This document shows positions 1 to 64,000 of a DNA stretch of 64,000 nt, piece after piece. How positions within the stretch are numbered: position 1 is the stretch's first letter; every line of letters starts with the position of its first letter. Under the pieces are notes generated by a model that did not search any database, was not told the DNA's origin, and saw only the letters and a program-made list of their open reading frames with translations. Origin of the DNA: Phaeobacter sp. J2-8. Its GTDB lineage: Bacteria > Pseudomonadota > Alphaproteobacteria > Rhodobacterales > Rhodobacteraceae. The position numbers and the translations under genes are program-made. The DNA lies in assembly GCF_022867865.1 (NCBI RefSeq), contig NZ_JALIEC010000002.1:620001-684000 (forward strand), in the 5' to 3' direction.

Positions 1-52
1 TGGCGGCGGCCCAGCATTTGCTGGTGCAGTTTGCGACTGATCCGTTACTCAT
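1..52 (-). CDS. N-terminal start of a small unknown protein in the nuo operon (partial)
   Basis: An ATG lies 31 bases downstream of the nuoE stop on the same strand, and the frame stays open to the window edge, giving 17 residues that begin MSNGSVANCT. Nuo operons of this bacterial family commonly carry small unknown genes between nuoE and nuoF, so a short gene here fits. Only the start is visible. The ribosome binding site is poor, and no domain can be recognised. The next real gene could instead begin beyond the edge. Confidence 0.3.
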   Translation of the reverse strand, partial: MSNGSVANCTSKCWAAA

Positions 53-82
53 GGTTCAAAACCCCGTACCGCCCCTTTCGGC

Positions 83-1273
83 TTAATACACGTCACCCTT
101 TTTCACACGCGATGAGAATTCAGTCTCTTCGCCCGAGGCCAGTTTCTTGGCCTGGGCCACCCATTCGTCCCGCGTCACCCGACCTTTGAACCCTTCGAGG
201 TTCTGATCGACCCAGGCCACTTCTGCGGCGGACCAGGCGGCGATTTGATCGAAATGGTAGAAGCCAAGCGAGTTGCAGAGAATTTCCAGCTTTGGCCCGA
301 TACCCTTGATGTTTTTCAGGTCGTCTGCACCACCTTCACGCGGTCCGTCCAGAGCGGCGGGGCGTGTACCCTCGCCCATTTCTGCGGCGGCCTCTTCCGT
401 CGTGGCCGACGTCTTCGGCGCATCGGCGGTCACCGGTTTGCCCTTGGTCACGGCCTGGGCGGCGCGGTTGTCGACACCGGTTTCATCAACCGGGACATCC
501 TTTGTCGGGCGCGGTTGGCTGGCCGGGGCGGCGGCGATATGGGCCGCGGCGTCACCGTGATTGGCCCCTTGCTGCCAAGGCGCGCGCAGCTCTACTTCGG
601 TGCCATCAATCCGCTTGATGCTGTCCCCAAGATCCACCGCCAGCTGGGCAGAGCCGTTGTGGTCGGGGCGTCCCTCGGCGTGGTCTTTCAGGCTGGTCAG
701 GCCGGATTTCGGCTCTGACGTGTAGCGCCCGTTTTGCGGACCCGGCACCGGAACCCCACCTGCGGCCATTTCGTCAATGATTTCCGCCAGACGTTCGGTC
801 GTCAGATCCTCGTAGTAATCTTTGCCGATCTGGGCCATCGGCGCATTGGCACAGGCCCCCAGACATTCCACTTCTTCCCAGGAAAACCGGCCATCGGCGG
901 ACAGTTCATGTGCCTTGGCGGCGATCTTTTCCTTGCAGACGCCAATCAGATCCTCGGCGCCACAGATCATGCAGGACAAGGTGCCGCAAACCTGAATATG
1001 GGCCACAGAACCAACCGGTTGCAGTTGAAACATGAAGTAGAACGACGCCACTTCCAGCACCCGCATATAGGCCATGCCCAGCATTTCAGCGACATGTTCA
1101 ATCGCCGGACGCGTCAACCAGCCTTCTTGTTCCTGTGCACGCCAGAGCAGCGGAATCACGGCGCTGGCCTGACGGCCCTCGGGGTATTTCGTCACCTGCG
1201 CCTCGGCCCAGGCGAGATTGGCCGGGGTGAAGGCGAAACTTTGCGGTTGGTCATGATAAAGACGGCGCAGCAT
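83..1273 (-). CDS. nuoE: NADH-quinone oxidoreductase subunit E (24 kDa, thioredoxin-like [2Fe-2S]) with long C-terminal extension
   Basis: Peripheral subunit of respiratory complex I that carries the [2Fe-2S] cluster N1a next to the FMN subunit NuoF. Residues 1-170 are the conserved core. The four cluster cysteines are visible as VCGTLSC (C-x4-C) and ECLGAC (C-x3-C). The protein has 396 residues, whereas the usual subunit has about 160-240. Residues from about 175 to 310 are a low-complexity Ala/Pro/Thr/Glu-rich linker. The last 80 residues, starting near [12 protein letters not shown], resemble a helix-hairpin-helix fold. This extended form is common in Rhodobacterales. The gene lies last among the visible nuo genes and is co-directional with them. 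Confidence 0.95.
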
Positions 1274-1376
1274 GATCGTTCTTTCCGTTCCTCACCGAAG
1301 CGCGAAGGCTCCGAAACTTTCTATTCTGGGGGATCCGCGCCGCAATCGGCGTGCATCCCATGTATCGGCCCGTGCC

Positions 1377-1688
1377 TCAGGTCGCGGCGGCGACCGTCTC
1401 GGGGGTGCAGGCGCCTGTGGTCAGACGCACGCCACCACTTTGCAACCGCACGGCCTGTTCGCGGGCCAGCCGTTGTTCGGTGATCGCAATCGTCTGTTCA
1501 CGGGTCAACCCGGCCTGAAATTCCACCGCGCCATAATCCGCATCACTGACAAGCGTACAGCCGATGCTGCGCACCGCTTCGTCATAAGCAGCGAGATTAT
1601 CGACGTTGGTGCCTTCTGGCGGCACTTCCATACAGGCGGTCAGCGAGGCCAGCGCGCCCAGGACAATGGCGAAACGAACCCCGGTCAC
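1377..1688 (-). CDS. Small lipoprotein of unknown function inside the nuo operon
   Basis: A 103-residue protein. The N-terminus [19 protein letters not shown] is a lipoprotein signal peptide with lipobox LTAC, so the mature protein should be lipidated at Cys19 and membrane-anchored on the periplasmic side. The start overlaps the nuoD stop by an ATGA arrangement, which indicates translational coupling in the complex I operon. I recognise no domain. Published Rhodobacter nuo operons also contain several unidentified genes; whether this one is homologous to any of them was not tested. Confidence 0.75.
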
Positions 1689-2914
1689 CTGTCAATCTCC
1701 CCAAAGACGATGTCCATGGTGCCGATGATCGCCGCAACATCCGCGAGCTGGTGCCCACCGGCCACGTAATCCATCGCCTGAAGATGCGGGAAACCCGGTG
1801 CGCGCAGCTTGGCGCGATAGGGTTTGTTGGTGCCATCCGCTACCAGATAGACGCCGAATTCCCCTTTGGGGGCTTCAACGGCGGCATAAACTTCGCCCGC
1901 AGGCACTTTGAAACCTTCGGTGTACAGCTTGAAGTGATGGATCAAGGCCTCCATCGACTGCTTCATCTCACCGCGTTTCGGCGGCGACAGCTTGCCCCGC
2001 GCCATCACATCGCCCTGCCCCTCGGGGGCACGCAGCTTTTCAATGGCCTGATGGATGATCAGCAGCGATTGACGCATCTCTTCCATGCGGACGAGATAGC
2101 GATCATAGCAATCGCCATTCTTGCCAACCGGGATCTGGAAATCGAATTCGTCATAGCATTCATAGGGTTGCGCACGGCGCAAGTCCCAGGCGAGGCCCGA
2201 TCCACGCACCATGACACCCGAAAACGCCCAATTCTGGATGTCTTCTTCGGTGATGATGCCAATGTCGGCATTCCGCTGTTTGAAAATGCGGTTTTCGGTC
2301 AGAAGCCCATCAATATCCGCAAGCACACGCGGGAAATCCTTGGCCCATTCCTCAATATCGTCGATCAGATCAGGCGGCAGATCCTGATGCACACCGCCGG
2401 GGCGGAAATAGGCCGCGTGCAGACGGGCGCCACAAGCGCGCTCGTAAAACACCATCAGCTTTTCACGCTCTTCAAAGCCCCAAAGCGGCGGGGTCAGCGC
2501 GCCAACGTCCATCGCCTGGGTCGTAACGTTCAGCAGGTGGTTCAGAATGCGGCCAATCTCGGAATAGAGCACCCGGATCAGACTGCCACGGCGTGGAACC
2601 TCGACACCGCAAAGCTTTTCAATCGCCAGACACCAGGCATGTTCCTGATTCATCGGCGCCACATAATCCAACCGGTCAAAATACGGCAGGTTCTGCAGGT
2701 AGGTCCGGCTTTCCATCAGCTTTTCGGTGCCACGGTGCAGCAGGCCGATATGCGGATCGCAGCGTTCTACGATTTCGCCGTCCAGCTCCAGCACCAAACG
2801 CAACACCCCGTGCGCCGCAGGGTGCTGCGGGCCGAAGTTGATATTGAAATTGCGGATTTTCTGTTCGCCCGACAGCGCGTCGGTGCTGCCATCATCAAAC
2901 TTGGAACCGTCCAT
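1685..2914 (-). CDS. nuoD: NADH-quinone oxidoreductase subunit D (49 kDa)
   Basis: Complex I subunit that forms the quinone-binding cavity together with NuoB. The core begins with [19 protein letters not shown], and the quinone-site His and the 49-kDa family motifs ([21 protein letters not shown]) are present. The predicted length is 409 residues, normal for the family. The open frame extends 29 codons further upstream, but the ATG at 2914 overlaps the stop codon of the preceding 57-aa gene as TGATG, which supports this start. The 3' end overlaps the lipoprotein gene. Confidence 0.96.
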
Positions 2915-3087
2915 CAGCGCTTCTCCAACTCTTGCAGCTTCATCGCCATCCACCACAACAGGGCCAGCGCACCAAAGGGCACGATGCATACGGCGGCCCA
3001 AATCTTATCAATACCGAAATGCGGCAATAGTTTCAGCATCGGAATGATCGACACAGCCGTGACGATGATCCACCAGAGGAATTCCAT
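2914..3087 (-). CDS. 57-residue membrane protein between nuoC and nuoD
   Basis: A short open frame beginning [18 protein letters not shown] and ending LQELEKR. It has two hydrophobic stretches (about residues 3-20 and 28-46), consistent with a small integral membrane protein. Its stop shares bases with the nuoD start (TGATG). Its ATG shares an A with the TAA that would end nuoC once a one-base deletion in nuoC is corrected (TAATG). This double coupling argues strongly that it is a real gene translated with complex I. The function is unknown; an assembly or accessory role is only an inference from position. Confidence 0.8.
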
Positions 3088-3697
3088 TACTTGGCCCCCT
3101 CTTCGGTTTTCTCATCCCCGGCAGGATGTATTCCGCACCTTCCCAGGGAGACATGAAATCGAATTGGCGGTATTCCTGCACCAGCGACACCGGTTCATAG
3201 ACCACGCGCTTCTGCGCCTCGTCATAACGCACTTCGGTATAGCCGGTTGTAGGGAAATCCTTGCGCAGCGGATAGCCGCGAAAGCCATAATCGGTCAGGA
3301 TGCGGCGCAAATCCGGGTGGCCGGAAAATAGGATGCCGAACATGTCAAACACCTCACGCTCGAACCAATTGGCCGAGGGGTGAATGTCAAGAATTGACGG
3401 CACCATATCTTCTTCACGCACGCTCAGCCGCAGCCGAATGCGGTGGTTCTGGTACATCGACAGGAAGTGATACACCACATCGAACCGCTTGGCGCGGGCC
3501 GGGTAATCCACCGCCGTAATGTCGACCAGCGTTGAAAACTGACAGTTCGGATCGCTGCGCAGGAATTCCACCAACCCCGGCAGATTGGCCGGGGCGACAT
3601 CAATCGTCAGCTCACCAAAGTCGACCGACCAGCCAAGAACGCAATCGGTCCGTTTGATTTCGATATGAGCGCCAAGCTCTTGCAATGCTGCGGTCAT
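3087..3697 (-). CDS. nuoC: NADH-quinone oxidoreductase subunit C (30 kDa), 3' end shifted by a one-base deletion
   Basis: Peripheral arm subunit of complex I that packs against NuoD. The family signature [20 protein letters not shown] is clear, followed by [19 protein letters not shown]. As written, the frame runs past the expected end to 3008 with an unrelated tail after EYILPG. A run of four C at 3116-3119 (plus strand) should be five. Restoring it gives the normal ending [11 protein letters not shown] and a TAA that overlaps the next start. The coordinates given are for the corrected 203-residue protein. The likely cause is a homopolymer sequencing error; a genuine mutation would only alter the last dozen residues. 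Confidence 0.93.
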
Positions 3698-3708
3698 GAC
3701 CCTGCCCC

Positions 3709-4242
3709 TTACCTTGTGATCGTGCCGGTGCGGCGGATTTTGCGTTGCAATTGCATCAGACCATAAAGCAGCGCCTCAGCCGTGGGCGGGCATCCGGGCA
3801 CATAGATGTCGACCGGCACAACCCGGTCACAGCCGCGCACCACGGAATAGCTGTAATGGTAATAGCCCCCGCCATTGGCGCAGGACCCCATCGAGATCAC
3901 ATACCGCGGCTCTGGCATCTGGTCATAGACCTTGCGCAGCGCCGGGGCCATCTTGTTGGTCAGGGTGCCGGCAACGATCATCACGTCGGATTGGCGCGGG
4001 GATGCACGCGGGGCGATCCCGAAACGTTCCGCATCGTAACGCGGCATCGAGGTGTGCATCATCTCGACCGCGCAGCAGGCCAGACCGAATGTCATCCAAT
4101 GCAGCGAGCCGGTGCGCGCCCAGTTGATGATATCCTCGGTCGAGGTCAGCAGAAACCCTTTATCCTGCAACTCTGCGTTCAGCGCCTGGGTCGCGACTTC
4201 TTTGTCGAAGCCTGCGGTATTGGCGGCGGTACTTACTGCCAT
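3709..4242 (-). CDS. nuoB: NADH-quinone oxidoreductase subunit B (PSST, cluster N2)
   Basis: Complex I subunit that binds the terminal [4Fe-4S] cluster N2 and donates electrons to quinone. The ligand cysteines are visible in [19 protein letters not shown] and [13 protein letters not shown]. The start at 4242 ([11 protein letters not shown]) is preferred over the ATG seven codons upstream. A purine-rich AGGGG lies about 8 bases before it, and the start then overlaps the nuoA stop by 10 bases, as expected for coupled nuo genes. The product is 177 residues. Confidence 0.96.
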
Positions 4243-4598
4243 TCCAGCGCCCCTTTCTTCCATTCATAGGCAAAGCCGATGGTCAGCACGGCAAGGAACA
4301 CCATCATCGACCAGAACCCGAGCATCGACACATCCCGGAACGCAACCGCCCATGGGAAAAGGAACGCGATTTCAAGGTCAAAGATAATAAACAGGATCGA
4401 GACCAGATAAAACCGGACATCAAATTTCATCCGCGCGTCATCAAAGGCGTTGAACCCGCATTCATAGGCCGACACTTTTTCCGGGTCCGGGTTGCGGACG
4501 GCCAGAATCACGGCGGCAAGAATCAGGACAATACCAAGTCCGATGGCGACGGCGAGAAAGACGAGAATGGGAAGGTATTCCCTGAGCATCTCTTCCAC
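4233..4598 (-). CDS. nuoA: NADH-quinone oxidoreductase subunit A
   Basis: Small membrane-arm subunit of complex I with three transmembrane helices (about residues 7-32, 63-83 and 91-112). The conserved loop [20 protein letters not shown] is present. GTG at 4598 is chosen as the start because AAAGGAG sits 8 bases upstream and the product (V/M)[14 protein letters not shown] matches the family N-terminus. A longer open frame starts at 4625, but its first codons contain the ribosome binding site. This is the first gene of the operon. Confidence 0.94.
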
Positions 4599-4663
4599 GG
4601 GGCAGGCTCCTTTCAACACGCGCAAAAGGCGTGCGCTCAGTTGGCTCGCTTGGCTTGTTGGTC

Positions 4664-4692
4664 GGTTTATCGCTGCACCGCAGGGGGGTCAA
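4664..4692 (-). promoter_or_regulatory. Candidate sigma70-type promoter of the nuo operon
   Basis: On the minus strand TTGACC is followed by a 17-base spacer and TAAACC. The predicted transcription start is about 60 bases before the nuoA GTG. No other sequence in the 300-base gap matches as well. The call rests on pattern matching only. Confidence 0.45.
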
Positions 4693-4704
4693 TGCGTCGA
4701 TGAA

Positions 4705-4724
4705 ACATTCACAATTATGAATGT
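4705..4724. promoter_or_regulatory. Inverted repeat upstream of the nuo promoter
   Basis: ACATTCA-CAATTA-TGAATGT has perfect 7-base arms in an AT-rich patch. Its centre lies about 57 bases upstream of the predicted nuo transcription start, a usual place for an activator. It does not match the FNR consensus (TTGAT-N4-ATCAA), and no regulator can be named. Confidence 0.35.
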
Positions 4725-4883
4725 AATATCCTATCCCTGCCAAAGATATTTTAATTCAATGACTTACCGACACCAATGCGGATTCCAGACACGACAGGCC
4801 CGGAATTCGGTCAAAAATCACACCGCTTCGATCTTAGGCGATGCAGTTGCGGCAAAAGCCCTAGTTTTTTTGTCAGAAATGAA

Positions 4884-4903
4884 GTGTGAGATAGCGCTCA
4901 CAC
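4884..4903 (-). terminator. Hairpin at the end of the leucine operon
   Basis: GTGTGAG-ATAGCG-CTCACAC forms a perfect 7-base stem overlapping the stop codon of the last gene (TGA at 4898-4900). Pyrimidine-rich sequence follows on the minus strand, but not a clean T tract. It is a plausible transcription end for the operon. Confidence 0.4.
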
Positions 4904-5677
4904 CCATTGCGGCGGACGCTTGTCGAAAAACGCCGAAATCCCCTCTTGCGCTTCGTCTGTGTTCCAGCGGTTTGCCAGCGCGTCGATAGCCAAATCCATG
5001 TCGCTTTGGCTGACCCCGCCGCCCAATGCCTAAATCAACGCCTTGGCCTCGCCAACGGCCCCCGGTGCGCAGGACAGATAGGGCAGGACCTGGTCTTCGA
5101 CCGCCTGGTCCAATTCATCGGCCTGCACCGCCTTGGCCACCAATCCCAGTGTCACCGCCTCTTCGCTGTCAAACAGCCGCGCCGACATGAACACCCGCCG
5201 CGCCATCGCCGCACCCATGCGGCGCAGTACAAACGGGCCGATATTGGCCGGAATCAGTCCCAACCGGGTTTCGGTAAATCCAAACCGCAGGCCCTGCGCC
5301 GCGACCACCACGTCACAGACCGACATCAACCCCATGCCACCGCCAAAGGCATTGCCCTGCACCCGGCCAATCACCGGCTTTGGCAGCCGGTCGAGCGCTT
5401 GCAGCATGATCGAAAGCTTGGCGCTCTCGCGTCGGCGGGTGTCGCTGTCCATATCAAATTGCGCCCGCATCCAGGCCAGATCGCCCCCGGCGCAGAATGT
5501 CTTGCCCTCGGCGGCCAGCACAACAACACGCACCGTGTCGTCCGCGCCCAACGTCTGGGCAGCATGGACAAGCTCGTCCAGCATCTCGGCCGACATCGCA
5601 TTGTGTTTTTCGCTACGTGCCAGCCAGAGCGTGGCAACCCCGCGCGCATCGCTCTCGATTTTCAATGTCTGATACAT
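4898..5677 (-). pseudogene. liuC: Enoyl-CoA hydratase/isomerase family, probably methylglutaconyl-CoA hydratase, with an in-frame TAG
   Basis: Crotonase-fold protein. By operon context it should hydrate 3-methylglutaconyl-CoA to HMG-CoA in leucine degradation. The oxyanion-hole motifs KTFCAGGDLAWM and GNAFGGGMGLMSVCD are present. Translation from ATG 5677 (MYQTLKIESD) reaches KALI and then meets TAG at 5030-5032. The same frame continues as ALGGGVSQSDMDLAIDALAN and ends FFDKRPPQWV at TGA 4898, exactly as intact relatives do, for 259 residues in total. A single base change (for example CAG to TAG) explains it, so this is either sequencing error or a recent nonsense mutation removing about 44 residues. 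The TAG is the only visible defect. Confidence 0.8.
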
Positions 5678-5737
5678 GCCCGTTCCCTTTCGTCGTGCGC
5701 CAAAATCCGTGCAAGGCATTGCAATGATCCGTGCAGA

Positions 5738-6598
5738 TTATTGCCCCGCATTCCGCAACCCGCGTGCCAAATCCGCAGCCCTTGCAATCACCTCGTGATC
5801 AAGCCCGGTCTCCCAGCCCAGATCCGCCAGCCGCCTTGCCACGGATTCGGTCGCGACATTGCCCGCCGCCCCCGGCGCATAGGGGCACCCGCCAAGCCCG
5901 CCGACCGCCGCATCAAAGACCCGTAGCCCCTTGTCCAGCGAGACCTCGATGTTGGCCAATGCCTGGCCGCCGGTATCGTGGAAATGCCCGGCCAGTTTCG
6001 CGGCCGGCACCACCGCGAGAACCGCATCCAGCATCGCCGCCACCTTGTCCGGCGTGGCGCGCCCGATCGTGTCACCCAGCGAAATCTCGTAACAGCCCAC
6101 CTCAAGCAAGGCCTTGACCACACGCGCCACCTGATCCGGCGCCGTCGGCCCGTCATAGGGGCATTCCACGACGCAGGACACATAGCCGCGCACCGGCAAT
6201 CCCGCCGCCCGGGCGGCTTCGGCCACCGGCGCGAAACGCAACAGACTCTCGGCAATGGTGGCGTTGATATTGGCTTTGGAAAACCCTTCCGAGGCCGAGC
6301 CGAAAATCGCCACCTCATCCGCCTGCGCGGCAATCGCGCCCTCAAGACCGCGCATGTTTGGCGTCAGCGCCGCATAGGACACCCCCGGCGCCCGCCTGAT
6401 CCCCGCCAGCACATCGGCGCTGTCCGCCATCTGCGGCACCCATTTCGGGCTGACGAAGCTGGCGCATTCAATGCGGCGGAACCCCGCCCTGCTCAGGCAA
6501 TCCACCAGCGCGATCTTGTCCGCTGTCGCGATCCGGCTTTTTTCGTTCTGAAGACCGTCACGCGGCCCGACTTCGAAAATTTCTACAGTGTCAGCCAT
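5738..6598 (-). CDS. mvaB: Hydroxymethylglutaryl-CoA lyase
   Basis: Splits HMG-CoA into acetyl-CoA and acetoacetate, the last step of leucine catabolism. The HMGL-like TIM barrel is evident: FEVGPRDGLQNE near the N-terminus, metal-binding AGHFHDTGGQALAN, and the catalytic-cysteine loop GGLGGCPYAPGAAGNVATE. The product has 286 residues from ATG 6598 (MADTVEIFEV), which follows the GST stop immediately. An ATG at 6607 that overlaps that stop is an alternative start. The liu/mcc operon surrounds it. Confidence 0.95.
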   Translation of the reverse strand: MADTVEIFEVGPRDGLQNEKSRIATADKIALVDCLSRAGFRRIECASFVSPKWVPQMADSADVLAGIRRAPGVSYAALTPNMRGLEGAIAAQADEVAIFGSASEGFSKANINATIAESLLRFAPVAEAARAAGLPVRGYVSCVVECPYDGPTAPDQVARVVKALLEVGCYEISLGDTIGRATPDKVAAMLDAVLAVVPAAKLAGHFHDTGGQALANIEVSLDKGLRVFDAAVGGLGGCPYAPGAAGNVATESVARRLADLGWETGLDHEVIARAADLARGLRNAGQ

Positions 6599-6599
6599 G

Positions 6600-7256
6600 T
6601 CATACATCCGGCACAGGATAGAAATCCTGCGCAAAAAAGTCCTGTGTTCCATCCCGCGCCTTGGCCCGCTGATAGGCGGAACGCGCCTTCAGCCGATCCC
6701 AATAGGCCAAGAGCCCCGGAAATTCGTCAATCCGTGCGTAATATTGCGCCAACTCAAAGGTATAGGCGCACATGATGTCTGCGGTCGAAAACCCCGACGC
6801 CAACAGAAAATCACCCGCGATCCGCCCCTCCAGCGCGCCCAGCGCCGCGCGCAGCCGTGCGGTCAACAGCTTGATCACCACGGGCGAGGCCTGAGCCGGG
6901 TCGCGCAGAAACACGCGGTTCAGGTTCAGATTTTCGACAAGACAGCCGATCGTCTCAGAATAGGCCATCATCTCCAGGTATTGCGCCCGCTCTGCATGCC
7001 CGGGCAGCGGCTGCAACCCCGCCTCTGGGTGAAGCTCGGTCAGGATCTGAAGGATCGCCGCGCTTTCGAAAAACACCTCGCCCTTATATTCCAACGCCGG
7101 CACGCGCCCGGCAGGTGAAATTGCCAGAAACTCCGGTGTTCGCAACGACCCGTCACGGATCGAGTAATAGGCGACGTCATAGTCCAGCGCCAATTCCTCC
7201 AGCATCCACATCACCCGCAACGACCGCGCGAGCGGCACATGATGCAACCGGATCAT
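6600..7256 (-). CDS. Glutathione S-transferase family protein inside the leucine operon
   Basis: A 218-residue soluble GST. Residues 1-80 form the thioredoxin-like domain (RLHHVPLARSLRVMWMLEEL, then RVPALEYKGEVFFESAAIL with the cis-Pro and Glu-Ser glutathione contacts). Residues 90-210 form the helical domain with FSTADIMCAY. The start overlaps the mccA stop as ATGA, so the two are translationally coupled. The substrate is unknown. Its place suggests handling of an electrophilic acyl or enoyl intermediate, which is inference only. Confidence 0.88.
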   Translation of the reverse strand: MIRLHHVPLARSLRVMWMLEELALDYDVAYYSIRDGSLRTPEFLAISPAGRVPALEYKGEVFFESAAILQILTELHPEAGLQPLPGHAERAQYLEMMAYSETIGCLVENLNLNRVFLRDPAQASPVVIKLLTARLRAALGALEGRIAGDFLLASGFSTADIMCAYTFELAQYYARIDEFPGLLAYWDRLKARSAYQRAKARDGTQDFFAQDFYPVPDV

Positions 7257-9199
7257 GCGGCTGCCTCGTCGTCTTCTTCCTCCAACCGGATAAGCGCGGC
7301 ACCTGCGGTCACCTGATCCCCGGCGGCGACCAGCACCTCTGCCACCACACCATCGCGCGGCGCGGTCAGCGCATGCTCCATCTTCATCGCCTCCAGCACG
7401 GCCAGACGGTCACCGGCGCTGACCTTGGCCCCTGCTGCAACCTCGACCCGCTGCACCAATCCCGGCATCGGCGCTTCGATAACGGACGCATCGCTGCCCG
7501 CCGCCGCTGCCCGATCCAGCGCGCGGATCACACGGTATGCGCGCCCGTAATCGGCAAACACCGTCACCACGTCCCCCGCCACCGCAAAGGGCCAGGCGCG
7601 GCTGCCATTCAATGTCCAGCCGCCCGGTGCGCGCAGGCATTCCACCAGGTGGCCGTCAATCTCAACCAGACAATCCCCCGGACCCCGCACCATCAAGCGC
7701 AGCTGATGACGCGTCTCGCCCTCGTCCAGCACCATGACCCGCCAAAGCGGCTGCCACAGGTGGAACCCGGTGTCCCAACCGTCGCTCTGCCACAACCCGG
7801 CCTCGATCAGGGCGGCCTGCGCCAACGCACTGCGGTTCTCTGCCGGAACTGCGGTCAGCGCGTCAATCTCGCGCCCGATCAGCCCGGTGTCGACCTCCCC
7901 CCGGCCAAAGCCCGCATGCCCCGCCAAGGCGCCCAGAAACGCAAGGTTGGTCACCGATCCCGCCACTTCCGTCCGCGCCAGCGCCTGCCGCAGCCGTTTC
8001 AGCGCAATCTCACGCGTCGGGCCATGGGTGATCAGCTTGGCAATCATCGGATCATACCAGGGGCTGATCTCGTCACCCGAACGCACGCCGGTATCGGCCC
8101 GCGCGCCCGCCGGAAACCCCAGATGCGTCAGCGTGCCGGTGGCAGGCAGGAACCCGGCTGGCACATCCTCGGCATAGAGCCGGGCCTCGAAAGCATGACC
8201 GTTGATCGCCAGATCTTCCTGCCGGGTATCCAGCGGCTCGCCCGCTGCCACCCGCAATTGCCATTCCACCAGGTCCACACCGGTGATCATCTCGGTCACG
8301 GGATGTTCCACCTGCAAACGCGTGTTCATCTCCATGAACCAAAACCCATCGGCGCGCAGCCCGTCCGAGCCATCGACAATGAATTCCACCGTGCCGGCAC
8401 CACTGTACCCAATGGCCTCCGCCGCGCGCACCGCCGCAGTGCCCATCGCGGCGCGCATCTCTTCGGTCATGCCCGGCGCCGGGGCTTCTTCGATCACCTT
8501 CTGATGACGGCGCTGCAAGGAACAATCGCGCTCAAACAGATGCACAGCGCGCGTGCCATCGCCAAACACCTGCACCTCGATATGGCGCGGCTTGGTGACA
8601 AACTTTTCGATCAGCACCGCATCATTGCCAAAGGCGGTACGCGCCTCGGCCCGCGCGCTCTCCAACGCCCGGTCAAAGTCCGACGCAGCCTCGACCAGCC
8701 GCATCCCCTTGCCGCCGCCGCCCGCCACCGCCTTGATCAACACCGGATAGCCGATCTCCTCGGCCCGCGCCTGCAACCCGGTCTGATCCGCCCCGTGATA
8801 GCCCGGCACCACCGGCACACCGGCCTTCTCCATCAGCGCCTTGGCCGCATCTTTCAGCCCCATCGCCCGGATTGCCTCCGCCGAGGGGCCAATAAACACC
8901 AATCCCGCCGCCACGACCGCATCAACGAATTCCGGGTTCTCGGACAGGAAACCGTATCCGGGATGAATGGCCTGCGCGCCGCTGGCCAGGGCCACCTCGA
9001 TGATCCGGTCACTGCGCAGGTAACTGTCGGCCACCGCCGCGCCGCCAATGCAATGCGCCTCATCCGCCATCGCCACATGCGCCGCCCCGGCATCCGCCTC
9101 GGAATAGACCGCCACGCACCGCACACCCAGCCCCTGCGCCGTGCGCATCACACGACAGGCAATCTCGCCCCGGTTCGCAATCAGGATCGTGTCAAACAT
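7253..9199 (-). CDS. mccA: Methylcrotonyl-CoA carboxylase, biotin-containing alpha subunit
   Basis: ATP-dependent biotin carboxylase with a biotin carrier domain. With MccB it carboxylates 3-methylcrotonyl-CoA to 3-methylglutaconyl-CoA. Domain order: biotin carboxylase N domain (FDTILIANRGEIACRVMRT), ATP-grasp with AVAGGGGKGMRLV and FMEMNTRLQVEHPVTEMITG, the biotin carboxylase C domain, a linker, and a C-terminal biotinyl domain with LAVLEAMKMEHAL, where the second Lys of the AMKM motif carries biotin. At 648 residues it has normal length. It is assigned as MCC rather than propionyl-CoA carboxylase because ivd, mccB and HMG-CoA lyase surround it. Confidence 0.94.
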   Translation of the reverse strand: MFDTILIANRGEIACRVMRTAQGLGVRCVAVYSEADAGAAHVAMADEAHCIGGAAVADSYLRSDRIIEVALASGAQAIHPGYGFLSENPEFVDAVVAAGLVFIGPSAEAIRAMGLKDAAKALMEKAGVPVVPGYHGADQTGLQARAEEIGYPVLIKAVAGGGGKGMRLVEAASDFDRALESARAEARTAFGNDAVLIEKFVTKPRHIEVQVFGDGTRAVHLFERDCSLQRRHQKVIEEAPAPGMTEEMRAAMGTAAVRAAEAIGYSGAGTVEFIVDGSDGLRADGFWFMEMNTRLQVEHPVTEMITGVDLVEWQLRVAAGEPLDTRQEDLAINGHAFEARLYAEDVPAGFLPATGTLTHLGFPAGARADTGVRSGDEISPWYDPMIAKLITHGPTREIALKRLRQALARTEVAGSVTNLAFLGALAGHAGFGRGEVDTGLIGREIDALTAVPAENRSALAQAALIEAGLWQSDGWDTGFHLWQPLWRVMVLDEGETRHQLRLMVRGPGDCLVEIDGHLVECLRAPGGWTLNGSRAWPFAVAGDVVTVFADYGRAYRVIRALDRAAAAGSDASVIEAPMPGLVQRVEVAAGAKVSAGDRLAVLEAMKMEHALTAPRDGVVAEVLVAAGDQVTAGAALIRLEEEDDEAAA

Positions 9200-9225
9200 C
9201 GCTTATTCCTTCCCAATCCGCAGGT

Positions 9226-9283
9226 CTTCTTCTGTTCAAAAATATCCCGGGGGAGTCGCCCCGGCGACGGGGGCAGAGCCCCC
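9226..9283 (-). repeat. Dispersed structured intergenic repeat, copy A
   Basis: Located between the mccB stop and the mccA start, in the orientation of transcription. Reading along the transcript it starts with a small hairpin GGGGGC-TCT-GCCCCC, then a variable stem (GTCGCC with GGCGAC), then the constant block CCCGGGATATTTTTGAAC followed by AGAAGAAG. Three further copies occur in this window (30769, 47890, 54754). It lies 26 bases before mccA, so it cannot be a complete terminator if mccA is co-transcribed with mccB. Confidence 0.85.
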
Positions 9284-9289
9284 AATTTC

Positions 9290-10897
9290 TTACATCCGGA
9301 ACACGCCAAAACGTGTCTCCTCGATCGGGGCGTTCAAGGCCGCATTCAGGCTGAGTGCCAGCACGTCGCGTGATTTGCGCGGGTCAATGATCCCGTCATC
9401 CCAAAGCCGTGCGCTGGCATAAAGCGGATGGCTCTGTTCCTCGAACATGTCGATCGTCGGTTGCTTGAACGCGGCCTCTTCCGCTTCGCTCCAGCTCCCG
9501 CCGGAGCGCTCGATCGCGTCGCGTTTCACCGTCGCCAGCACGCCCGCCGCCTGCGGTCCGCCCATCACCGAAATCCGGCTGTTGGGCCAGGTCCACAGGA
9601 ACCGCGGCTGATAGGCCCGCCCCGCCATACCGTAATTGCCCGCACCAAAGGAGCCACCAACCAACATGGTGATCTTGGGCACCGAGGTGCTGGCCACCGC
9701 CGTCACCATCTTGGCGCCATGCCGGGCGATGCCCTCGTTTTCATATTTCCGCCCGACCATGAAGCCGGTGATGTTTTGCAGGAACACCAGTGGCGTTTTC
9801 CGCTGCGAGCACAATTCGATGAAATGCGCGCCCTTTTGGGCGGCTTCGGAAAACAGCACGCCATTGTTGGCGATGATGCCCACCGGGCAGCCGCGCACAT
9901 GGGCAAACCCGGTCACCAGCGTTTCGCCAAACCGGGGTTTGAATTCATCAAAGCGGGATCCATCGACCAGCCGGGCAATCACTTCGCGGATGTCATAGGG
10001 TGTGCGCAGATCCGCCGACACCACGCCAAGGATTTCTTCCGGGTCATAGGCCGGTTCTTCGCTGGTCTCCAAGGTCAGGCTGCATTGGTTCCGGGCACCG
10101 CCCAACGATCCCACCGCACGCCGCGCCAGCGCCAGCGCATGGGAATCGTCCTCGGCCAGATAATCCGCCACCCCCGACAGGCGCGTATGCACATCACCAC
10201 CGCCCAGATCCTCGGCGCTCACCACCTCGCCCGTGGCGGCCTTGACCAATGGCGGACCCGCCAGAAAGATCGTACCCTGTTCGCGCACAATGATGGTCAC
10301 ATCCGACATCGCCGGCACATAGGCACCACCAGCGGTACAGGACCCCATGACAACCGCAATCTGGGCGATCCCCTTGGCCGACATCCGCGCCTGATTATAG
10401 AAAATCCGCCCGAAATGGTCGCGATCCGGGAACACCTCGTCCTGATTGGGCAGGTTCGCGCCGCCGCTGTCGACCAGATAGATGCAGGGCAGATGGTTTT
10501 CCTCGGCGATCTCCTGGGCACGCAGGTGCTTCTTGACCGTCATCGGATAATAGGTGCCGCCCTTCACCGTGGCATCATTGCAGACCACCATGACCTGACG
10601 GCCCATGACCCGGCCAATGCCGGCAATCGCCCCGCCACCCGGCGCGGCACCACCGTACATGCCATGCGCAGCCGTGGCCCCGACCTCAAGAAACGGCGAA
10701 CCGGGATCAAGCAGGTTTGCCACCCGGTCGCGCGGCAACATCTTCCCCCGGTCAAGATGGCGCTGGCGCGATTTTTCACCGCCGCCCGCCATCGCGGCTT
10801 CTGCCGCTTGCCTGACGATATCAAGGCTCTCCAGATGCGCGGCCCGGTTTGTCTTGGCCACATCGGACCCGGCAACATACGTCGTTTGCAGTTTCAT
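9290..10897 (-). CDS. mccB: Methylcrotonyl-CoA carboxylase, carboxyltransferase beta subunit
   Basis: Transfers CO2 from carboxybiotin to 3-methylcrotonyl-CoA. It has the acyl-CoA carboxyltransferase fold with both crotonase-like halves. Conserved segments include [36 protein letters not shown] typical of MCC beta, and [20 protein letters not shown]. The 535 residues match the family. It follows the secreted unknown gene after a 94-base gap and precedes mccA. Confidence 0.95.
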
Positions 10898-10949
10898 TTT
10901 CCGTCCCTCTCAGGTGTCGCTACGCGGCTATTGGGGTCACTTGTCATTT

Positions 10950-11006
10950 CTGGCCGATTGATTTTTGGGCCGACTGAATTCCTGGGCCAACTCATTGTTC
11001 GGGCCG
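10950..11006. repeat. Degenerate 17-base tandem repeat
   Basis: Three consecutive 17-base units (10950-10966, 10967-10983, 10984-11000) and a fourth partial unit share the pattern GGGCC-A-CT-ATT--T. They span the short gap upstream of mccB and run into the 3' end of the neighbouring gene, whose stop is at 10992. No function is evident; replication slippage is a simple origin. Confidence 0.6.
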
Positions 11007-11606
11007 CAGCCGGGGCCGCACAGGCGGCGGTGGGTTGACCCAGCCGATCTCGACCGCCGGGGCCACCAGATCCAGATATCGCGCCACTTCCCAGGCCAGA
11101 ACCGCGTTTTGCAACCGCGTGTTCGCCTCGCGGGCCTCGCACCACACCTGCAAAACCTCGGTCGACCCGGCGCAATCCGGTCCCGCCGATGTGCCCCGCG
11201 CCAGGGCAAATGCCCGCGCATAAAACGGCACCGCCCAATGACCGTCCCAAACATCTGTGTCGAACGCCACGGCGTCCGGTTTCGGCAAATGGTTCAGCAC
11301 CGCGACGCTCAGATTGTCCTGCCTGTCGACCAGTTGCTTCTGACAGGGGATCGGGGCTTCGGACCGATCACAGGACACAATGCCAACCGATCCGCAGTAA
11401 TAGACCCCCTGCACCCCGGCGATCGAAAACTCTTCCGCGCCGCCTTCGCGTCGGTGCAGCCAGGTCAACGCGCGTTCAAAGCGCGCGATTTCGATATCCA
11501 TACAGGTGGCAAAATCTGGCAGGCGGTCACGCTCTTGCGCGGTGCTGCCTGTGGCGATCACTGCGCAAAACGCGGCGGTCAGAAACGTCCGAACCCTAAG
11601 CCTCAT
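10992..11606 (-). CDS. Secreted protein of unknown function in the leucine operon
   Basis: A 204-residue protein with signal peptide MRLRVRTFLTAAFCAVIATG and probable cleavage after GSTAQ. The mature part has six cysteines in three spaced groups (ATCMD, YYCGSVGIVSC with PIPC, PDCAGS with VWC), suggesting disulfides in the periplasm. Its ATG overlaps the stop of the acyl-CoA synthetase gene by 11 bases, so it belongs to the operon. I do not recognise a family. An exported protein is odd between two cytosolic leucine-degradation enzymes. Confidence 0.75.
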   Translation of the reverse strand: MRLRVRTFLTAAFCAVIATGSTAQERDRLPDFATCMDIEIARFERALTWLHRREGGAEEFSIAGVQGVYYCGSVGIVSCDRSEAPIPCQKQLVDRQDNLSVAVLNHLPKPDAVAFDTDVWDGHWAVPFYARAFALARGTSAGPDCAGSTEVLQVWCEAREANTRLQNAVLAWEVARYLDLVAPAVEIGWVNPPPPVRPRLRPEQ

Positions 11607-13149
11607 CCGCCACCTCCGCCGTGGCCCAGGCCTTGAGCTCCTTGCGAATGACCTTGCCGGTGACCGTCATCGGCAAGGCGGCGACCAGCGACAGTTCCCT
11701 GGGATAGGAATAGCTGGCCAGCCGATCCTTGACCCATTGCTGCAATGCGCCCGGCTCTGTCGTCACGCCCGGTTTCAACACCACATAGGCTTTGACGATC
11801 TCATGCCGGATCGCATCGGGCTTGCCGACCACACCACAGGTGGCAACGCCGGGATGGGTCATCAGACAATCCTCGATCTCGGCCGGACCAATGCGGTAGC
11901 CGCCCGAAGAGATCACATCATCCTCACGCCCGACAAAGCGGATGTAGTCGCCTTCGATCTGCCCGCGGTCGCCGGTCAACATCCAGTCGCCGCGAAACTT
12001 TTCCGCCGTTGCTTGCGGGTTGTTCCAATAGCGCAGCATCATCGACGCCGCCCCCCGGCGCACGGCAATGTCACCTTCGCCTGCGGTTGGCGCGCCAGCC
12101 GCATCAACAACCGCAACCTCACAGCCCGGCACGGCCCTGCCGATGACACCCGGCACCGGGTGGAAAAGGCGCCCGCAAGAGGACACCACCATGTTGCATT
12201 CGGTCTGGCCGTAGAATTCGTTTATCGTCAGGCCAAAGGCCCCCTGCCCCCAGGCCAGCATCTCTGCGCCCAGCGGCTCGCCACCCGAAGCGACACTGCG
12301 CAATCCCGGGATCGCGACATCCGCCGCCTTCAACATGCGCAAGGCCGTTGGCGGAAAGAACACGTTGCGCACCCCGCCCTCCTGGCAAATGCGCAGCGCC
12401 TCTTCGGGGGTGAATTTGGCCATACGGCAGGCCACCACCGGCACGCCCAGCGCCAGCCCCGGCATCAGCACATCGAACAACCCGCCGATCCAGGCCCAAT
12501 CCGCAGGCGTCCAAAGACAATCGCCCCGCCCATCATCCGGTTGACCCAGAAAATCATGGCTCATCTCTACACCGGGCAGATGTCCGCGCAGCACCCGATG
12601 TCCATGCAAAGCGCCCTTGGGCTTGCCCGTGGTGCCGGAGGTATAGATCAACACCGCAGGCGTCTCCGGTCCGGTCGCGGCAAACGCCACCGGCGCGGTC
12701 GCAGACGCGGGCAGCGCATCGACCAGAACCGGCACCGCCAAATCCCCAAGCAACGCCGCCCCCGGTGCATCCGTCACCACCAAGGACAGACCGGCATTGC
12801 CAATCCGGCTGGCCAATGCATCCTGTTTGAACAATTTGAACAGCGGCACCGAAATCGCGCCTATGGCCCAGATCGCCAGATGCGCCGCCGCGCACCAGGG
12901 ATCCTGCCCCAGCAAGACGCCAACCCGGTCGCCCGGTGCCACGCGCCCCTCCAGATGGCCCGCCACCCGGGCCACTATATCGCGCAACGCGCCAAAAGTC
13001 ACATCACGGCGCACACCATCCGACAGGTCGATAATGGCCAGGGTCTCATCCGACCGGGCCAGGATCTGCTCTGCCATGTTCAGCCGTTCCGGCAGATCCC
13101 AATGGAATCCGCCGTACATGACCTCATATGATTTCGCCGTGGGCAACAT
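11596..13149 (-). CDS. AMP-dependent acyl-CoA synthetase
   Basis: Adenylate-forming enzyme that activates a carboxylate to its CoA thioester in the cytosol. The AMP-binding P-loop IYTSGTTGKPKGALHGH, the motif INEFYGQTECN, MLTGDRGQIEGDYIRFVGREDD, and the C-terminal catalytic lysine in MTVTGKVIRKELK are all present. The open frame extends further upstream, but the ATG at 13149 overlaps the ivd stop (TGATG), giving 517 residues. By context the substrate may be a short branched acid such as isovalerate, or acetoacetate; the sequence alone does not decide. The product has similarity to medium-chain/acetyl-CoA synthetases. Confidence 0.88.
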   Translation of the reverse strand: MLPTAKSYEVMYGGFHWDLPERLNMAEQILARSDETLAIIDLSDGVRRDVTFGALRDIVARVAGHLEGRVAPGDRVGVLLGQDPWCAAAHLAIWAIGAISVPLFKLFKQDALASRIGNAGLSLVVTDAPGAALLGDLAVPVLVDALPASATAPVAFAATGPETPAVLIYTSGTTGKPKGALHGHRVLRGHLPGVEMSHDFLGQPDDGRGDCLWTPADWAWIGGLFDVLMPGLALGVPVVACRMAKFTPEEALRICQEGGVRNVFFPPTALRMLKAADVAIPGLRSVASGGEPLGAEMLAWGQGAFGLTINEFYGQTECNMVVSSCGRLFHPVPGVIGRAVPGCEVAVVDAAGAPTAGEGDIAVRRGAASMMLRYWNNPQATAEKFRGDWMLTGDRGQIEGDYIRFVGREDDVISSGGYRIGPAEIEDCLMTHPGVATCGVVGKPDAIRHEIVKAYVVLKPGVTTEPGALQQWVKDRLASYSYPRELSLVAALPMTVTGKVIRKELKAWATAEVADEA

Positions 13150-14312
13150 CAGCGCATCGCACCCATCATTTCGCGCCCGATCAGCATACGCCGAATTTCC
13201 GATGTGCCAGCCCCGATTTCCATCAATTTGGCATCGCGGAAGATGCGCGCCACCGGGGTTTCGTTCATGAAACCGGCGCCGCCCATGGCCTGCACCGCCT
13301 GATGCGCCACCACCATCGCCTCTTCGCTGGCATAAAGACAGCAAGCCGCCGCATCCTGACGGGTCACCTGACCGCGATCACAGGCCTTGGCGACCTCATA
13401 GACATAGGCGCGTGCCGAATTCATCTTGGTGTACATATCGGCGATCTTGCCCTGCATAAGCTGGAACGACCCGATCGGCTGGCCGAATTGCTTGCGCTCG
13501 GCCAGATAGGGCATGACCTCATCCAGACAGGAGGCCATGATGCCGGTGCCGATCCCGGCCAGCACCACGCGTTCGTAATCCAGACCGGACATAAGAACGC
13601 GCACGCCGCGCCCCTCCTCGCCCAGAACATTTTCGAACGGCACTTCGACATCTTCGAAGATCAGTTCAGCGGTGTTGGACCCGCGCATCCCCAGCTTGTC
13701 AAAATGGGCAGAGGTGCTGAACCCCTTCATCTCTTTTTCGACGATGAAGGCGGTGATCCCCTTTGATCCCGCATCCGGGTCGGTTTTGGCATAGACCACC
13801 AGCGTATCGGCGTCCGGGCCATTGGTGATCCAGAACTTGTTGCCATTCAACACATAGCGATCATTGCGCTTTTCGGCCCGCAGGCTCATCGAGACCACAT
13901 CCGATCCGGCCCCGGCCTCGCTCATCGCGAGCGCACCGATATGTTCGCCCGACAGCAAACGCGGCAGGTATTTCGCCCGCTGCGCATCGCTGCCGTTCAG
14001 CTTGATCTGATTGACGCACAGGTTGGAATGCGCGCCATAAGACAGGGACACGCTGGCCGAGGCCCGTGCAATTTCCTCGACCGCGATCACATGCGCCAGA
14101 TACGACATGCCCGCGCCGCCGAATTCCTCTGACACGGTTACGCCCAACAGGCCCAATTCGCCCATTTCGCGCCACAGCTCATTCGGGAATGCATTGTTGG
14201 CGTCAATTTCCGCCGCCATCGGGCGCACCCGATCCTGCGCCCATCGGTGCACCATATCACGCAACGCATTCACATCTTCGCCCAGGTCGAACGCCATCAC
14301 CGCGTTGAACAT
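13149..14312 (-). CDS. ivd: Isovaleryl-CoA dehydrogenase
   Basis: FAD-dependent acyl-CoA dehydrogenase that oxidises isovaleryl-CoA to 3-methylcrotonyl-CoA and feeds electrons to ETF. Signatures [35 protein letters not shown] and [21 protein letters not shown] are present; the last carries the catalytic Glu position typical of isovaleryl enzymes. [20 protein letters not shown] is near the C-terminus. The start at 14312 ([13 protein letters not shown]) is chosen for GGGAGG 8 bases upstream, giving 387 residues. It is the first gene of the leucine operon. Confidence 0.95.
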
Positions 14313-14332
14313 CGTGCTTGCCTCCCAGTAAA

Positions 14333-14346
14333 TGAACAACTGTTCA
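14333..14346. promoter_or_regulatory. Palindromic operator candidate upstream of ivd
   Basis: TGAACA-AC-TGTTCA is a perfect 6-base inverted repeat in AT-rich sequence (extended arms ATTGAACA / TGTTCATT), located just upstream of the ivd ribosome binding site. This fits a repressor site, for example of a TetR-type regulator. No regulator gene is adjacent, and it does not resemble the site I know for LiuR. Confidence 0.5.
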
Positions 14347-14486
14347 ATAAATGCCACATCGGCTGCCCTGCGTCAATCCCCGTCGCCCGGCTGGACCACG
14401 CAGCCCCTGCAGCCGTCGCTGTTGACGGACCGTCGGGAGCACCCGACAATGAAAGGATTGCACGTAATCATTTAAGGACCAAAGAC

Positions 14487-15806
14487 ATGCGGGACTTTTT
14501 CTTTGCCGCCATCGCGAGCCTGTTGATGACCGGCGCGGCCTCTGCCGCCGAATGGCGGTTTCTGGGCCCGAACGGAGAGTCGTCTGATGGATATTCCCTA
14601 ACTGAATCATCGGCCTGCACCCATCGGCTGAGCGGGCAAATCGAAAAGGGCGATAGCGCGCTGATTCAGGCCGACATTGAGCAGACGACCAAATTCTATG
14701 TGACGGGCGGGCTACAACTGGCACTTGTTCCGCGAATCCCACCGGATGCCGGCACACCAATGGCCCGGGATCTGAGCCGTGACGAAACCAAATTGCTGCA
14801 AAGCGCCCTGGCCCAGAACGGGTTTTATTCCGGGGCCATTGACGGCGTAGCAGGTTCGGGGACACAGGATGGGTTGCGGCGGTTCATCGGATACCGCGAA
14901 CGCAATCTGGATCTCATGGCCCCGCTCGAGGCGCTGGTGATCGTGCTTGTCACATCGCGCCAGAAAGTGCCGGATTACATCCTGACGGAATTGGGCATTG
15001 ATCGCAGCCTCTTTGAAACCTACGCGCAAGATCTGGATTTCTTTGTCTGTCTCGACAGCCCCGGCGGCGTCCTGACCGAAGGTGTGAACCTGGCCGCGCT
15101 GTTCAAGGATCAGCATATCCCAACCAAGATCGAAGCCGATGCCGTCTGTGAATCCGCCTGTGCGCTGGCCTTTATGGGTGGCACCCAAGGATATTCCGAA
15201 AGTGGCGTTGCCGTCATGCGGGTGTTGCATCCATTGGGGCGGCTTGGGTTCCACAGTCCCGCGCTCGACATTGCTGCCGGGCAATACAGCCAGGACAACG
15301 TGGAAAAAGCGTTTCAATTGGCGCTGGAGGCCATCGCCATGATAAACGAGCAACTTACCTCGCAAAGCGAAGGCACCGAACCTTATCTCAAACCTTCGCT
15401 CCTGTCGGCGCTCTTGCGCACCCCGGCCAGCACGATGTTGTATGTCGATACCGTGGACCGGGCCGGACAATGGAGCATTGATGTCGGGCCCATACGCGAT
15501 CTTCCCGCCGTCAGCGACAAGACCCTGACCCGGTCCTGTATTCAATCCGTGCAATGGGCCCAGGACCGAAGCGCCTTTGACACGGTCTACAGCTATGACA
15601 ACCCGCTATATATCAGCAAGAAGCCGGACGGGCGCACCGCCGTGCTTTATGGCGAGATGCAGGAATTGGAATGCCTCTACCGGATCACACCGCAAAACGG
15701 TCTGCCAAAATATGAGGCTGAGCTGCCACGGCATGTCACGGGGCGGTTTTCGGCCTTGTCCTATTTTTCGGCTGACACGCCCCTGCGGCATCTGGCCCGC
15801 CGGTGA
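14487..15806 (+). CDS. Periplasmic ClpP-like protein with a peptidoglycan-binding-type domain
   Basis: A 439-residue exported protein, start MRDFFFAAIASLLMTGAASA with AAGGACC as ribosome binding site. After the signal peptide come about 70 unassigned residues, then a PG_binding_1-like repeat (LSRDETKLLQSALAQNGF, YSGAIDGVAGSGTQDGLRRF). The following domain resembles the ClpP/crotonase-fold periplasmic family (COG3904 type): CLDSPGGVLTEGVNLAALF, then the putative nucleophile in AVCESACALAFMGG, and a candidate His in RLGFHSP. No ATPase partner is nearby. Protease activity is inferred from motif likeness, not shown. Confidence 0.75.
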   Translation: MRDFFFAAIASLLMTGAASAAEWRFLGPNGESSDGYSLTESSACTHRLSGQIEKGDSALIQADIEQTTKFYVTGGLQLALVPRIPPDAGTPMARDLSRDETKLLQSALAQNGFYSGAIDGVAGSGTQDGLRRFIGYRERNLDLMAPLEALVIVLVTSRQKVPDYILTELGIDRSLFETYAQDLDFFVCLDSPGGVLTEGVNLAALFKDQHIPTKIEADAVCESACALAFMGGTQGYSESGVAVMRVLHPLGRLGFHSPALDIAAGQYSQDNVEKAFQLALEAIAMINEQLTSQSEGTEPYLKPSLLSALLRTPASTMLYVDTVDRAGQWSIDVGPIRDLPAVSDKTLTRSCIQSVQWAQDRSAFDTVYSYDNPLYISKKPDGRTAVLYGEMQELECLYRITPQNGLPKYEAELPRHVTGRFSALSYFSADTPLRHLARR

Positions 15807-15816
15807 TCGCCCAAAC

Positions 15817-15846
15817 CATTTGGCCGCAGGATCGTGCGGCCAAATG
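15817..15846. terminator. Strong bidirectional hairpin terminator
   Basis: CATTTGGCCGCA-GGATCG-TGCGGCCAAATG forms a perfect 12-base stem between two convergent genes (stops at 15806 and 15856). It lacks a long T tract on either side, but symmetry and position fit termination for both strands. Confidence 0.65.
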
Positions 15847-15855
15847 CGGATCGCG

Positions 15856-17049
15856 TCACCCGGCCTGAAAAACCGCCGCCACCTCTGCCCGGATGATCCG
15901 CGCAATCAGGGCACAATCCTCTGTCGAGAAGGTCAGCGGCAGGCGCATATCGACGATACCGCGCAAGACCCGGTCGCTGGTCGGCATCGGCTCTGACGCG
16001 GCATACCGCCAAGAGTCGTAGCGCGAGGTGAAGGCCACCGGCTCTGCCCCGCCAAACCATTTCAGCTCGACGCCACGCGCGCCACAGCGGCGCAGCACCT
16101 CGGCGATTGCGGCCTCGGACCAATCCAGCAGCAGGAACTGGATCGACGAGCCGACAAATCCCTCGCCCGCGCGCCGCGCCACCCGCGTCAACCCCGGCGT
16201 GTCGCGCAGACCGGCCTCGACCACGCGATAGCGTTCGTTCCAGCGATCAACCTGTTCCGGCAGCCGCGCCAATTGCGGGCGCAAAATAGCCGCGCGCAGA
16301 TGATCCATCCGGCCCGACACATTTGGCGTGTCATATTTGATTTGTTCAAACACCTCTGGCGCGGGCGCGGCAAGGTGGCGGTCATACAGCATATATGACC
16401 CCGACAGCATCACCGCCCGGGCCATGACCATATCATCATCAGACACCAAAAACCCGCCTTCGCCGGCATTGATGTGTTTATAGGTTTGGCAGGAATAACA
16501 GCCCACAACGCCATGCCGCCCCGACGGCACGCCGCGCCAGGTCGCCCCCATGGTATGGGCGCAATCCTCGATCACGGTTACATCCGCCGCGTCGCATAGC
16601 GCCATCAGCCGATCCATGTCGCAGATATGGCCGCGCATATGGCTGAGCAGCAGCACCTTGGCCTGATCCAGCTTGGCAGCCAGATCATCAAGATCAATCA
16701 CCAGCCCCTCGGTCACGCCGACAAAGACCGGCACCGCGCCGATGGACGCAATCGCCCCCGGCACCGGCGCCAGCGTAAAGGCATTGGTCAACACGCGATC
16801 ACCCGGCATCACCCCCACCGCGCGCAGCGCACAGGCCAGCGCATATCCGCCGGACGCCACCGCAAGGCAGTATTTCGCACCGGTCAGATCCGCAAATTCC
16901 TGCTCCAGACGCGACACCGCGCCCGGTTCATCGCCGACAAGGTTATAGCGATGCAAACGCCCGCTGCGCAGAACCTCAATCGCCGCTTCGATCCCCTCTT
17001 CCGGGATCGGCTCTTGCTGGGTGAAATTGCCGGTAAATCGCTCACTCAT
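15856..17049 (-). CDS. DegT/DnrJ/EryC1/StrS-family PLP aminotransferase
   Basis: Sugar-aminotransferase-like protein of fold type I, 397 residues. VIEDCAHTMGA carries the cofactor Asp, and the PLP lysine is expected in YKHINAGEGGFLVSDDD. Family members usually aminate nucleotide-linked keto sugars, yet no sugar-nucleotide gene is adjacent; its neighbour on the same strand is a phosphoglycolate phosphatase 56 bases upstream. It is annotated by family only, and the substrate is unknown. Confidence 0.88.
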   Translation of the reverse strand: MSERFTGNFTQQEPIPEEGIEAAIEVLRSGRLHRYNLVGDEPGAVSRLEQEFADLTGAKYCLAVASGGYALACALRAVGVMPGDRVLTNAFTLAPVPGAIASIGAVPVFVGVTEGLVIDLDDLAAKLDQAKVLLLSHMRGHICDMDRLMALCDAADVTVIEDCAHTMGATWRGVPSGRHGVVGCYSCQTYKHINAGEGGFLVSDDDMVMARAVMLSGSYMLYDRHLAAPAPEVFEQIKYDTPNVSGRMDHLRAAILRPQLARLPEQVDRWNERYRVVEAGLRDTPGLTRVARRAGEGFVGSSIQFLLLDWSEAAIAEVLRRCGARGVELKWFGGAEPVAFTSRYDSWRYAASEPMPTSDRVLRGIVDMRLPLTFSTEDCALIARIIRAEVAAVFQAG

Positions 17050-17105
17050 GGTCTAGCTTCGCACTCCACCAAACGTCAGGCCAGCCATGCCGCCCGGCCG
17101 CTTCA

Positions 17106-17780
17106 TTACATATCGTCTTTTATCAAGCCGCAGACAATTTGATGCAAATCATCATAGTCATGCAGTAATGCCTCGGGCTGCAAGGCAGCCATATCTTCGC
17201 CCGACGGACCGAAAGTGACCAGCACACAAGGCACGCCCGCCGCCCGCGCGGTTTCGCGGTCGGTGTCACTGTCGCCAATCAACACCGATTGCGCCACCTT
17301 GCCCCCGGCACGCTCTACCGCCGCGACATAAGGCGCAGCATCGGGTTTGCGCACCGGCAGGGTATCCGCCCCGACAAGCGACCCAAACAGATCCCGCACC
17401 CCAAGCGACACAAGCAATTTATCGGCCATCGCTTCGGGTTTGTTGGTACAGACCCCCACCCGGAATCCATCAGCCAACAGCGCCTTGATCGCGGCAATTG
17501 CGCCGGGATAAAGCACCGTCTGATGGTCCAGCGCGCGATCATATTCCGACAGAAGACGCGGATACCATTGCGCCACCGCCGCCGCGTCATCCCCCCGGCC
17601 CATCCGCGCCAGCCCCAGCGTCAGCATCGCCCGCCCGCCGCGCAGCGCCGTACCCGCATCGCGCACAGGGTCCAGCACGTCCCCCGCGCCCATGTCCCGA
17701 AAACAGGCATTCGCCGCCGCGATCAAATCACCACTGGTATCCGCCAAAGTTCCGTCAAGATCGAAAATCACTGTCCGCAT
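17106..17780 (-). CDS. gph: Phosphoglycolate phosphatase-like HAD hydrolase
   Basis: HAD superfamily enzyme that would dephosphorylate 2-phosphoglycolate. Motif I is IFDLDGTLADTSGDL with the nucleophilic Asp, motif II lies in VGVCTNKPEAM, the motif III Lys is in PVRKPDA, and motif IV is LIGDSDTDRETA. The start at 17780 (MRTVIFDLDG) gives 224 residues; the upstream extension is unlike the family. It diverges from glmU with about 108 bases between starts. Confidence 0.87.
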   Translation of the reverse strand: MRTVIFDLDGTLADTSGDLIAAANACFRDMGAGDVLDPVRDAGTALRGGRAMLTLGLARMGRGDDAAAVAQWYPRLLSEYDRALDHQTVLYPGAIAAIKALLADGFRVGVCTNKPEAMADKLLVSLGVRDLFGSLVGADTLPVRKPDAAPYVAAVERAGGKVAQSVLIGDSDTDRETARAAGVPCVLVTFGPSGEDMAALQPEALLHDYDDLHQIVCGLIKDDM

Positions 17781-17888
17781 AGGGCACCCTTCCTGACACA
17801 AACCGCAATCCAACGTGAGGATCGCCACCTTGCGAGTTTCAATTCAGCGGATAAAACGGGGGCGAGGCAATTACAAAGAGAAAGCGCA

Positions 17889-19244
17889 ATGAGCATCGCA
17901 CTTGTCATTCTGGCCGCCGGTAAAGGCACCCGGATGCGTTCCGACCTGCCAAAAGTTCTGCACAAGGTTGCCGGCGCGCCCCTTCTGGCCCACGCCATGC
18001 AGTCCGGTGCCGCGCTGGAACCCGACCGCACAGTGATCGTGACCGGTCACGGCGCGGATTTGGTGGAAACCGCCGCGCGGGACATCGACGAAACAGCAAC
18101 CTGTGTCGTGCAATCGGAACAACTGGGCACCGGCCATGCCGTGCTTCAGGCGCGCGACGCGCTGGCCGGGTTTTCCGGCGATGTGATTGTGCTTTATGGC
18201 GACACGCCGTTCATTGGCCCCGAAACGCTTGCCGCCATGGCCGAGGCACGGAAAACCCATGACGTGGTTGTGCTGGGATTTCAGGCGGCTGATCCGGGCA
18301 AATATGGCCGGTTGGTCATGGATGGCGACGCGCTGCAACAGATCGTCGAATTCAAAGACGCGGGCATGCGCGAACGCGCGATTGATTTCTGCAATTCCGG
18401 GGTGATTTCCGCCGACGCCGAGACGATGTTCACCCTGCTTGATCAGGTTGGCAACGACAACGCCTCTGGCGAATATTATCTGACGGATATTGTCGCCCTC
18501 GCCCGTGCTGCCGGGCTGAGCGCCACTGCGGTCGCCTGTGACGAGAGCGAGACAATGGGCGTGAATTCCCGCGCCGATCTGGCCGTGGCCGAAGCCGCGT
18601 TTCAAACCCGCGCCCGCGCAGAGGCGCTGGAAAATGGCGTGTCCCTTGCGGCGCCTGCCACGGTCTATTTCGCCTTTGACACCTACATCGGCCCGGATAC
18701 CGAAATCGAACCGAACGTGGTGTTTGGCCCCGGTGTGACGATTGAAAACGGCGCACAGATCCGCGCCTTTTCACATCTTGAGGGGTGCCATGTGTCGCGC
18801 GGCGCAATTGTTGGCCCTTACGCCCGCCTGCGCCCCGGTGCCGAACTGGCCGAAGATGTGCGGGTCGGCAACTTTGTCGAGATCAAGAATGCGACGCTGG
18901 ACGCTGGGGCCAAGGTCAATCACCTGTCATATATCGGCGACGCACATGTCGGCGAAAAAACCAACATCGGCGCGGGCACGATCACCTGCAACTATGACGG
19001 GGTTTTCAAGCACCGAACAGAGATCGGTGCACGGGCCTTCATCGGGTCGAACACCATGCTGGTTGCCCCGGTCAAAATCGGCAACGAGGCGATGACCGCA
19101 AGCGGCACCGTGGTGACCAAGGACGTGCCCGATGCCGCCATGGCCATCGCCCGCCCGGAACAGGTCAACAAACCGGGCCTGGCACGTAAATTGTTCGAAA
19201 TGTTAAAATCCAAAAAGGCCAAACAGGCCGGAGGCACCGAGTAA
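17889..19244 (+). CDS. glmU: Bifunctional UDP-GlcNAc pyrophosphorylase / glucosamine-1-phosphate acetyltransferase
   Basis: Makes UDP-GlcNAc for peptidoglycan and LPS. The N-terminal uridyltransferase begins MSIALVILAAGKGTRMRSDL with the nucleotide loop, and QLGTGHAVLQA follows. The C-terminal half is a left-handed beta-helix acetyltransferase (IENGAQIRAFSHLEGCHVS, KTNIGAGTITCNYDGVFKH). It has 451 residues from ATG 17889; the longer upstream open frame overlaps gph and is not used. Its stop overlaps the glmS start (TAATG). Confidence 0.97.
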   Translation: MSIALVILAAGKGTRMRSDLPKVLHKVAGAPLLAHAMQSGAALEPDRTVIVTGHGADLVETAARDIDETATCVVQSEQLGTGHAVLQARDALAGFSGDVIVLYGDTPFIGPETLAAMAEARKTHDVVVLGFQAADPGKYGRLVMDGDALQQIVEFKDAGMRERAIDFCNSGVISADAETMFTLLDQVGNDNASGEYYLTDIVALARAAGLSATAVACDESETMGVNSRADLAVAEAAFQTRARAEALENGVSLAAPATVYFAFDTYIGPDTEIEPNVVFGPGVTIENGAQIRAFSHLEGCHVSRGAIVGPYARLRPGAELAEDVRVGNFVEIKNATLDAGAKVNHLSYIGDAHVGEKTNIGAGTITCNYDGVFKHRTEIGARAFIGSNTMLVAPVKIGNEAMTASGTVVTKDVPDAAMAIARPEQVNKPGLARKLFEMLKSKKAKQAGGTE

Positions 19245-21067
19245 TGTGTGGTATTGTCGGGTATCTTGGCGGGCATGAAGCCGCCCCAATCCTGGTTGAT
19301 GCGCTAAAACGGCTGGAATATCGCGGCTATGACAGCGCCGGGATCGCAACGGTGCATCAGGGTCGGTTGGATCGGCGGCGCGCGGTGGGCAAGCTGGTCA
19401 ACCTGTCGGATCGGCTGGTGCATGAACCTCTGGCGGGGCGCTCCGGGATCGGGCACACCCGCTGGGCCACCCATGGCGCCCCGACCGAGGCCAACGCACA
19501 CCCCCATAATGCCGGCAAGGTTGCCGTTGTGCATAACGGCATCATCGAAAACTATCGCGCCCTGCGCGAGGAACTGGCCGCAGCCGGGCTTAGCTTTGCC
19601 ACCGACACCGACACCGAAACCATCGCATTGCTGACGCGGTTTTACATGGATCAGGGCAAATCCCCGGTCGAGGCCGCCTTTGCCACGCTAGACCGGCTGG
19701 AAGGGGCCTTTGCGCTCGCGTTCCTGTTTGACGGCGAGGCCGATCTTCTGGTGGCGGCGCGCAAAGGATCGCCGCTGGCGATTGGCCATGGTGACGGCGA
19801 GATGTATGTCGGCTCTGACGCGATTGCGCTTGCGCCGCTGACCGACCGCATCACCTATCTCGACGAAGGTGACAGGGCGATTGTCACCCGCACCAGCCTG
19901 GAAATCCGCGACGCCGACGGGCAACTGGTCAACCGTCCGGTCAAGACGGTGAAACTGGATGCCGCCAAAGTCGACAAGGCGGGCTATAAACACTACATGG
20001 CCAAGGAAATCGCCGAACAGCCGGCAGTGATCCAAAATGCCCTGGCCGAATATCTGACCGCCGATGGAAGCGCGCTGGTCTGGCCGGACAACCTCCCCGA
20101 CTTTTCCAAAATCGACCGCATCACCATGGTGGCCTGTGGCACGGCGTTTTACGCCTGTCTGACCGCGAAATACTGGTTCGAACAGATCGCGCGCCTGCCG
20201 GTCGAGGTCGATGTGGCCTCGGAATTCCGGTATCGCGAACCGCCGATCCCAAAAGGCACCGCCGCCCTGTTTGTCAGCCAATCGGGCGAAACCGCCGATA
20301 CGCTTGCCGCGCTGCGATATGTACGTGGCAAAGCCGATCATGTGATGTCGGTGGTCAATGTTCCCGAAAGCTCGATCGCGCGGGAAAGCGATGTGGCCCT
20401 GCCCATCCACGCCGGTGTCGAAATCGGCGTCGCCTCGACCAAGGCCTTTACCTGTCAATTGACCGTGCTGCTTTTGATGGCACTCAAGGCCGCCCATGAC
20501 CGCGGCACGATGGACACCCCGCAGCTTCAGGACCGGCTGTCGCAGCTGCGTGCGTTGCCCGGCCAGATCAATGACGCCCTGACCCAAAGCGACGCGTTGC
20601 GCGACATTGCCTATGATCTGTCCAAAGCCAAGGATATCCTGTTCCTTGGCCGGGGCCTTATGTATCCCATGGCGCTTGAAGGCGCGCTGAAGCTAAAGGA
20701 AATCAGCTATATACACGCCGAAGCTTATGCATCAGGCGAGCTGAAGCACGGCCCCATTGCCCTTGTTGATCCGATGGTGCCGGTGGTGGTGATGGCGCCC
20801 TGTGACGCGCTGTTCGACAAAACCGTGTCCAACATGCAAGAGGTCATCGCCCGTGGCGGCAAGGTGGTTCTGATCACCGATGCCCGGGGTGCGGCGCGCG
20901 GCAGCGGCGATGTCTGGCACAACCTGACCCTGCCAACCGTGCCGGATCTGTTGACCCCGATCCTCTATGCCATCCCGGCACAGCTGCTTGCCTATCACAC
21001 CGCTATTGCCAAAGGCACGGATGTCGACCAGCCTCGTAACCTTGCAAAATCTGTCACGGTGGAATGA
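19244..21067 (+). CDS. glmS: Glutamine-fructose-6-phosphate aminotransferase (isomerizing)
   Basis: Converts fructose-6-P and glutamine to glucosamine-6-P, the entry step to UDP-GlcNAc, and is coupled to glmU by TAATG. N-terminal glutaminase: Cys1 after Met removal in MCGIVGYLGG, with RWATHGAPTEANAHPH. Two SIS domains follow (ACGTAFYACLTAKYW, SQSGETADTLAAL), and the usual C-terminal NLAKSVTVE. It has 607 residues. I see no glmS ribozyme, which is expected only in Gram-positive bacteria. Confidence 0.97.
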   Translation: MCGIVGYLGGHEAAPILVDALKRLEYRGYDSAGIATVHQGRLDRRRAVGKLVNLSDRLVHEPLAGRSGIGHTRWATHGAPTEANAHPHNAGKVAVVHNGIIENYRALREELAAAGLSFATDTDTETIALLTRFYMDQGKSPVEAAFATLDRLEGAFALAFLFDGEADLLVAARKGSPLAIGHGDGEMYVGSDAIALAPLTDRITYLDEGDRAIVTRTSLEIRDADGQLVNRPVKTVKLDAAKVDKAGYKHYMAKEIAEQPAVIQNALAEYLTADGSALVWPDNLPDFSKIDRITMVACGTAFYACLTAKYWFEQIARLPVEVDVASEFRYREPPIPKGTAALFVSQSGETADTLAALRYVRGKADHVMSVVNVPESSIARESDVALPIHAGVEIGVASTKAFTCQLTVLLLMALKAAHDRGTMDTPQLQDRLSQLRALPGQINDALTQSDALRDIAYDLSKAKDILFLGRGLMYPMALEGALKLKEISYIHAEAYASGELKHGPIALVDPMVPVVVMAPCDALFDKTVSNMQEVIARGGKVVLITDARGAARGSGDVWHNLTLPTVPDLLTPILYAIPAQLLAYHTAIAKGTDVDQPRNLAKSVTVE

Positions 21068-21070
21068 TCC

Positions 21071-21622
21071 ATGGCCAAACAATTTCCGGCGATTGAGGCG
21101 GCACATCAAACCATGATCGAGGCGCAGCATGTCTTTTTCTGCGCCACTGCGGCGACGACGGGCCGGGTCAACCTGTCCCCCAAGGGCATGGACAGCCTGC
21201 GGGTTCTGGGGCCGAACCGGATCATTTGGTTGAACCTGACCGGATCGGGCAATGAAACCGCCGGGCATCTGGCCGAAGTGCCGCGCATGACGCTGATGTG
21301 GTGTTCCTTTGACAAACGACCGCAGATCCTGCGCACCTATGGCACCGCGCGCAGCGTACATCGCAATGATGCCGATTGGCCGGAATTGATTGCCCATTTC
21401 GGCGACCGGATCGACGCCCGCCAGATCTTCGACCTGTCGGTCGAGATGATCCAGACCTCCTGTGGCTATGCGGTGCCCTTCATGGATTTTGCCGGCGAAC
21501 GGGACACGCTGACGCGGTCCAACACATCCAAGGGCGCGGAGGGCATGCGCGATTACTGGGACACGTATAATCGCGAAACCATTGATGGCCTGCCCACCGG
21601 CATTGATGCGAATTTACAATGA
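21071..21622 (+). CDS. Pyridoxamine 5'-phosphate oxidase family protein
   Basis: A 183-residue split-barrel flavin-binding-type protein. The segment FFCATAATTGRVNLSPKGMD is characteristic of a PPOX subfamily that usually binds FMN or F420, but family members are diverse in reaction. It begins three bases after the glmS stop and overlaps the next gene by ATGA, so it is probably co-transcribed. The substrate is unknown. Confidence 0.8.
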   Translation: MAKQFPAIEAAHQTMIEAQHVFFCATAATTGRVNLSPKGMDSLRVLGPNRIIWLNLTGSGNETAGHLAEVPRMTLMWCSFDKRPQILRTYGTARSVHRNDADWPELIAHFGDRIDARQIFDLSVEMIQTSCGYAVPFMDFAGERDTLTRSNTSKGAEGMRDYWDTYNRETIDGLPTGIDANLQ

Positions 21623-22299
21623 CGCCTGAGGCCGCGCTGGACGCGATGAAGGCCCATATCGAACCGGGCCGCGCCGAAGGGTCCGCCGCATATCACAAGG
21701 TGCCGCGAGCGTATCTGGGCGTGCCAAACCCGGCTTTGAACGAGTTGACCACCGCTTGGCGCAGGACGTTGACGCTGGCCGAACGTGTGGCGCTGGCGGA
21801 TGCCTTGTGGAAAACCGACATTCACGAAGCCCGCATTGCGGCGGCAAAACTTCTGACCCAGGCGCGCATCCGCCCCGATGATGCGGTTTGGGATCTGATC
21901 CTGTCGTGGGTGGCGGATTTTGACGCCTGGGCCATTGCCGATCACGCCTGTATGGCGGCGCAAAGACGCCTGACCGCCGATCCATCCCGACTGGATCGGA
22001 TCGAAACCTGGACAAGATCCGATCACATGTGGACCCGGCGCGCGGCGTTGGTGGCCACCCTGCCCTGGACAAAACTGCGCCACCCCAAACCGGATGACAT
22101 TGCCCGACGCGACCGCATCCTTGGCTGGGCCGCGAGCTATGTGGAAGACAAGGATTGGTTCATTCAAAAGGCCGTGGCCTGGTGGCTGCGCGATCTGTCG
22201 AAACATGCGCCCGACGCCACAGAGGCCTTTCTTGCCCTGCATGGGGACCGGATGAAGCCATTCGCCCGCCGTGAAGCGGGCAAATACCTCAGTTCCTGA
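21619..22299 (+). CDS. AlkD-like DNA alkylation repair protein
   Basis: A 226-residue all-helical HEAT-like protein related to DNA glycosylase AlkD, which excises 3-methyladenine and 7-methylguanine. The family features WAIADHACM, SDHMWTRRAALVATLPW and EDKDWFIQKAVAWWLRDLSK are seen, including the Trp and Asp used around the lesion. The start overlaps the PPOX stop (ATGA). The 3' end overlaps the convergent lipoprotein gene by 11 bases. Confidence 0.85.
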   Translation: MTPEAALDAMKAHIEPGRAEGSAAYHKVPRAYLGVPNPALNELTTAWRRTLTLAERVALADALWKTDIHEARIAAAKLLTQARIRPDDAVWDLILSWVADFDAWAIADHACMAAQRRLTADPSRLDRIETWTRSDHMWTRRAALVATLPWTKLRHPKPDDIARRDRILGWAASYVEDKDWFIQKAVAWWLRDLSKHAPDATEAFLALHGDRMKPFARREAGKYLSS

Positions 22300-22795
22300 A
22301 GACCAAAATCTCTGGCAGCCCGGTCAGCGGCGCTTCGATCAACCGCATGGCCGCCAGCGAAATCCGGCTGCCAGCCATGGCCGGCCCGTCAATCGGTATC
22401 AGATCGACCTGCGCAGATTTGCCAGAGCCGGGAAATTCCACCCGGCCCTTGGTCGCGGCAGTCACCAAGGGCGTTTCCAGCCAGAACCCCGGCCGCGCCG
22501 GATCACCAAGTGACGCCACCGTGGACCCAAGCGCCGTCTCGCCACCGCTGGCAGGCACTTCCGCGGCCTTTTCACGGTCTTGCGCCGTGGTCGTGTCAAA
22601 ATCTTCGGCAGAAACCGCATCTTCCGGCGGCCGTGTGGCGGGGGCAATACTGCGCGACGGATCCTGGGTGTCGGCCTCTTCCACAGCGGCCGTATCGCGA
22701 TCGCGCGGCTGCAACATCCCACCAAACCCGCCTTTGTCACCGCAGGCAGACACCAATAAAAGCGCCACCGCGCCGAGGATCAAACGTTTTGTCAT
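22289..22795 (-). CDS. Putative lipoprotein of unknown function
   Basis: A 168-residue protein starting [23 protein letters not shown], with a lipobox SAC and cysteine 18 as the lipidation site. The middle (residues 30-95) is acidic, rich in Pro, Thr and Glu, and probably disordered. The C-terminal 70 residues ([19 protein letters not shown] onward) look folded. The start is set at 22795 because upstream residues do not continue a signal. It lies divergent to moaA and convergent with the AlkD-like gene. No family was recognised. Confidence 0.7.
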
Positions 22796-22879
22796 GGCCC
22801 CATCCATACGCCTTTGGTCGCCCCCGTCAACGCCACATTCCCCTTGTTCGGCGGGGTGCCGCACCCTACCTTACCGGTC

Positions 22880-23887
22880 ATGACAGTCAAACTCATCGAC
22901 CCGTTTCAACGCCCGATTTCCTATCTCAGGGTCTCGGTCACCGACCGCTGCGATTTCCGCTGTGTCTATTGCATGGCCGAGAACATGACATTCCTGCCGA
23001 AAAAGGAATTGTTGACGCTGGAGGAGCTGGACCGCATGTGCAGCACCTTCATCGGCCTCGGGGTCGAGAAACTGCGCATCACCGGCGGTGAACCGCTGGT
23101 GCGCCGCGACATCATGACGTTTTTCCGCGCCATGACCCGCCATCTCGACAGTGGCGCGTTGCAGGAACTGACCCTGACAACCAATGGCAGCCAGCTGGAA
23201 CGATTTGCCGATCAGCTGTTTGACGCCGGTGTCCGCCGGGTGAACGTGTCGCTGGACACGCTGGACGAAGACAAATTTGCCCGCGTCACCCGCTGGGGCC
23301 GCCTGCCCCAGGTGTTGCGCGGCATTGATGCGGCCCAGGCTGCGGGGCTGCGGTTGAAAATCAACGCCGTGGCCCTAAAAGGGTTCAACGAGGATGAGCT
23401 GTTCACCCTGACGGAATGGTGTGCCAGCCGCGACATTGACCTGACGTTTATCGAGGTCATGCCAATGGGGGATCTCGGCAATGAAGACCGCATCGGCCAA
23501 TATTGGTCGCTTGACGATCTGCGCGGCCAACTGGCCCAGAACTACACCCTGATCGACCTGCCCGAGCGCACCGGCGGCCCGGCACGTTACGTGCAGCTTC
23601 AGGAAAGCGGCCAGAAAATCGGCTTTATCACGCCCCTGACCCATAATTTCTGTGAAAGCTGCAATCGCGTGCGGCTGACCTGCACCGGGGAATTGTTCAT
23701 GTGTCTTGGCCAGGAGGACAACGCCGATCTGCGCGCCGCCCTGCGCAACCATCCCGACAGCAATGTGCCGCTAGAGGCCGCGATCCGCGATGCAATCTCG
23801 CTCAAGCCCAAGGGCCATGATTTCGACTATTCCCGCCAACGCGCCGATGGTCAGGTCAGCCGCCACATGAGCCACACAGGCGGCTGA
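22880..23887 (+). CDS. moaA: GTP 3',8-cyclase, molybdenum cofactor biosynthesis
   Basis: Radical SAM enzyme that turns GTP into 3',8-cyclo-GTP in the first step of Moco synthesis. N-terminal cluster [12 protein letters not shown] (CxxxCxxC) follows [10 protein letters not shown]. The second, GTP-binding cluster is in [12 protein letters not shown] plus a third Cys near LFMCLGQ. The protein ends with the conserved Gly-Gly (SHTGG). ATG at 22880 ([12 protein letters not shown]) gives 335 residues. No other moa gene is adjacent. Confidence 0.96.
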
Positions 23888-23949
23888 TCCGTCGCGGCGC
23901 CGCTGACCGGAAACCCGGGGCCCCGCCCGGACCCTGCCCAGACCCCGGT

Positions 23950-23986
23950 CTTCTTCTCTTTTTAAAATACGCAAATCCGACCCCCG
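23950..23986 (-). repeat. Possible divergent fifth member of the structured intergenic repeat
   Basis: CTTCTTCTCTTTTTAAAATA followed by GCAAATCCGACCCCCG sits 3' of the minus-strand glycosyltransferase-like gene, the same relation as copies A-D. It shares the CTTCTTCT edge and the AT-rich core, but not the exact GATATTTTTGAAC block or the GGGGGC hairpin. It may be a related element or chance. Confidence 0.3.
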
Positions 23987-24067
23987 AACCAGGACCAGAG
24001 CCAGTGTTCTGCGTTTTCTTTGGGCTCCGGCGCGGGGGCATCTTTGGTCAGGCCCGGTTTTATTAGA

Positions 24068-24862
24068 TCAGGCCCAGTCCGGCCCCAAATCCGCACGCGC
24101 GCGATCAATCCAATGGTCCCGCAACCAGCCACAGGGTTTGGAATAGCGAATGAACTGGCCGGTATAGCCATCCACCGCATCCGGCATCTTGGGGCGGCCA
24201 TGAAAACACACCACCCGCGCCTTATCCGGCAGCCGCGGTGACATCAGGTAATTGCGCGGAAACGGGTTGCAATCATACTTATAGCTCACCACCCATTCGC
24301 CGGGGATATAGTCAAACACCCCGTTGTCCATCGCCTTGTGCGAGGTATAGCGCTGCTCTGACCCGCGGGCCTTTTCCACCTCGTCATATGGGTTGGCCGC
24401 CAGATCGCGGTACAGAAATCCATGCTCGCCCGGATCAAACCGAAACACCGATCCATGGCCGGTGGGGCGACCTTTGCGCTTTTCTGTCCAGTCATGGCGC
24501 ATGGCAATCTTGCCCGGTGACATCTGCCAGATCGGCGTCAGATCGCCGGTGATCACCACGTCCAGATCAAACCCAAGCACCGGCCCTTCCAGATCAGGCA
24601 CCAGATCGGGGCGAAACAGCGACACCTTGCGCATTGCACCCTGCCGGTTGGCCACCGCCAGCGCAGCATTCATCGGCTCCGAAAAGGGTTCAACCGGCAG
24701 GTCGAGCACTTCGATATCCGGGTGCAAGCCGTCGGTTTCCTCGGTCATGCAGAAAAACCGCACCGGGGCGTCGATATTGCGCCGCACCCCAGAGTACAGC
24801 CGATTGACATATTCCGGCCCGAACAAGGTGCCCCATTTGATGCACATGATATTGGCGACCAC
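24068..24862 (-). CDS. Glycosyltransferase-like protein of unknown specificity
   Basis: A 264-residue cytosolic protein. IMCIKWGTLFGPEYVNRLY and PVLGFDLDVVITGDLTPIW resemble the nucleotide-sugar-binding core of GT-A enzymes, with DLD as a DxD-like metal motif; a later VVCFHGRPKMPD is typical of this group. GTG at 24862 is used because AAGGAG lies 6 bases upstream; the ATG five codons later is possible. It stands alone, convergent with moaA. The acceptor and sugar are unknown. Confidence 0.65.
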   Translation of the reverse strand: MVANIMCIKWGTLFGPEYVNRLYSGVRRNIDAPVRFFCMTEETDGLHPDIEVLDLPVEPFSEPMNAALAVANRQGAMRKVSLFRPDLVPDLEGPVLGFDLDVVITGDLTPIWQMSPGKIAMRHDWTEKRKGRPTGHGSVFRFDPGEHGFLYRDLAANPYDEVEKARGSEQRYTSHKAMDNGVFDYIPGEWVVSYKYDCNPFPRNYLMSPRLPDKARVVCFHGRPKMPDAVDGYTGQFIRYSKPCGWLRDHWIDRARADLGPDWA

Positions 24863-24930
24863 GGGCGACTCCTTTTTCTGTTGCCTGCGACTTAGCGCGT
24901 ATTGCCGCTGCATACCAGTCGGGCGCGACA

Positions 24931-24967
24931 TTTCTGCACAGCAGCATTTATTGTGCAGGTGCAGAAA
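24931..24967 (+). promoter_or_regulatory. CTGC-N3-GCAG box and larger inverted repeat upstream of the DUF2934 gene
   Basis: CTGCACAGCAG (24934-24944) matches the CTGC-N3-GCAG pattern reported for the polyhydroxybutyrate regulator PhaR of Rhodobacter sphaeroides. It lies within a larger inverted repeat whose arms TTTCTGCAC (24931-24939) and GTGCAGAAA (24959-24967) are perfect. PhaR control is inference; the literature pattern is recalled, not looked up. Confidence 0.4.
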
Positions 24968-24980
24968 TCCTGCTACGTTC

Positions 24981-24999
24981 GTTAGCGCTAACTTATACT
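24981..24999 (+). promoter_or_regulatory. LacI-type palindrome and -10 box of the DUF2934 gene
   Basis: GTTAGCGCTAAC (24981-24992) is a perfect 12-base palindrome with the central GCGC usual for LacI-family sites. It resembles the site recalled for the carbon-metabolism regulator CceR of Rhodobacter. A good -10 hexamer TATACT (24994-24999) follows directly, so a bound protein would block RNA polymerase. There is no good -35. Confidence 0.5.
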
Positions 25000-25020
25000 G
25001 TGACGAAGGGGGAAATCACC

Positions 25021-25461
25021 ATGACCACAGCCCAGAATACAAACCAAACCGTCGACACCGCCGCCATTGCCGAAGCTGCGTTTTACATCTGGCTGAACGA
25101 TGGCCAGCCGCATGGATGCGAACAGGATCATTGGCTTCGCGCAGAGGCCGCTTTGCGCGCGCCCAAAGCCGCGCCGAAAAAGCGCCGCGCACCGGCGAAA
25201 TCTGCGGCTGCAAAAACCGCCCCCAAATCTGCTGCCCCTAAAGCTGCCGCCAAAACCGAAGCACCGGCCAAAGCCGCGACAAAGACCGCTGTGAAGACCC
25301 CGGCAAAAGCAGCGGCAAAAACCACAGCCAAAGCCCCAGCGAAAACTCCAGCCAAAACTTCGGCCAAGGCCACAACCAAAGCGCCCGCAAAAACACAGGC
25401 AAAAACACCGGCAAAAGCAGCCCCGAAAGCCGCCGCCAAGCCAACCGCCGCAAAAGGCTGA
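25021..25461 (+). CDS. DUF2934 domain protein with a histone-H1-like Lys/Ala/Pro tail
   Basis: A 146-residue protein. Residues 15-45 (AAIAEAAFYIWLNDGQPHG, then HWLRAEAAL) match the short DUF2934 motif. From about residue 50 to the end there is a continuous AAKTPAK-type repeat, strongly basic and disordered, like eukaryotic histone H1, bacterial Hc2/AlgP or the tail of PhaF. Such tails bind DNA or polyanions. ATG 25021 is preferred over 25000 because GGGGGAAATC precedes it. A role as nucleoid or granule protein is inference from composition and the upstream sites. Confidence 0.8.
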   Translation: MTTAQNTNQTVDTAAIAEAAFYIWLNDGQPHGCEQDHWLRAEAALRAPKAAPKKRRAPAKSAAAKTAPKSAAPKAAAKTEAPAKAATKTAVKTPAKAAAKTTAKAPAKTPAKTSAKATTKAPAKTQAKTPAKAAPKAAAKPTAAKG

Positions 25462-25470
25462 CATCTTCCG

Positions 25471-25497
25471 GGTGAACGGCGCGATTTGCCGTTCACC
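25471..25497 (+). terminator. Hairpin terminator after the DUF2934 gene
   Basis: GGTGAACGGC-GCGATTT-GCCGTTCACC is a perfect 10-base stem ten bases after the stop codon. It is followed by ACCCCCTT rather than a T run, so termination may need help. Confidence 0.6.
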
Positions 25498-25564
25498 ACC
25501 CCCTTGATCCGGCGCGCGCGTCGGACTAATCTAGCACGAACCCAATTCAGCGCAGGAGGGCATC

Positions 25565-25600
25565 ATGGAAATTGTGTGCACCCTGCGGGTGGCGGTCTGA
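25565..25600 (+). CDS. Possible 11-codon leader peptide upstream of rsgA
   Basis: ATG at 25565 follows a near-ideal ribosome binding site (AGGAGG, 5 bases away) but encodes only MEIVCTLRVAV before TGA. The real rsgA frame begins 69 bases after this stop with a TTG and a weak binding site. A strong initiation signal in front of such a short frame suggests a leader peptide controlling rsgA. It may also be chance. Confidence 0.35.
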   Translation: MEIVCTLRVAV

Positions 25601-25668
25601 TCCGCTGTCCGGGCCGAAATCATGCTTGAACCCCAAGCATTCGATCTTCCTGATACGGGACAAAACCA

Positions 25669-26706
25669 TTGACAGTTAAAACCTTGCCTGACCTCGGATG
25701 GTCAGATCATTTCGCGCGGCAAATTGAAGAGGCCGACGCACATCTCCCCCCTGCCCGCGTGGCGGAAATCCACCGTGACCGGCTTGTTGCCCTGACCCCC
25801 GACGGTATGTTCGATCTTCACCCGCGCGAGGCCAGCGGCGCCTATGCGGTGGGCGATTGGATCTTGTCCGACGGCGTTTCGGCCCTGCGCCGTCTGGACC
25901 CGGTCACCGACCTGACCCGGCGCGCCGCAGGTCCCGGCGTCGCAGCCCAACGCATTGCGGCGAATATCGACACCATTGCGATTGTCACCAGCTGCAATGA
26001 CGATTTCAACGTCGCGCGACTGGAACGTTATTTGGCGCTGGTGTCTTCGGCCGGTTGTTTGCCATTGGTTGTGTTGACCAAATCCGACATGGCGGACACC
26101 CCCCATGACTATCTGCGTCAGGCCGAACGTTTGTCGCCGCTGGTCACCGCGCTGACGGTCAACGCCAAAGACCCGGAAGAGGCCAATCGCCTCGCGCCGT
26201 GGTGCTCGAAGAACCAAACGCTTGCGCTGATTGGATCTTCCGGTGTGGGCAAAACCACCCTGCGCAATGCTTTGACCGGGGAAAACGCCGAAACCCGTGA
26301 TATTCGCGACGATGATGCGCGCGGCCGCCACACCACGACCTTTCGCGCCCTGCGGCCAACCCTTGCGGGGGGCTGGTTGATCGACACCCCCGGCATGCGG
26401 GAACTGCAATTGAAAGATGCGGCGGATGGCATCGGCGCGGTCTTTGATGACCTTGAGCAATTGGCAACCCAATGCCGGTTCAACAACTGCGGCCATGACA
26501 GCGAACCGGGCTGTGCCATCACGGCGGCAATCAAATCGGGTCAGGTCGACCGCGAGCGGATTGCCCGTTGGCAAAAACTGTTGCGCGAAGACCGGCACAA
26601 TTCCGAAACGCTGGCGCAATCGCGCGCCCGGGGCAAGGCCTTTGCCAAGTCGATCAAGGGCGCACAGGCCAAAGGCCGGCACAAGCGCGACATCGAACGC
26701 GAGTAA
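25669..26706 (+). CDS. rsgA: Small ribosomal subunit biogenesis GTPase RsgA
   Basis: Circularly permuted GTPase that helps mature the 30S subunit. N-terminal OB-like domain (residues 1-85), then motif order G4 (VVLTKSDM), G1 (LIGSSGVGKTTLRNAL) and G3 (DTPGMRE), and a C-terminal zinc domain (TQCRFNNCGHDSEPGCAI). A basic tail follows. It has 345 residues. The start is TTG at 25669, unusual for a conserved gene, but the N-terminus MTVKTLPDLGW fits the family and no ATG or GTG in frame is better. Confidence 0.92.
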   Translation: MTVKTLPDLGWSDHFARQIEEADAHLPPARVAEIHRDRLVALTPDGMFDLHPREASGAYAVGDWILSDGVSALRRLDPVTDLTRRAAGPGVAAQRIAANIDTIAIVTSCNDDFNVARLERYLALVSSAGCLPLVVLTKSDMADTPHDYLRQAERLSPLVTALTVNAKDPEEANRLAPWCSKNQTLALIGSSGVGKTTLRNALTGENAETRDIRDDDARGRHTTTFRALRPTLAGGWLIDTPGMRELQLKDAADGIGAVFDDLEQLATQCRFNNCGHDSEPGCAITAAIKSGQVDRERIARWQKLLREDRHNSETLAQSRARGKAFAKSIKGAQAKGRHKRDIERE

Positions 26707-26834
26707 GGGTTCGCTTGATGTGCCCGCCCCCGTCAACCGCGCCTGATCTTTGATCTGGGGTCGCGTTGCATGGGCCAAATGCTTCGATCAAAAACGGGGT
26801 GCGCGTGACCTGCGCACCCCAGCTCACGCGCCCG

Positions 26835-27998
26835 CTAGGCCGCAGGCATCCGGTTTTCGACAATCTCGGCCCACCAGGAACAGCCGGCGGGGATCGCCTC
26901 GTCGTTGAAATTGTATTTCGGGTGATGCAGATCGGCGCTGTCGCCATTGCCAACAAGGATATAGGCGCCGGGCCGTTCCTCTAGCATATAGGCAAAATCT
27001 TCGCCGCCCATGGTAATCTGGGCCAGATCACATGCGCCGGCGACCTTTGTGGCGACCTCCGCCGCAAAGGCGGTCTGTTCCTCTTGGTTGACCATGCACG
27101 GGTAGCCATGATGATAGGTCACATCCGCCGACCCGCCAAAACTGGCCGCGATCCCGTCACAGATTGCCTTTACCCGCGTTTCGGCCTGGGCACGCAATTC
27201 GGCGCTCATGGTGCGCACCGTGCCCTTCAGCTCGACTTTCGCCGGGATGACGTTGAACGCATTGGAAGAGGTCTCAAACGAGGTGACAGAAACCACGATC
27301 TGATCTGCCGGATTGGCGTTGCGGCTGGCAATCGTCTGTAGCGCCGTCACCGCATGAGCAGCCATCACCACGGTATCGACGCCCAAATGTGGCATGGCGG
27401 CATGGCCCCCCAAACCTTCAAAGGTGATCTCGAATTGATCGGTGGCGGCGAAAAACGCACCGGGGCGAATGGCAAAAGACCCCAATGGCAAACCGGGCCA
27501 ATTGTGCATGCCATAGACCTCCTGGATGCCCCAACGATCCATCAGACCATCTTCGCACATCTCACGGCCACCGCCGCCGCCCTCTTCTGCCGGTTGAAAG
27601 ATCACCACAACCGTGCCGTCGAAATTCCGGGTTTCACTCAGGTATTTTGCCGCCCCCAACAACATCGCCGTATGACCATCATGGCCGCAGGCGTGCATGG
27701 CGCCATCGGTTTTCGAGGCATATTCCACCCCGGTCTGTTCAAGGATCGGCAGCGCATCCATATCGGCGCGCAGGCCAATCACCTTGCCGCTGTCCGAAGA
27801 TTTTCCCTTGATCACCCCGACAACGCCGGTGCGCCCCAGCCCGGTCACCACCTCGTCACAGCCAAAGTCCCGCAGCCGGTCCGCCACGATCCCCGCCGTG
27901 CGATGGGTATCAAACAGGATTTCGGGGTTCTCATGCAGATCCCGCCGCCAAGCGGTGATTTCCCCCTGCAATTCGGCAAATCGGTTCTTCACGGGCAT
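26835..27998 (-). CDS. M20-family amidohydrolase (hippurate hydrolase/IAA-amino acid hydrolase type)
   Basis: Zinc-dependent hydrolase of N-acyl amino acids. The metal-site motifs GLRADMDALPI, MHACGHDGHTAMLLGA and FQPAEEGGGGG are present, and the C-terminal metal ligand lies in the QITMGGEDFAYML segment. ATG 27998 (MPVKNRFAEL) has AAGGAG 8 bases upstream and gives 387 residues; the longer frame extends into non-coding sequence. It stands alone, divergent to the YeeE/YedE gene. The natural substrate is unknown. Confidence 0.9.
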   Translation of the reverse strand: MPVKNRFAELQGEITAWRRDLHENPEILFDTHRTAGIVADRLRDFGCDEVVTGLGRTGVVGVIKGKSSDSGKVIGLRADMDALPILEQTGVEYASKTDGAMHACGHDGHTAMLLGAAKYLSETRNFDGTVVVIFQPAEEGGGGGREMCEDGLMDRWGIQEVYGMHNWPGLPLGSFAIRPGAFFAATDQFEITFEGLGGHAAMPHLGVDTVVMAAHAVTALQTIASRNANPADQIVVSVTSFETSSNAFNVIPAKVELKGTVRTMSAELRAQAETRVKAICDGIAASFGGSADVTYHHGYPCMVNQEEQTAFAAEVATKVAGACDLAQITMGGEDFAYMLEERPGAYILVGNGDSADLHHPKYNFNDEAIPAGCSWWAEIVENRMPAA

Positions 27999-28220
27999 GG
28001 CGAAACTCCTTGAACGTCTGATGATCTGTAGACTGGTCTGGCGCAGCGGACATATGTGCCCCTGACGCGACCGATCCCCGGCCTTTGCATCAACAGGTGG
28101 CCCCACAGCACCGCAACGTCAATACCCGCCGGGGCCGCCGGGCCGCAAATCCGCCACCTGCCCCTTGATCGCTCTGCAAATAGCCTGCATGTGAGTTCAA
28201 ACAGAACCAACGAGGCGGCC

Positions 28221-29246
28221 ATGTTCGAATATTTCAGCTTTGAAGACACCAGTGCAAAACAGGCCAGTGTCATAATGGCCCTGATCCTTGGCATGCTGTT
28301 CGGCGTGCTGGCCGAGCGGACAAAATTCTGTTTTCGGCGCGCGTTGGTCGGCGATGATCGCAAACAGGCGGCGGGCATTTGGGCCATGGCATTGGCCACA
28401 GCGGTGCTTGGCACCCAGGGCGCAGTGGCCGCAGGCTGGATCGACTTTGACGGCCACCGTTTCATGACGCCGGATCTGGCCTGGCTCGCAATTGGCCTGG
28501 GCGGGGCGCTGTTTGGCGCTGGCATGGTGCTGACACGTGGATGCGTGTCGCGGCTGGCGGTGCTGGGCGGTACGGGAAATCTGCGCGCCTTGACCGTCAT
28601 TCTTGTGTTCTCGGTTGTCGCCCATGCCACGCTCAAGGGCGTCTTGGCCGCCCCCCGCACCGCGCTGGCCAGCGTGAGCATGCCATTGGGCGAGCATATC
28701 TCGCTGGCGGCCCTGCCCGGCGGCGCATTGCTGTGGACCGCGGTGATTGCCTTGCTGGCGCTGTTCCTGGCTGTGCGCTCTGGCAACACGATCCGGCATT
28801 TGGTCATGGCCGCCCTGCTGGGCCTGCTTGTGCCTGCGGCCTGGGTTGGAACCGGCTTTGTGTTGTTCGACGACTTCGACCCGATCACAATGGAAAGCCT
28901 GTCCTTCACCGCGCCGGCCACCGAAACCCTGTTCTGGGCCATCGCCAGCACCGCGATCACCCCGGGGTTTGGCGTTGGCCTGTTTGGCGGCGTCCTGGCC
29001 GGGGCGCTGCTGGCCTCGCTCATTTGCAAGACCTTCCGCTGGCAGAGCTTTACCAGCCCGCGCGAAACCGGGCGCTACATGTTCGGCGCGGCGCTGATGG
29101 GCGTTGGCGGCGTCCTGGCGGGCGGCTGCACCGTTGGCGCAGGGCTGGGCGGCATTCCCACCCTTTCGGTCGCGGCGTTGCTGGCGCTTTGCTTCATGGC
29201 GATCGGCGGGCTGACCACACATGCCCTGACTAAGGTTTCGCGCTAA
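28221..29246 (+). CDS. YeeE/YedE family membrane transporter
   Basis: A 341-residue polytopic membrane protein with about nine hydrophobic segments. The duplicated cysteine signatures are VLTRGCVSRLAVLGGTGNLR and LAGGCTVGAGLGG, with ERTKFCFRRAL near the N-terminus. Family members import thiosulfate or related sulfur compounds into the cytosol. No TusA-like partner or sulfur gene is adjacent. Its 3' end overlaps the convergent DUF3422 gene by 17 bases. Confidence 0.88.
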   Translation: MFEYFSFEDTSAKQASVIMALILGMLFGVLAERTKFCFRRALVGDDRKQAAGIWAMALATAVLGTQGAVAAGWIDFDGHRFMTPDLAWLAIGLGGALFGAGMVLTRGCVSRLAVLGGTGNLRALTVILVFSVVAHATLKGVLAAPRTALASVSMPLGEHISLAALPGGALLWTAVIALLALFLAVRSGNTIRHLVMAALLGLLVPAAWVGTGFVLFDDFDPITMESLSFTAPATETLFWAIASTAITPGFGVGLFGGVLAGALLASLICKTFRWQSFTSPRETGRYMFGAALMGVGGVLAGGCTVGAGLGGIPTLSVAALLALCFMAIGGLTTHALTKVSR

Positions 29247-30519
29247 GCCGCTTCTTCATTCGGTGCAGGAACCAGGCCACGACCCCGACAACCGGCAGCG
29301 TCAATCCCGCCAGCACCCATTCCTTGCTTATCCCCACGGCCTTGCCAAAGGGATAGGCGAGATACCCCGCCAGCGACACCGCGTAATAGCTGATCGCCAC
29401 AACCGACAGCCCCTCAACCGTCTCTTGCAGACGCAGTTGCAATTCCGCCCGTCGGTTCATCGCCTCCAGCTGCGACTGGTTTTGGGCAGAGCGCTCGACC
29501 TCGATCCGGGTGCGCAAAAGCTCACTGGCCCGCATCGCCCGCTCCGCCATGGTGGCCAGTCGCCGCTCGGTTGATTTCACCGTGCGCATCGCCGGATCAT
29601 ACCGGCGGACCATGAATTCATGCCAGCTTTGCCGACCGTTGAAATGGCTTTCGCGCAGCATCTCGATCCGTTGCAGCACAATCGCCTCATAGGCACCGGT
29701 CGCACCGAACCGAAACGACGATTTGGCCGATTGCGCCTCAAGCTCCGCCGATATCGCCAACAGGGCCTGAAGCGTTTCCTCGGCCTGTTGTTTTTCATCC
29801 GTCATCCGGGTCATCAAATCGGTCAGCTGATCATCCAGCGCCCCCAGGACCGGCCCCAGCTCGCCGGACTTGGAAAACCCGAGCATCGAAAGCGATTTGT
29901 ACAACTCGATTTCGCAGATCCGTTGCAGGATACGCCCCACCCGGCTTTCGCCGGTGCCATCGGCCGGAAACACCGCGAACCGCACATGTCCCGCCGGATC
30001 AATACGGAAATCACCGGCCACAATCGCCGCCTCTTCCAGAACATGGCTGACCGCCAGGCTTTCCGGCACAAACCAACTGACCAGATCCTCGGCCAGACGG
30101 GCCTGATCGGGCTGCGCGCCAATCCGGATCATCGCCGATGTCACCCGCTGCCCCGGCGCACGCGCCAGCCAATCTTGCGGAAACACGTCAAAATCCGCCG
30201 GGTCAAACGGTCGCTCGCCCGCGCCATCCATGAACACCGAATAGGTCACCACCTCGGTATGGCTTTCCCATTTCAGATTGTGCTTGCCGATCTGCGCCGA
30301 ATAATGCGTCGCCCCCGGCTGGGGATGCGGCGCGCCATAGCGGTTCAACAAATCAATCAGATGGGCCAGATCTTCGGATTTATCCCGCGATGCCGCGTGA
30401 TCTTCTTTGCGCACAACCAGATAAACCGCCCGCCCCGGGGTGCCCACCGTCGGAAAGGGCCGTGCATGCAGCTCGTTTGACAGCTGATAGCGCAAAGGAT
30501 GGTCAGAGAACTGGGTCAT
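29230..30519 (-). CDS. DUF3422 family membrane-anchored protein
   Basis: A 429-residue protein of a conserved proteobacterial family of unknown function. The N-terminal signature is LSNELHARPFPTV and VVRKEDHA. Residues 215-370 are helical and charged, probably coiled coil. Two transmembrane segments lie near the C-terminus (about 377-393 and 402-420), the last followed by a basic end (HRMKKRLSAKP). Two inverted-repeat sites lie upstream (30547 and 30604), so it may be regulated on its own. Confidence 0.85.
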   Translation of the reverse strand: MTQFSDHPLRYQLSNELHARPFPTVGTPGRAVYLVVRKEDHAASRDKSEDLAHLIDLLNRYGAPHPQPGATHYSAQIGKHNLKWESHTEVVTYSVFMDGAGERPFDPADFDVFPQDWLARAPGQRVTSAMIRIGAQPDQARLAEDLVSWFVPESLAVSHVLEEAAIVAGDFRIDPAGHVRFAVFPADGTGESRVGRILQRICEIELYKSLSMLGFSKSGELGPVLGALDDQLTDLMTRMTDEKQQAEETLQALLAISAELEAQSAKSSFRFGATGAYEAIVLQRIEMLRESHFNGRQSWHEFMVRRYDPAMRTVKSTERRLATMAERAMRASELLRTRIEVERSAQNQSQLEAMNRRAELQLRLQETVEGLSVVAISYYAVSLAGYLAYPFGKAVGISKEWVLAGLTLPVVGVVAWFLHRMKKRLSAKP

Positions 30520-30546
30520 GAATGCGGCCTTGTATTTTGCCGCAAC

Positions 30547-30570
30547 TTATCCTGATCCAACACAGGATAA
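30547..30570. promoter_or_regulatory. Inverted repeat in front of the DUF3422 gene
   Basis: TTATCCTG-ATCCAACA-CAGGATAA has perfect 8-base arms, 28 bases upstream of the start codon, where it would overlap the promoter or leader. It could be an operator or an RNA hairpin in the 5' leader. The regulator is unknown. Confidence 0.5.
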
Positions 30571-30603
30571 ACCAAAAAATTCAATTTCTTTCAATACGTT
30601 ACA

Positions 30604-30621
30604 GGAATACAATTGCATACC
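30604..30621. promoter_or_regulatory. GAATAC-AATT-GCATAC site shared with the malate synthase region
   Basis: The imperfect palindrome GAATAC-N4-GCATAC lies about 90 bases upstream of the DUF3422 start. Almost the same sequence, GAATAC-N4-GCATTC, occurs at 38994 between arsR and glcB. The similarity suggests binding by one regulator. Confidence 0.4.
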
Positions 30622-30768
30622 ATTCACCGACATCGCGCGCCCCGTCCGCTAACCCCGCAAGAAGAAACAAAAACACCGGGTTTGCCGCCTCGGCGAATTT
30701 CGCGCGCCAGGTCGCTTTCGTGTCAGGAATGCAACAAAGCCAACCACCGCCTGCAACCGGGTGCCCTG

Positions 30769-30832
30769 CTTCTTCTGTTCAAAAATATCCCGGGGGAAAT
30801 TGTGGCCTGCCACAATTGGGGGCAGCGCCCCC
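30769..30832 (-). repeat. Dispersed structured intergenic repeat, copy B
   Basis: It lies 3' of pntB in the same orientation. Along the transcript: hairpin GGGGGC-GCT-GCCCCC, then a variable stem CAATTGTGGC-AG-GCCACAATT, then the constant CCCGGGATATTTTTGAAC and AGAAG. The variable stem differs in sequence from copy A but is paired in both, which points to selection on structure. Confidence 0.85.
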
Positions 30833-30854
30833 GTTTGACCTGCGCAAGAAGAAG

Positions 30855-30878
30855 CCTCCCCGAATTGCTCCGGGAAGG
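30855..30878 (-). terminator. Hairpin terminator downstream of pntB
   Basis: On the minus strand CCTTCCCG-GAGCAATT-CGGGGAGG pairs over 8 bases with one G-T wobble and is followed by CTTCTTCTT. It lies 43 bases after the pntB stop and just before repeat copy B. Confidence 0.55.
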
Positions 30879-30920
30879 CCATTGTGACTGTCAACAGCGG
30901 CGTATGTGCCGCCGTCAATC

Positions 30921-32354
30921 TCACTCGATCATTGGCAGCAGTTTGTTGAGGCTGTCTTTGGCGTCGCCATAGAACATGCGGGTGTTCTCTTTGAAGAACA
31001 GCGGGTTCTCGATGCCGGAGTATCCTGTGCCCTGGCCGCGTTTCGACACAAAGACCTGTTTCGCCTTCCAGCATTCCAGAACCGGCATGCCGGCGATGGG
31101 GCTGTTGGGGTCGTCCTGGGCGGCGGGGTTCACGATGTCGTTCGACCCGATCACGATGGCGACGTCCGTTTCGGGGAAGTCCTCGTTGATCTCGTCCATC
31201 TCCATCACGATGTCATAGGGCACCTTGGCCTCGGCCAGCAGCACGTTCATGTGCCCCGGCAGACGCCCGGCGACCGGGTGAATGGCGAAACGCACGTTCT
31301 TGCCCTTGGCGCGCAGCTTGGTCACCAGCTCGCTGACCGCGTTCTGCGCCTGGGCCACCGCCATGCCGTAGCCTGGGATGATGATCACGCTGTCGGCCTC
31401 GTTCAGTGCGGTTGCCACGCCATCAGCGTCAATCGCAATCTGCTCGCCTTCCACGGCCATCTGCTCGCCCGCCGGGCCGCCAAAGCCACCCAGGATGACC
31501 GACACGAAGTGACGGTTCATCGCCTTGCACATGATGTAGGACAGGATCGCACCGGACGAACCGACCAGCGCACCAACCACGATCAGAAGATCGTTGCCGA
31601 GGCTGAAGCCGATCGCCGCCGCCGCCCAGCCGGAATAGCTGTTCAGCATCGACACAACCACCGGCATGTCGGCGCCGCCGATGCCCATGATCAGGTGATA
31701 GCCGATGAACAGCGCCGCCAGCGTCATCACGAACAGCGGCAGGAAGCCACCGGTGTTGAAGTACCAGATCAGACAGATCAGCGACAAACCCGCCGCCGCC
31801 GCGTTCAGGATATGACCGCCCGGCAGTTTGGTCGCCACCGAGCTGACCTTGCCCGCCAGCTTGCCATAGGCAATCACCGACCCGGTAAAGGTCACCGCAC
31901 CGATGAACACCCCAAGGAACAATTCAACCCGCAGGATGTTGATTTCAACGGCAGATTTATGCGCCAGCAGCGCAGCAAACCCTTCAAGACCATGACGCGC
32001 CTCTTCGCCCATGCCCAGCACATTGGCCAGTTCGAAATGCGCGTTGAAGCCAACAAAAACCGCTGCCAGACCAACGAGGCTGTGCATCGCCGCGACCAGC
32101 TGGGGCATCTCGGTCATCTGTACGCGCTTGGCGACATAAAACCCGATGATCCCGCCCGCGGAAATCAGGATCAGCGACAACAGCCACAGACCCGAACCGG
32201 GGCCAATCAGCGTGGCGGCAACCGCCAGCCCCATGCCGACAATCCCGTACCAGACCGCGCGCTTGGCGCTTTCCTGATTGGACAGACCACCCAAAGACAG
32301 GATGAAGAGAACAGCCGCAACAACATAGGCGGCAGTGGTGAAACCGAATTCCAT
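30921..32354 (-). CDS. pntB: NAD(P) transhydrogenase subunit beta
   Basis: Membrane and NADP-binding subunit of proton-translocating transhydrogenase, which makes NADPH from NADH using the proton gradient. Residues 1-260 hold about eight or nine transmembrane helices. The C-terminal domain III has the NADP fold [20 protein letters not shown] and [20 protein letters not shown]. It has 477 residues and starts 15 bases after pntA. Together they form the two-gene pnt operon. Confidence 0.96.
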
Positions 32355-32369
32355 AGCTTCAACCCCTCC

Positions 32370-33941
32370 TTAAGATTTCTGGAACATGGCAAGCATGCGC
32401 CGTGTGACGAGGAAGCCGCCAAAGATGTTGATCCCGGCCATGAACACCGAAAGCGCCCCAAGCAGGATCACCAGGAAGGAGCTTGATCCGATCTGCATCA
32501 AGGCCCCCAGAATGATGATCGACGAGATCGCATTGGTCACGGCCATCAGCGGCGTGTGCAGCGAATGCGCCACGCCCCAGATCACCTGGAAGCCGACAAA
32601 GACCGACAAGACAAAAACGATGAAGTGCTGCATGAAGCTGGCCGGCGCCACAAGGCCAACCGCCAGAAGCAACACAGCGCCCACCGCCAACAATGTGACC
32701 TGTTGTTTGGTTTGCGCTTTGAATTCAGCCACTTCTGCGGCGCGTTTTTCTTCTGGGGTCAGTTCTTTGGGCTTTTCCTTGGTCTGTGCGGCAATCGCTT
32801 TGACCTTGGGCGGTGGCGGCGGGAACGTGATTTCGCCCGCGTGGGTCACGGTCGCGCCGCGGATCACATCGTCTTCCATGTTGTGGTTGACCTGACCGTC
32901 CTTTTCCGGCGTCAGATCGGTCATCATGTGACGGATGTTGGTGGCATAAAGCGTCGAGGCCTGCGCCGCCATGCGCGAGGGGAAATCGGTATAGCCGATG
33001 ATGGTGACGCCGTTGTCGGTGACGATCTTTTCATCTGCCACGGTCAACTTGCAGTTGCCGCCTTTTTCCGCCGCGAGGTCGACGATCACGCTGCCCGGTT
33101 TCATGGCCTTGACCATGTCCTCGGTCCAAAGCTCGGGCGCTTCGCGGTTGGGGATCAGCGCCGTGGTGATCACGATGTCGATCTCGGGGGCCAATTCACG
33201 GAACTTGGCCAGCTGCGCTTCGCGGAATTCGGGGCTGGACACAGAGGCATAGCCGCCGGTGGCGGCGCCGTCCTGCTGCTCTTCCTCGAAATCGAGGTAG
33301 ACAAACTCTGCCCCCATCGATTCGACCTGTTCGGCCACTTCGGGACGCACGTCAAAGGCATAGGTGATCGCACCAAGCGAGGTCGATGTGCCGATCGCGG
33401 CCAAACCGGCCACGCCCGCGCCCACCACCAGAACCTTGGCCGGGGGCACCTTGCCCGCCGCCGTGATCTGGCCGGTGAAGAAACGGCCAAAGTTGTTGCC
33501 CGCCTCGATCACCGCACGGTAGCCCGCGATATTGGCCATCGACGACAGCGCATCCATCTTCTGCGCACGCGAAATCCGGGGCACCATTTCCATGGCAATC
33601 ACGCTGGCACCCTTGGCTTTCGCCTGGGCCATCCCCTCTTCGTTCCCCGCAGGGTTGAAGAAGGAAATCAAGGTCTTGTCCGCCGTCAGATAACCCAATT
33701 CCGTGGTATCCGGCTGGCGCACCTTGGCGATGATATCCGACTGTTCCCAAAGCGCAGCCGCGTCAGAAACAACCGACACCCCCGCAGCTTCATAGGTCGC
33801 ATCCGAAAAACCGGCCTTCGCACCGGCCCCGGATTTAACCACACAGTCATACCCAAGCTTCTGCAATTGCTTCGCAGACTCCGGCGTCATGGCGACACGC
33901 GCCTCACCCTCAAATAATTCCCTCGGCGTCCCGATTTTCAC
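32370..33941 (-). CDS. pntA: NAD(P) transhydrogenase subunit alpha (fused form)
   Basis: NAD-binding domain I plus the first membrane helices of the transhydrogenase. It starts KIGTPRELFEGEARVAMTPES; the NAD fold is VLVVGAGVAGLAAIGTSTSLGA. An acidic/lysine linker (PKELTPEEKRAAEV) precedes three or four C-terminal helices. At 523 residues it is the fused PntA type, not the split PntAA/PntAB of some alphaproteobacteria. The start codon is GTG at 33941, preceded by AAGGAAA. The 258-base gap upstream should hold its promoter. Confidence 0.96.
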   Translation of the reverse strand: MKIGTPRELFEGEARVAMTPESAKQLQKLGYDCVVKSGAGAKAGFSDATYEAAGVSVVSDAAALWEQSDIIAKVRQPDTTELGYLTADKTLISFFNPAGNEEGMAQAKAKGASVIAMEMVPRISRAQKMDALSSMANIAGYRAVIEAGNNFGRFFTGQITAAGKVPPAKVLVVGAGVAGLAAIGTSTSLGAITYAFDVRPEVAEQVESMGAEFVYLDFEEEQQDGAATGGYASVSSPEFREAQLAKFRELAPEIDIVITTALIPNREAPELWTEDMVKAMKPGSVIVDLAAEKGGNCKLTVADEKIVTDNGVTIIGYTDFPSRMAAQASTLYATNIRHMMTDLTPEKDGQVNHNMEDDVIRGATVTHAGEITFPPPPPKVKAIAAQTKEKPKELTPEEKRAAEVAEFKAQTKQQVTLLAVGAVLLLAVGLVAPASFMQHFIVFVLSVFVGFQVIWGVAHSLHTPLMAVTNAISSIIILGALMQIGSSSFLVILLGALSVFMAGINIFGGFLVTRRMLAMFQKS

Positions 33942-34199
33942 GTTTGCGTTTCCTTCGTCGGTTACGTCATTGCAATGCGCACTAACGTTTGCGCAAGATT
34001 ATTTCAACGCATCTCTACAGCTGCGTTCGAAAAATTGGCGGAGATTCCCCAGGTCACTTGGTAAATGCAGCGCTGCGGCATGTCCATTGCGGCACGGCAA
34101 TAACATCACAGGGCGTTTTCGGACTAATTCTCGTCTCGGTTATTTCATGTTTCCCATGCGGGAAACAACAGCGGTTTGGCATATGCCGCGTCGGACCGT

Positions 34200-35057
34200 T
34201 CAAGGGAACGCCGGTTTGCGCACCAGAGGCAAGGCCCTTTCATAATCGCTTTGCCCCCCCGCCAGCGACAGACAGGCGTCGCGCAGCATCGCAATACCGT
34301 GCTCTGGTCGGGCGGGAATATCCGCCGCTGCAATCGGCGCGCCGACATGAATGCGGAACCGTTGATCGGCCTTGTTAAGTGTCTCATGAAACAGCGTAAT
34401 ATCGCGCAGTGTCGGATGAATGGCGTCAAACAGATAGAACAGCGCCGAATTGCGTGCCTCCATTCGGATCGGGATCACCGGCAAGTCGAACTTGCGCGCA
34501 ATCGTCACCGAAGACGACATCCAGGGCCGTTCATACAGGCGAAAACTCCGCCGTTTGGCCAGGCGACCGGACGGAAAGATCACCCCAAGACGCCCGGCTT
34601 CGACCGCTTTGCGGGTATAGGCCATCGTCGCGCGGGTCTTTGCGTGACTGCGTTTTTCCAGCCGCCATTCGACCGGGGCAATCATATCCTCCATCTGGGG
34701 CAACACCCGCAAAATGTCCTGATTGGCAAAAAAGTAGGTATCCGAGCGCCGAGTTGCCAAAATCCTGTGCAACACGATTCCATCGGCAATTCCCGTCGGG
34801 TGATTTGCCACGATAAGCGCCGCGCCACTGGCGGGCAGATTGTCCAGCCCGGTGACCTCGACCTTTTTCGCCAAAAGCCGACCAACATGATCCATGATCT
34901 GCTCTGACGGCAGATCGGCCATTTTGGTGGCCAGGGCCACGGTCGCGTCATAGCTGAGCAGCCGGTCCAAAAGAGGACGGGCCAGTCGGGCCGCGATACG
35001 GTCCTCAAACAGCCAATTTGCGCGTTCTTGAATCAGCGGGTCAATGCGGTCTCTCAT
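34200..35057 (-). CDS. Lysophospholipid acyltransferase family protein
   Basis: PlsC-like acyltransferase, 285 residues from ATG 35057 (MRDRIDPLIQER). The catalytic His motif is VANHPTGIADG (HX5D, as in hemolysin/OlsA-type members), and the glycerol-phosphate-binding motif is GVIFPSGRLAKRR. It may acylate a lysophospholipid or ornithine lipid precursor; no OlsB partner is adjacent. An upstream ATG at 35075 or the longer frame with a hydrophobic N-terminal stretch (35180) are alternative starts. Confidence 0.8.
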   Translation of the reverse strand: MRDRIDPLIQERANWLFEDRIAARLARPLLDRLLSYDATVALATKMADLPSEQIMDHVGRLLAKKVEVTGLDNLPASGAALIVANHPTGIADGIVLHRILATRRSDTYFFANQDILRVLPQMEDMIAPVEWRLEKRSHAKTRATMAYTRKAVEAGRLGVIFPSGRLAKRRSFRLYERPWMSSSVTIARKFDLPVIPIRMEARNSALFYLFDAIHPTLRDITLFHETLNKADQRFRIHVGAPIAAADIPARPEHGIAMLRDACLSLAGGQSDYERALPLVRKPAFP

Positions 35058-35094
35058 TCCCGCTAGTCGCCACATGATCAGCAACAGGATTATG

Positions 35095-35124
35095 ACACTG
35101 GCACCAAAAACTTGGCGCCAGTGT
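35095..35124. promoter_or_regulatory. Inverted repeat upstream of the acyltransferase
   Basis: ACACTGGC-N14-GCCAGTGT has perfect 8-base arms and lies 38 bases before the predicted start, next to a CATAAT that could be a -10 box on the minus strand. It may be an operator. If the longer upstream start is used, it would instead lie within the coding sequence. Confidence 0.35.
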
Positions 35125-35292
35125 GGGGGATGGACGGGGGATTGGCGGAAACCCGGCGCAACCTTGCCCGCAGTCCCCAAAAAGCGGCCAAGATCCGCCG
35201 ACAGTTTGCCAGGGATGGGTACGCCGAAGTGGGCCGATCAAGGCCGCCCCGTTTGCGGCGGCCCTGTCGAAGTGATGCGCCCGAGCCGGGTG

Positions 35293-37917
35293 TTACGCCG
35301 GCGCAAGCATGCGGGTCACCATTTCGGTTGTATCGCGGCTCAACCCTTTGGTCGCGGCGATCCGTTCCAATGCCGCGCGCGCATGGGTCTGGTGCGCATC
35401 ATCATACCGCCGCCATGTCTGGAACAGCGCACACATCCGCGCCGTGGTCTGCGGATTGCGGGCATCCAGTTCAATCAGCTTGTCCGCCATCAGCGCATAC
35501 CCCCGGCCCGATCCATGGTGGAACCCGGCATGGTTCATGCCCAAGGCCCCCATCACCGCCCGGAAGCGGTTGGGATTGGTCAGGGTGAAATCGGCATGTT
35601 CGCTCAGCGCGCGGGCGACATCCGCAGCCTTGTCCGGGGCGGCATGGGCGACCTGAAGACCAAACCATTTGTCCATCACCAGGCGGTCATTGCGCCATTG
35701 ATCGTAAAACGCCTGCAACTCTGCCTCGCCCTTGCCCGCAATCAACAGGCTGGACAGCGCCGAAAGCTGCAATGTCATATTGTCGGCGCGACCATATTGT
35801 TCGCCCGCCTGGGCCCCGCCATCAATCCGGCTGAGCAGTCCCAGAACGGCGCTCGCCAGATCACGTTTGCCGACCTGGGCAAAATCGGGACTATACGGCG
35901 CATCCACCTGATTTTCCGCATAGATCACGGGCAGCAGATCCTGCAAATGCTCGGCCAGCCGCAGTTTCAGCGCCTCATGCGCCTGGTAAATCGCCTCTGG
36001 GTCCGGCGTGATGCCCTGATCATGGACCGCCTGCGCAATCTCGGACTGGCCGGGCAAGGTCATGATCTGCGCACGCAACGACGGGTCAAGATCCCGGTCG
36101 CGCAGCACCGCCTTGATCCCGTCAAGGAAGTCGGAATCCGGCTGTTTGTCCCCCGTCACCATATCCAGAAGCGTCGCGCGGCTCAGATTTCGCCCCGCCT
36201 CCCATCGGTTGAACGGGTCGGTGTCATGCGCCAGAAGAAAGGCGTTTTCGGCGTTGGGCAGCACGCGATCAAGGATCACCGGCGCGGAAAAATCCCGCAG
36301 GATCGAGGGCACCGGTTTGGCCGCCAGACCGTCAAAAGAGAAGACCTGCTCCGCTTCGGTCATTTCCAGAACCTGCGTTTTGCGCACCTCGTCGCCGTTT
36401 GCTCCCAAAAGACCGACGGCAATCGGAATGACCTGCGGCAGCTTGGTCGCCTGCCCCGGTGTCGGGCGGGTGTCCTGGCGGAAGGTCAGCGTATAGGTGC
36501 CTGTGCCGCGCTGGTCCAGATCCGGGGCCAGATCCGGGCCCAGATCCGGGGTCTCACCGGGCGTTCCGGCTTCGGTCCAGGCTTCGGTCACGGTCAACCG
36601 CGGTGTGCCCGATTGCGAATACCATCGCTTGAACTGCGACAGATCCCGTCCGGTGGTGTCTTCAAAGACCTTCAACCAGTCCTCGATGGTACAGGCCTCG
36701 CCGTCATGCCGGTCGAAATAGAGGTCCACTGCCTTGTAATAGGCCGCATCCCCCACCAGACGCTTCAACATGCCGATCACCTCGGCCCCTTTTTCATAGA
36801 CCGTGGCGGTATAGAAGTTGTTGATCTCCTGAAAGCTTTCCGGGCGCACCGGGTGCGACAGCGGACCGTTGTCCTCGGGGAACTGGCGGGCGCGCAGATC
36901 CTTTGCGTCGTCGATCCGCTTGACCGGCGCAGAGCGCATGTCAGACGTGAACTGTGCATCGCGGAACACCGTCAGCCCCTCTTTCAGGCAAAGCTGAAAC
37001 CAATCGCGACAGGTGATGCGGTTGCCGGTCCAGTTGTGGAAATACTCATGCGCGATGATCGCTTCGATGCGCTCGAAGTTCATGTCGGTCGCGGTTTCCG
37101 GGCTGGCCAGAACGGCGGAGGAGTTGAAGACGTTCAGCCCCTTGTTCTCCATCGCGCCCATGTTGAAATCATCGACCGCCACAATGTTGAAAATGTCGAG
37201 ATCATATTCGCGACCATAGACATCCTCGTCCCATTTCATCGACTTTTTCAGCGCCTCCATGCCGAAGGCGCATTTGTTGATGTCATCAGCGCGCACCCAG
37301 ATGTTCAGCTCGACCTCGCGGCCATTCATGGTGGTGAAATGATCCGGGTGGTTGACCAAATCGCCCGCAACCAGCGCAAAAAGATAGGCCAGCTTGGGCC
37401 AGGGATCATGCCATTCGGCAAAACCCGCGCCGGACGCGCCCTTGTTGCCATTGGACAGCATCACCGGCACATCGCCTTCGACCCGGACGGTAAAGACCGA
37501 CATCACGTCGGGCCGGTCGGGGTAGAAGGTGATCTTGCGAAAGCCCTCGGCCTCGCATTGGGTGCAATACATGCCGCCCGACATATACAAACCTTCAAGC
37601 GCAGTGTTGTTGCCGGGGTCAATCTCGACCTCGGCCTCCCAGGTGAACGGCCCATCCGGCACGGGACAGGTCAGCCCCTTGTCCGTCACTTCCGGCGAAA
37701 CGGCCGTGCCATTGATCCCGGCGGAAATCAGCTTCAGCTCCTCGCCATGCAGGAAAAATGTCCGGTCTGTCGCATCCGGGTTGGGCACAAACCGGATCTT
37801 CGACAGCACGCGGGTGGCATGCGGCGCCAGACGAAACGTCAGATCGACGCTTTCGACCGTGAAACCGAAAGGGGTGTAATCTTTGAGGTAGATGGTTGTG
37901 GGGGATGCGTCGTTCAT
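35293..37917 (-). CDS. pepN: Aminopeptidase N (M1 family)
   Basis: Zinc aminopeptidase that removes N-terminal residues from peptides in the cytosol. GAMENKGLNVFN binds the substrate N-terminus. HEYFHNWTGNR is the HEXXH zinc site, with the third ligand Glu in LKEGLTVFRDAQF. It has 874 residues, like E. coli PepN. A 12-base sequence repeated three times (36516-36551) encodes PDLGPDLAPDLD in a linker after the catalytic domain. It is a single gene, 235 bases upstream of the acyltransferase on the same strand. Confidence 0.96.
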   Translation of the reverse strand: MNDASPTTIYLKDYTPFGFTVESVDLTFRLAPHATRVLSKIRFVPNPDATDRTFFLHGEELKLISAGINGTAVSPEVTDKGLTCPVPDGPFTWEAEVEIDPGNNTALEGLYMSGGMYCTQCEAEGFRKITFYPDRPDVMSVFTVRVEGDVPVMLSNGNKGASGAGFAEWHDPWPKLAYLFALVAGDLVNHPDHFTTMNGREVELNIWVRADDINKCAFGMEALKKSMKWDEDVYGREYDLDIFNIVAVDDFNMGAMENKGLNVFNSSAVLASPETATDMNFERIEAIIAHEYFHNWTGNRITCRDWFQLCLKEGLTVFRDAQFTSDMRSAPVKRIDDAKDLRARQFPEDNGPLSHPVRPESFQEINNFYTATVYEKGAEVIGMLKRLVGDAAYYKAVDLYFDRHDGEACTIEDWLKVFEDTTGRDLSQFKRWYSQSGTPRLTVTEAWTEAGTPGETPDLGPDLAPDLDQRGTGTYTLTFRQDTRPTPGQATKLPQVIPIAVGLLGANGDEVRKTQVLEMTEAEQVFSFDGLAAKPVPSILRDFSAPVILDRVLPNAENAFLLAHDTDPFNRWEAGRNLSRATLLDMVTGDKQPDSDFLDGIKAVLRDRDLDPSLRAQIMTLPGQSEIAQAVHDQGITPDPEAIYQAHEALKLRLAEHLQDLLPVIYAENQVDAPYSPDFAQVGKRDLASAVLGLLSRIDGGAQAGEQYGRADNMTLQLSALSSLLIAGKGEAELQAFYDQWRNDRLVMDKWFGLQVAHAAPDKAADVARALSEHADFTLTNPNRFRAVMGALGMNHAGFHHGSGRGYALMADKLIELDARNPQTTARMCALFQTWRRYDDAHQTHARAALERIAATKGLSRDTTEMVTRMLAPA
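36516..36551. repeat. Three tandem 12-base units inside pepN
   Basis: CCAGATCCGGGG, CCAGATCCGGGC and CCAGATCCGGGG lie head to tail and add the four-residue unit PDLG/A in frame. Copy number can change by slippage without breaking the reading frame. Confidence 0.75.
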
Positions 37918-38093
37918 CGGATGCCTGTTGCCTGGGGGGGTTCCTCAGCAACCTAGGGCGTCGTCACGCCCGCCACAACCAGCGGCGCTCAATCGGTTTC
38001 GACAATTGCCGCCAATTTGCCAAGCGTTTGATCCCCCACGGCTTCGGGCGCGCGTTGGGCCCGCCCGCCCCCAATCAAGCGGCGCGGATCCCT

Positions 38094-38561
38094 CTATTTC
38101 AATCCCTGGGCATAGGTGACCAATTGATCCACCACCGTGCCCCAGCCGTCATAGAAGCCCATGCTTTCATGCACACGCGCCTTTTCCGGATTGCGGTGCC
38201 GGGCAGTGGCGGTATAGATCGTGCCGCCATCCGAGGACGCCTCAAGATCAAGGATCGCGGTCATGAACGGGTCCGGCGCAGGTTTCCAGCCTTCGGAATA
38301 GCCATCGGTAAACACCAATCGCCGTTCGGGGACAATTTCCAGAAACACGCCCGTGTTGGCCATTTCATTGCCCTCGACCTCAAATCTGGTGTTGAACCGC
38401 CCGCCAACCCGCAAATCAATCTCGCATCCCGTGACCTTGTGCGGACGTGGCACAAAGAAGTGTTTGATATGTTCGGGCGTGGTCCAACATTCCCAGATCA
38501 GCGCCACAGGCACCGGCAAGGTCCGGGTGAAGGTCAGGTCGGTATCGGGGTCAAGGATCAT
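38094..38561 (-). CDS. SRPBCC (AHSA1-like) domain protein
   Basis: A 155-residue START-like ligand-binding protein. FTRTLPVPVALIWECWTTPEH and FFVPRPHKV are typical of the AHSA1/YndB subgroup, as is MGFYDGWGTVVDQL. The start overlaps the arsR stop by 11 bases. ArsR-AHSA1 pairs are common; the repressor controls the pair and the SRPBCC protein is thought to bind a small hydrophobic ligand, as yet unknown. Confidence 0.88.
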   Translation of the reverse strand: MILDPDTDLTFTRTLPVPVALIWECWTTPEHIKHFFVPRPHKVTGCEIDLRVGGRFNTRFEVEGNEMANTGVFLEIVPERRLVFTDGYSEGWKPAPDPFMTAILDLEASSDGGTIYTATARHRNPEKARVHESMGFYDGWGTVVDQLVTYAQGLK

Positions 38562-38898
38562 TCTCGCGTTCCTCCATAAGGGTCAAAACATAATCGTCAA
38601 AACGATCCAGCCGCCCGGCCCAGACCGCGCGCTGCGCCTCCAGCCAATGAAGCGCCGGGGTGATCGCCGCGCCCTGCATTTCGCAGATCCGGCTGCGGCC
38701 CTCCTTATGGGTCGCAATCAATCCGGCGCTTTCCAGCCGGGTGATATGCGCCATGAAGGACGGCAGCGCCATGTCGTGATGGCCATGCAATTCACCCACG
38801 CTGGCCGGCCCCCGTGCAAGCCGGGTCAGGATATCGCGCCGGGTCGGTTCGCCCAGCGCGGTGAAAAGCGCATCGAGGGATGGATCATGCTTAGCCAT
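38551..38898 (-). CDS. ArsR/SmtB-family transcriptional regulator
   Basis: A 115-residue winged-helix repressor. The motif LFTALGEPTRRDILTRLARG starts the domain, and ELHGHHDMALPSFMAHITRLESAGLI is the recognition helix region. It has no clear metal-binding CxC, as expected for ArsR proteins paired with AHSA1 genes. The ATG at 38898 lies only 8 bases after a good -10 box, so the mRNA may be nearly leaderless. It diverges from glcB. Confidence 0.88.
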   Translation of the reverse strand: MAKHDPSLDALFTALGEPTRRDILTRLARGPASVGELHGHHDMALPSFMAHITRLESAGLIATHKEGRSRICEMQGAAITPALHWLEAQRAVWAGRLDRFDDYVLTLMEERENDP

Positions 38899-38934
38899 AT
38901 CCCTAAGTATTAGCCTCCTTTCCGCGCACGTCAA
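38890..38934 (-). promoter_or_regulatory. Promoter and self-operator candidate of the arsR-AHSA1 pair
   Basis: On the minus strand TTGACG, a 16-base spacer and TAATAC end 8 bases before the start codon. The inverted repeat CTTAG-CCATATCC-CTAAG (38890-38907) covers the -10 edge and the start codon, which fits autorepression. Confidence 0.5.
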
Positions 38935-38993
38935 GAAAACTTAGCGACTCCCCTAACCTTCTGGACCCTACTCATTCCCGGGTAACATCAGCC

Positions 38994-39009
38994 GAATACA
39001 ACTGCATTC
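38994..39009. promoter_or_regulatory. GAATAC-AACT-GCATTC site upstream of malate synthase
   Basis: The near-perfect palindrome GAATRC-N4-GYATTC lies between divergent arsR and glcB, about 130 bases before the glcB start. It resembles the site at 30604. It probably binds a dimeric regulator such as a GntR type; the family is a guess. Confidence 0.45.
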
Positions 39010-39137
39010 TTCGTAAAAACCGAAAGGTGCATCTCTCTGCCGCCAGTGCCACGCCGCTTGCCCGCCTGCCCGCAATTGGCTTAGGAAAGTGGTATACCAT
39101 CGCGCACGGTCACGGCACCGTATCAAAGGGGACAACC

Positions 39138-41285
39138 ATGACGACAAGAGTGGACCGGGCCGGATTGGCCGTGGACAAGATTCTGGCAGATTTCATCGAG
39201 GCACAGGCCCTGCCCGGCACCGGGATTGATGCGGACAGCTTCTGGACCGGCCTGTCGGAGCTGGCGCATGATCTGGGCCCGAAAAACCGTGCCCTGCTGG
39301 ACAAACGCGCCGATCTTCAGGACCAGATCGACGCCTGGCACAAAGGCCGGGCCAACCAGCCGCATAATGCCAAAGCGTACAAGGCGTTTCTGGAACAGAT
39401 CGGCTATCTCCTGCCCGAGGGCGAGGCATTTGAAATCGACACCACCAATGTCGATCCCGAGATCGCGCTGGTCCCCGGCCCGCAGCTGGTGGTGCCAATC
39501 ACCAATGCCCGCTTTGCGCTGAATGCTGCAAATGCGCGCTGGGGCTCGCTTTATGATGCTTTTTACGGCACCGACGCCATGGGCACGCTGCCACCCAAAG
39601 GTGGCTACGACAAAGGTCACGGCGCACGGGTTGTCGCCCGCGCGCGGGTGTTTCTGGATCAGGCGTTCCCGATCACGGGCGCCAGCCATGCGGATGCGCG
39701 GCGTTATCATGTGCAGGATGGCGCGTTGTTGGTCGATGACCTGCCCCTGGCGGATCCGTCGAAATTCGCCGGCTATCGCGGCCACCCGCAAGCGCCGGAT
39801 GCCGTTTTGCTGTGCAATCACGGTCTGCATGTCGAATTGGTATTTGACCGCACCCACGTGATCGGGGCCCGCGATCAGGCCGGTCTGGCCGATCTGGTGA
39901 TCGAAAGCGCAATGTCGGCGATCATGGACTGCGAAGACAGCGTTGCCTGTGTGGATGGCGAAGACAAGGTCACGGCCTATGCCAATTGGCTGGGCCTGAT
40001 GCGCGGCGATCTGGAGGCGCGGTTTCAGAAAGGCGGCAAGACACATACCCGCAAGCTGAACGAAGACCGGACCTATACCGCGCCGGACGGATCGGATCTG
40101 ACGATCAAGGGCCGCGCCCTGCTTTGGGTGCGCAACGTCGGCCATCTGATGACCAACCCCGCCATTCTGACCCGCGACGGCAATGAGATCTATGAAGGTC
40201 TGATGGATGCCATGATCACCGTGCTGATTGCCAAACATGATCTGGCGCGCGACAGCGGCAATTCGGTGCATGGCTCGGTCTATATCGTAAAGCCCAAGAT
40301 GCACGGCCCCGAAGAAGTGGCCTTTGCCAATGAAATCTTTGGCCGGGTCGAACAGGCGCTGGATCTGCCGACCAATACCGTCAAGATCGGCATCATGGAC
40401 GAAGAACGTCGCACCACCGTCAACCTCAAGGAATGCATTCGCGCGGCGAAATCGCGGGTCGCCTTTATCAACACTGGCTTTCTGGATCGCACCGGCGATG
40501 AAATCCACACCTCGATGGAGGCCGGGCCGTTTTCGCGCAAGGATTTCATCAAGCGCAAGGGCTGGATCGGCGGGTACGAAAACCAGAACGTCGATGTCGG
40601 GTTGGAATGCGGGCTGCAAGGCAAGGCGCAGATCGGCAAAGGCATGTGGGCGATGCCCGATGCCATGGCGGCGATGCTGGAGGCCAAGATCGAACACCCG
40701 AAATCCGGGGCAAACTGCGCCTGGGTGCCCTCGCCCACGGCGGCAACATTGCATGCGCTGCATTACCATGCGGTCGATGTGATGGCGGTTCAGAACAAGC
40801 TGAAGGCAGGCGGCCGTCGCGGCTTTGTCGAAACCATTCTGGACATTCCTCTGGCCAGCTACCGAATGTGGGGCGAGGATCAGATCGCACGCGAAGTGGA
40901 AAACAACGCCCAAGGCATTCTGGGCTATGTGGTGCGCTGGATTGATCAGGGCGTCGGCTGTTCCAAGGTGCCGGACATCAATGATGTCGCATTGATGGAA
41001 GACCGCGCCACCTGTCGCATCTCTGCCCAGCATATCGCCAACTGGCTGCACCATGGCATCGTCAGCGAGGCCCAGGTGCGCGCCGCGATGGAGAAGATGG
41101 CCGCCGTGGTCGATGGCCAGAACGCAGGCGATCCGGCCTATACCGCGATGGCGCCGGGGTTCGACGGCATCGCCTATCGGGCGGCCTGTGATCTGGTGTT
41201 CCTGGGGCGCGAACAACCCTCGGGCTATACCGAACCGGTGCTGCACGCCCGCAGGCTTGAACTAAAGGCCGCGCAACAGGGATAA
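39138..41285 (+). CDS. glcB: Malate synthase G
   Basis: Condenses glyoxylate and acetyl-CoA to malate in the cytosol, feeding C2 units into the TCA cycle. It has 715 residues, the length of isoform G (isoform A is about 530). Typical segments are [16 protein letters not shown], with acidic residues near the Mg site, and [24 protein letters not shown] 39138 has AAAGGGGAC upstream; the longer open frame lacks similarity. A strong terminator follows. Neither isocitrate lyase nor glycolate oxidase lies in the window. Confidence 0.96.
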
Positions 41286-41296
41286 GTCCCGAACCT

Positions 41297-41333
41297 GTCG
41301 TCGTTTGACCGGAACGTCGTCGTTTGACCGGAA
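41297..41333. repeat. 18-base sequence repeated in tandem
   Basis: GTCGTCGTTTGACCGGAA occurs twice with one base between (41297-41314 and 41316-41333), just after glcB and before its terminator. TTTGACC could act as a -35 element, but no -10 follows. The purpose is unknown. Confidence 0.7.
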
Positions 41334-41336
41334 TAG

Positions 41337-41368
41337 AGAGATGCGCATTTTTTGCGCATCTCTTTTTT
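41337..41368 (+). terminator. Rho-independent terminator of glcB
   Basis: AGAGATGCGCA-TTTTT-TGCGCATCTCT is an 11-base perfect stem followed by six T in all. It is the clearest intrinsic terminator in the window. Confidence 0.93.
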
Positions 41369-41474
41369 GCTTTTGGCCAAAGCACAGAAATGCACAGCCG
41401 CTCTGCGATCGGGGCCGTTGTCAATGCCGCCAGACGCGCCTTATATTGACGTGACACCCGCAAAGAGGACGCAA

Positions 41475-42251
41475 ATGGCCCGCCCCATCGTCGGCATTAT
41501 CAGCAACCAGCACCTGATCAACGATCAATATCCCGCCCATGCCGGTGGGACGATGAATTCCGAGGCGATTGCGCGGGTGTCCGATTGCATCCCGCTGCTG
41601 ATCCCCGCAGATCCAACGCTGGTTTCGGTAGCCGAATTGATGGAAACCTGTGACGGTTTTCTGCTGACCGGCGGGCGGCCCAATGTCCATCCGGCAGAAT
41701 ATGGCGAGGACGCGACCGAGGCGCATGGCGCTTTTGACCGGGCGCGCGATGCAATCACCCTGCCCCTGGTACGGGCCTGCGTCGAGCGTGGGCAGCCCTT
41801 CCTTGGGATTTGTCGTGGCTATCAGGAAGTGGCGGTTGCCATGGGCAGCACTCTGCACCCTGAAATTCGCGATATTCCGGGCCGGATGAACCACCGCATG
41901 CCGCCCGATGGCACCATGGAAGAAAAATTTGCCCTGCGCCATGTGGTGCGCTTTACCCAGGATGGCCGGTTTCACCGTCTGATGGGCGCGCAGGAGGTGA
42001 TGACAAATACATTGCATGGTCAGGGTGTGATGCAGGCTGGAAAACGGTTTGTGATTGATGGCCGCGCGCCGGATGACACGCCCGAGGCCGCCTATATCGC
42101 TGATGCGCCGGGCTTTACGCTGTCGGTGCAATGGCATCCCGAATGGGATGCGGCGAATGATCCGGTCTCGCGCCCGCTGTTTACCGCCTTTGGCGATGCG
42201 GTGCGCGCCTGGGCCACGGGACAGCGCAGCCCGCAACTCGCCAGCGTTTGA
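41475..42251 (+). CDS. Gamma-glutamyl-gamma-aminobutyrate hydrolase family (peptidase C26)
   Basis: Class I glutamine-amidotransferase-like hydrolase, 258 residues from ATG 41475. The nucleophile Cys is in FLGICRGYQEVAVAMG, and the His-Glu pair is in VQWHPEWDA. GFLLTGGRPNVHP precedes them. Related enzymes (PuuD) split gamma-glutamyl-GABA in putrescine breakdown, but no other puu gene is adjacent, so the substrate is uncertain. It is convergent with the transglycosylase gene. Confidence 0.9.
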   Translation: MARPIVGIISNQHLINDQYPAHAGGTMNSEAIARVSDCIPLLIPADPTLVSVAELMETCDGFLLTGGRPNVHPAEYGEDATEAHGAFDRARDAITLPLVRACVERGQPFLGICRGYQEVAVAMGSTLHPEIRDIPGRMNHRMPPDGTMEEKFALRHVVRFTQDGRFHRLMGAQEVMTNTLHGQGVMQAGKRFVIDGRAPDDTPEAAYIADAPGFTLSVQWHPEWDAANDPVSRPLFTAFGDAVRAWATGQRSPQLASV

Positions 42252-42301
42252 AATTCAACGCCCGAAATTCAGTATCTGAAACCCGCTAGATTTGGCTCTG
42301 C

Positions 42302-43132
42302 CTAGGGCTGGGTCTGCGGCGGCCATGGCACCGGGCGCAGCCGGGGCCGGGTCACACCGATGGGCACGCAGTAGCTTTGCTGACGCAGCCATTGGGACAT
42401 ATCCCGCCGTTTCGCAGCCGAGCGCATCGGCCCCCAATCCGCCGCCACACCGCGCCAGCGGCTGTCGCGGATGGAAATCGCCTGATCACGGGTCACCGTG
42501 CGGGCCATGATCCGCAACGCACAGGAGAGATTGGCCGCACCATCGGTCAGCGCCACACCACTGCGCGCGCGACAGCCGAAATGTTGCGCCGTACCGGGCA
42601 GAATCTGCAACAGCCCATACCACCGCCCGCCACCGCCCACCGCATCGGGGCGATAGGTGCTTTCGTGTTTCGCCAAAGCCGAGGCAAACCCGGCCCAGAA
42701 TGCGGCACGTCGTTCGGGGGAATTGTCGCGATAGGCCGGGCACCATTCGGCAATATCGCGGGGCACCACATCGACCAGCGGGCTGGCATGGCCCCGGAGC
42801 GCGCTCAGCATGCTGGCCGTCCAAGCCGCCGATTCGGGGCGGGACCGCCAGCGCGTGGCCGGCAAAACCATTTTTCGGATCTTCGGGCGCGGGCTGGTCT
42901 TTGGGGCGCGCGCACTTGCCCCAACAGTCACATTTGCTGCCATATTCGGGGTGGAAACCGGCCCTGCGGGTGGCCGTGTCACCGCGTCAGACTGGCTCAG
43001 CGCAATATGTGGCAGCGGAAAAAGCACAAGAAACATGCAGAGACCAAGGCGAAATCGCCGAAATTTGCCCGAACCGGGCCGTTTCGACAAACCTTTGCCG
43101 CAAATCCCATGGGAACACACTGTTTCTGCCAT
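42302..43132 (-). CDS. Lytic transglycosylase (SLT domain)
   Basis: Exported muramidase-like protein. The catalytic Glu is in ALAKHESTYRPDAVG, followed by WYGLLQILPGTAQHFGC and, later, NLSCALRIMA. A signal-anchor LCMFLVLFPLPHIALSQ lies after an unusually long basic N-terminus (about 28 residues from ATG 43132). The true start may be nearer the hydrophobic stretch, or at 43177. Residues after it are Pro/Arg/Lys-rich before the catalytic domain. It cleaves peptidoglycan between MurNAc and GlcNAc by family. Confidence 0.82.
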   Translation of the reverse strand: MAETVCSHGICGKGLSKRPGSGKFRRFRLGLCMFLVLFPLPHIALSQSDAVTRPPAGPVSTPNMAANVTVGASARAPKTSPRPKIRKMVLPATRWRSRPESAAWTASMLSALRGHASPLVDVVPRDIAEWCPAYRDNSPERRAAFWAGFASALAKHESTYRPDAVGGGGRWYGLLQILPGTAQHFGCRARSGVALTDGAANLSCALRIMARTVTRDQAISIRDSRWRGVAADWGPMRSAAKRRDMSQWLRQQSYCVPIGVTRPRLRPVPWPPQTQP

Positions 43133-43411
43133 TCTCTTTCGCCAAACCGCCACGGCAATGCCCCAAATACCCGCCAAGTTGACCCAACCACTAAGTCCAA
43201 CCAGAGAAACTTATCCAGATGTTCGCATTGCTGAAACCCATTTCCAAACACGTCGGCGCTGTTTTGCAGCGTTCGGCCTGGCGCGACGCCCTGTGCAACA
43301 TCCGCGAAATCCACCGCCCGGACGTCAGGCTCTGCTCGGTCTGGTCTGGGCAGTTCCTCTGGCTTTGGGCAGAAAAAGACCGGCGCAGGCACCCCCGACG
43401 CGCAGCGGGCA

Positions 43412-44560
43412 TTGGCCGTTTCGCCGGATCTTCTGGCGCAACTGGGTCGCCCCTTGCAGACCCAAAGCGCCGAGCGCGACATCTGTCAGTCGCTGTTCAA
43501 CCGCGGACGCAATCTGGCGCGTCAGGAAGATTGGGCCGGGCTGGCAAATCTGATCGCCGCCAATGACCGCGCCCGCGCCACCACCCCATCCGGGGCCCCG
43601 ATCAGTGAAATTCTGGCGGTTGGCGCACGGTCTGACCTGAGCCGGGCCTTGCTCAGCGTGTCCGAAGCCGGGGCATTGTCCCCCAATCACCCCATGCTGG
43701 CCGGGCTGGAGGCCCTTGACCACAGCCTGGGCGAACACCGTGACACCGCAACCTGCGCGGCGCTTCTGGCCCTGGCCCATATGGATGCCGGTTGGGCCTG
43801 GTACAAGCAGGGCTGGCAACGCGGCCTGCCCGAACAACATGTCGCCGCCTTTCAACATTCCTTCTCGCGCGCGGCGCAAAATCTGGCGCCCTTCTCGCCC
43901 GCAATGGAAGATTCGCCTTTTCTGGCCTCTGCCCGCTGCGGCCTTTTGGCCGGAATTGCCGATGCAGATCGCCGGGTCAGCGAGGATTTTCGCGCCCTGA
44001 TCGCGCTTGCACCGCAAATGCCCGGACATATGCGGGCCTATGGTCTGCACCTTTTGCCGCGCTGGTTCGGCAGCTATGCCAAGCTGGAGGTCGAGGCCCG
44101 CCAAATCGCCGCCCAGACCCAGCCGAAATGGGGCGCGGGCGGCTATGCCTGGGTCTATATGGACGCCTTGTTGCAGGATCCGGCGACCTTTGCCTTTCTT
44201 GACATCGACTTCTTTCTCGAAGGTCTGACCGACATTCATCAGGCCACAGGATGCCAGCATATGACCAACCTGCTGGCCGCCTATCTGTCGCATATGCTGC
44301 TGCAAAGCGGCACCGCCGGACCGGACAGCAGCCAGCGCCGCGCCCTGACCCGCCATCGCGACCGGTTGATCCGTGACGAAATGACCGAAACCCATTCCTG
44401 GGTCTGGTCCATATTGGACACCGGGTATGGCACCCCCGGCGCGGACCATCTGACGCAGACCACAGCCGATGCCGGGCTGGGTCAGGCCTGGGCCGCAATC
44501 AGCACCGCCCTGTCGCGCGACCTGCGCCGCCTGCATTCCGGTGCGCAACCCGCGCAATAG
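43412..44560 (+). CDS. Conserved-looking protein of unknown function; N-terminus uncertain
   Basis: About 382 residues, rich in Ala and Leu and mainly helical, with helix-repeat character (for example MLAGLEALDHSLGEHRDTAT). WGAGGYAWVYMDALLQDP and the preceding HLLPRWFGSYAKLEVEARQ look like conserved blocks. The first start codon offered is TTG at 43412, but the same frame is open for at least 150 bases upstream without ATG. Another frame has an ATG at 43219 (MFALLKPISKHVGAVLQ). An indel near 43370-43390 could join them. No function can be assigned. Confidence 0.65.
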   Translation: MAVSPDLLAQLGRPLQTQSAERDICQSLFNRGRNLARQEDWAGLANLIAANDRARATTPSGAPISEILAVGARSDLSRALLSVSEAGALSPNHPMLAGLEALDHSLGEHRDTATCAALLALAHMDAGWAWYKQGWQRGLPEQHVAAFQHSFSRAAQNLAPFSPAMEDSPFLASARCGLLAGIADADRRVSEDFRALIALAPQMPGHMRAYGLHLLPRWFGSYAKLEVEARQIAAQTQPKWGAGGYAWVYMDALLQDPATFAFLDIDFFLEGLTDIHQATGCQHMTNLLAAYLSHMLLQSGTAGPDSSQRRALTRHRDRLIRDEMTETHSWVWSILDTGYGTPGADHLTQTTADAGLGQAWAAISTALSRDLRRLHSGAQPAQ

Positions 44561-44679
44561 GTCCGCAACTTTCCCCACTGCCCGGCGCATAATGGGCCTG
44601 TCTTGCCCCTTGCCCCGCTTTTGTCCCTGCCCTAGAACCCAGATGTTCTTACCAGACGTTCCAACCGCAGGAGACAGGG

Positions 44680-46191
44680 ATGCTTGACCTGACATATGAC
44701 GCACCGAAGCCCAAGGTTATTGCCGGGGCCAAGCATGACTGGGAACTGGTGATCGGCATGGAGGTCCATGCCCAGATCTCGTCCAACGCCAAGCTGTTCT
44801 CTGGCGCATCAACGCAATTCGGGGCCGAACCAAACGCCAATGTGGCCTTTGTTGACGCGGCGATGCCCGGCATGTTGCCGGTGATCAACGAATATTGCGT
44901 TGAACAGGCGGTGCGCACCGGTTTGGGCCTGAAGGCGGAAATCAACCTGAAGTCGGCCTTTGACCGCAAGAATTACTTCTACCCGGATCTGCCGCAGGGC
45001 TATCAGATCTCGCAGCTGTATGAACCGCTGGTGGGTGAAGGCGAGGTTCTGGTGGAATTGGGCGACGGCATCGCGCGGCTGGTGCGGATCGAACGCATCC
45101 ACATGGAACAGGACGCCGGCAAATCCATCCACGACATGGACCCCAACATGTCCTTTGTCGATCTCAACCGCACCGGTGTGGCGCTGATGGAAATCGTCAG
45201 CCGCCCCGACATTCGTGGCCCCGAAGAGGCCGCGGCCTATGTCGTCAAGCTGCGCCAGATCCTGCAATATCTGGGCACCTGTGACGGCAACATGCAAAAC
45301 GGCAGCATGCGCGCCGATGTCAACGTGTCTGTCTGTCTGCCCGGCCAATACGAGAAATATCAGGCGACGCAGGATTTCAGCCACCTCGGCACCCGCTGCG
45401 AGATCAAGAACATGAACTCGATGCGGTTCATTCAGGCCGCGATCGACTTTGAGGCCAAGCGCCAGATTGCCCTGCTGGAAAGTGGCGGCACCGTGGATCA
45501 GGAAACCCGGCTTTATGATGCGGACAAGGGTGAAACCCGGTCGATGCGGTCCAAGGAAGAGGCGCATGATTACCGCTACTTCCCCGATCCCGATCTGCTG
45601 CCGCTGGAAATCGAACAGGGCTGGGTTGATGACATTGCGGCCACCCTGCCGGAACTGCCGGACGCCAAAAAGGCACGGTTCATCAAGGACTTTGGCCTGT
45701 CCGACTATGACGCCAGCGTGTTGACCGCCGAAACCGTATCCGCGAACTATTTTGAAAAAGTGGCGGATGGCCGCGATGGCAAGATGGCCGCGAACTGGGT
45801 GATCAATGAATTGTTTGGTCGCCTGAAAAAGGATGACCGCGATCTGGCGGATTGCCCGGTCACGCCGGACCAATTGGGCGGTATCATCACCCTGATCCAA
45901 AAGGGTGACATCAGCGGCAAGATCGCCAAGGATCTGTTCGAAATCGTCTATACCGAAGGCGGTGACCCGGCCGAGATCGTCGAAGCCCGTGGCATGAAGC
46001 AGGTGACCGACACCGGAGCAATCGAGGCCGCCGTGGATGAGGTGATCGCCGCCAACCCCGCTCAGGTGGAAAAGGCACGTGCCAATCCGAAGCTGGCAGG
46101 CTGGTTTGTGGGTCAGGTGATGAAAGCCACCGGCGGCAAGGCCAACCCCAAGGCCGTGAACGAAATCGTGGCCGCCAAACTGGCACAGTAA
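44680..46191 (+). CDS. gatB: Aspartyl/glutamyl-tRNA(Asn/Gln) amidotransferase subunit B
   Basis: Part of GatCAB, which converts Glu-tRNA(Gln) to Gln-tRNA(Gln). It begins with the signature [20 protein letters not shown]. The conserved [20 protein letters not shown] and [16 protein letters not shown] are present, with a GatB/YqeY tail ([18 protein letters not shown]). It has 503 residues, with GCAGGAGA as ribosome binding site. GatA and GatC lie elsewhere, as is usual in alphaproteobacteria. Confidence 0.97.
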
Positions 46192-46350
46192 CAGGCGTTT
46201 CATCAAAACGCCCATTCCTTGGACTTTGCGCATTGGTGCAAGGTCCGGGGACCAAATTCCGTGATCGGAATTTGCAAAAATCCCTGAAGATTTTTGTCCA
46301 GCGCTGTGGCGATGTTGCGCTTTAACGGCATTTATGATTTTGGACCCGAC

Positions 46351-46812
46351 ATGACGACATATGAGTACAAGGTGGTGCCGGCCCCTGACCGGGGGCGCAA
46401 GGCACGGGGTGTAAAAGGTGCAGATGGGCGGTTTGCCCATGCGCTGGAAGATGCATTGAACGAACTTGCGGCCGAAGGTTGGGAATATCAGCGCGCCGAG
46501 ACCCTGCCCAGCGAGGAACGTCAGGGCCTCTCGGGCAAGGCCACGGTTTTCCGCAATGTTCTGGTGTTTCGCCGCGCGCGGGACGCCGATCTGGCGGATT
46601 TTGAACCCCGGCTTCTGGACCCACCCCAGGATACGCCACGGCAGGAGCTGCCAAAAGACATCCCCGTTCTGGATGCCGCGCGCATTCTGGCCGAAGAGAA
46701 AACGCCAGAGACCGCAGCGCAGCCGGACACGCCAGAGCCGAGCAGCCCGCCCGCCCCTGATGCCGTGGCCCCCGGCGACGCGACGCGCCCCGAAGGTCCG
46801 GCCAAAGACTGA
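46351..46812 (+). CDS. DUF4177 domain protein
   Basis: A 153-residue protein. MTTYEYKVVPAPDRG starts the short DUF4177 fold, continuing with DALNELAAEGWEYQRAETLP and a final strand VFRNVLVFRR. The C-terminal 70 residues are Pro/Glu/Ala-rich and likely disordered. ATG 46351 is chosen because the fold begins there; upstream residues are unlike it. The function of the family is unknown. Confidence 0.8.
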   Translation: MTTYEYKVVPAPDRGRKARGVKGADGRFAHALEDALNELAAEGWEYQRAETLPSEERQGLSGKATVFRNVLVFRRARDADLADFEPRLLDPPQDTPRQELPKDIPVLDAARILAEEKTPETAAQPDTPEPSSPPAPDAVAPGDATRPEGPAKD

Positions 46813-46818
46813 TCCGGT

Positions 46819-46866
46819 TTTGGCACTGTCTTTGGACCCGGCTTTGGACCTGTCTTTGGTGTTGCG
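46819..46866. repeat. Four 12-base imperfect tandem units
   Basis: TTTGGCACTGTC, TTTGGACCCGGC, TTTGGACCTGTC and TTTGGTGTTGCG run head to tail in the gap between the convergent DUF4177 and bolA genes. It resembles the short-period repeats at 10950 and inside pepN. Confidence 0.6.
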
Positions 46867-46899
46867 CCCCTAAGGGTCAGGACGCTCAAGGATCAGGAT

Positions 46900-47160
46900 C
46901 TAGGGCACATCGAGGTCCAGCGTCAGCGCATGGATCGCGCCGACAAGCTCTGCCCCCAAGGCAGAATGCACCGCGCGATGCCGGGCGATACGCGACTGCC
47001 CCTCAAAGGCGGCACTGCGCAGGCGGACACGAAAATGGCTCTGGCCACCCTCTTGGTATCCGGCGTGCCCACGATGCGCCTCGCTTTCGTCTTCAACACT
47101 CAATTCGACCGGCGCAAAGACCGTATCAAGGCGTTGGCGGATTTCTTCTGAACGTTTCAT
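46900..47160 (-). CDS. bolA: BolA family protein
   Basis: An 86-residue BolA/IbaG-fold protein, which in other bacteria pairs with monothiol glutaredoxins in Fe-S or iron handling. SEEIRQRLDTVFAP, the loop ESEAHRGHAGYQ with the characteristic histidines, SHFRVRLRSAAFEGQSRIARH and HRAVHSALGAEL cover the fold. It is divergent from the J-protein, 75 bases between starts. Confidence 0.93.
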   Translation of the reverse strand: MKRSEEIRQRLDTVFAPVELSVEDESEAHRGHAGYQEGGQSHFRVRLRSAAFEGQSRIARHRAVHSALGAELVGAIHALTLDLDVP

Positions 47161-47235
47161 GAAATTTTTCCGGGCCCCTTCCCTCTGGTCCTCAATGGTC
47201 TAAACTGCCACGTCCGAGTCGAAAAGGTGCGCGCT

Positions 47236-47868
47236 ATGAGTAAATCAGACCCATTCGGATTCGATATGTCCGTATCATCCGCCAAGAAGAAAAATCCACG
47301 TGGTCGGCGTGGTATGTCCGGGGCATCCGAGACCTCGCAGCGGGTCTGCGATCTTGATGGCTGCGAAGAGCGCGGGCTCTATCGTGCGCCCAAGGCGCCC
47401 GATGTGCTGGATGATTATTTCTGGTTCTGCAAGGAACACATTCGCGAATATAACGCGCGGTGGAGCTTCTTTGAGGGCAAGACAGAAGCCGAGATGAATG
47501 CGCAGGAAACATCCGACAAGGTGTGGGAGCGCAAGACCAAGGATTTCCGCGACCCCGAGGCCAAGGCCTGGGCGCGGCTGGGCATTGAAGACCCGCATCA
47601 GGTTCTGGGTGAAAATGCCACCCGCAATCCCGGACGCAACCCCAGCACCCCAAGCCGACGTTTGCCGCCCACCGAACGGCGTGCGATCGAAATTCTTGAG
47701 GCCCGTGAAAGCTGGACCAAGGTTCAGATCCGCAAATCCTACAAGGCGCTGATCAAGGTGCTGCACCCCGACATGAACGGCGGGGACCGATCGCAGGAAG
47801 AACAGCTGAACGAAGTGATGTGGGCCTGGGAACAGGTCAAGGACAGCCGGAACTTCGCTGACAAGTAA
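47236..47868 (+). CDS. J-domain (DnaJ-like) molecular chaperone, Rhodobacterales/cob-linked type
   Basis: A 210-residue protein with the J domain at the C-terminus (about 150-210): KVQIRKSYKALIKVLHPDMNGG carries the HPD that stimulates DnaK. The N-terminal part has a possible metal-binding knuckle, CDLDGCEERG followed by FWFCKEHIREYN. Proteins of this build often lie directly upstream of cobS in this bacterial family; here 2.8 kb separates them. ATG 47236 (MSKSDPFGFD) is used. Confidence 0.87.
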   Translation: MSKSDPFGFDMSVSSAKKKNPRGRRGMSGASETSQRVCDLDGCEERGLYRAPKAPDVLDDYFWFCKEHIREYNARWSFFEGKTEAEMNAQETSDKVWERKTKDFRDPEAKAWARLGIEDPHQVLGENATRNPGRNPSTPSRRLPPTERRAIEILEARESWTKVQIRKSYKALIKVLHPDMNGGDRSQEEQLNEVMWAWEQVKDSRNFADK

Positions 47869-47889
47869 TCTGCGCCGATCCAGGTGAAT

Positions 47890-47947
47890 GGGGGCTCTGC
47901 CCCCGTCGCCAAGGCGACCCCCCCGGGATATTTTTGAACAGAAGAAG
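47890..47947 (+). repeat. Dispersed structured intergenic repeat, copy C
   Basis: It begins 22 bases after the J-protein stop in the same orientation. Parts: GGGGGC-TCT-GCCCCC, variable stem GTCGCC-AA-GGCGAC, then CCCGGGATATTTTTGAAC and AGAAGAAG. It may also serve as terminator between the convergent J-protein and msrB genes. Confidence 0.85.
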
Positions 47948-47971
47948 CCTTGGGGTGATCCGCCCCCGGGG

Positions 47972-48457
47972 CTAGGCTGCGCGGAATTTCAGGGAGACGC
48001 CATTCAGGCAATGGCGCATGCCGGTTGGTTTCGGGCCATCGTCAAAGATATGCCCCAGATGCGATCCGCAGCGGCGGCAATGGCATTCCGTGCGGGTGGC
48101 AAACAGCGACCGGTCTTCTTTTGTGCCAATTGCATCGGGCAGAGATTGCCAGAAGCTGGGCCAGCCGGTGCCGCTGTCGAATTTGTGGGCTGAGGCATAG
48201 ATTTCCAGGTCGCAGCCACGGCACAGGTAGGTGCCTTTGGTTTTCCGGTCATGCAACGGCGAGGAAAAGGCGCGTTCGGTGTCTTCCTGTCGCATCACGG
48301 CATATTGCGCATCGCTGAGCATTGCGCGCCATTCCGCATCGGTGCGGGTGATTTCGAAGCTGCCTGTCGCGGCTTGCAAGGCAAGGGGCGATCCGCCGAC
48401 AGCCAATGTGGCGGTCGCGGCGGAGGCGGTCAGAAATCGGCGTCTTGAGAATGTCAT
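47972..48457 (-). CDS. msrB: Peptide-methionine (R)-S-oxide reductase, Tat-exported
   Basis: Repairs methionine-R-sulfoxide in proteins. TFSRRRFLTASAATATLAVG is a twin-arginine signal, so this copy should work in the periplasm. The zinc knuckles are LCRGCDLEIY and HCRRCGSHLGHIF. GWPSFWQSLP is conserved, and the catalytic Cys is in RHCLNGVSLKF. It has 161 residues from ATG 48457. It is last in the minus-strand block with fasciclin, anti-sigma and ECF sigma genes. Confidence 0.92.
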   Translation of the reverse strand: MTFSRRRFLTASAATATLAVGGSPLALQAATGSFEITRTDAEWRAMLSDAQYAVMRQEDTERAFSSPLHDRKTKGTYLCRGCDLEIYASAHKFDSGTGWPSFWQSLPDAIGTKEDRSLFATRTECHCRRCGSHLGHIFDDGPKPTGMRHCLNGVSLKFRAA

Positions 48458-48610
48458 GTCGGGCTCCTCTGACAGATTGTGGCGATGTTTGGCTTGGGTG
48501 GGCCAGTATTCATGTCCCGCCCCGGCACAGATGCGCCGAGGCGGGCATTGAATCGCGTTATCCGGGTGTGTGTGCGCGGCGCGATCCAATGTTTCGGCAA
48601 CCAGCGTGGT

Positions 48611-49180
48611 TTACATCGCAGGCAGCAGAACCGTGTCGATCACATGGATTACGCCATTGGATTGTTTGACGTCGGCGATTGTCACCTTGGCCATACGGCC
48701 GCGTTCGTCTTCGAGCGTGATTTCATCACCGGAATAGGTCGCCTGCAACGTGCAGCCGCCCACCGTTGGCACCGGATGTTTGCCGTTGTCGTCGTCGATC
48801 ATACCTTTGATCGCCATCGACATCGCATCCGCCGACACCACATGGCAGGTCAGGATCTTGGTCAGCTGATCCTTGTTTTCCGGCTTCAGCAGGGTTTCCA
48901 CGGTCCCGCCTGCCAATTTGTCGAATGCGGCATTGGTCGGGGCAAAGACCGTGAACGGGCCTTCGCCCATCAATGTGTCGACCAGACCGGCCGCCTTGAC
49001 TGCGGCGACAAGCGTGGTGTGATCCGCAGAGTTCACCGCGTTTTCGACGATGTTCTTGTCCGCGAACATGGCCGCGCCGCCCACCATTGGATTGCCGGTT
49101 TCCGCATGGCTTTCGGCGAAAGCAAAGGTGGTGGTCACAGCAAGGGCCACGGCGGTCAGAGTGGTTTTGGCGAAAGTCAT
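48611..49180 (-). CDS. Secreted fasciclin-domain protein
   Basis: A 189-residue exported protein: signal peptide MTFAKTTLTAVALAVTTTFA, then one FAS1 domain (residues 50-185) with GEGPFTVFAPTNAAFDKL and the end NGVIHVIDTVLLPAM. FAS1 proteins act in adhesion or surface sensing. Genes for a fasciclin, an anti-sigma and an ECF sigma factor often stand together; the sigma factor is likely to transcribe this gene. GTTACCATG with AGGAG upstream sets the start. Confidence 0.9.
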   Translation of the reverse strand: MTFAKTTLTAVALAVTTTFAFAESHAETGNPMVGGAAMFADKNIVENAVNSADHTTLVAAVKAAGLVDTLMGEGPFTVFAPTNAAFDKLAGGTVETLLKPENKDQLTKILTCHVVSADAMSMAIKGMIDDDNGKHPVPTVGGCTLQATYSGDEITLEDERGRMAKVTIADVKQSNGVIHVIDTVLLPAM

Positions 49181-49240
49181 GGTAACTCCTGTCAGTCTTG
49201 CGAGGCCGTTGTGGCCACGCTCAGGAGTAGAGACGCAGGC

Positions 49241-49265
49241 GGTGGCGCAAAAGTTTCGCGCCACC
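49241..49265 (-). terminator. Hairpin between anti-sigma and fasciclin genes
   Basis: GGTGGCGC-N9-GCGCCACC is a perfect 8-base stem 14 bases after the anti-sigma stop. It may end or attenuate the sigma operon, leaving the fasciclin gene to its own ECF promoter. Confidence 0.45.
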
Positions 49266-49278
49266 GATCACAAAGACA

Positions 49279-49971
49279 TCACGTCGCCGTGATGACCCCG
49301 GTGGCCAGCACCGCGCCAGTGGGCAGGCCAGTGGGTGAGCCGCCGGCGGGCTCGTCCGAAATCGCCAGAACAGCGCCATCCAGCGCGCCCCGCAGCGGAT
49401 CAGGCACCGCAAGGGCCACAACAACGCCGGGGCTGAGCAGACCCAGCGACACCGGTGCATTGTCGCCCTGGATCAACCAAAGCTCGCGCGCGCGGCCATC
49501 CTCCGGGAAGGCTCCGATCAATTCCGCCGTCAATGCGCCGCTGTCTGCATCAAGCTCGATCCGGGCCACATTTTCAGCGGCCTCTGTGGTCAGCGCAGCC
49601 GTATAGGGCGCGCTGTCCGGTTCCAGCCAGCCAAATTGCACCACGGCCAGCGCCAGGCCAGCGGCCAAAGCGCCGCCCAAAACCGCCTGCCCCAGTCCAA
49701 GCCCCGCCCCAAGACGTCGCCACAGCGGTTTGCGCGCACCGAACAATCGGGTTTCAACCGAGGTCCAGATCCCGTCCGGCGCAGGCACCGGGTCGAGATC
49801 GGCGGCCAGCTCGGCAAAATGCTCTGTCCAGGTGTCGCAGAGATCGCGCAATGCCGGTTCCCGCACCATCCGCCGGGCCACGTCGCGCGCGGCATCCTCG
49901 GACAACAGGCCAAGCACGTATTCCGCTGCAAGAACGGAATCGTTATCGGGTATGTCGGTTGCGTCACTCAT
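49279..49971 (-). CDS. Anti-sigma factor (RskA/ChrR-like, membrane-anchored)
   Basis: A 230-residue protein. Residues 10-75 form an anti-sigma helical domain (SVLAAEYVLGLLSEDAARDVA). One transmembrane segment lies near residues 90-113 (GLGQAVLGGALAAGLALAVV). The periplasmic part resembles the RskA C-terminal domain (ARELWLIQGDNAPVSLGLLS). ATG 49971 shares a base with the sigma stop (TAATG). It should hold the ECF factor at the membrane until an envelope signal arrives. Confidence 0.9.
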   Translation of the reverse strand: MSDATDIPDNDSVLAAEYVLGLLSEDAARDVARRMVREPALRDLCDTWTEHFAELAADLDPVPAPDGIWTSVETRLFGARKPLWRRLGAGLGLGQAVLGGALAAGLALAVVQFGWLEPDSAPYTAALTTEAAENVARIELDADSGALTAELIGAFPEDGRARELWLIQGDNAPVSLGLLSPGVVVALAVPDPLRGALDGAVLAISDEPAGGSPTGLPTGAVLATGVITAT

Positions 49972-50519
49972 TAACTCAGACAAGCCTTCAAAGATTGCAG
50001 ACTGCGGCGCAGCCAGGTTCGCATGGTATTCAGCGGCACCGCAAACTGCGCTGCCAATTCAGCATAGCTGGCCCCTTCAAGATAGGCCAACCGGACCGCC
50101 GCGGATTTTTCGGCGGCCAGTTCGTCAAGGCAGGCTTCGATCCGGGCGCGCTCGCCCTTTTGGGCAAGCTGCTCGGCCGGGCCGGGGTCGGGCGATTCCA
50201 GACGGTCGATCAGGCTTTCGTCGCCATCGGCCCGCCCTTCTCCGGCGCGATTGCGCCGCAACACGTCAATGGCATGGTTGCGCGCCACGGTGATCAGCCA
50301 GGTCATCGGCCGCACGCGACCGGGTTGATAGGCCTCGGCGCGCTGCCAGATCTTGACATAGACCTCCTGCAACGCGTCCTCTGCCTGTGCCCTGTCCCGT
50401 AAGATACGCAGGCAGAGTCCAAAAAGTTTCGCGGATGTTGCAGAATAAAGTGCGGAAAATGCTTTGCGGTCGGCCATGGAGACCCGCGCCAACAAATCAT
50501 CAAGGTCCTGCGTCGTCAC
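49971..50519 (-). CDS. ECF-type RNA polymerase sigma factor
   Basis: A 182-residue group IV sigma factor. Region 2 is AFSALYSATSAKLFGLCLRI with DALQEVYVKIWQ, then MTWLITVARNHAIDVLRRN. Region 4 includes LDELAAEKSAAVRLAYLEGASYAELA with a helix-turn-helix ending TMRTWLRRSLQSL. GTG at 50519 is used as start (VTTQDLDDLL); the frame upstream is not sigma-like. It is coupled to its anti-sigma and transcribed away from cobS. Confidence 0.92.
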   Translation of the reverse strand: MTTQDLDDLLARVSMADRKAFSALYSATSAKLFGLCLRILRDRAQAEDALQEVYVKIWQRAEAYQPGRVRPMTWLITVARNHAIDVLRRNRAGEGRADGDESLIDRLESPDPGPAEQLAQKGERARIEACLDELAAEKSAAVRLAYLEGASYAELAAQFAVPLNTMRTWLRRSLQSLKACLS

Positions 50520-50689
50520 GGTGATGCCCCCGGTGTCTGATTGAGCCTGACGATAGAGCGCGATGCGGTGGTGGCAAGGCCCGTTTCGAAACCAACCCGG
50601 CAATTCTGGTCCCCGCTCTTGCCACTGCTGCGAATATGGTGCACGAACCGTGACGCAAAACACGAGTTGAGACCGAAAAGGACGCGGCC

Positions 50690-51676
50690 ATGGCGGACGG
50701 CACGATGGACCCAAATATGAGACCCTCTGAAGAGATCTCGGTGCGCGATGTGTTCGGCATCGACACTGACATGATGGTCAAGGGCTTTGCCGAGCGCAGC
50801 GATCGCGTGCCGGATGTGGACCAGACCTACAAGTTTGATCCCGATACCACATTGGCGATCCTGGCCGGGTTTTCCCACAATCGCCGGGTGATGATCCAAG
50901 GCTATCACGGGACGGGCAAATCGACCCACATCGAACAGGTCGCCGCACGGCTGAACTGGCCTGCGGTGCGCGTCAACCTCGACAGTCACATTTCCCGGAT
51001 CGACCTGATCGGCAAGGATGCGATCAAGTTGAAGGACGGCGTGCAGGTCACCGAGTTTCAGGAAGGTATCCTGCCCTGGGCGCTGCGCAACCCGACCGCG
51101 ATTGTGTTCGACGAATATGATGCCGGCCGCGCCGATGTGATGTTCGTGATCCAGCGCGTGCTGGAGGTTGACGGCAAGCTGACGCTGCTCGACCAGAACC
51201 AGGTGATCAACCCGCACCCCTATTTCCGTATCTTTGCCACGTCCAACACCGTGGGTCTCGGCGATACCACCGGGCTGTATCACGGGACGCAACAGATCAA
51301 CCAAGGCCAGATGGACCGCTGGTCGCTGGTGGCGACGCTGAACTATCTGTCGATTGATGCGGAATGCGCGATCATTCTGGCGAAATGCCCGCATTACAAC
51401 ACCGAAAAAGGCCGCAAGACCGTCAAACAGATGGTCACTGTAGCGGACCTTTCGCGTACCGCCTTCATGAACGGGGATCTGTCGACGGTGATGTCGCCAC
51501 GGACCGTGATTGCCTGGGCGCAAAACGCCGAGATCTTCCGCAATGTCGGCTATGCCTTCCGGGTGTCGTTCCTCAACAAATGTGACGAGCTGGAACGCCA
51601 GACCGTGGCGGAATTCTATCAGCGCTGCTTTGACGAGGAACTGCCAGAGAGCGCCGCGAGCCTCGCATTGGGCTGA
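50690..51676 (+). CDS. cobS: Cobaltochelatase subunit CobS (AAA+)
   Basis: ATPase part of CobNST, which inserts cobalt into hydrogenobyrinic acid diamide in aerobic vitamin B12 synthesis. Walker A is [14 protein letters not shown] and Walker B is [33 protein letters not shown] and [14 protein letters not shown] are typical of CobS. It has 328 residues. It precedes cobT, but 1.17 kb with two small genes lies between them. No cobalamin riboswitch is visible upstream. Confidence 0.96.
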
Positions 51677-51815
51677 CCGCTCTTTGGGCCCTTGCGGGCC
51701 CGCATCGCGAAGACAGCCCGCAAGGGACTGAATGAGCAGCGCCCAATGGGCGCTGTTTCTGCATGTGCAGCCGTGCTGAAACCACAACAACGGCAAAAGT
51801 TTTCATAACGCCCAA

Positions 51816-51844
51816 TTCTTGACGCATTAATCTTGTGATATGCT
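51816..51844 (+). promoter_or_regulatory. Promoter candidate of the first small secreted gene (leaderless)
   Basis: TATGCT lies 6 bases before the ATG, and TTCTTG lies 17 bases further upstream. There is no ribosome binding site, so the transcript may start at the start codon. Confidence 0.4.
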
Positions 51845-51850
51845 TCAATT

Positions 51851-52240
51851 ATGAGCGGTGTGAAAACTTTAATGAGTTTCGTTGCGCTGGTGGTGACCTC
51901 AACCTCTCTGCCAGCGCAGCCGACAACGGCGCCAGGTCCGGCCCATCTGTTTGCGACCTGTACTGGGCGGTTGTCGGCCTGGATGGAACATCAATGGATG
52001 TTTGATGGGCCAGGATCAGAGCACACAGCACGCCAACGGGAGCAGATGATGGGGCTGCTTGGCGCGGTCACCCCGCCCGGCAAAGGGCGCGAAATCCTGC
52101 ATCTCAGGATAGATGCCAAAATGGCCCTCGCCAGTCTGCTGACCCGCGCCACATTTTCCGACGATACCCGCGAAGCCCGACGGGCCAGTAAAATGGTTCA
52201 GATCAGGCTTTCGGAATGCACCGGCTTGTTGCTGAGTTGA
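51851..52240 (+). CDS. Small secreted protein of unknown function (paralogue 1)
   Basis: 129 residues with signal peptide MSGVKTLMSFVALVVTSTSL. The mature part has two Cys (FATCTGRLSAWMEHQWM near its start and LSECTGLLL at its end) that could form a disulfide joining the ends of a helical bundle. It aligns by eye with the next gene in these positions. There is no Shine-Dalgarno sequence. No family is recognised. Confidence 0.7.
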   Translation: MSGVKTLMSFVALVVTSTSLPAQPTTAPGPAHLFATCTGRLSAWMEHQWMFDGPGSEHTARQREQMMGLLGAVTPPGKGREILHLRIDAKMALASLLTRATFSDDTREARRASKMVQIRLSECTGLLLS

Positions 52241-52306
52241 TGTGCTGAAATTCCGGGCACCGCCGCCCTATGCGGCCTTCCCCAACCACTTCGTATATAC
52301 TTTGTA

Positions 52307-52336
52307 TTGACCTGAACTATACCCGTGTCGTAAATT
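52307..52336 (+). promoter_or_regulatory. Promoter candidate of the second small secreted gene (leaderless)
   Basis: TTGACC, an 18-base spacer and TAAATT end 6 bases before the ATG. No ribosome binding site is present. The arrangement repeats that of the previous gene. Confidence 0.5.
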
Positions 52337-52342
52337 CGTTAC

Positions 52343-52744
52343 ATGGTACGGAAGCTTCGCCCTCTTGCGGCGGCGGCTCTTCTGAATGCGTTGACCCTGT
52401 CCGCCGCCTTTGCATCTCCGCCCCCTGCGGGCGACAGAGCAGAGGCGTTTGCGGTCTGCGCCGGCAGGCTCTGGGCGCTGTCGGTGCAACAGGCGGCGGT
52501 GGGCGATCCCGCGCATGAAACCACCCGGCGCATGCGGTCCGATTTCGATATGCTGTTGGATGCGGTGATTGGTGACGCGGAAAACAACCGACAGGCACAG
52601 CGATGGCGCACCGATGGTTGGGTGCAAATGGCCCATCTTCTGGCGCGGCACCAATATGGCGACACCGCGCGGCGGCGTGACATGGCAGCGGCGCGCATGG
52701 CGTCCCGCATCAACACCTGCCGTCGCATGATCCTTGGCGGGTAG
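52343..52744 (+). CDS. Small secreted protein of unknown function (paralogue 2)
   Basis: 133 residues with signal peptide MVRKLRPLAAAALLNALTLS and probable cleavage near AFA-S. FAVCAGRLWALSVQQ, RMRSDFDMLLDAV and ARMASRINTCRRMIL match FATCTGRLSAWMEHQ, RQREQMMGLLGAV and KMVQIRLSECTGLLL of the previous gene, so the two probably arose by duplication. Both genes lie between cobS and cobT. Confidence 0.72.
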   Translation: MVRKLRPLAAAALLNALTLSAAFASPPPAGDRAEAFAVCAGRLWALSVQQAAVGDPAHETTRRMRSDFDMLLDAVIGDAENNRQAQRWRTDGWVQMAHLLARHQYGDTARRRDMAAARMASRINTCRRMILGG

Positions 52745-52847
52745 CTGAGCGCAGAAATTGCAGTCAGGAAAACGCATCCGCTCTCTGGCCATTGCCCGCC
52801 TGCATCACTAGGGTGACGCCGTTGAAAACCACTTCCGCAGGCATTCC

Positions 52848-54722
52848 ATGGCGCAGACCGACAACCCCGCAGATCCGTTCAAGAAAGCCCTGGCCGAAGC
52901 CACCAAGGTGATGGCGGACGATCCTGAATTGACCGTCAGCTATTCGGTGGACCCGTCCGGGGTGTCCGGCGATGCCATGCGCCTGCCCCAAGTCAGCCGC
53001 CGGATGAGCCGCGACGAGGTTCTGTTGGCGCGTGGCACAGCGGATGCGCTGGCCTTGAAACACAAGTATCACGACGCCAAGACCCACGCGCGTTATGCCC
53101 CGCCCGGTGACATCGCCCGCGATCTGTACGAGTTCGATGGAAACCGCCCGCTGCGAGGCCGTCGGCGCACGCGACATGCCCGGCACCGCCGGCAACATCG
53201 ACGCCAAGATCAACGCAGATGCGCTGAAACGCGGCTATGACCAGATCAGCAAAGCCTCGGATGCGCCATTGCCAGTGGCGGCGGGCTATCTGATCCGGCA
53301 TCTGGCAACGGGTCGTGATCTGCCACCGGCGGCGGCCAATGTCATGGATCTGTGGCGCGGCTTCATCGAAGATCAGGCCGGTGGCCAGATGGAGGATCTT
53401 CAGGAATTGCTGGCCGATCAGAGCCAGTTTGCCAAATTTGCCCGGCGGATCATTCAGGATCTCGGCTATGGCGATCAGCTGGGCGAAGACCCGGATGATC
53501 TCGACGACGAGTCGGAAGATCAGGCCGAAGACAGTCAGGACGAGGATCAAGATCCGGATTCGACCGGTCAGGACGACGAACAGGACGATCAGGCCGAGGC
53601 CAACCCGGAACAAGGCCAGGAAGAACAACAAGACCCAAGCGAAGCCCAGGTCACCATGGATGACATGGCCGATCAGGAAAGCGGCGAGGAAACCGAACTG
53701 CCCGAAGGCGAGGCCCCGCTGGAGCCGCCAGCGCCCGCGCCGGTGTCGGATGCCGACCCGGATTACACGGTCTTTGCCACCGAATACGACGAAGAAATCG
53801 CCGCCGAAGATCTGGCCGATCCCGCAGAACTGGAACGGTTGCGCGACTATCTGGACCAACAATTGGAACCTTTGAAGGGCGCGGTGTCGCGTCTGGCCAA
53901 CAAGTTGCAGCGCCGTCTGCAGGCGCAGCAAAACCGATCCTGGGAATTTGACCTGGAAGAAGGCATTCTGGATGCCGGACGTCTGGCGCGGGTGGTGGCC
54001 AATCCGACCACGCCCCTGTCGTTCAAGGTCGAAAAAGACACCGAATTCCGCGATACCGTGGTGACATTGCTGTTGGATAATTCCGGCTCGATGCGGGGGC
54101 GGCCGATTTCCATTGCCGCGATCTGTGCCGATGTTCTGGCCCGGACGCTGGAACGGTGCTCGGTCAAGGTCGAGATCCTCGGCTTTACCACACGCGCCTG
54201 GAAAGGCGGGCTTTCACGGGAAAAATGGCTGGGCGAAGGCCGGATACAGCAGCCCGGACGGCTTAACGATCTGCGCCACATCATCTATAAACGTGCCGAT
54301 GCGCCCTGGCGTCGGGCGCGGCCCAATCTGGGGCTGATGATGAAAGAAGGCCTGTTGAAGGAAAACATCGACGGCGAGGCGCTGGAATGGGCGCACCGCC
54401 GCATGGTGGGCCTGCCGAAGCGCGCAAGATCCTGATGGTGATTTCCGATGGCGCGCCGGTCGATGACAGCACTCTGTCGGTCAATCCGGCGAATTTTCTG
54501 GAAAAACACCTGCGTGACGTGATTGCCATGGTGGAACGGCGGCGGGCGGTGGAACTGCTGGCGATTGGGATCGGCCATGATGTGACGCGCTATTACGACC
54601 GCGCAGTGACCATCACCGATGTGGAACAATTGGCGGGGGCCATGACCGAGCAATTGGCGGCCTTGTTTGACACAGACCCACGTGCACGCGCGCGGGTGAT
54701 GGGGATGCGCAAGACCGGATAG
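52848..54722 (+). pseudogene. cobT: Cobaltochelatase subunit CobT, broken by two single-base indels
   Basis: VWA-domain partner of CobS in aerobic cobaltochelatase. The protein runs through three frames. Frame one (from ATG 52848) ends in IARDLYE; an extra T at 53133-53134 shifts the rest, and [20 protein letters not shown] continues in frame two. Frame two runs through a long acidic Glu/Asp/Gln linker and the MIDAS motif [11 protein letters not shown] to RRMVGLP. A missing G near 54417 shifts to frame three, [20 protein letters not shown], ending MRKTG. Correcting both gives 624 residues, the normal length. Two opposite indels in an otherwise perfect gene suggest sequencing error. Confidence 0.9.
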
Positions 54723-54753
54723 GCCGAAAGCTGGGTGTTGCGGGCGATCAGAA

Positions 54754-54811
54754 GGGGGCCAGCCCCCTCGGCCTGCGGCCTCACCCCCGGGATATTTTTG
54801 AACAGAAGAAG
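54754..54811 (+). repeat. Dispersed structured intergenic repeat, copy D
   Basis: It lies 31 bases after the cobT stop, same orientation, and ends 14 bases before the next gene. Parts: GGGGGC-CA-GCCCCC (one base shorter loop), variable stem CGGCC-TG-CGGCC-like, then CCCGGGATATTTTTGAAC and AGAAGAAG. Confidence 0.85.
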
Positions 54812-54825
54812 GACGGGCCTGCGAT

Positions 54826-56604
54826 ATGTTTCAGACCTTCGACGTCACTGCACGACCCGAGCAAGGGCCGCCACGACTGGCACAATTGCGCGCGGAGATG
54901 GCGCGGCACGGCCTGGCCGGTTTCATTGTGCCGAAAGCAGATGTGCACCAGGGCGAATATGTTGCGCCACGCGATGACCGGCTGGCCTGGTTGACCGGTT
55001 TTACCGGATCGGCGGGGTTTGCCGTGGTGTTGGACGATCAGGCCGGGGTGTTTGTCGATGGGCGCTACCGGGTGCAGGTCAAATCCCAGGTGGCAGAGGA
55101 TTTTACGCCGGTGGATTGGCCCGAGGTGCAATTGGCGGATTGGGTCAGGCCGCGGCTGTCGGAGAGCGATCTGGGGTTTGATCCCTGGTTGCACAGCCTA
55201 CGGCAATACCGTGATCTGGAACGTGGGCTGAACGGTTCGGGGATTGTGCTGACCCGCTGTGGCAATCTGATTGACACCATCTGGGAAGATCAGCCTGCGC
55301 CACCGATGGAGCCGGTTCATCTGCATCCCGACGCCTTGGCCGGACGTACGTCGGCCGAAAAACGTGCCGAGCTGGCCGCCGGGTTGAAAACGCTGGGGGC
55401 CGCGGTCGCGGTCATCACCTTGCCGGATTCGCTCTGCTGGTTGCTCAATATCCGCGGCACCGACATTCCGCGCAATCCGGTCGCCCATGGCTTTGCCTTG
55501 GTGCATGTCGATGGCACGGTTGATCTGTTCATGGCAGCGGCCAAGCTGGGGGATGTCGATCTGGGGCCGGATGTGCGCCAGCATGCGCCGGATGATTTTT
55601 CGGCGGCTTTGGCCAAACTGGATGGGCCGGTTCTGGTGGATCCTGAAACTGTGCCGTTGGCGGTGGTTGATGCGATCACGGCCGAGGTGGTCGAGGGCCG
55701 CGATCCATGTGTTTTGCCGAAAGCCTGCAAAACCGAGGCCGAGTTGGACGGCATGCGCGCCGCGCATCTGCGGGACGGCGTCGCCATGTGCGAGTTCCTC
55801 GCCTGGCTGGACGATGAAGCGCCGGGGGATCTGACGGAAATTGATGTGGTGACCGCGCTGGAGGGATTTCGGCGCGAGAGCAATCAGCTGCGAGATATTT
55901 CCTTTGAGACGATCAGCGGCTCTGGCCCGAATGGCGCGATTGTGCATTACCGGGTGAACGAGGAAACCAACCGCAAGCTGGCCGATGGGGAATTGTTGCT
56001 GGTGGACAGTGGTGGGCAATATGCCGATGGCACCACCGACATCACCCGCACCATGGCCGTTGGCACCCCCCCGCCCGAGGCCGTGGCGGCCTTTACCCGT
56101 GTGTTGCGGGGCATGATCGCCATGTCCTGTGCGCGCTGGCCCAAGGGGCTGGCGGGGCGGGATCTCGACGTGCTGGCGCGGATGCCGCTTTGGCAGGCCG
56201 GACAGGATTACGGCCATGGCACCGGGCATGGGGTTGGGGCCTATCTGTCGGTGCATGAAGGTCCGGCGCGGCTGGCCCGCACCGGCACAGAGCCGCTGTT
56301 GGCGGGCATGGTCCTGTCGAATGAACCGGGGTTTTACCGCGAAGGCGCTTTTGGCATCCGGATCGAGAACCTTTTGACGGTGCGCGCGGCCCCGGCCCTG
56401 CCTGGGGGCACGGTTGACGGGATGCTGGAATGGGAAACCCTGACCTTTGTCCCGATTGACCGGCGCCTGATAGCGCCCGACATGTTAACCGCAGATGAGC
56501 GGCGCTGGTTGAATGAATATCATGCGACATGTCGTCAATTGCTGCGCGACAGACTGGGCAATCGGGCCGCACTGTGGTTGGATGCCGCAACTGCAGAAAT
56601 CTGA
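54826..56604 (+). CDS. Xaa-Pro aminopeptidase (M24B)
   Basis: Dinuclear-metal aminopeptidase P that removes the residue before proline. It has 592 residues: two creatinase-like N-terminal domains (YVAPRDDRLAWLTGFTGSAG; ITLPDSLCWLLNIRG) and the pita-bread catalytic domain with ligands in LLLVDSGGQYADGTTDITRT, GHGTGHGVGAYLSVHEGP and VLSNEPGFYREG. The three-domain length matches eukaryote-like APP1 forms. It follows repeat copy D. Confidence 0.93.
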   Translation: MFQTFDVTARPEQGPPRLAQLRAEMARHGLAGFIVPKADVHQGEYVAPRDDRLAWLTGFTGSAGFAVVLDDQAGVFVDGRYRVQVKSQVAEDFTPVDWPEVQLADWVRPRLSESDLGFDPWLHSLRQYRDLERGLNGSGIVLTRCGNLIDTIWEDQPAPPMEPVHLHPDALAGRTSAEKRAELAAGLKTLGAAVAVITLPDSLCWLLNIRGTDIPRNPVAHGFALVHVDGTVDLFMAAAKLGDVDLGPDVRQHAPDDFSAALAKLDGPVLVDPETVPLAVVDAITAEVVEGRDPCVLPKACKTEAELDGMRAAHLRDGVAMCEFLAWLDDEAPGDLTEIDVVTALEGFRRESNQLRDISFETISGSGPNGAIVHYRVNEETNRKLADGELLLVDSGGQYADGTTDITRTMAVGTPPPEAVAAFTRVLRGMIAMSCARWPKGLAGRDLDVLARMPLWQAGQDYGHGTGHGVGAYLSVHEGPARLARTGTEPLLAGMVLSNEPGFYREGAFGIRIENLLTVRAAPALPGGTVDGMLEWETLTFVPIDRRLIAPDMLTADERRWLNEYHATCRQLLRDRLGNRAALWLDAATAEI

Positions 56605-56662
56605 CATCAAACGGTTACATGCCACGGGGCATGTACAAGGACGTGTCGTGGGGAGATAGAAA

Positions 56663-57001
56663 ATGACAATCAGGATCGTAAAAGCCGAGGGCAATTGGGT
56701 TGTCCGTGCAGGTGGCGCCGTATTGGGTGAAAGCAGCAATGCATTGGAACTGATCGAAGATGGCCACAAGCCGGTGATCTATTTCCCGCGTGGCGATATT
56801 GCGATGGCCTTTCTGGACGCGTCGGACAAGAAAACCACCTGCCCGCACAAAGGCGAAGCCAGCTATTTCTCGATTGATGCCAAAAACCGGACGCTTCAGG
56901 ATGTGGTCTGGAGCTATGAAGATCCCAAACCCGAAGTCGCAGAGATCAAAGGGTATCTGGCGTTTCAACCGGGCGCATATCTTCAGGTCGAAGAAGTCTG
57001 A
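56663..57001 (+). CDS. DUF427 domain protein
   Basis: A 112-residue protein covering one DUF427 domain. The motif VIYFPRGDIAMAFL, the strand TTCPHKGEASYFSI and VWSYEDPKPEVAEIKGYLAF define the family. The structure is a small beta fold; the biochemical role is unknown. A hairpin after its stop separates it from the convergent MBL-fold gene. Confidence 0.88.
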   Translation: MTIRIVKAEGNWVVRAGGAVLGESSNALELIEDGHKPVIYFPRGDIAMAFLDASDKKTTCPHKGEASYFSIDAKNRTLQDVVWSYEDPKPEVAEIKGYLAFQPGAYLQVEEV

Positions 57002-57024
57002 GGTCAAACCCGCAAGCAAGGGCC

Positions 57025-57045
57025 GGGGCGGATCTAGGCCGCCCC
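57025..57045. terminator. Hairpin between convergent DUF427 and MBL genes
   Basis: GGGGCGG-ATCTAGG-CCGCCCC has a perfect 7-base stem and covers the stop codon of the MBL-fold gene. It could terminate both strands. Confidence 0.45.
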
Positions 57046-58377
57046 ACCCCGCAATTTCTTGCCCGCCGCATAGAGCCGGCCAAGCGTGACCGCAATCAAC
57101 CGGGGTTCGAATATCAGCCCCAGGCCAAAGCGGATCGACAGGTTGTTCAGCGTCTCGATCGAAATTGATTTCGCTGCGCGGGAAAATCCGCCCGCCTGCA
57201 TTTCCTCAAGACAGCCATTCACCGTCAGCGTGTCAAAACCAAACGTATTCTGGAACAGAAACCAGAGCGATTCTGAATGCATTTTCAGATGTGGCGCGGC
57301 GGTCGTTTCGTCGAATTGTCCGTTGGGGACATCAATTTCATACCGTTTCCTCAGATCATCGCATTCGATGACCACTGGCTGAAACAACCGGATCGGGCTG
57401 TATTTTTGCGCCAGACGCATGGCCATGACGCTGTTGTTGCGATGAACGCGATCAATGAATTTGGCGAACACGGCCTCAAGCTCGGCTGGGGTTTTGCTGG
57501 TGAATTCCATCAAGGGGCCGGTAACCGCCCGATCCCGCGCTGCGTTCCAGAACGCCACCGCATCGCGGGTCATCCCGTCGCTGACCTCGCCCCGGAATAC
57601 ATCGCCCGGTTTCATCACCTGAATGTCGAAATCCGCATCGCCAAAGCGGTCCAGCACATCCTGTGGCCCGTTTGCAGCATCGTTCAGATAGACATTGCGG
57701 GTATTGGCAAAGGCCACGTAACTGGCAAAGGGGATGACGACGCGGGGGTTCAACAGTTCTGCCTGGACCGCGATATTGTCGAGCTTGGCCTGGGCCGCCT
57801 CTTGCCGCCAGGCGGTGTTGTCCGGCCCGCCCTTCCATGCAGCATAAGAAAACTGGGTCAGCAGCACGTCACATGGCCCCGCCTGCGACAGGATCTGACG
57901 CGCGCGTTTCGGGTTGTCGATGTGGCAGTCATTGAGGTTCAAAATGTGATGCGTCGCGGTTTTGATCGACACAAGTGAATCGTACCAATCATCCTTGAGG
58001 CACATCAATTGCATCCCACCGATGTCATAGGCGCGGCCAAAGGTCATTTCACACAGGTCGATCCCCTGGCCGCGAATGAATTCGGCCACCCGCTGATCGC
58101 CAATTTTCTGAAACCAGATGGCAATGCCACGTGCGCGCAGCTTGGCCCCATGGGTCTTGAAGAATGCGATCGAGAAATGATCGGGGTGTTCGTGGCTGAG
58201 CCAGATATGTGTCACCCGGTCCAGCAGCGCGTCAACCGCCGCATCCGGGGTTTCGACCAGAAGCTGCCAGCCCTTGTGAAAGGCCGGGCCCGAATACCAG
58301 GGGTCGGTCAGTAGCGCGACCTCGCCCTCGGTGATCAGGATTGAGGCGTGATTGATAAACTCGATCTGCATGGTCAT
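57034..58377 (-). CDS. MBL-fold metal-dependent hydrolase with long C-terminal extension
   Basis: A 447-residue protein. Residues 1-250 are a metallo-beta-lactamase fold: EFINHASILI, LLTDPWYSGPAF, and the metal motif IWLSHEHPDHFS. The following 190 residues have no obvious domain, except a helical end (LNNLSIRFGLGLIFEPRL). Domain order and length recall the UlaG/CMP-sialic-acid-hydroxylase-like group, without a Rieske domain. The substrate is unknown, and there is no signal peptide. Confidence 0.8.
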   Translation of the reverse strand: MTMQIEFINHASILITEGEVALLTDPWYSGPAFHKGWQLLVETPDAAVDALLDRVTHIWLSHEHPDHFSIAFFKTHGAKLRARGIAIWFQKIGDQRVAEFIRGQGIDLCEMTFGRAYDIGGMQLMCLKDDWYDSLVSIKTATHHILNLNDCHIDNPKRARQILSQAGPCDVLLTQFSYAAWKGGPDNTAWRQEAAQAKLDNIAVQAELLNPRVVIPFASYVAFANTRNVYLNDAANGPQDVLDRFGDADFDIQVMKPGDVFRGEVSDGMTRDAVAFWNAARDRAVTGPLMEFTSKTPAELEAVFAKFIDRVHRNNSVMAMRLAQKYSPIRLFQPVVIECDDLRKRYEIDVPNGQFDETTAAPHLKMHSESLWFLFQNTFGFDTLTVNGCLEEMQAGGFSRAAKSISIETLNNLSIRFGLGLIFEPRLIAVTLGRLYAAGKKLRGGAA

Positions 58378-58402
58378 TCCTTTGTTCCGACGCGCCTGTC
58401 AG

Positions 58403-60091
58403 TCAGCTGTGTTCTTCTTCTGCCGTCGCCGCCAAAGCCCGGTTATAGGCCTTGAGCGCATCAACGTGAAACAATGCCCCCCGCAATTCCGGTGGCTGGC
58501 CCTCGCCGCGTAATGCGACGACGGGCACAAACGTCAAACCCGATGTGTCAAACATCGGCATCGCGGTTTCCAGGGTGGCATTCGCGTTCAGATACACCCC
58601 TTCTTCGACCAGTTTCCAACAGGCATCCTCGGACGCGGCGGTCTCGGCGTCCCAAGGGCGCATTACCTGACTGACCCGAAACATCGCCAGCAAATAGGCC
58701 TGTGGCCCAGCGGCCAGATGCACACCGCGCCGCTCCAGCTGGGTCAGGAAGAACGACCGATCCACCAATCGCGATGACACCGCCGTTGAAATCGACACTG
58801 TCACCATCACCGCCAATCCGGTCTGCCAGTCACCGGTCAGTTCGAACACGATCAACGTGGTCGAAATCGGCGCGCCCAGCACCGCCGCCGCAACCGCGCC
58901 CATCCCCGCCAAGGCATACAGCGTGAAGGCGCCGGAATGGTTGGGAAACAGGCCGGTCGCGATCAGACCAAAGGCCAACCCGGTCAACGCCCCCACCATC
59001 AAGGCCGGCGAAAACACCCCGCCGCCCATCCGCCCCGCCATGGTGATGGCCACGGCCAGCACCTTGAGCATGGCATAAACAATGGCTTGCCACAAAAGCA
59101 GTTGCCCGGTCAGCGCCAGCGAAGTCGTCTCGTATCCGACGCCAATGATATGCGGGAAAAAGATCGCCATCGCGCCCAACAGCGCCCCCGCCAACATCGG
59201 GCGAATCCAATAGGGCATGCCAATGCGGCTTTGGATCCGGCTTTCCAGATCATCGGCCCAGAATATGGCCCGGATCATCACCACAGCCACCAGCCCACAC
59301 ACCATCCCAAGGATCAAAAATGCCGGCAGTTCAAGATAGAATTCCAGGGCCGTGGTGCCGGGAAGCGTAAATTCGGTCACATCGCCAAAAGCCAGCCGGT
59401 TGATCACCGTGCCCGCCGCGCTGGCCACCACAATGGGCGCAAAGGAATGCAGCGCAAAATGGCGCAGCACCACCTCAAGCGCGAACAGCGCCCCGGCAAT
59501 CGGCGCATTGAAGCTGGCCGAAACCGCCGCCGCCACAGCACAGCCCAACAGATCACGCCCGGTGATGCCATCCGCATGCAACACATTGGATACCCAGCTG
59601 GAAATCATCGCCGCAATATGCACAACCGGGCCTTCCCGGCCGGTCGATCCGCCGGTGGACAGCGTGATCAGGGAGGAGGCCGCCGAGGCCAGCCCCTCCT
59701 TGCGTTCGACCCGCCCATCGTGAAGTGCGGCGCCTTCGATCACATCCGCCACCGACCGGACCCGGCCATCGGTCGTGAACAGATACAGGATGACCCCCAC
59801 CGCAATGCCGCCGCCCATCGGAATGATCAACGCCCAGAACCAATCCAGCGTACCGGCAAAACTGTGCAATTGGCTCAGATCTTCGGTGCCGTAAACACTG
59901 GCCTGCAACCAATCAATCGCGCGGCGAAACAGCAGCGCCGCAAAACCCGCCGCAATGCCAATCAGCAATGCGATGAACCAGAATTGCACCTGACTGGGCC
60001 CGCGATGTCGCAGCAATTGCCACCCACGGGCAAAGACATTGGCCATTTCACAAATCTGGCGTCGGGCAAGGTTTTGGTTGTTATTTGTCAT
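58403..60091 (-). CDS. ClC-family chloride channel or H+/Cl- antiporter
   Basis: A 562-residue membrane protein with about ten hydrophobic helices. TGGSTGREGPVVHIAAM contains the gating Glu, and MGGGVFSPALMVGAL is the second pore motif. The gating Glu suggests an antiporter, but the proton-Glu position cannot be judged here. The last 85 residues (CWKLVEEGVYLNANATLETAM) resemble one or two CBS-like halves. It is probably independent of its neighbours. Confidence 0.92.
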   Translation of the reverse strand: MTNNNQNLARRQICEMANVFARGWQLLRHRGPSQVQFWFIALLIGIAAGFAALLFRRAIDWLQASVYGTEDLSQLHSFAGTLDWFWALIIPMGGGIAVGVILYLFTTDGRVRSVADVIEGAALHDGRVERKEGLASAASSLITLSTGGSTGREGPVVHIAAMISSWVSNVLHADGITGRDLLGCAVAAAVSASFNAPIAGALFALEVVLRHFALHSFAPIVVASAAGTVINRLAFGDVTEFTLPGTTALEFYLELPAFLILGMVCGLVAVVMIRAIFWADDLESRIQSRIGMPYWIRPMLAGALLGAMAIFFPHIIGVGYETTSLALTGQLLLWQAIVYAMLKVLAVAITMAGRMGGGVFSPALMVGALTGLAFGLIATGLFPNHSGAFTLYALAGMGAVAAAVLGAPISTTLIVFELTGDWQTGLAVMVTVSISTAVSSRLVDRSFFLTQLERRGVHLAAGPQAYLLAMFRVSQVMRPWDAETAASEDACWKLVEEGVYLNANATLETAMPMFDTSGLTFVPVVALRGEGQPPELRGALFHVDALKAYNRALAATAEEEHS

Positions 60092-60167
60092 TACACTCGA
60101 TCACATCTTTGCGCGCTTCTGCCGCTACGGTAAGAATGCGCGATTTCGGTGATCAGACGGGGCAGAC

Positions 60168-61565
60168 ATGACCAGACCAGGGGCGCGGATAGAGGAAACC
60201 ATTGAGGCGCTTAAGTCCTTGTTAGGCCAGAGGTTGACGACGTCCAAGTCCGATTTGGACCAGCATGGCCGATCCGAGAGCTATTTTGCCCCAATCCCCC
60301 CGGATGCGGTCGCCTATCCTGAAACCACAGAAGAAGTTTCGGCCCTGGTGAAGATTTGTGCAGGCTTCGATGTGCCGGTGGTGGCCTGGGGCACCGGAAC
60401 CTCGCTTGAGGGGCATTCGCTGGCTGTCGAGGGAGGGGTCGTGGTGGATTTTTCCCGTATGACGCGGGTGCTGGATGTGCGCCCCGGCGATATGGATGTC
60501 AGTGTTCAGCCCGGCCTGACGCGCGAGGTGCTGAACCAAGAGCTGCGTGCCACGGGGCTGTTTTTTCCGGTTGATCCCGGTGCCAATGCCGCGCTTGGCG
60601 GCATGGCGGCCACCCGCGCCAGCGGCACCACTGCGGTGCGCTATGGCACGATGCGCGACAATGTTCTGGGGCTGGAGGCGGTGCTGGCCGATGGCGAAAT
60701 CATACGCACCGGCACGCGGGCGCGCAAATCATCCGCCGGCTATGACCTCACCGCGCTGTTGGTGGGCAGCGAAGGCACATTGGGATTGATTACCGAATTG
60801 ACCCTGCGGCTGCATGGCCAGCCCGAGGCGATCAGCGCCGGGGTCTGTGCCTTTCCCGACATGGCCCGCGCGGTGGCTGCGGTGACCGATACGGTGCAAC
60901 TTGGCCTGCCGATGGCGCGGATCGAATTTGTCGATGCGGCCACGGCGGCGGCGGTCAACGCCTATTCCGGCATGGAATTCCCGCTTTTGCCGCATCTTTT
61001 GGTAGAGTTTCACGGCAGCGATGCGGGCGTGGCCGAACAATCGCGACAGTTCGGTGAAATCGTCGCCGATCATGGTGCGCTGGGGTTTGAATGGTCACAG
61101 AACGCCGAAGACCGCAGCGCGCTCTGGACCATGCGGCACAATGCCTATTACGCGATCCTCGCCTCGCGCAAGGGCGCGCGTGGTGTGGTTACCGACATCT
61201 GCGTACCGGTGTCGCATTTGGCACAGGCGGTGGAGGAAACCCAGGCCGATATCGCCGCCAGCCCAATCCCCGGCCCGATCCTGGGCCATGTCGGAGACGG
61301 CAATTTCCACGCGATCCTTTTGGTGGATGACAGCAATCCGGCGGAAATTGCCGCCGCCAAGGCCCTGTCGGCGCGGATGGTGGAACGTGCCCTGGCGCTG
61401 GGGGGGACATCCACCGGCGAACACGGGATCGGCATGGGAAAGCTGGATTTCATGGCCGCCGAACATGGCCCCGCCTGGGGCGTCATGGGAGAAATCAAAC
61501 GCGCGCTTGATCCCAAGAATATTTTGAACCCCGGCAAGATGGTGCCGCCCGGCAATCAGTTTTAG
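60168..61565 (+). CDS. FAD-linked oxidase, D-lactate dehydrogenase (cytochrome)/GlcD type
   Basis: A 465-residue PCMH-fold flavoprotein. FAD-binding segments are VVAWGTGTSLEGHSLAVEGG, VDPGANAALGGMAATRASGT and LVGSEGTLGLITELTL. The substrate-end motif GHVGDGNFHAILL, then STGEHGIGMGKL and PKNILNPGKMVPP, are typical of D-lactate or glycolate oxidase subunits. glcE/glcF are absent, which favours D-lactate, but 2-hydroxyglutarate is also possible. It is divergent from the ClC gene. Confidence 0.88.
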   Translation: MTRPGARIEETIEALKSLLGQRLTTSKSDLDQHGRSESYFAPIPPDAVAYPETTEEVSALVKICAGFDVPVVAWGTGTSLEGHSLAVEGGVVVDFSRMTRVLDVRPGDMDVSVQPGLTREVLNQELRATGLFFPVDPGANAALGGMAATRASGTTAVRYGTMRDNVLGLEAVLADGEIIRTGTRARKSSAGYDLTALLVGSEGTLGLITELTLRLHGQPEAISAGVCAFPDMARAVAAVTDTVQLGLPMARIEFVDAATAAAVNAYSGMEFPLLPHLLVEFHGSDAGVAEQSRQFGEIVADHGALGFEWSQNAEDRSALWTMRHNAYYAILASRKGARGVVTDICVPVSHLAQAVEETQADIAASPIPGPILGHVGDGNFHAILLVDDSNPAEIAAAKALSARMVERALALGGTSTGEHGIGMGKLDFMAAEHGPAWGVMGEIKRALDPKNILNPGKMVPPGNQF

Positions 61566-61652
61566 CCCCCCGCGCGGCAGCGATTGCGCCGCCTTGTCAC
61601 ATCCGGGTCACGGCCCGGCGGTATCCGTCATAAACCCAACCAAGGAATTTTC

Positions 61653-62156
61653 ATGACCTTCGCCCGTGCACCATTTTTGTTTATCAGCACCTGTCTCGCC
61701 ATGCTGTTGAGCGCCGCCATCTTTGGATTTTTCTTCGCTTGGGTCTGTTCGACCATGTGGGGGCTGGATGCCATCGACCCGCGCATTTCGATTGCGGCGA
61801 TGAACGGCATGAATGCCAGCGTGCGCAATGCGGTCTTTGCCCCGGCGTTTTTTGGCACCCCTCTGGTGCTTGCCCTGACTGCCGTGTTGGCCTGGCGCAA
61901 TCGCGCGGCGGCGCTTTGGTTCGGGACCGCGGCGTTGCTGTATATTGTCGGGGCTTTCGCCGTGACAATGGCGGTCAATGTCCCCATGAACGAGGCGCTG
62001 ATGACCGTGACAATCCCCGAGGATCCGGAGGCCGCGCAGGTGATCTGGCAGGCCTATTCCAGCACCTGGCAGGTCTATAATATCGCCCGCACAATCGTCA
62101 CCGGTTTTGTCTTTCTGTTCGGTTTGATGGGGGTGATACGGCTGGCGCGCGGCTGA
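61653..62156 (+). CDS. DUF1772 membrane protein
   Basis: A 167-residue protein with four transmembrane segments (about 8-30, 62-82, 88-108 and 138-160). SIAAMNGMNASVRNAVFAPAFFG is the conserved segment of DUF1772 (the anthrone-oxygenase-like family). A few fungal members oxidise anthrones; bacterial roles are unknown. ATG 61653 (MTFARAPFLF) is used. It ends 3 bases from the recN stop on the other strand. Confidence 0.8.
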   Translation: MTFARAPFLFISTCLAMLLSAAIFGFFFAWVCSTMWGLDAIDPRISIAAMNGMNASVRNAVFAPAFFGTPLVLALTAVLAWRNRAAALWFGTAALLYIVGAFAVTMAVNVPMNEALMTVTIPEDPEAAQVIWQAYSSTWQVYNIARTIVTGFVFLFGLMGVIRLARG

Positions 62157-62159
62157 TCT

Positions 62160-63808
62160 TCAGCCCGCCAGCAAGGATCGCGCCGCGGCACGCGCCTCGT
62201 CCGTAATGGTGTCGCCCGCCACCATGCGGGCGATTTCGTCAATCCGGTCGCCGGCATCCAATGGCACCACCTGCGACAGCGTCTGCTCGCCGGTCACCCG
62301 TTTTTCCACCCGCCAATGATGCGCACCCAGCGCCGCAACCTGGGGCGAATGCGTCACCACCAGCACCTGACCGGCCTCGGCCAGTGCCGCCAACCGGCGC
62401 CCGACCGCATCCGCCGTGGCCCCGCCGACACCCCGGTCAATTTCGTCAAAGATCATCGTTACGCCGTCATTGCCCTCGGCCAGACAGACCTTGAGCGCCA
62501 GCAAGAACCGGCTGAGCTCGCCACCCGACGCAATCTTGCCAATCGGGCGGCCGGTGCGCCGGGGTTGGTCGCCACGGTGAAGGCCACCGCATCGCGCCCC
62601 TCAGGGCCCGGCGTGTCATCCGTGATCTCGGTGGAAAACACCGCGCGCTCCATTTTCAATGGCGCAAGTTCTGCGGTGACAGCGGCGTCCAATTTGCCCG
62701 CGGCGGCGTGGCGTGCGGCGCTCAGGGCGGCGGCGGCGGCGTCATATTCAGCCTGCGCTGCATCTGCTGCGCTGCGCAATTCCGCAAGGCCCGCATCCCC
62801 CTGGTCCAATTTGGTCAGCCGCGCGCGCAGGCTCTCGGCCAGTTCCGGCAGGGCCTCGGCCCCGACATTGTGCTTGCGTGCCAGGGCGCGCAGGGCAAAC
62901 AGCCGCTCTTCGCAATCTTCCAATTCATGTGGGTTGAAGGCCAGTACATCCAGCGTTTCCTCGATCCCACGCACGGCTGTGTCCAGCTCTTCCAGCGCGC
63001 GGGACAGCGCCGCCAGCGGGGCGTCCAGCCGACCGTCAGCCCGGTCCGCCACCCCGTCAAGCCAGCGCATCGCCTCGCCCATTGATCCTTCGGCGCCATC
63101 ATTGCCAAGTGCGTCGCCCGCGCGGGAAATATCTTCGCGAATGCGTTCCGCCCCCTGCATCAGCCGACGCTTGGCGTCCAGTTCGCTGTCCTCGCCCGGT
63201 TGCGGATCAAGCGCGTCAACTTCGGCCACCGCATGGCGCAGGAAATCTTCTTCTTCGCGCATGGCGGTCATGGCCGCCTCTGCCTCGGACAGCGTCTTGC
63301 AGGCAGCAGACAGGCTGCGCCAGGCGGCACTGGTGGCGCGCAACTGTGCCTCGACCCCGGCAAAGGAATCCAGAATCCGGCGATGCCCGCGTGGGTTCAA
63401 CAGACCGCGATCATCATGTTGGCCGTGCAATTCAACCAATGTTTCCGACAATTGCCGCAGCACCTCGCCGGAACAGCGCCGGTCGTTGACCCAGGCCGTT
63501 TTACGCCCATCCGCCGAATTCACCCGACGCAGAATAAGCTCATCCCCCGTCGGCAGACCGGCCTTTTCCAACACGGCAAAGGCAGCATGATCCGGGGACA
63601 GATCGAATTCGGCCACGACCTCGCCCTGTTTGGCACCGGACCGCACCAATTCGGCCCGCCCGCGCCAGCCCAGCACAAAGCCCAGCGAATCCAGCAGGAT
63701 CGACTTGCCCGCACCGGTTTCCCCGGTCAACACGTTCAACCCCGGCTGGAAGGCCAGCTCGAGGTGATCAATGATCAGCATATCGCGAATATCAAGCGCG
63801 CGCAGCAT
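62160..63808 (-). pseudogene. recN: DNA repair protein RecN, broken by one single-base deletion
   Basis: SMC-like ATPase in double-strand break repair. N-terminal Walker A: NVLTGETGAGKSILLDSLGF. A coiled-coil middle follows, and the first frame stops being RecN-like after AFTVATNPGAPA. The second frame carries ALKVCLAEGNDGVTMIFDEIDRG (Walker B) and LVVTHSPQVAALG. One G is missing near 62551-62552 (minus strand GGG read as GG); adding it gives APGRPIGKIASGGELSRF, the expected signature motif, and a 549-residue protein. Sequencing error is likely. Confidence 0.9.
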
Positions 63809-63846
63809 TTACGCCCCTTGGGCCGGGTCTGTTGCCCGCCGCCCTG

Positions 63847-64000
63847 TTACAGCCATTCACCCTTGATCATCTGGCGATAGATTGCCCCCAGCCAGCTGCC
63901 TTGGAAATACTTCGGCTCAAGCCCCTGCCCGGTCAAAAGACGATAGCTGTCTTCGTACCATTCGGTGGATTGATAGTTGTATCCCAGGATTGCGCCGGCG
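63847..64000 (-). CDS. bamD: Outer membrane protein assembly factor BamD (C-terminal part)
   Basis: Only the last 50 codons are inside the window, ending IYRQMIKGEWL. GYNYQSTEWYEDSYRLL matches the end of BamD lipoproteins of this bacterial family, where bamD lies immediately upstream of recN. It is part of the BAM complex that inserts outer membrane proteins. The fragment is too short for full proof. Confidence 0.7.
   Translation of the reverse strand, partial: AGAILGYNYQSTEWYEDSYRLLTGQGLEPKYFQGSWLGAIYRQMIKGEWL

Follow-up and report, generated by a model that had tools for sequence, protein, structure and literature searches.

Palindromic gene-end repeats in a Phaeobacter genome and structured RNA genes that match their tails

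Repeats in the window

The window, by which we mean the whole 64-kb stretch of DNA analyzed, contains four two-hairpin elements of tail class T1: copy A at 9225..9284 (−), copy B at 30768..30833 (−), copy C at 47889..47948 (+) and copy D at 54753..54812 (+), matched by the R1 model with 86.1, 75.2, 85.8 and 64.2 bits, respectively. An 18-base block, CCCGGGATATTTTTGAAC, is exact in all of them (9234–9251 (−), 30777–30794 (−), 47922–47939 (+) and 54786–54803 (+)), and the window holds no further site at three or fewer mismatches (mean of 0.05 in shuffles). The upstream hairpins are as described in an earlier note on this DNA, which had proposed four copies with a common hairpin and a constant block, each 3′ of the stop codon of a co-oriented gene; for these four cases, both statements are accurate.

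Copy A is flanked by two co-directional genes (mccB and mccA in the earlier naming) and copy B lies downstream of the gene named pntB; these names, like cobT, follow the earlier naming and are putative. Copy C occupies a gap between convergent genes, and copy D is found 3′ of a gene called at 54387–54722 and 5′ of one called at 54898 (ORF from 54826). A terminator scan placed a terminator-like site of 12 pairs followed by TCTTCTTGCG outside the element at 30853..30880 (−); as this site separates pntB from copy B, the latter is additional to it. At this position, most of 30 loci of pntB orthologues, judged by eye and without a count, have a GC stem and then a run of T. A fifth member, a tail-pattern match of class T4 lacking the GC hairpin, lies in another convergent gap at 23950..23978 (−) and consists of GGATTTGCG, TATTT and the T4 tail AAAAGAGAAGAAG.

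Copies across the genome

The four repeats are part of a family of more than 100 short palindromic gene-end elements. The element model gave ∼134 matches in the genome (132 distinct copies and two contig-overlap duplicates; the 6 weakest of 140 model matches, available without DNA sequence, are omitted from the counts), and the tail pattern gave 170 matches compared with 4 in a reversed control. The expectation of tens to hundreds of further copies at gene 3′ ends was thus borne out. The dispersed element is a palindrome of ∼45 to 65 nt comprising hairpins, GGRTATTT and a tail of ∼11 nt, and the tails form four classes in this genome. The conserved part extends past the 18-mer into the tail TATTT..GAACAGAAGAAG: in 28 of 28 exact 18-mer matches genome-wide (27 distinct places, two matches being a contig overlap), the constant part reaches AACAGAAGAAG, an extension outside what the 18-mer search selected for.

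Using gene calls from a home-made codon-usage caller, we placed 55 of the 134 copies in convergent gaps, 36 in tandem gaps in the same sense as the genes, 32 in tandem gaps in antisense and 6 in divergent gaps, while 5 overlapped a called ORF. The copies sit at gene 3′ ends, as had been proposed, with convergent gaps making up 41% and divergent gaps 5% of the occupied gaps. Co-orientation with the preceding gene, however, does not hold as a rule given the near-balance in tandem gaps; the ratio of same-sense to antisense copies there is 23:12 for two-hairpin and 11:18 for one-hairpin copies. Eleven of the 36 same-sense tandem copies are <30 nt ahead of the next start. Copies inside operon-like gaps uphold the view that the element is not simply a full terminator. 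All 10 element pairs within 300 nt of each other are tail-to-tail; in other genomes, the loci gave four tail-to-tail pairs and three direct ones. A MITE would have terminal inverted repeats and a target-site duplication; the paired units have inverted ends, and the solo copies have none.

The second stem covaries, with 6 of 6 pairs altered on both sides among 13 aligned genome copies, in agreement with the claim that the middle stem varies while its pairing is kept. The 83 distinct second stems contain 456 Watson–Crick pairs, 7 A–C pairs, 5 other mismatches and no G–T pair, the last to be read with the bias of the stem finder toward Watson–Crick pairs. Lacking G–T, the second stems look like DNA-level palindromes, and the selection on RNA of the described strand suggested earlier is doubtful. 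The fold energies of copies A–D are ordinary in comparison with shuffled sequences (z from −1.8 to +1.4).

An RNA gene for each tail class

Where two elements face each other tail to tail at a distance of 132–167 nt, a structured RNA gene lies between them. Its conserved hairpin, GCGGUACAGGC..GCCGAUGACCGC, precedes a guide-like inner motif that reproduces the local tail, which is the tail of its class, except for one fixed A-to-G change. In a predicted long stem, this motif pairs with the inverted tail at the flank, which forms the opposite arm. The genome has four RNA genes for its four tail classes, one per class; the one whose motif matches the tail of the window repeats lies outside the window. 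A search of Rfam 15 gave no match at the gathering score in the window, two sub-threshold matches to a plant miRNA model in one of 7 element loci, and, for the RNA core of the 5 loci searched, nothing with an E value of 1 or less.

Among 50 parsed RNA loci, 46 of them from other genomes (3 of 53 were unparsed by the regular expression and left out), the inner 11-mer matched the best left site at ≤2 mismatches in 48 cases and the best inverted right site in 43. The fair control for this match is the search with motifs swapped between loci, in which 3.3% of 884 tests matched at ≤2 mismatches on either side; the left tail lies outside model R2 (A8 starts after the left tail). TATTT precedes 46 of the 48 matched left sites (the exceptions being L419 and L430), and 44 of the 48 loci have the A-to-G change at motif position 5 or 6. 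For L415 and L420, the inner motif lacked a good match on the left, and the motif and tail also match by eye in L417 and L431, outside the parsed set. The 50 loci hold 37 distinct motifs. In the Phaeobacter genome, 129 of the 132 distinct model-found copies differ from the closest of the four motifs at no more than two positions, and the remaining 3 lack an intact TATTT; the swapped-motif control covers the 50-locus comparison. Eight motifs were predicted in advance; three predictions failed (G006, G015 and G022) and two missed by a single base.

The RNA hairpin is paired in 99.4% of cells compared with 91.2% in shuffles; G–U pairs are present, and 5 of 9 pairs show changes on both sides. The guide-arm stem has 497 of 517 standard pairs, as against 71% with arms swapped, a figure inflated because the arms were chosen as the best match to the guide. 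Predicted pairing in trans does not consistently exceed that of the RNA's own stem: the means are −12.7 and −13.3, respectively, and pairing in trans is stronger in 29 and weaker in 12 of 45 cases. At one syntenic RNA locus, with neighbors found again at 10 loci, genera have different motifs, and the flanking tails change along with them; the repeats and their RNAs seem to co-evolve.

Distribution across genomes

RNA genes are present in 93 of 120 genomes of the family Rhodobacteraceae and track the elements: both occur together in 86 genomes and neither in 19. The 8 genomes with elements but without an RNA gene have at most three pattern matches each, while 7 of the 26 genomes without element-pattern matches nevertheless have an RNA gene. 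Beyond the family, the RNA core occurs with unrelated motifs at loci in Rhizobium, Shinella and three further genomes (G030, G037 and G254), where a TATTT-tail nearby is within 0–2 of 12 bases of the motif; a core on a Roseibium plasmid had no matching tail. Phage records gave no match, nor did the exact pattern in viral contigs. In a Tritonibacter megaplasmid stretch, the pattern search found nothing despite a BLAST match inside the stretch, indicating that the pattern used was too narrow, and a near search yielded no close-species series.

Spread, enzymes and conservation

Identical 57-nt copies occur at 6 loci with unrelated flanks, which by their sequence we take to be recent spread of the element; no target-site duplication was seen by eye at these copies. 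The genome-wide transposase search covered one family, Y1 (Y1_Tnp, PF01797; RAYT), which was absent from the Phaeobacter genome (95% complete) and from 16 of 16 element-rich family genomes, and present in 2 of 16 pattern-negative ones. Membership in the RAYT/REP systems was rejected on these grounds. Among 8 scanned recurring neighbors of the RNA genes, clustered from 33 loci, six were metabolic proteins and two unassigned, and none was recognized as a transposase, nuclease, recombinase or reverse transcriptase. An orthologous copy in seven Leisingera strains stands at 4.2%, compared with 4.8% at codon positions 1 + 2 and 22.5% at third positions; being conserved like codon positions 1 + 2 suggests that it has a host function.

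Terminator and run-length tests

The G-run and the second C-run are of equal length in 61 of 67 one-hairpin copies (24.8 expected). In eight other genomes, the first C-run equals the second in 36 of 40 cases among the matches listed (13.4 expected), taking the longest match per place, shortening four for a stray upstream G-run and omitting one place in each of G111, G061 and G063 that had no clear hairpin. The two-hairpin copies of the Phaeobacter genome show no such coupling (46 of 60 versus 43.7 expected; 1102 of 10000 shuffles were as high); 5 of the 132 distinct copies were unparsed and omitted. Flush facing hairpins were enriched in antisense copies (P = 0.005 and 0.01 in two tests) but not in convergent gaps (P = 0.17 and 0.44), and with the enrichment confined to antisense copies, we rejected the reversed tail as the U-tract of a facing terminator as a general rule.

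Canonical terminators were found at 31 of 48 convergent gene ends with a same-sense element versus 15 of 45 without one, a count that includes matches on the element itself; they are not rarer at element-bearing gene ends. Scans of 46000–56000 and 23000–33000 did not call copies B, C and D as terminators. These three copies lack a stem directly before the U-tract, and the elements lack a fixed gene orientation, both features of intrinsic terminators. An alternative stem, from the G-run to the second C-run, would sit closer to the T-stretch.

Discussion

We propose, giving it an even chance of being right, that the repeats are one part, the dispersed one, of an RNA-guided gene-end repeat system with two parts. 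The proposal builds on what the data show: the modules, a match between them class by class that co-varies from genus to genus, and RNA genes that co-occur with the elements. The recent spread of identical copies and the absence of Y1 transposase also fit it. One half would be the palindromic elements scattered at gene 3′ ends and the other a small structured RNA gene for each tail class, located between a tail-to-tail element pair. The small RNA would be made, and RNA and tail would recognize each other through base pairing in trans; the recognition would serve copying or insertion of the element, or conversion of its tail, by a host-encoded enzyme, with gene ends being sites where copies are tolerated or useful. 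We infer that the match has a role in either spreading the repeats or regulating transcript ends. Several results weigh against the proposal: no transposase, nuclease or reverse transcriptase recognized among the scanned neighbors, no target-site duplication seen by eye, the conserved Leisingera copy with its suggested host function, the failed motif predictions, the RNA genes in pattern-negative genomes, L415, L420 and the Roseibium core with no good matching tail, the accepted match at L430 that lacks TATTT, the direct tail pairs in other genomes, and pairing in trans that does not consistently exceed the RNA's own stem. More tentatively, and with the balance against it, a protein-poor RNA-guided system may write or spread tails behind gene-end hairpins, each RNA maintaining its own class of up to dozens of sites, so that a change of motif would found a new class and guide and sites would turn over together across Rhodobacteraceae and beyond.

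The strongest competitor, to which we assign a lesser but real chance, is a trans-acting regulatory RNA for which the repeats are docking sites: by pairing with tails in the 3′ untranslated regions of numerous mRNAs, it would control mRNA stability or termination. The cognate motif and tails and the purifying selection at the orthologous copy are in line with it, and sites in either orientation could be bound, as the 3′ arm of the RNA is complementary to sense tails and the guide arm to antisense ones. Motif and flanking tails switch between genera at the syntenic locus, however, and dozens of genes could hardly follow; the free orientation in tandem gaps (36 versus 32) and the spread of identical copies to unrelated loci also argue against such a regulon.

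An insulator of gene boundaries, or an atypical terminator that affects transcription arriving from both directions, seems improbable to us. Here the G-run would pair with either C-run, the second adjoining GGRTATTT, and the reversed tail CTTCTTCT would be the U-tract for a facing hairpin. The run-length coupling in one-hairpin copies and in the eight other genomes, the enrichment of elements between convergent genes and that of flush facing hairpins in antisense copies would fit this explanation. It is contradicted by the uncoupled two-hairpin copies, the convergent gaps without facing-hairpin enrichment, the same-sense tandem copies close before the next start and the scan missing copies B, C and D, and it leaves the RNA gene unexplained. 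Least probable is the earlier note's own reading, in which hairpins on the sense mRNA provide 3′-end protection, attenuation or RNase docking. The GC hairpins are stable, close to stop codons and adjoined by an AU-rich stretch, and RNase E of Rhodobacter sphaeroides favors AU-rich sites (PMC6238624). The 32 antisense copies among 68 in tandem gaps, the lack of G–T pairs on the described strand and the ordinary fold energies speak against it, and the match between tail and RNA would go unexplained.

If our two-part proposal is true, most sampled genera of a large bacterial family pair small structured RNAs with chromosome-wide gene-end repeats. The system would then be one of two things: a novel type of RNA-guided mobile element that carries no enzyme of its own, or a global RNA regulon in which sites and guide co-evolve. 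Marine and soil species that can be cultured would allow either to be tested, and with a motif that is swapped in nature, the system would be a candidate for programmable use. The pairing is undescribed in the literature that could be searched, and papers containing the sequence strings appeared to be unrelated.

We know of no system that explains the joint evolution of repeats and cognate RNAs, although several share features with it. As in intrinsic terminators, the element has a GC hairpin and then a T-rich stretch, but a C-run and GGR stand between the stem and the T-stretch, conserved sequence continues beyond, and the elements take either orientation in tandem gaps. Among Rhodobacterales, trans-acting small RNAs have a motif able to pair with many transcripts, as the RNA here could; unlike them, it has no Rfam match, and inverted copies of its own sites lie on both sides of its gene. 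The REP, BIME and REPIN sequences of enterobacteria and pseudomonads are short multicopy palindromes that sit 3′ of genes and seldom occupy divergent gaps, and our elements resemble them in form, copy number, location and inverted pairing; they differ in having a cognate RNA gene per class and no Y1 transposase in their own and the 16 element-rich genomes. The omega RNAs of TnpB/IscB and the CRISPR guide RNAs consist of a constant scaffold and then a variable guide, the layout also seen here; in contrast to those, no nuclease was recognized among the scanned neighbors, and the guide corresponds, apart from the fixed A-to-G change, to the tail of the repeat itself rather than to flanking target DNA. 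In the IS110-type bridge RNA, finally, a structured RNA carries a variable motif matching the DNA of its own mobile element, much as the motif here matches element DNA in 48 of 50 loci. No recombinase was recognized among the scanned recurring neighbors, and our RNA departs from the bridge RNA in its predicted fold and in a motif that copies a tail common to many solo repeats.

A repeat with variable modules and four tail classes

The four copies that the earlier note had described in the window proved real, with four exact matches of an 18-base block against a shuffle mean of 0.05, and AACAGAAGAAG continues the constant part in all 28 exact genome matches of the block (27 distinct places). 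The element is a short palindromic repeat of one or two hairpins, GGRTATTT and a tail of about 11 nt. In the one-hairpin architecture, GGGGGC..GCCCCC is followed by a short spacer and a second C-run, and two-hairpin copies insert a second variable stem in between. A covariance model built from 13 copies (R1) returned 140 own-genome matches at E ≤ 1, of which we examined 134; the tail pattern TATTT-N(3-7)-AGANGAA has 170 matches there vs. 4 for the reversed pattern. The tail is preceded by G-run hairpins, by GCCTCCGGCGGG or by GGATTTGCG without the GC hairpin, and these 5' modules occur in mixed combinations with the tail classes T1 (GAACAGAAGAAG), T2 (GGTCAGATGAA), T3 (ACCAAGAAGAA) and T4 (AAAGAGAAGAAG). 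Five copies lie in the window, four of class T1 and one of T4.

Tandem arrays of an approximately 32-nt unit, GGGGGGCCAGCCCCCCAAACCRCAGGAYAGAT, stand before some one-hairpin copies (loci L092, L096, L100, L119, L130, L147, L159 and L165), and others carry an extra hairpin, GTCGCGCC..GGCGCGCCGACAGG, whose variants look compensated. Identical stretches around copies near contig ends of the own genome (C5:77.9k/C10:727.2k and C8:1.6k/C15:190.8k) suggest assembly overlaps between contigs.

Of the 120 family genomes, 94 contain the pattern GGGGN(6,36)CCCCGNNRTATTT; reversed as a control, it gives 0–3 matches per genome. With R1, 20 of 41 genomes proved to have the element, 19 within the family and one from another, and named records carrying it include Leisingera, Thalassococcus, Antarctobacter, Loktanella, Marinibacterium and Tritonibacter plasmids.

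Placement at gene ends

With gene positions from a home-made gene caller, 55 of the 134 own-genome copies lay in convergent gaps, 36 in tandem gaps in the same sense, 32 in tandem gaps in antisense and 6 in divergent gaps, and 5 overlapped a called ORF. Of the tail-bearing gaps of 70 bp or more, 53 were convergent, 69 tandem and 7 divergent; for gaps lacking a tail, the counts were 17, 81 and 63, respectively (p = 4e-14). From these gap types and the near-even tandem split, placement at gene 3' ends holds as a genome-wide rule, while the fixed gene orientation claimed alongside it does not. In the own genome, the same-sense to antisense ratio was 23:12 among two-hairpin copies and 11:18 among those with one hairpin; for two-hairpin copies elsewhere it was 9:4 in genome G005 and 6:3 in G009 plus one G008 locus (5:3 minus a duplicate row).

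A scripted search of 80 named mccB loci picked out copies behind this gene, 8 in antisense and 4 in sense, with both at one locus; depending on the genus, the mccB–mccA junction has the element in antisense close to the stop codon of mccB, in sense, or not at all. Behind pntB, judged by eye in 30 relatives, a GC stem and T-run are present in most, the element being additional and sporadic.

Putative RNA genes between tail-to-tail pairs

In the own-genome loci retrieved, all 10 pairs of tails no more than 300 nt apart were tail-to-tail; in loci of other genomes, 4 were tail-to-tail and 3 direct. Of the close pairs, four from the own genome that have G-run modules, and one from G005, show a spacing of 20–21 nt; in the others it is 23, 32 and 6 nt. 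The sequence inside pairs 132–167 nt apart is homologous between loci (four own, one in G009); that inside a pair 64 nt apart has no homology to it. The homologous sequence contains a TTAA-bearing upstream stretch, the hairpin GCGGTACAGGC-NGGGAN-GCCGATGACCGC and an 11-base motif, a copy of the local tail carrying one A-to-G change. An Rfam search of five loci (up to E 1) gave no match.

In the own genome, a second covariance model (R2), built from five loci, detects four putative RNA genes, and each tail class has one: T1, to which the four hairpin copies in the window belong, at C10:412960-413041, about 207 kb before the window; T2 at C10:719760-719841; T3 at C17:16189-16269; and T4 at C6:20611-20692. 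Close to the T3 gene lies a Cobalamin riboswitch match (98.7 bits; L162 903-1125, minus strand; G000:C17 near 15.3 kb). Across the family, R2 finds 1–4 such genes per genome in 93 of 120 genomes, with weak matches lost to filters. The same genomes divide into 86 with element and RNA, 19 with neither, 7 with RNA only and 8 with elements only, seven RNA-negative genomes being assigned by elimination; the elements-only genomes have at most 3 pattern matches each. Among 289 genomes of the class, R2 matched 6, three of them outside the family.

Over 53 loci, 99.4% of the hairpin cells are paired, G–U included, a figure that leans toward the model because the alignment was fitted to it; both sides have changed at 5 of 9 pairs. 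This pattern, unlike that of the solo stems, is as would be expected of an RNA functional on that strand. In predicted folds of seven loci, the motif pairs with the flanking inverted tail, forming the 5' side of a long stem that stops just before AAATA.

A roughly 70-aa protein recurs beside the RNA gene, near an acyl-CoA dehydrogenase, at L314, L391, L397, L399, L400, L408, L411, L412, L413 and L415; a Pfam scan of two copies gave no match. RNA loci L389 and L394 likewise neighbor an acyl-CoA dehydrogenase.

Joint variation of motif and tail

In 50 parsed RNA loci, the motif lay within 2 mismatches of the best left site in 48 and of the best inverted right site in 43; with motifs swapped between loci, 3.3% of 884 matched on each side. 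TATTT precedes 46 of the 48 matching left sites, and the A-to-G change falls at motif position 5 or 6 in 44 of 48. The loci contain 37 distinct motifs. R2 includes consensus letters of the motif, which biases the search toward similar motifs; the left tail is not part of the model. At a syntenic RNA locus (neighbors acyl-CoA dehydrogenase, GST and thiolase), the motif starts with AAGAGG, GCAAGG, CCAAGG, CGAAGG, CGTTGG or ACGAGG, depending on the genome. Eight motif predictions were made before reading the sequences: three were correct (G005, G013, G019), two missed by a single base (G008, G012) and those for G006, G015 and G022 (one of two loci read) failed. In the own genome, each of the 129 copies with a readable tail matched one of the four motifs with 2 mismatches or fewer (66 T1, 52 T2, 10 T3 and 1 T4, the last biased low as R1 misses most T4 copies); 3 further copies lack an intact TATTT.

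The RNA core also occurs outside the family, in Rhizobium sp. 007, G030, G037 and G254, where the motifs are unrelated (AAAGGGTTAGGA, ATCAAGAAATGA, AAAAGACTAGAG, GACGGGATTTAT). Each has a TATTT-tail as a candidate match, within 0–2 of 12 bases of the motif, and the side and orientation of these tails vary. Near-identical core hairpins occur on small Rhizobiales plasmids of Shinella sp. XGS7 (L441) and Roseibium (L442), intergenic and near hypothetical, toxin-antitoxin or replication genes. The Shinella motif matches a tail with 2 mismatches; the Roseibium core has no matching tail (best, 4 mismatches).

Copying and conservation

The compensatory variation proposed for the middle stem is borne out, as the second stem covaries. 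We counted pairs in 83 distinct second stems, 40 of them from the own genome and 43 drawn from eight others: 456 were Watson–Crick pairs, 7 A–C, 5 other mismatches and none G–T, with a stem finder that favors Watson–Crick pairs. Of 67 one-hairpin copies, 61 have a G-run as long as the second C-run (expected 24.8); of 40 copies from eight other genomes, 36 have C-runs of equal length (expected 13.4). Two-hairpin run lengths agree in 36 of 48 copies in other genomes (expected 24.9) but in the own genome no more than expected (46 of 60; expected 43.7). The perfect arms and matched run lengths may reflect palindrome correction during replication as well as selection.

The same 57-nt copy recurs without a single difference at six loci whose flanks are unrelated (a seventh row is a contig overlap), and the copies have therefore spread. 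In an orthologous copy in seven Leisingera strains, the 41-base core has diverged by 4.2%, resembling codon positions 1+2 (4.8%) and not third positions (22.5%); its tail differs between two strain types.

A cognate link between the putative RNA genes and the repeats is well supported. A scan of the recurring RNA-locus neighbors identified no enzyme for the system. Conservation at the orthologous site favors a host function at gene ends, which the repeats would then serve. The joint turnover of motif and tail, the spread of identical copies and the free orientation, all read from sequence, favor RNA-guided propagation or tail conversion, in which the RNA genes would direct the copying of the repeats or their tails.
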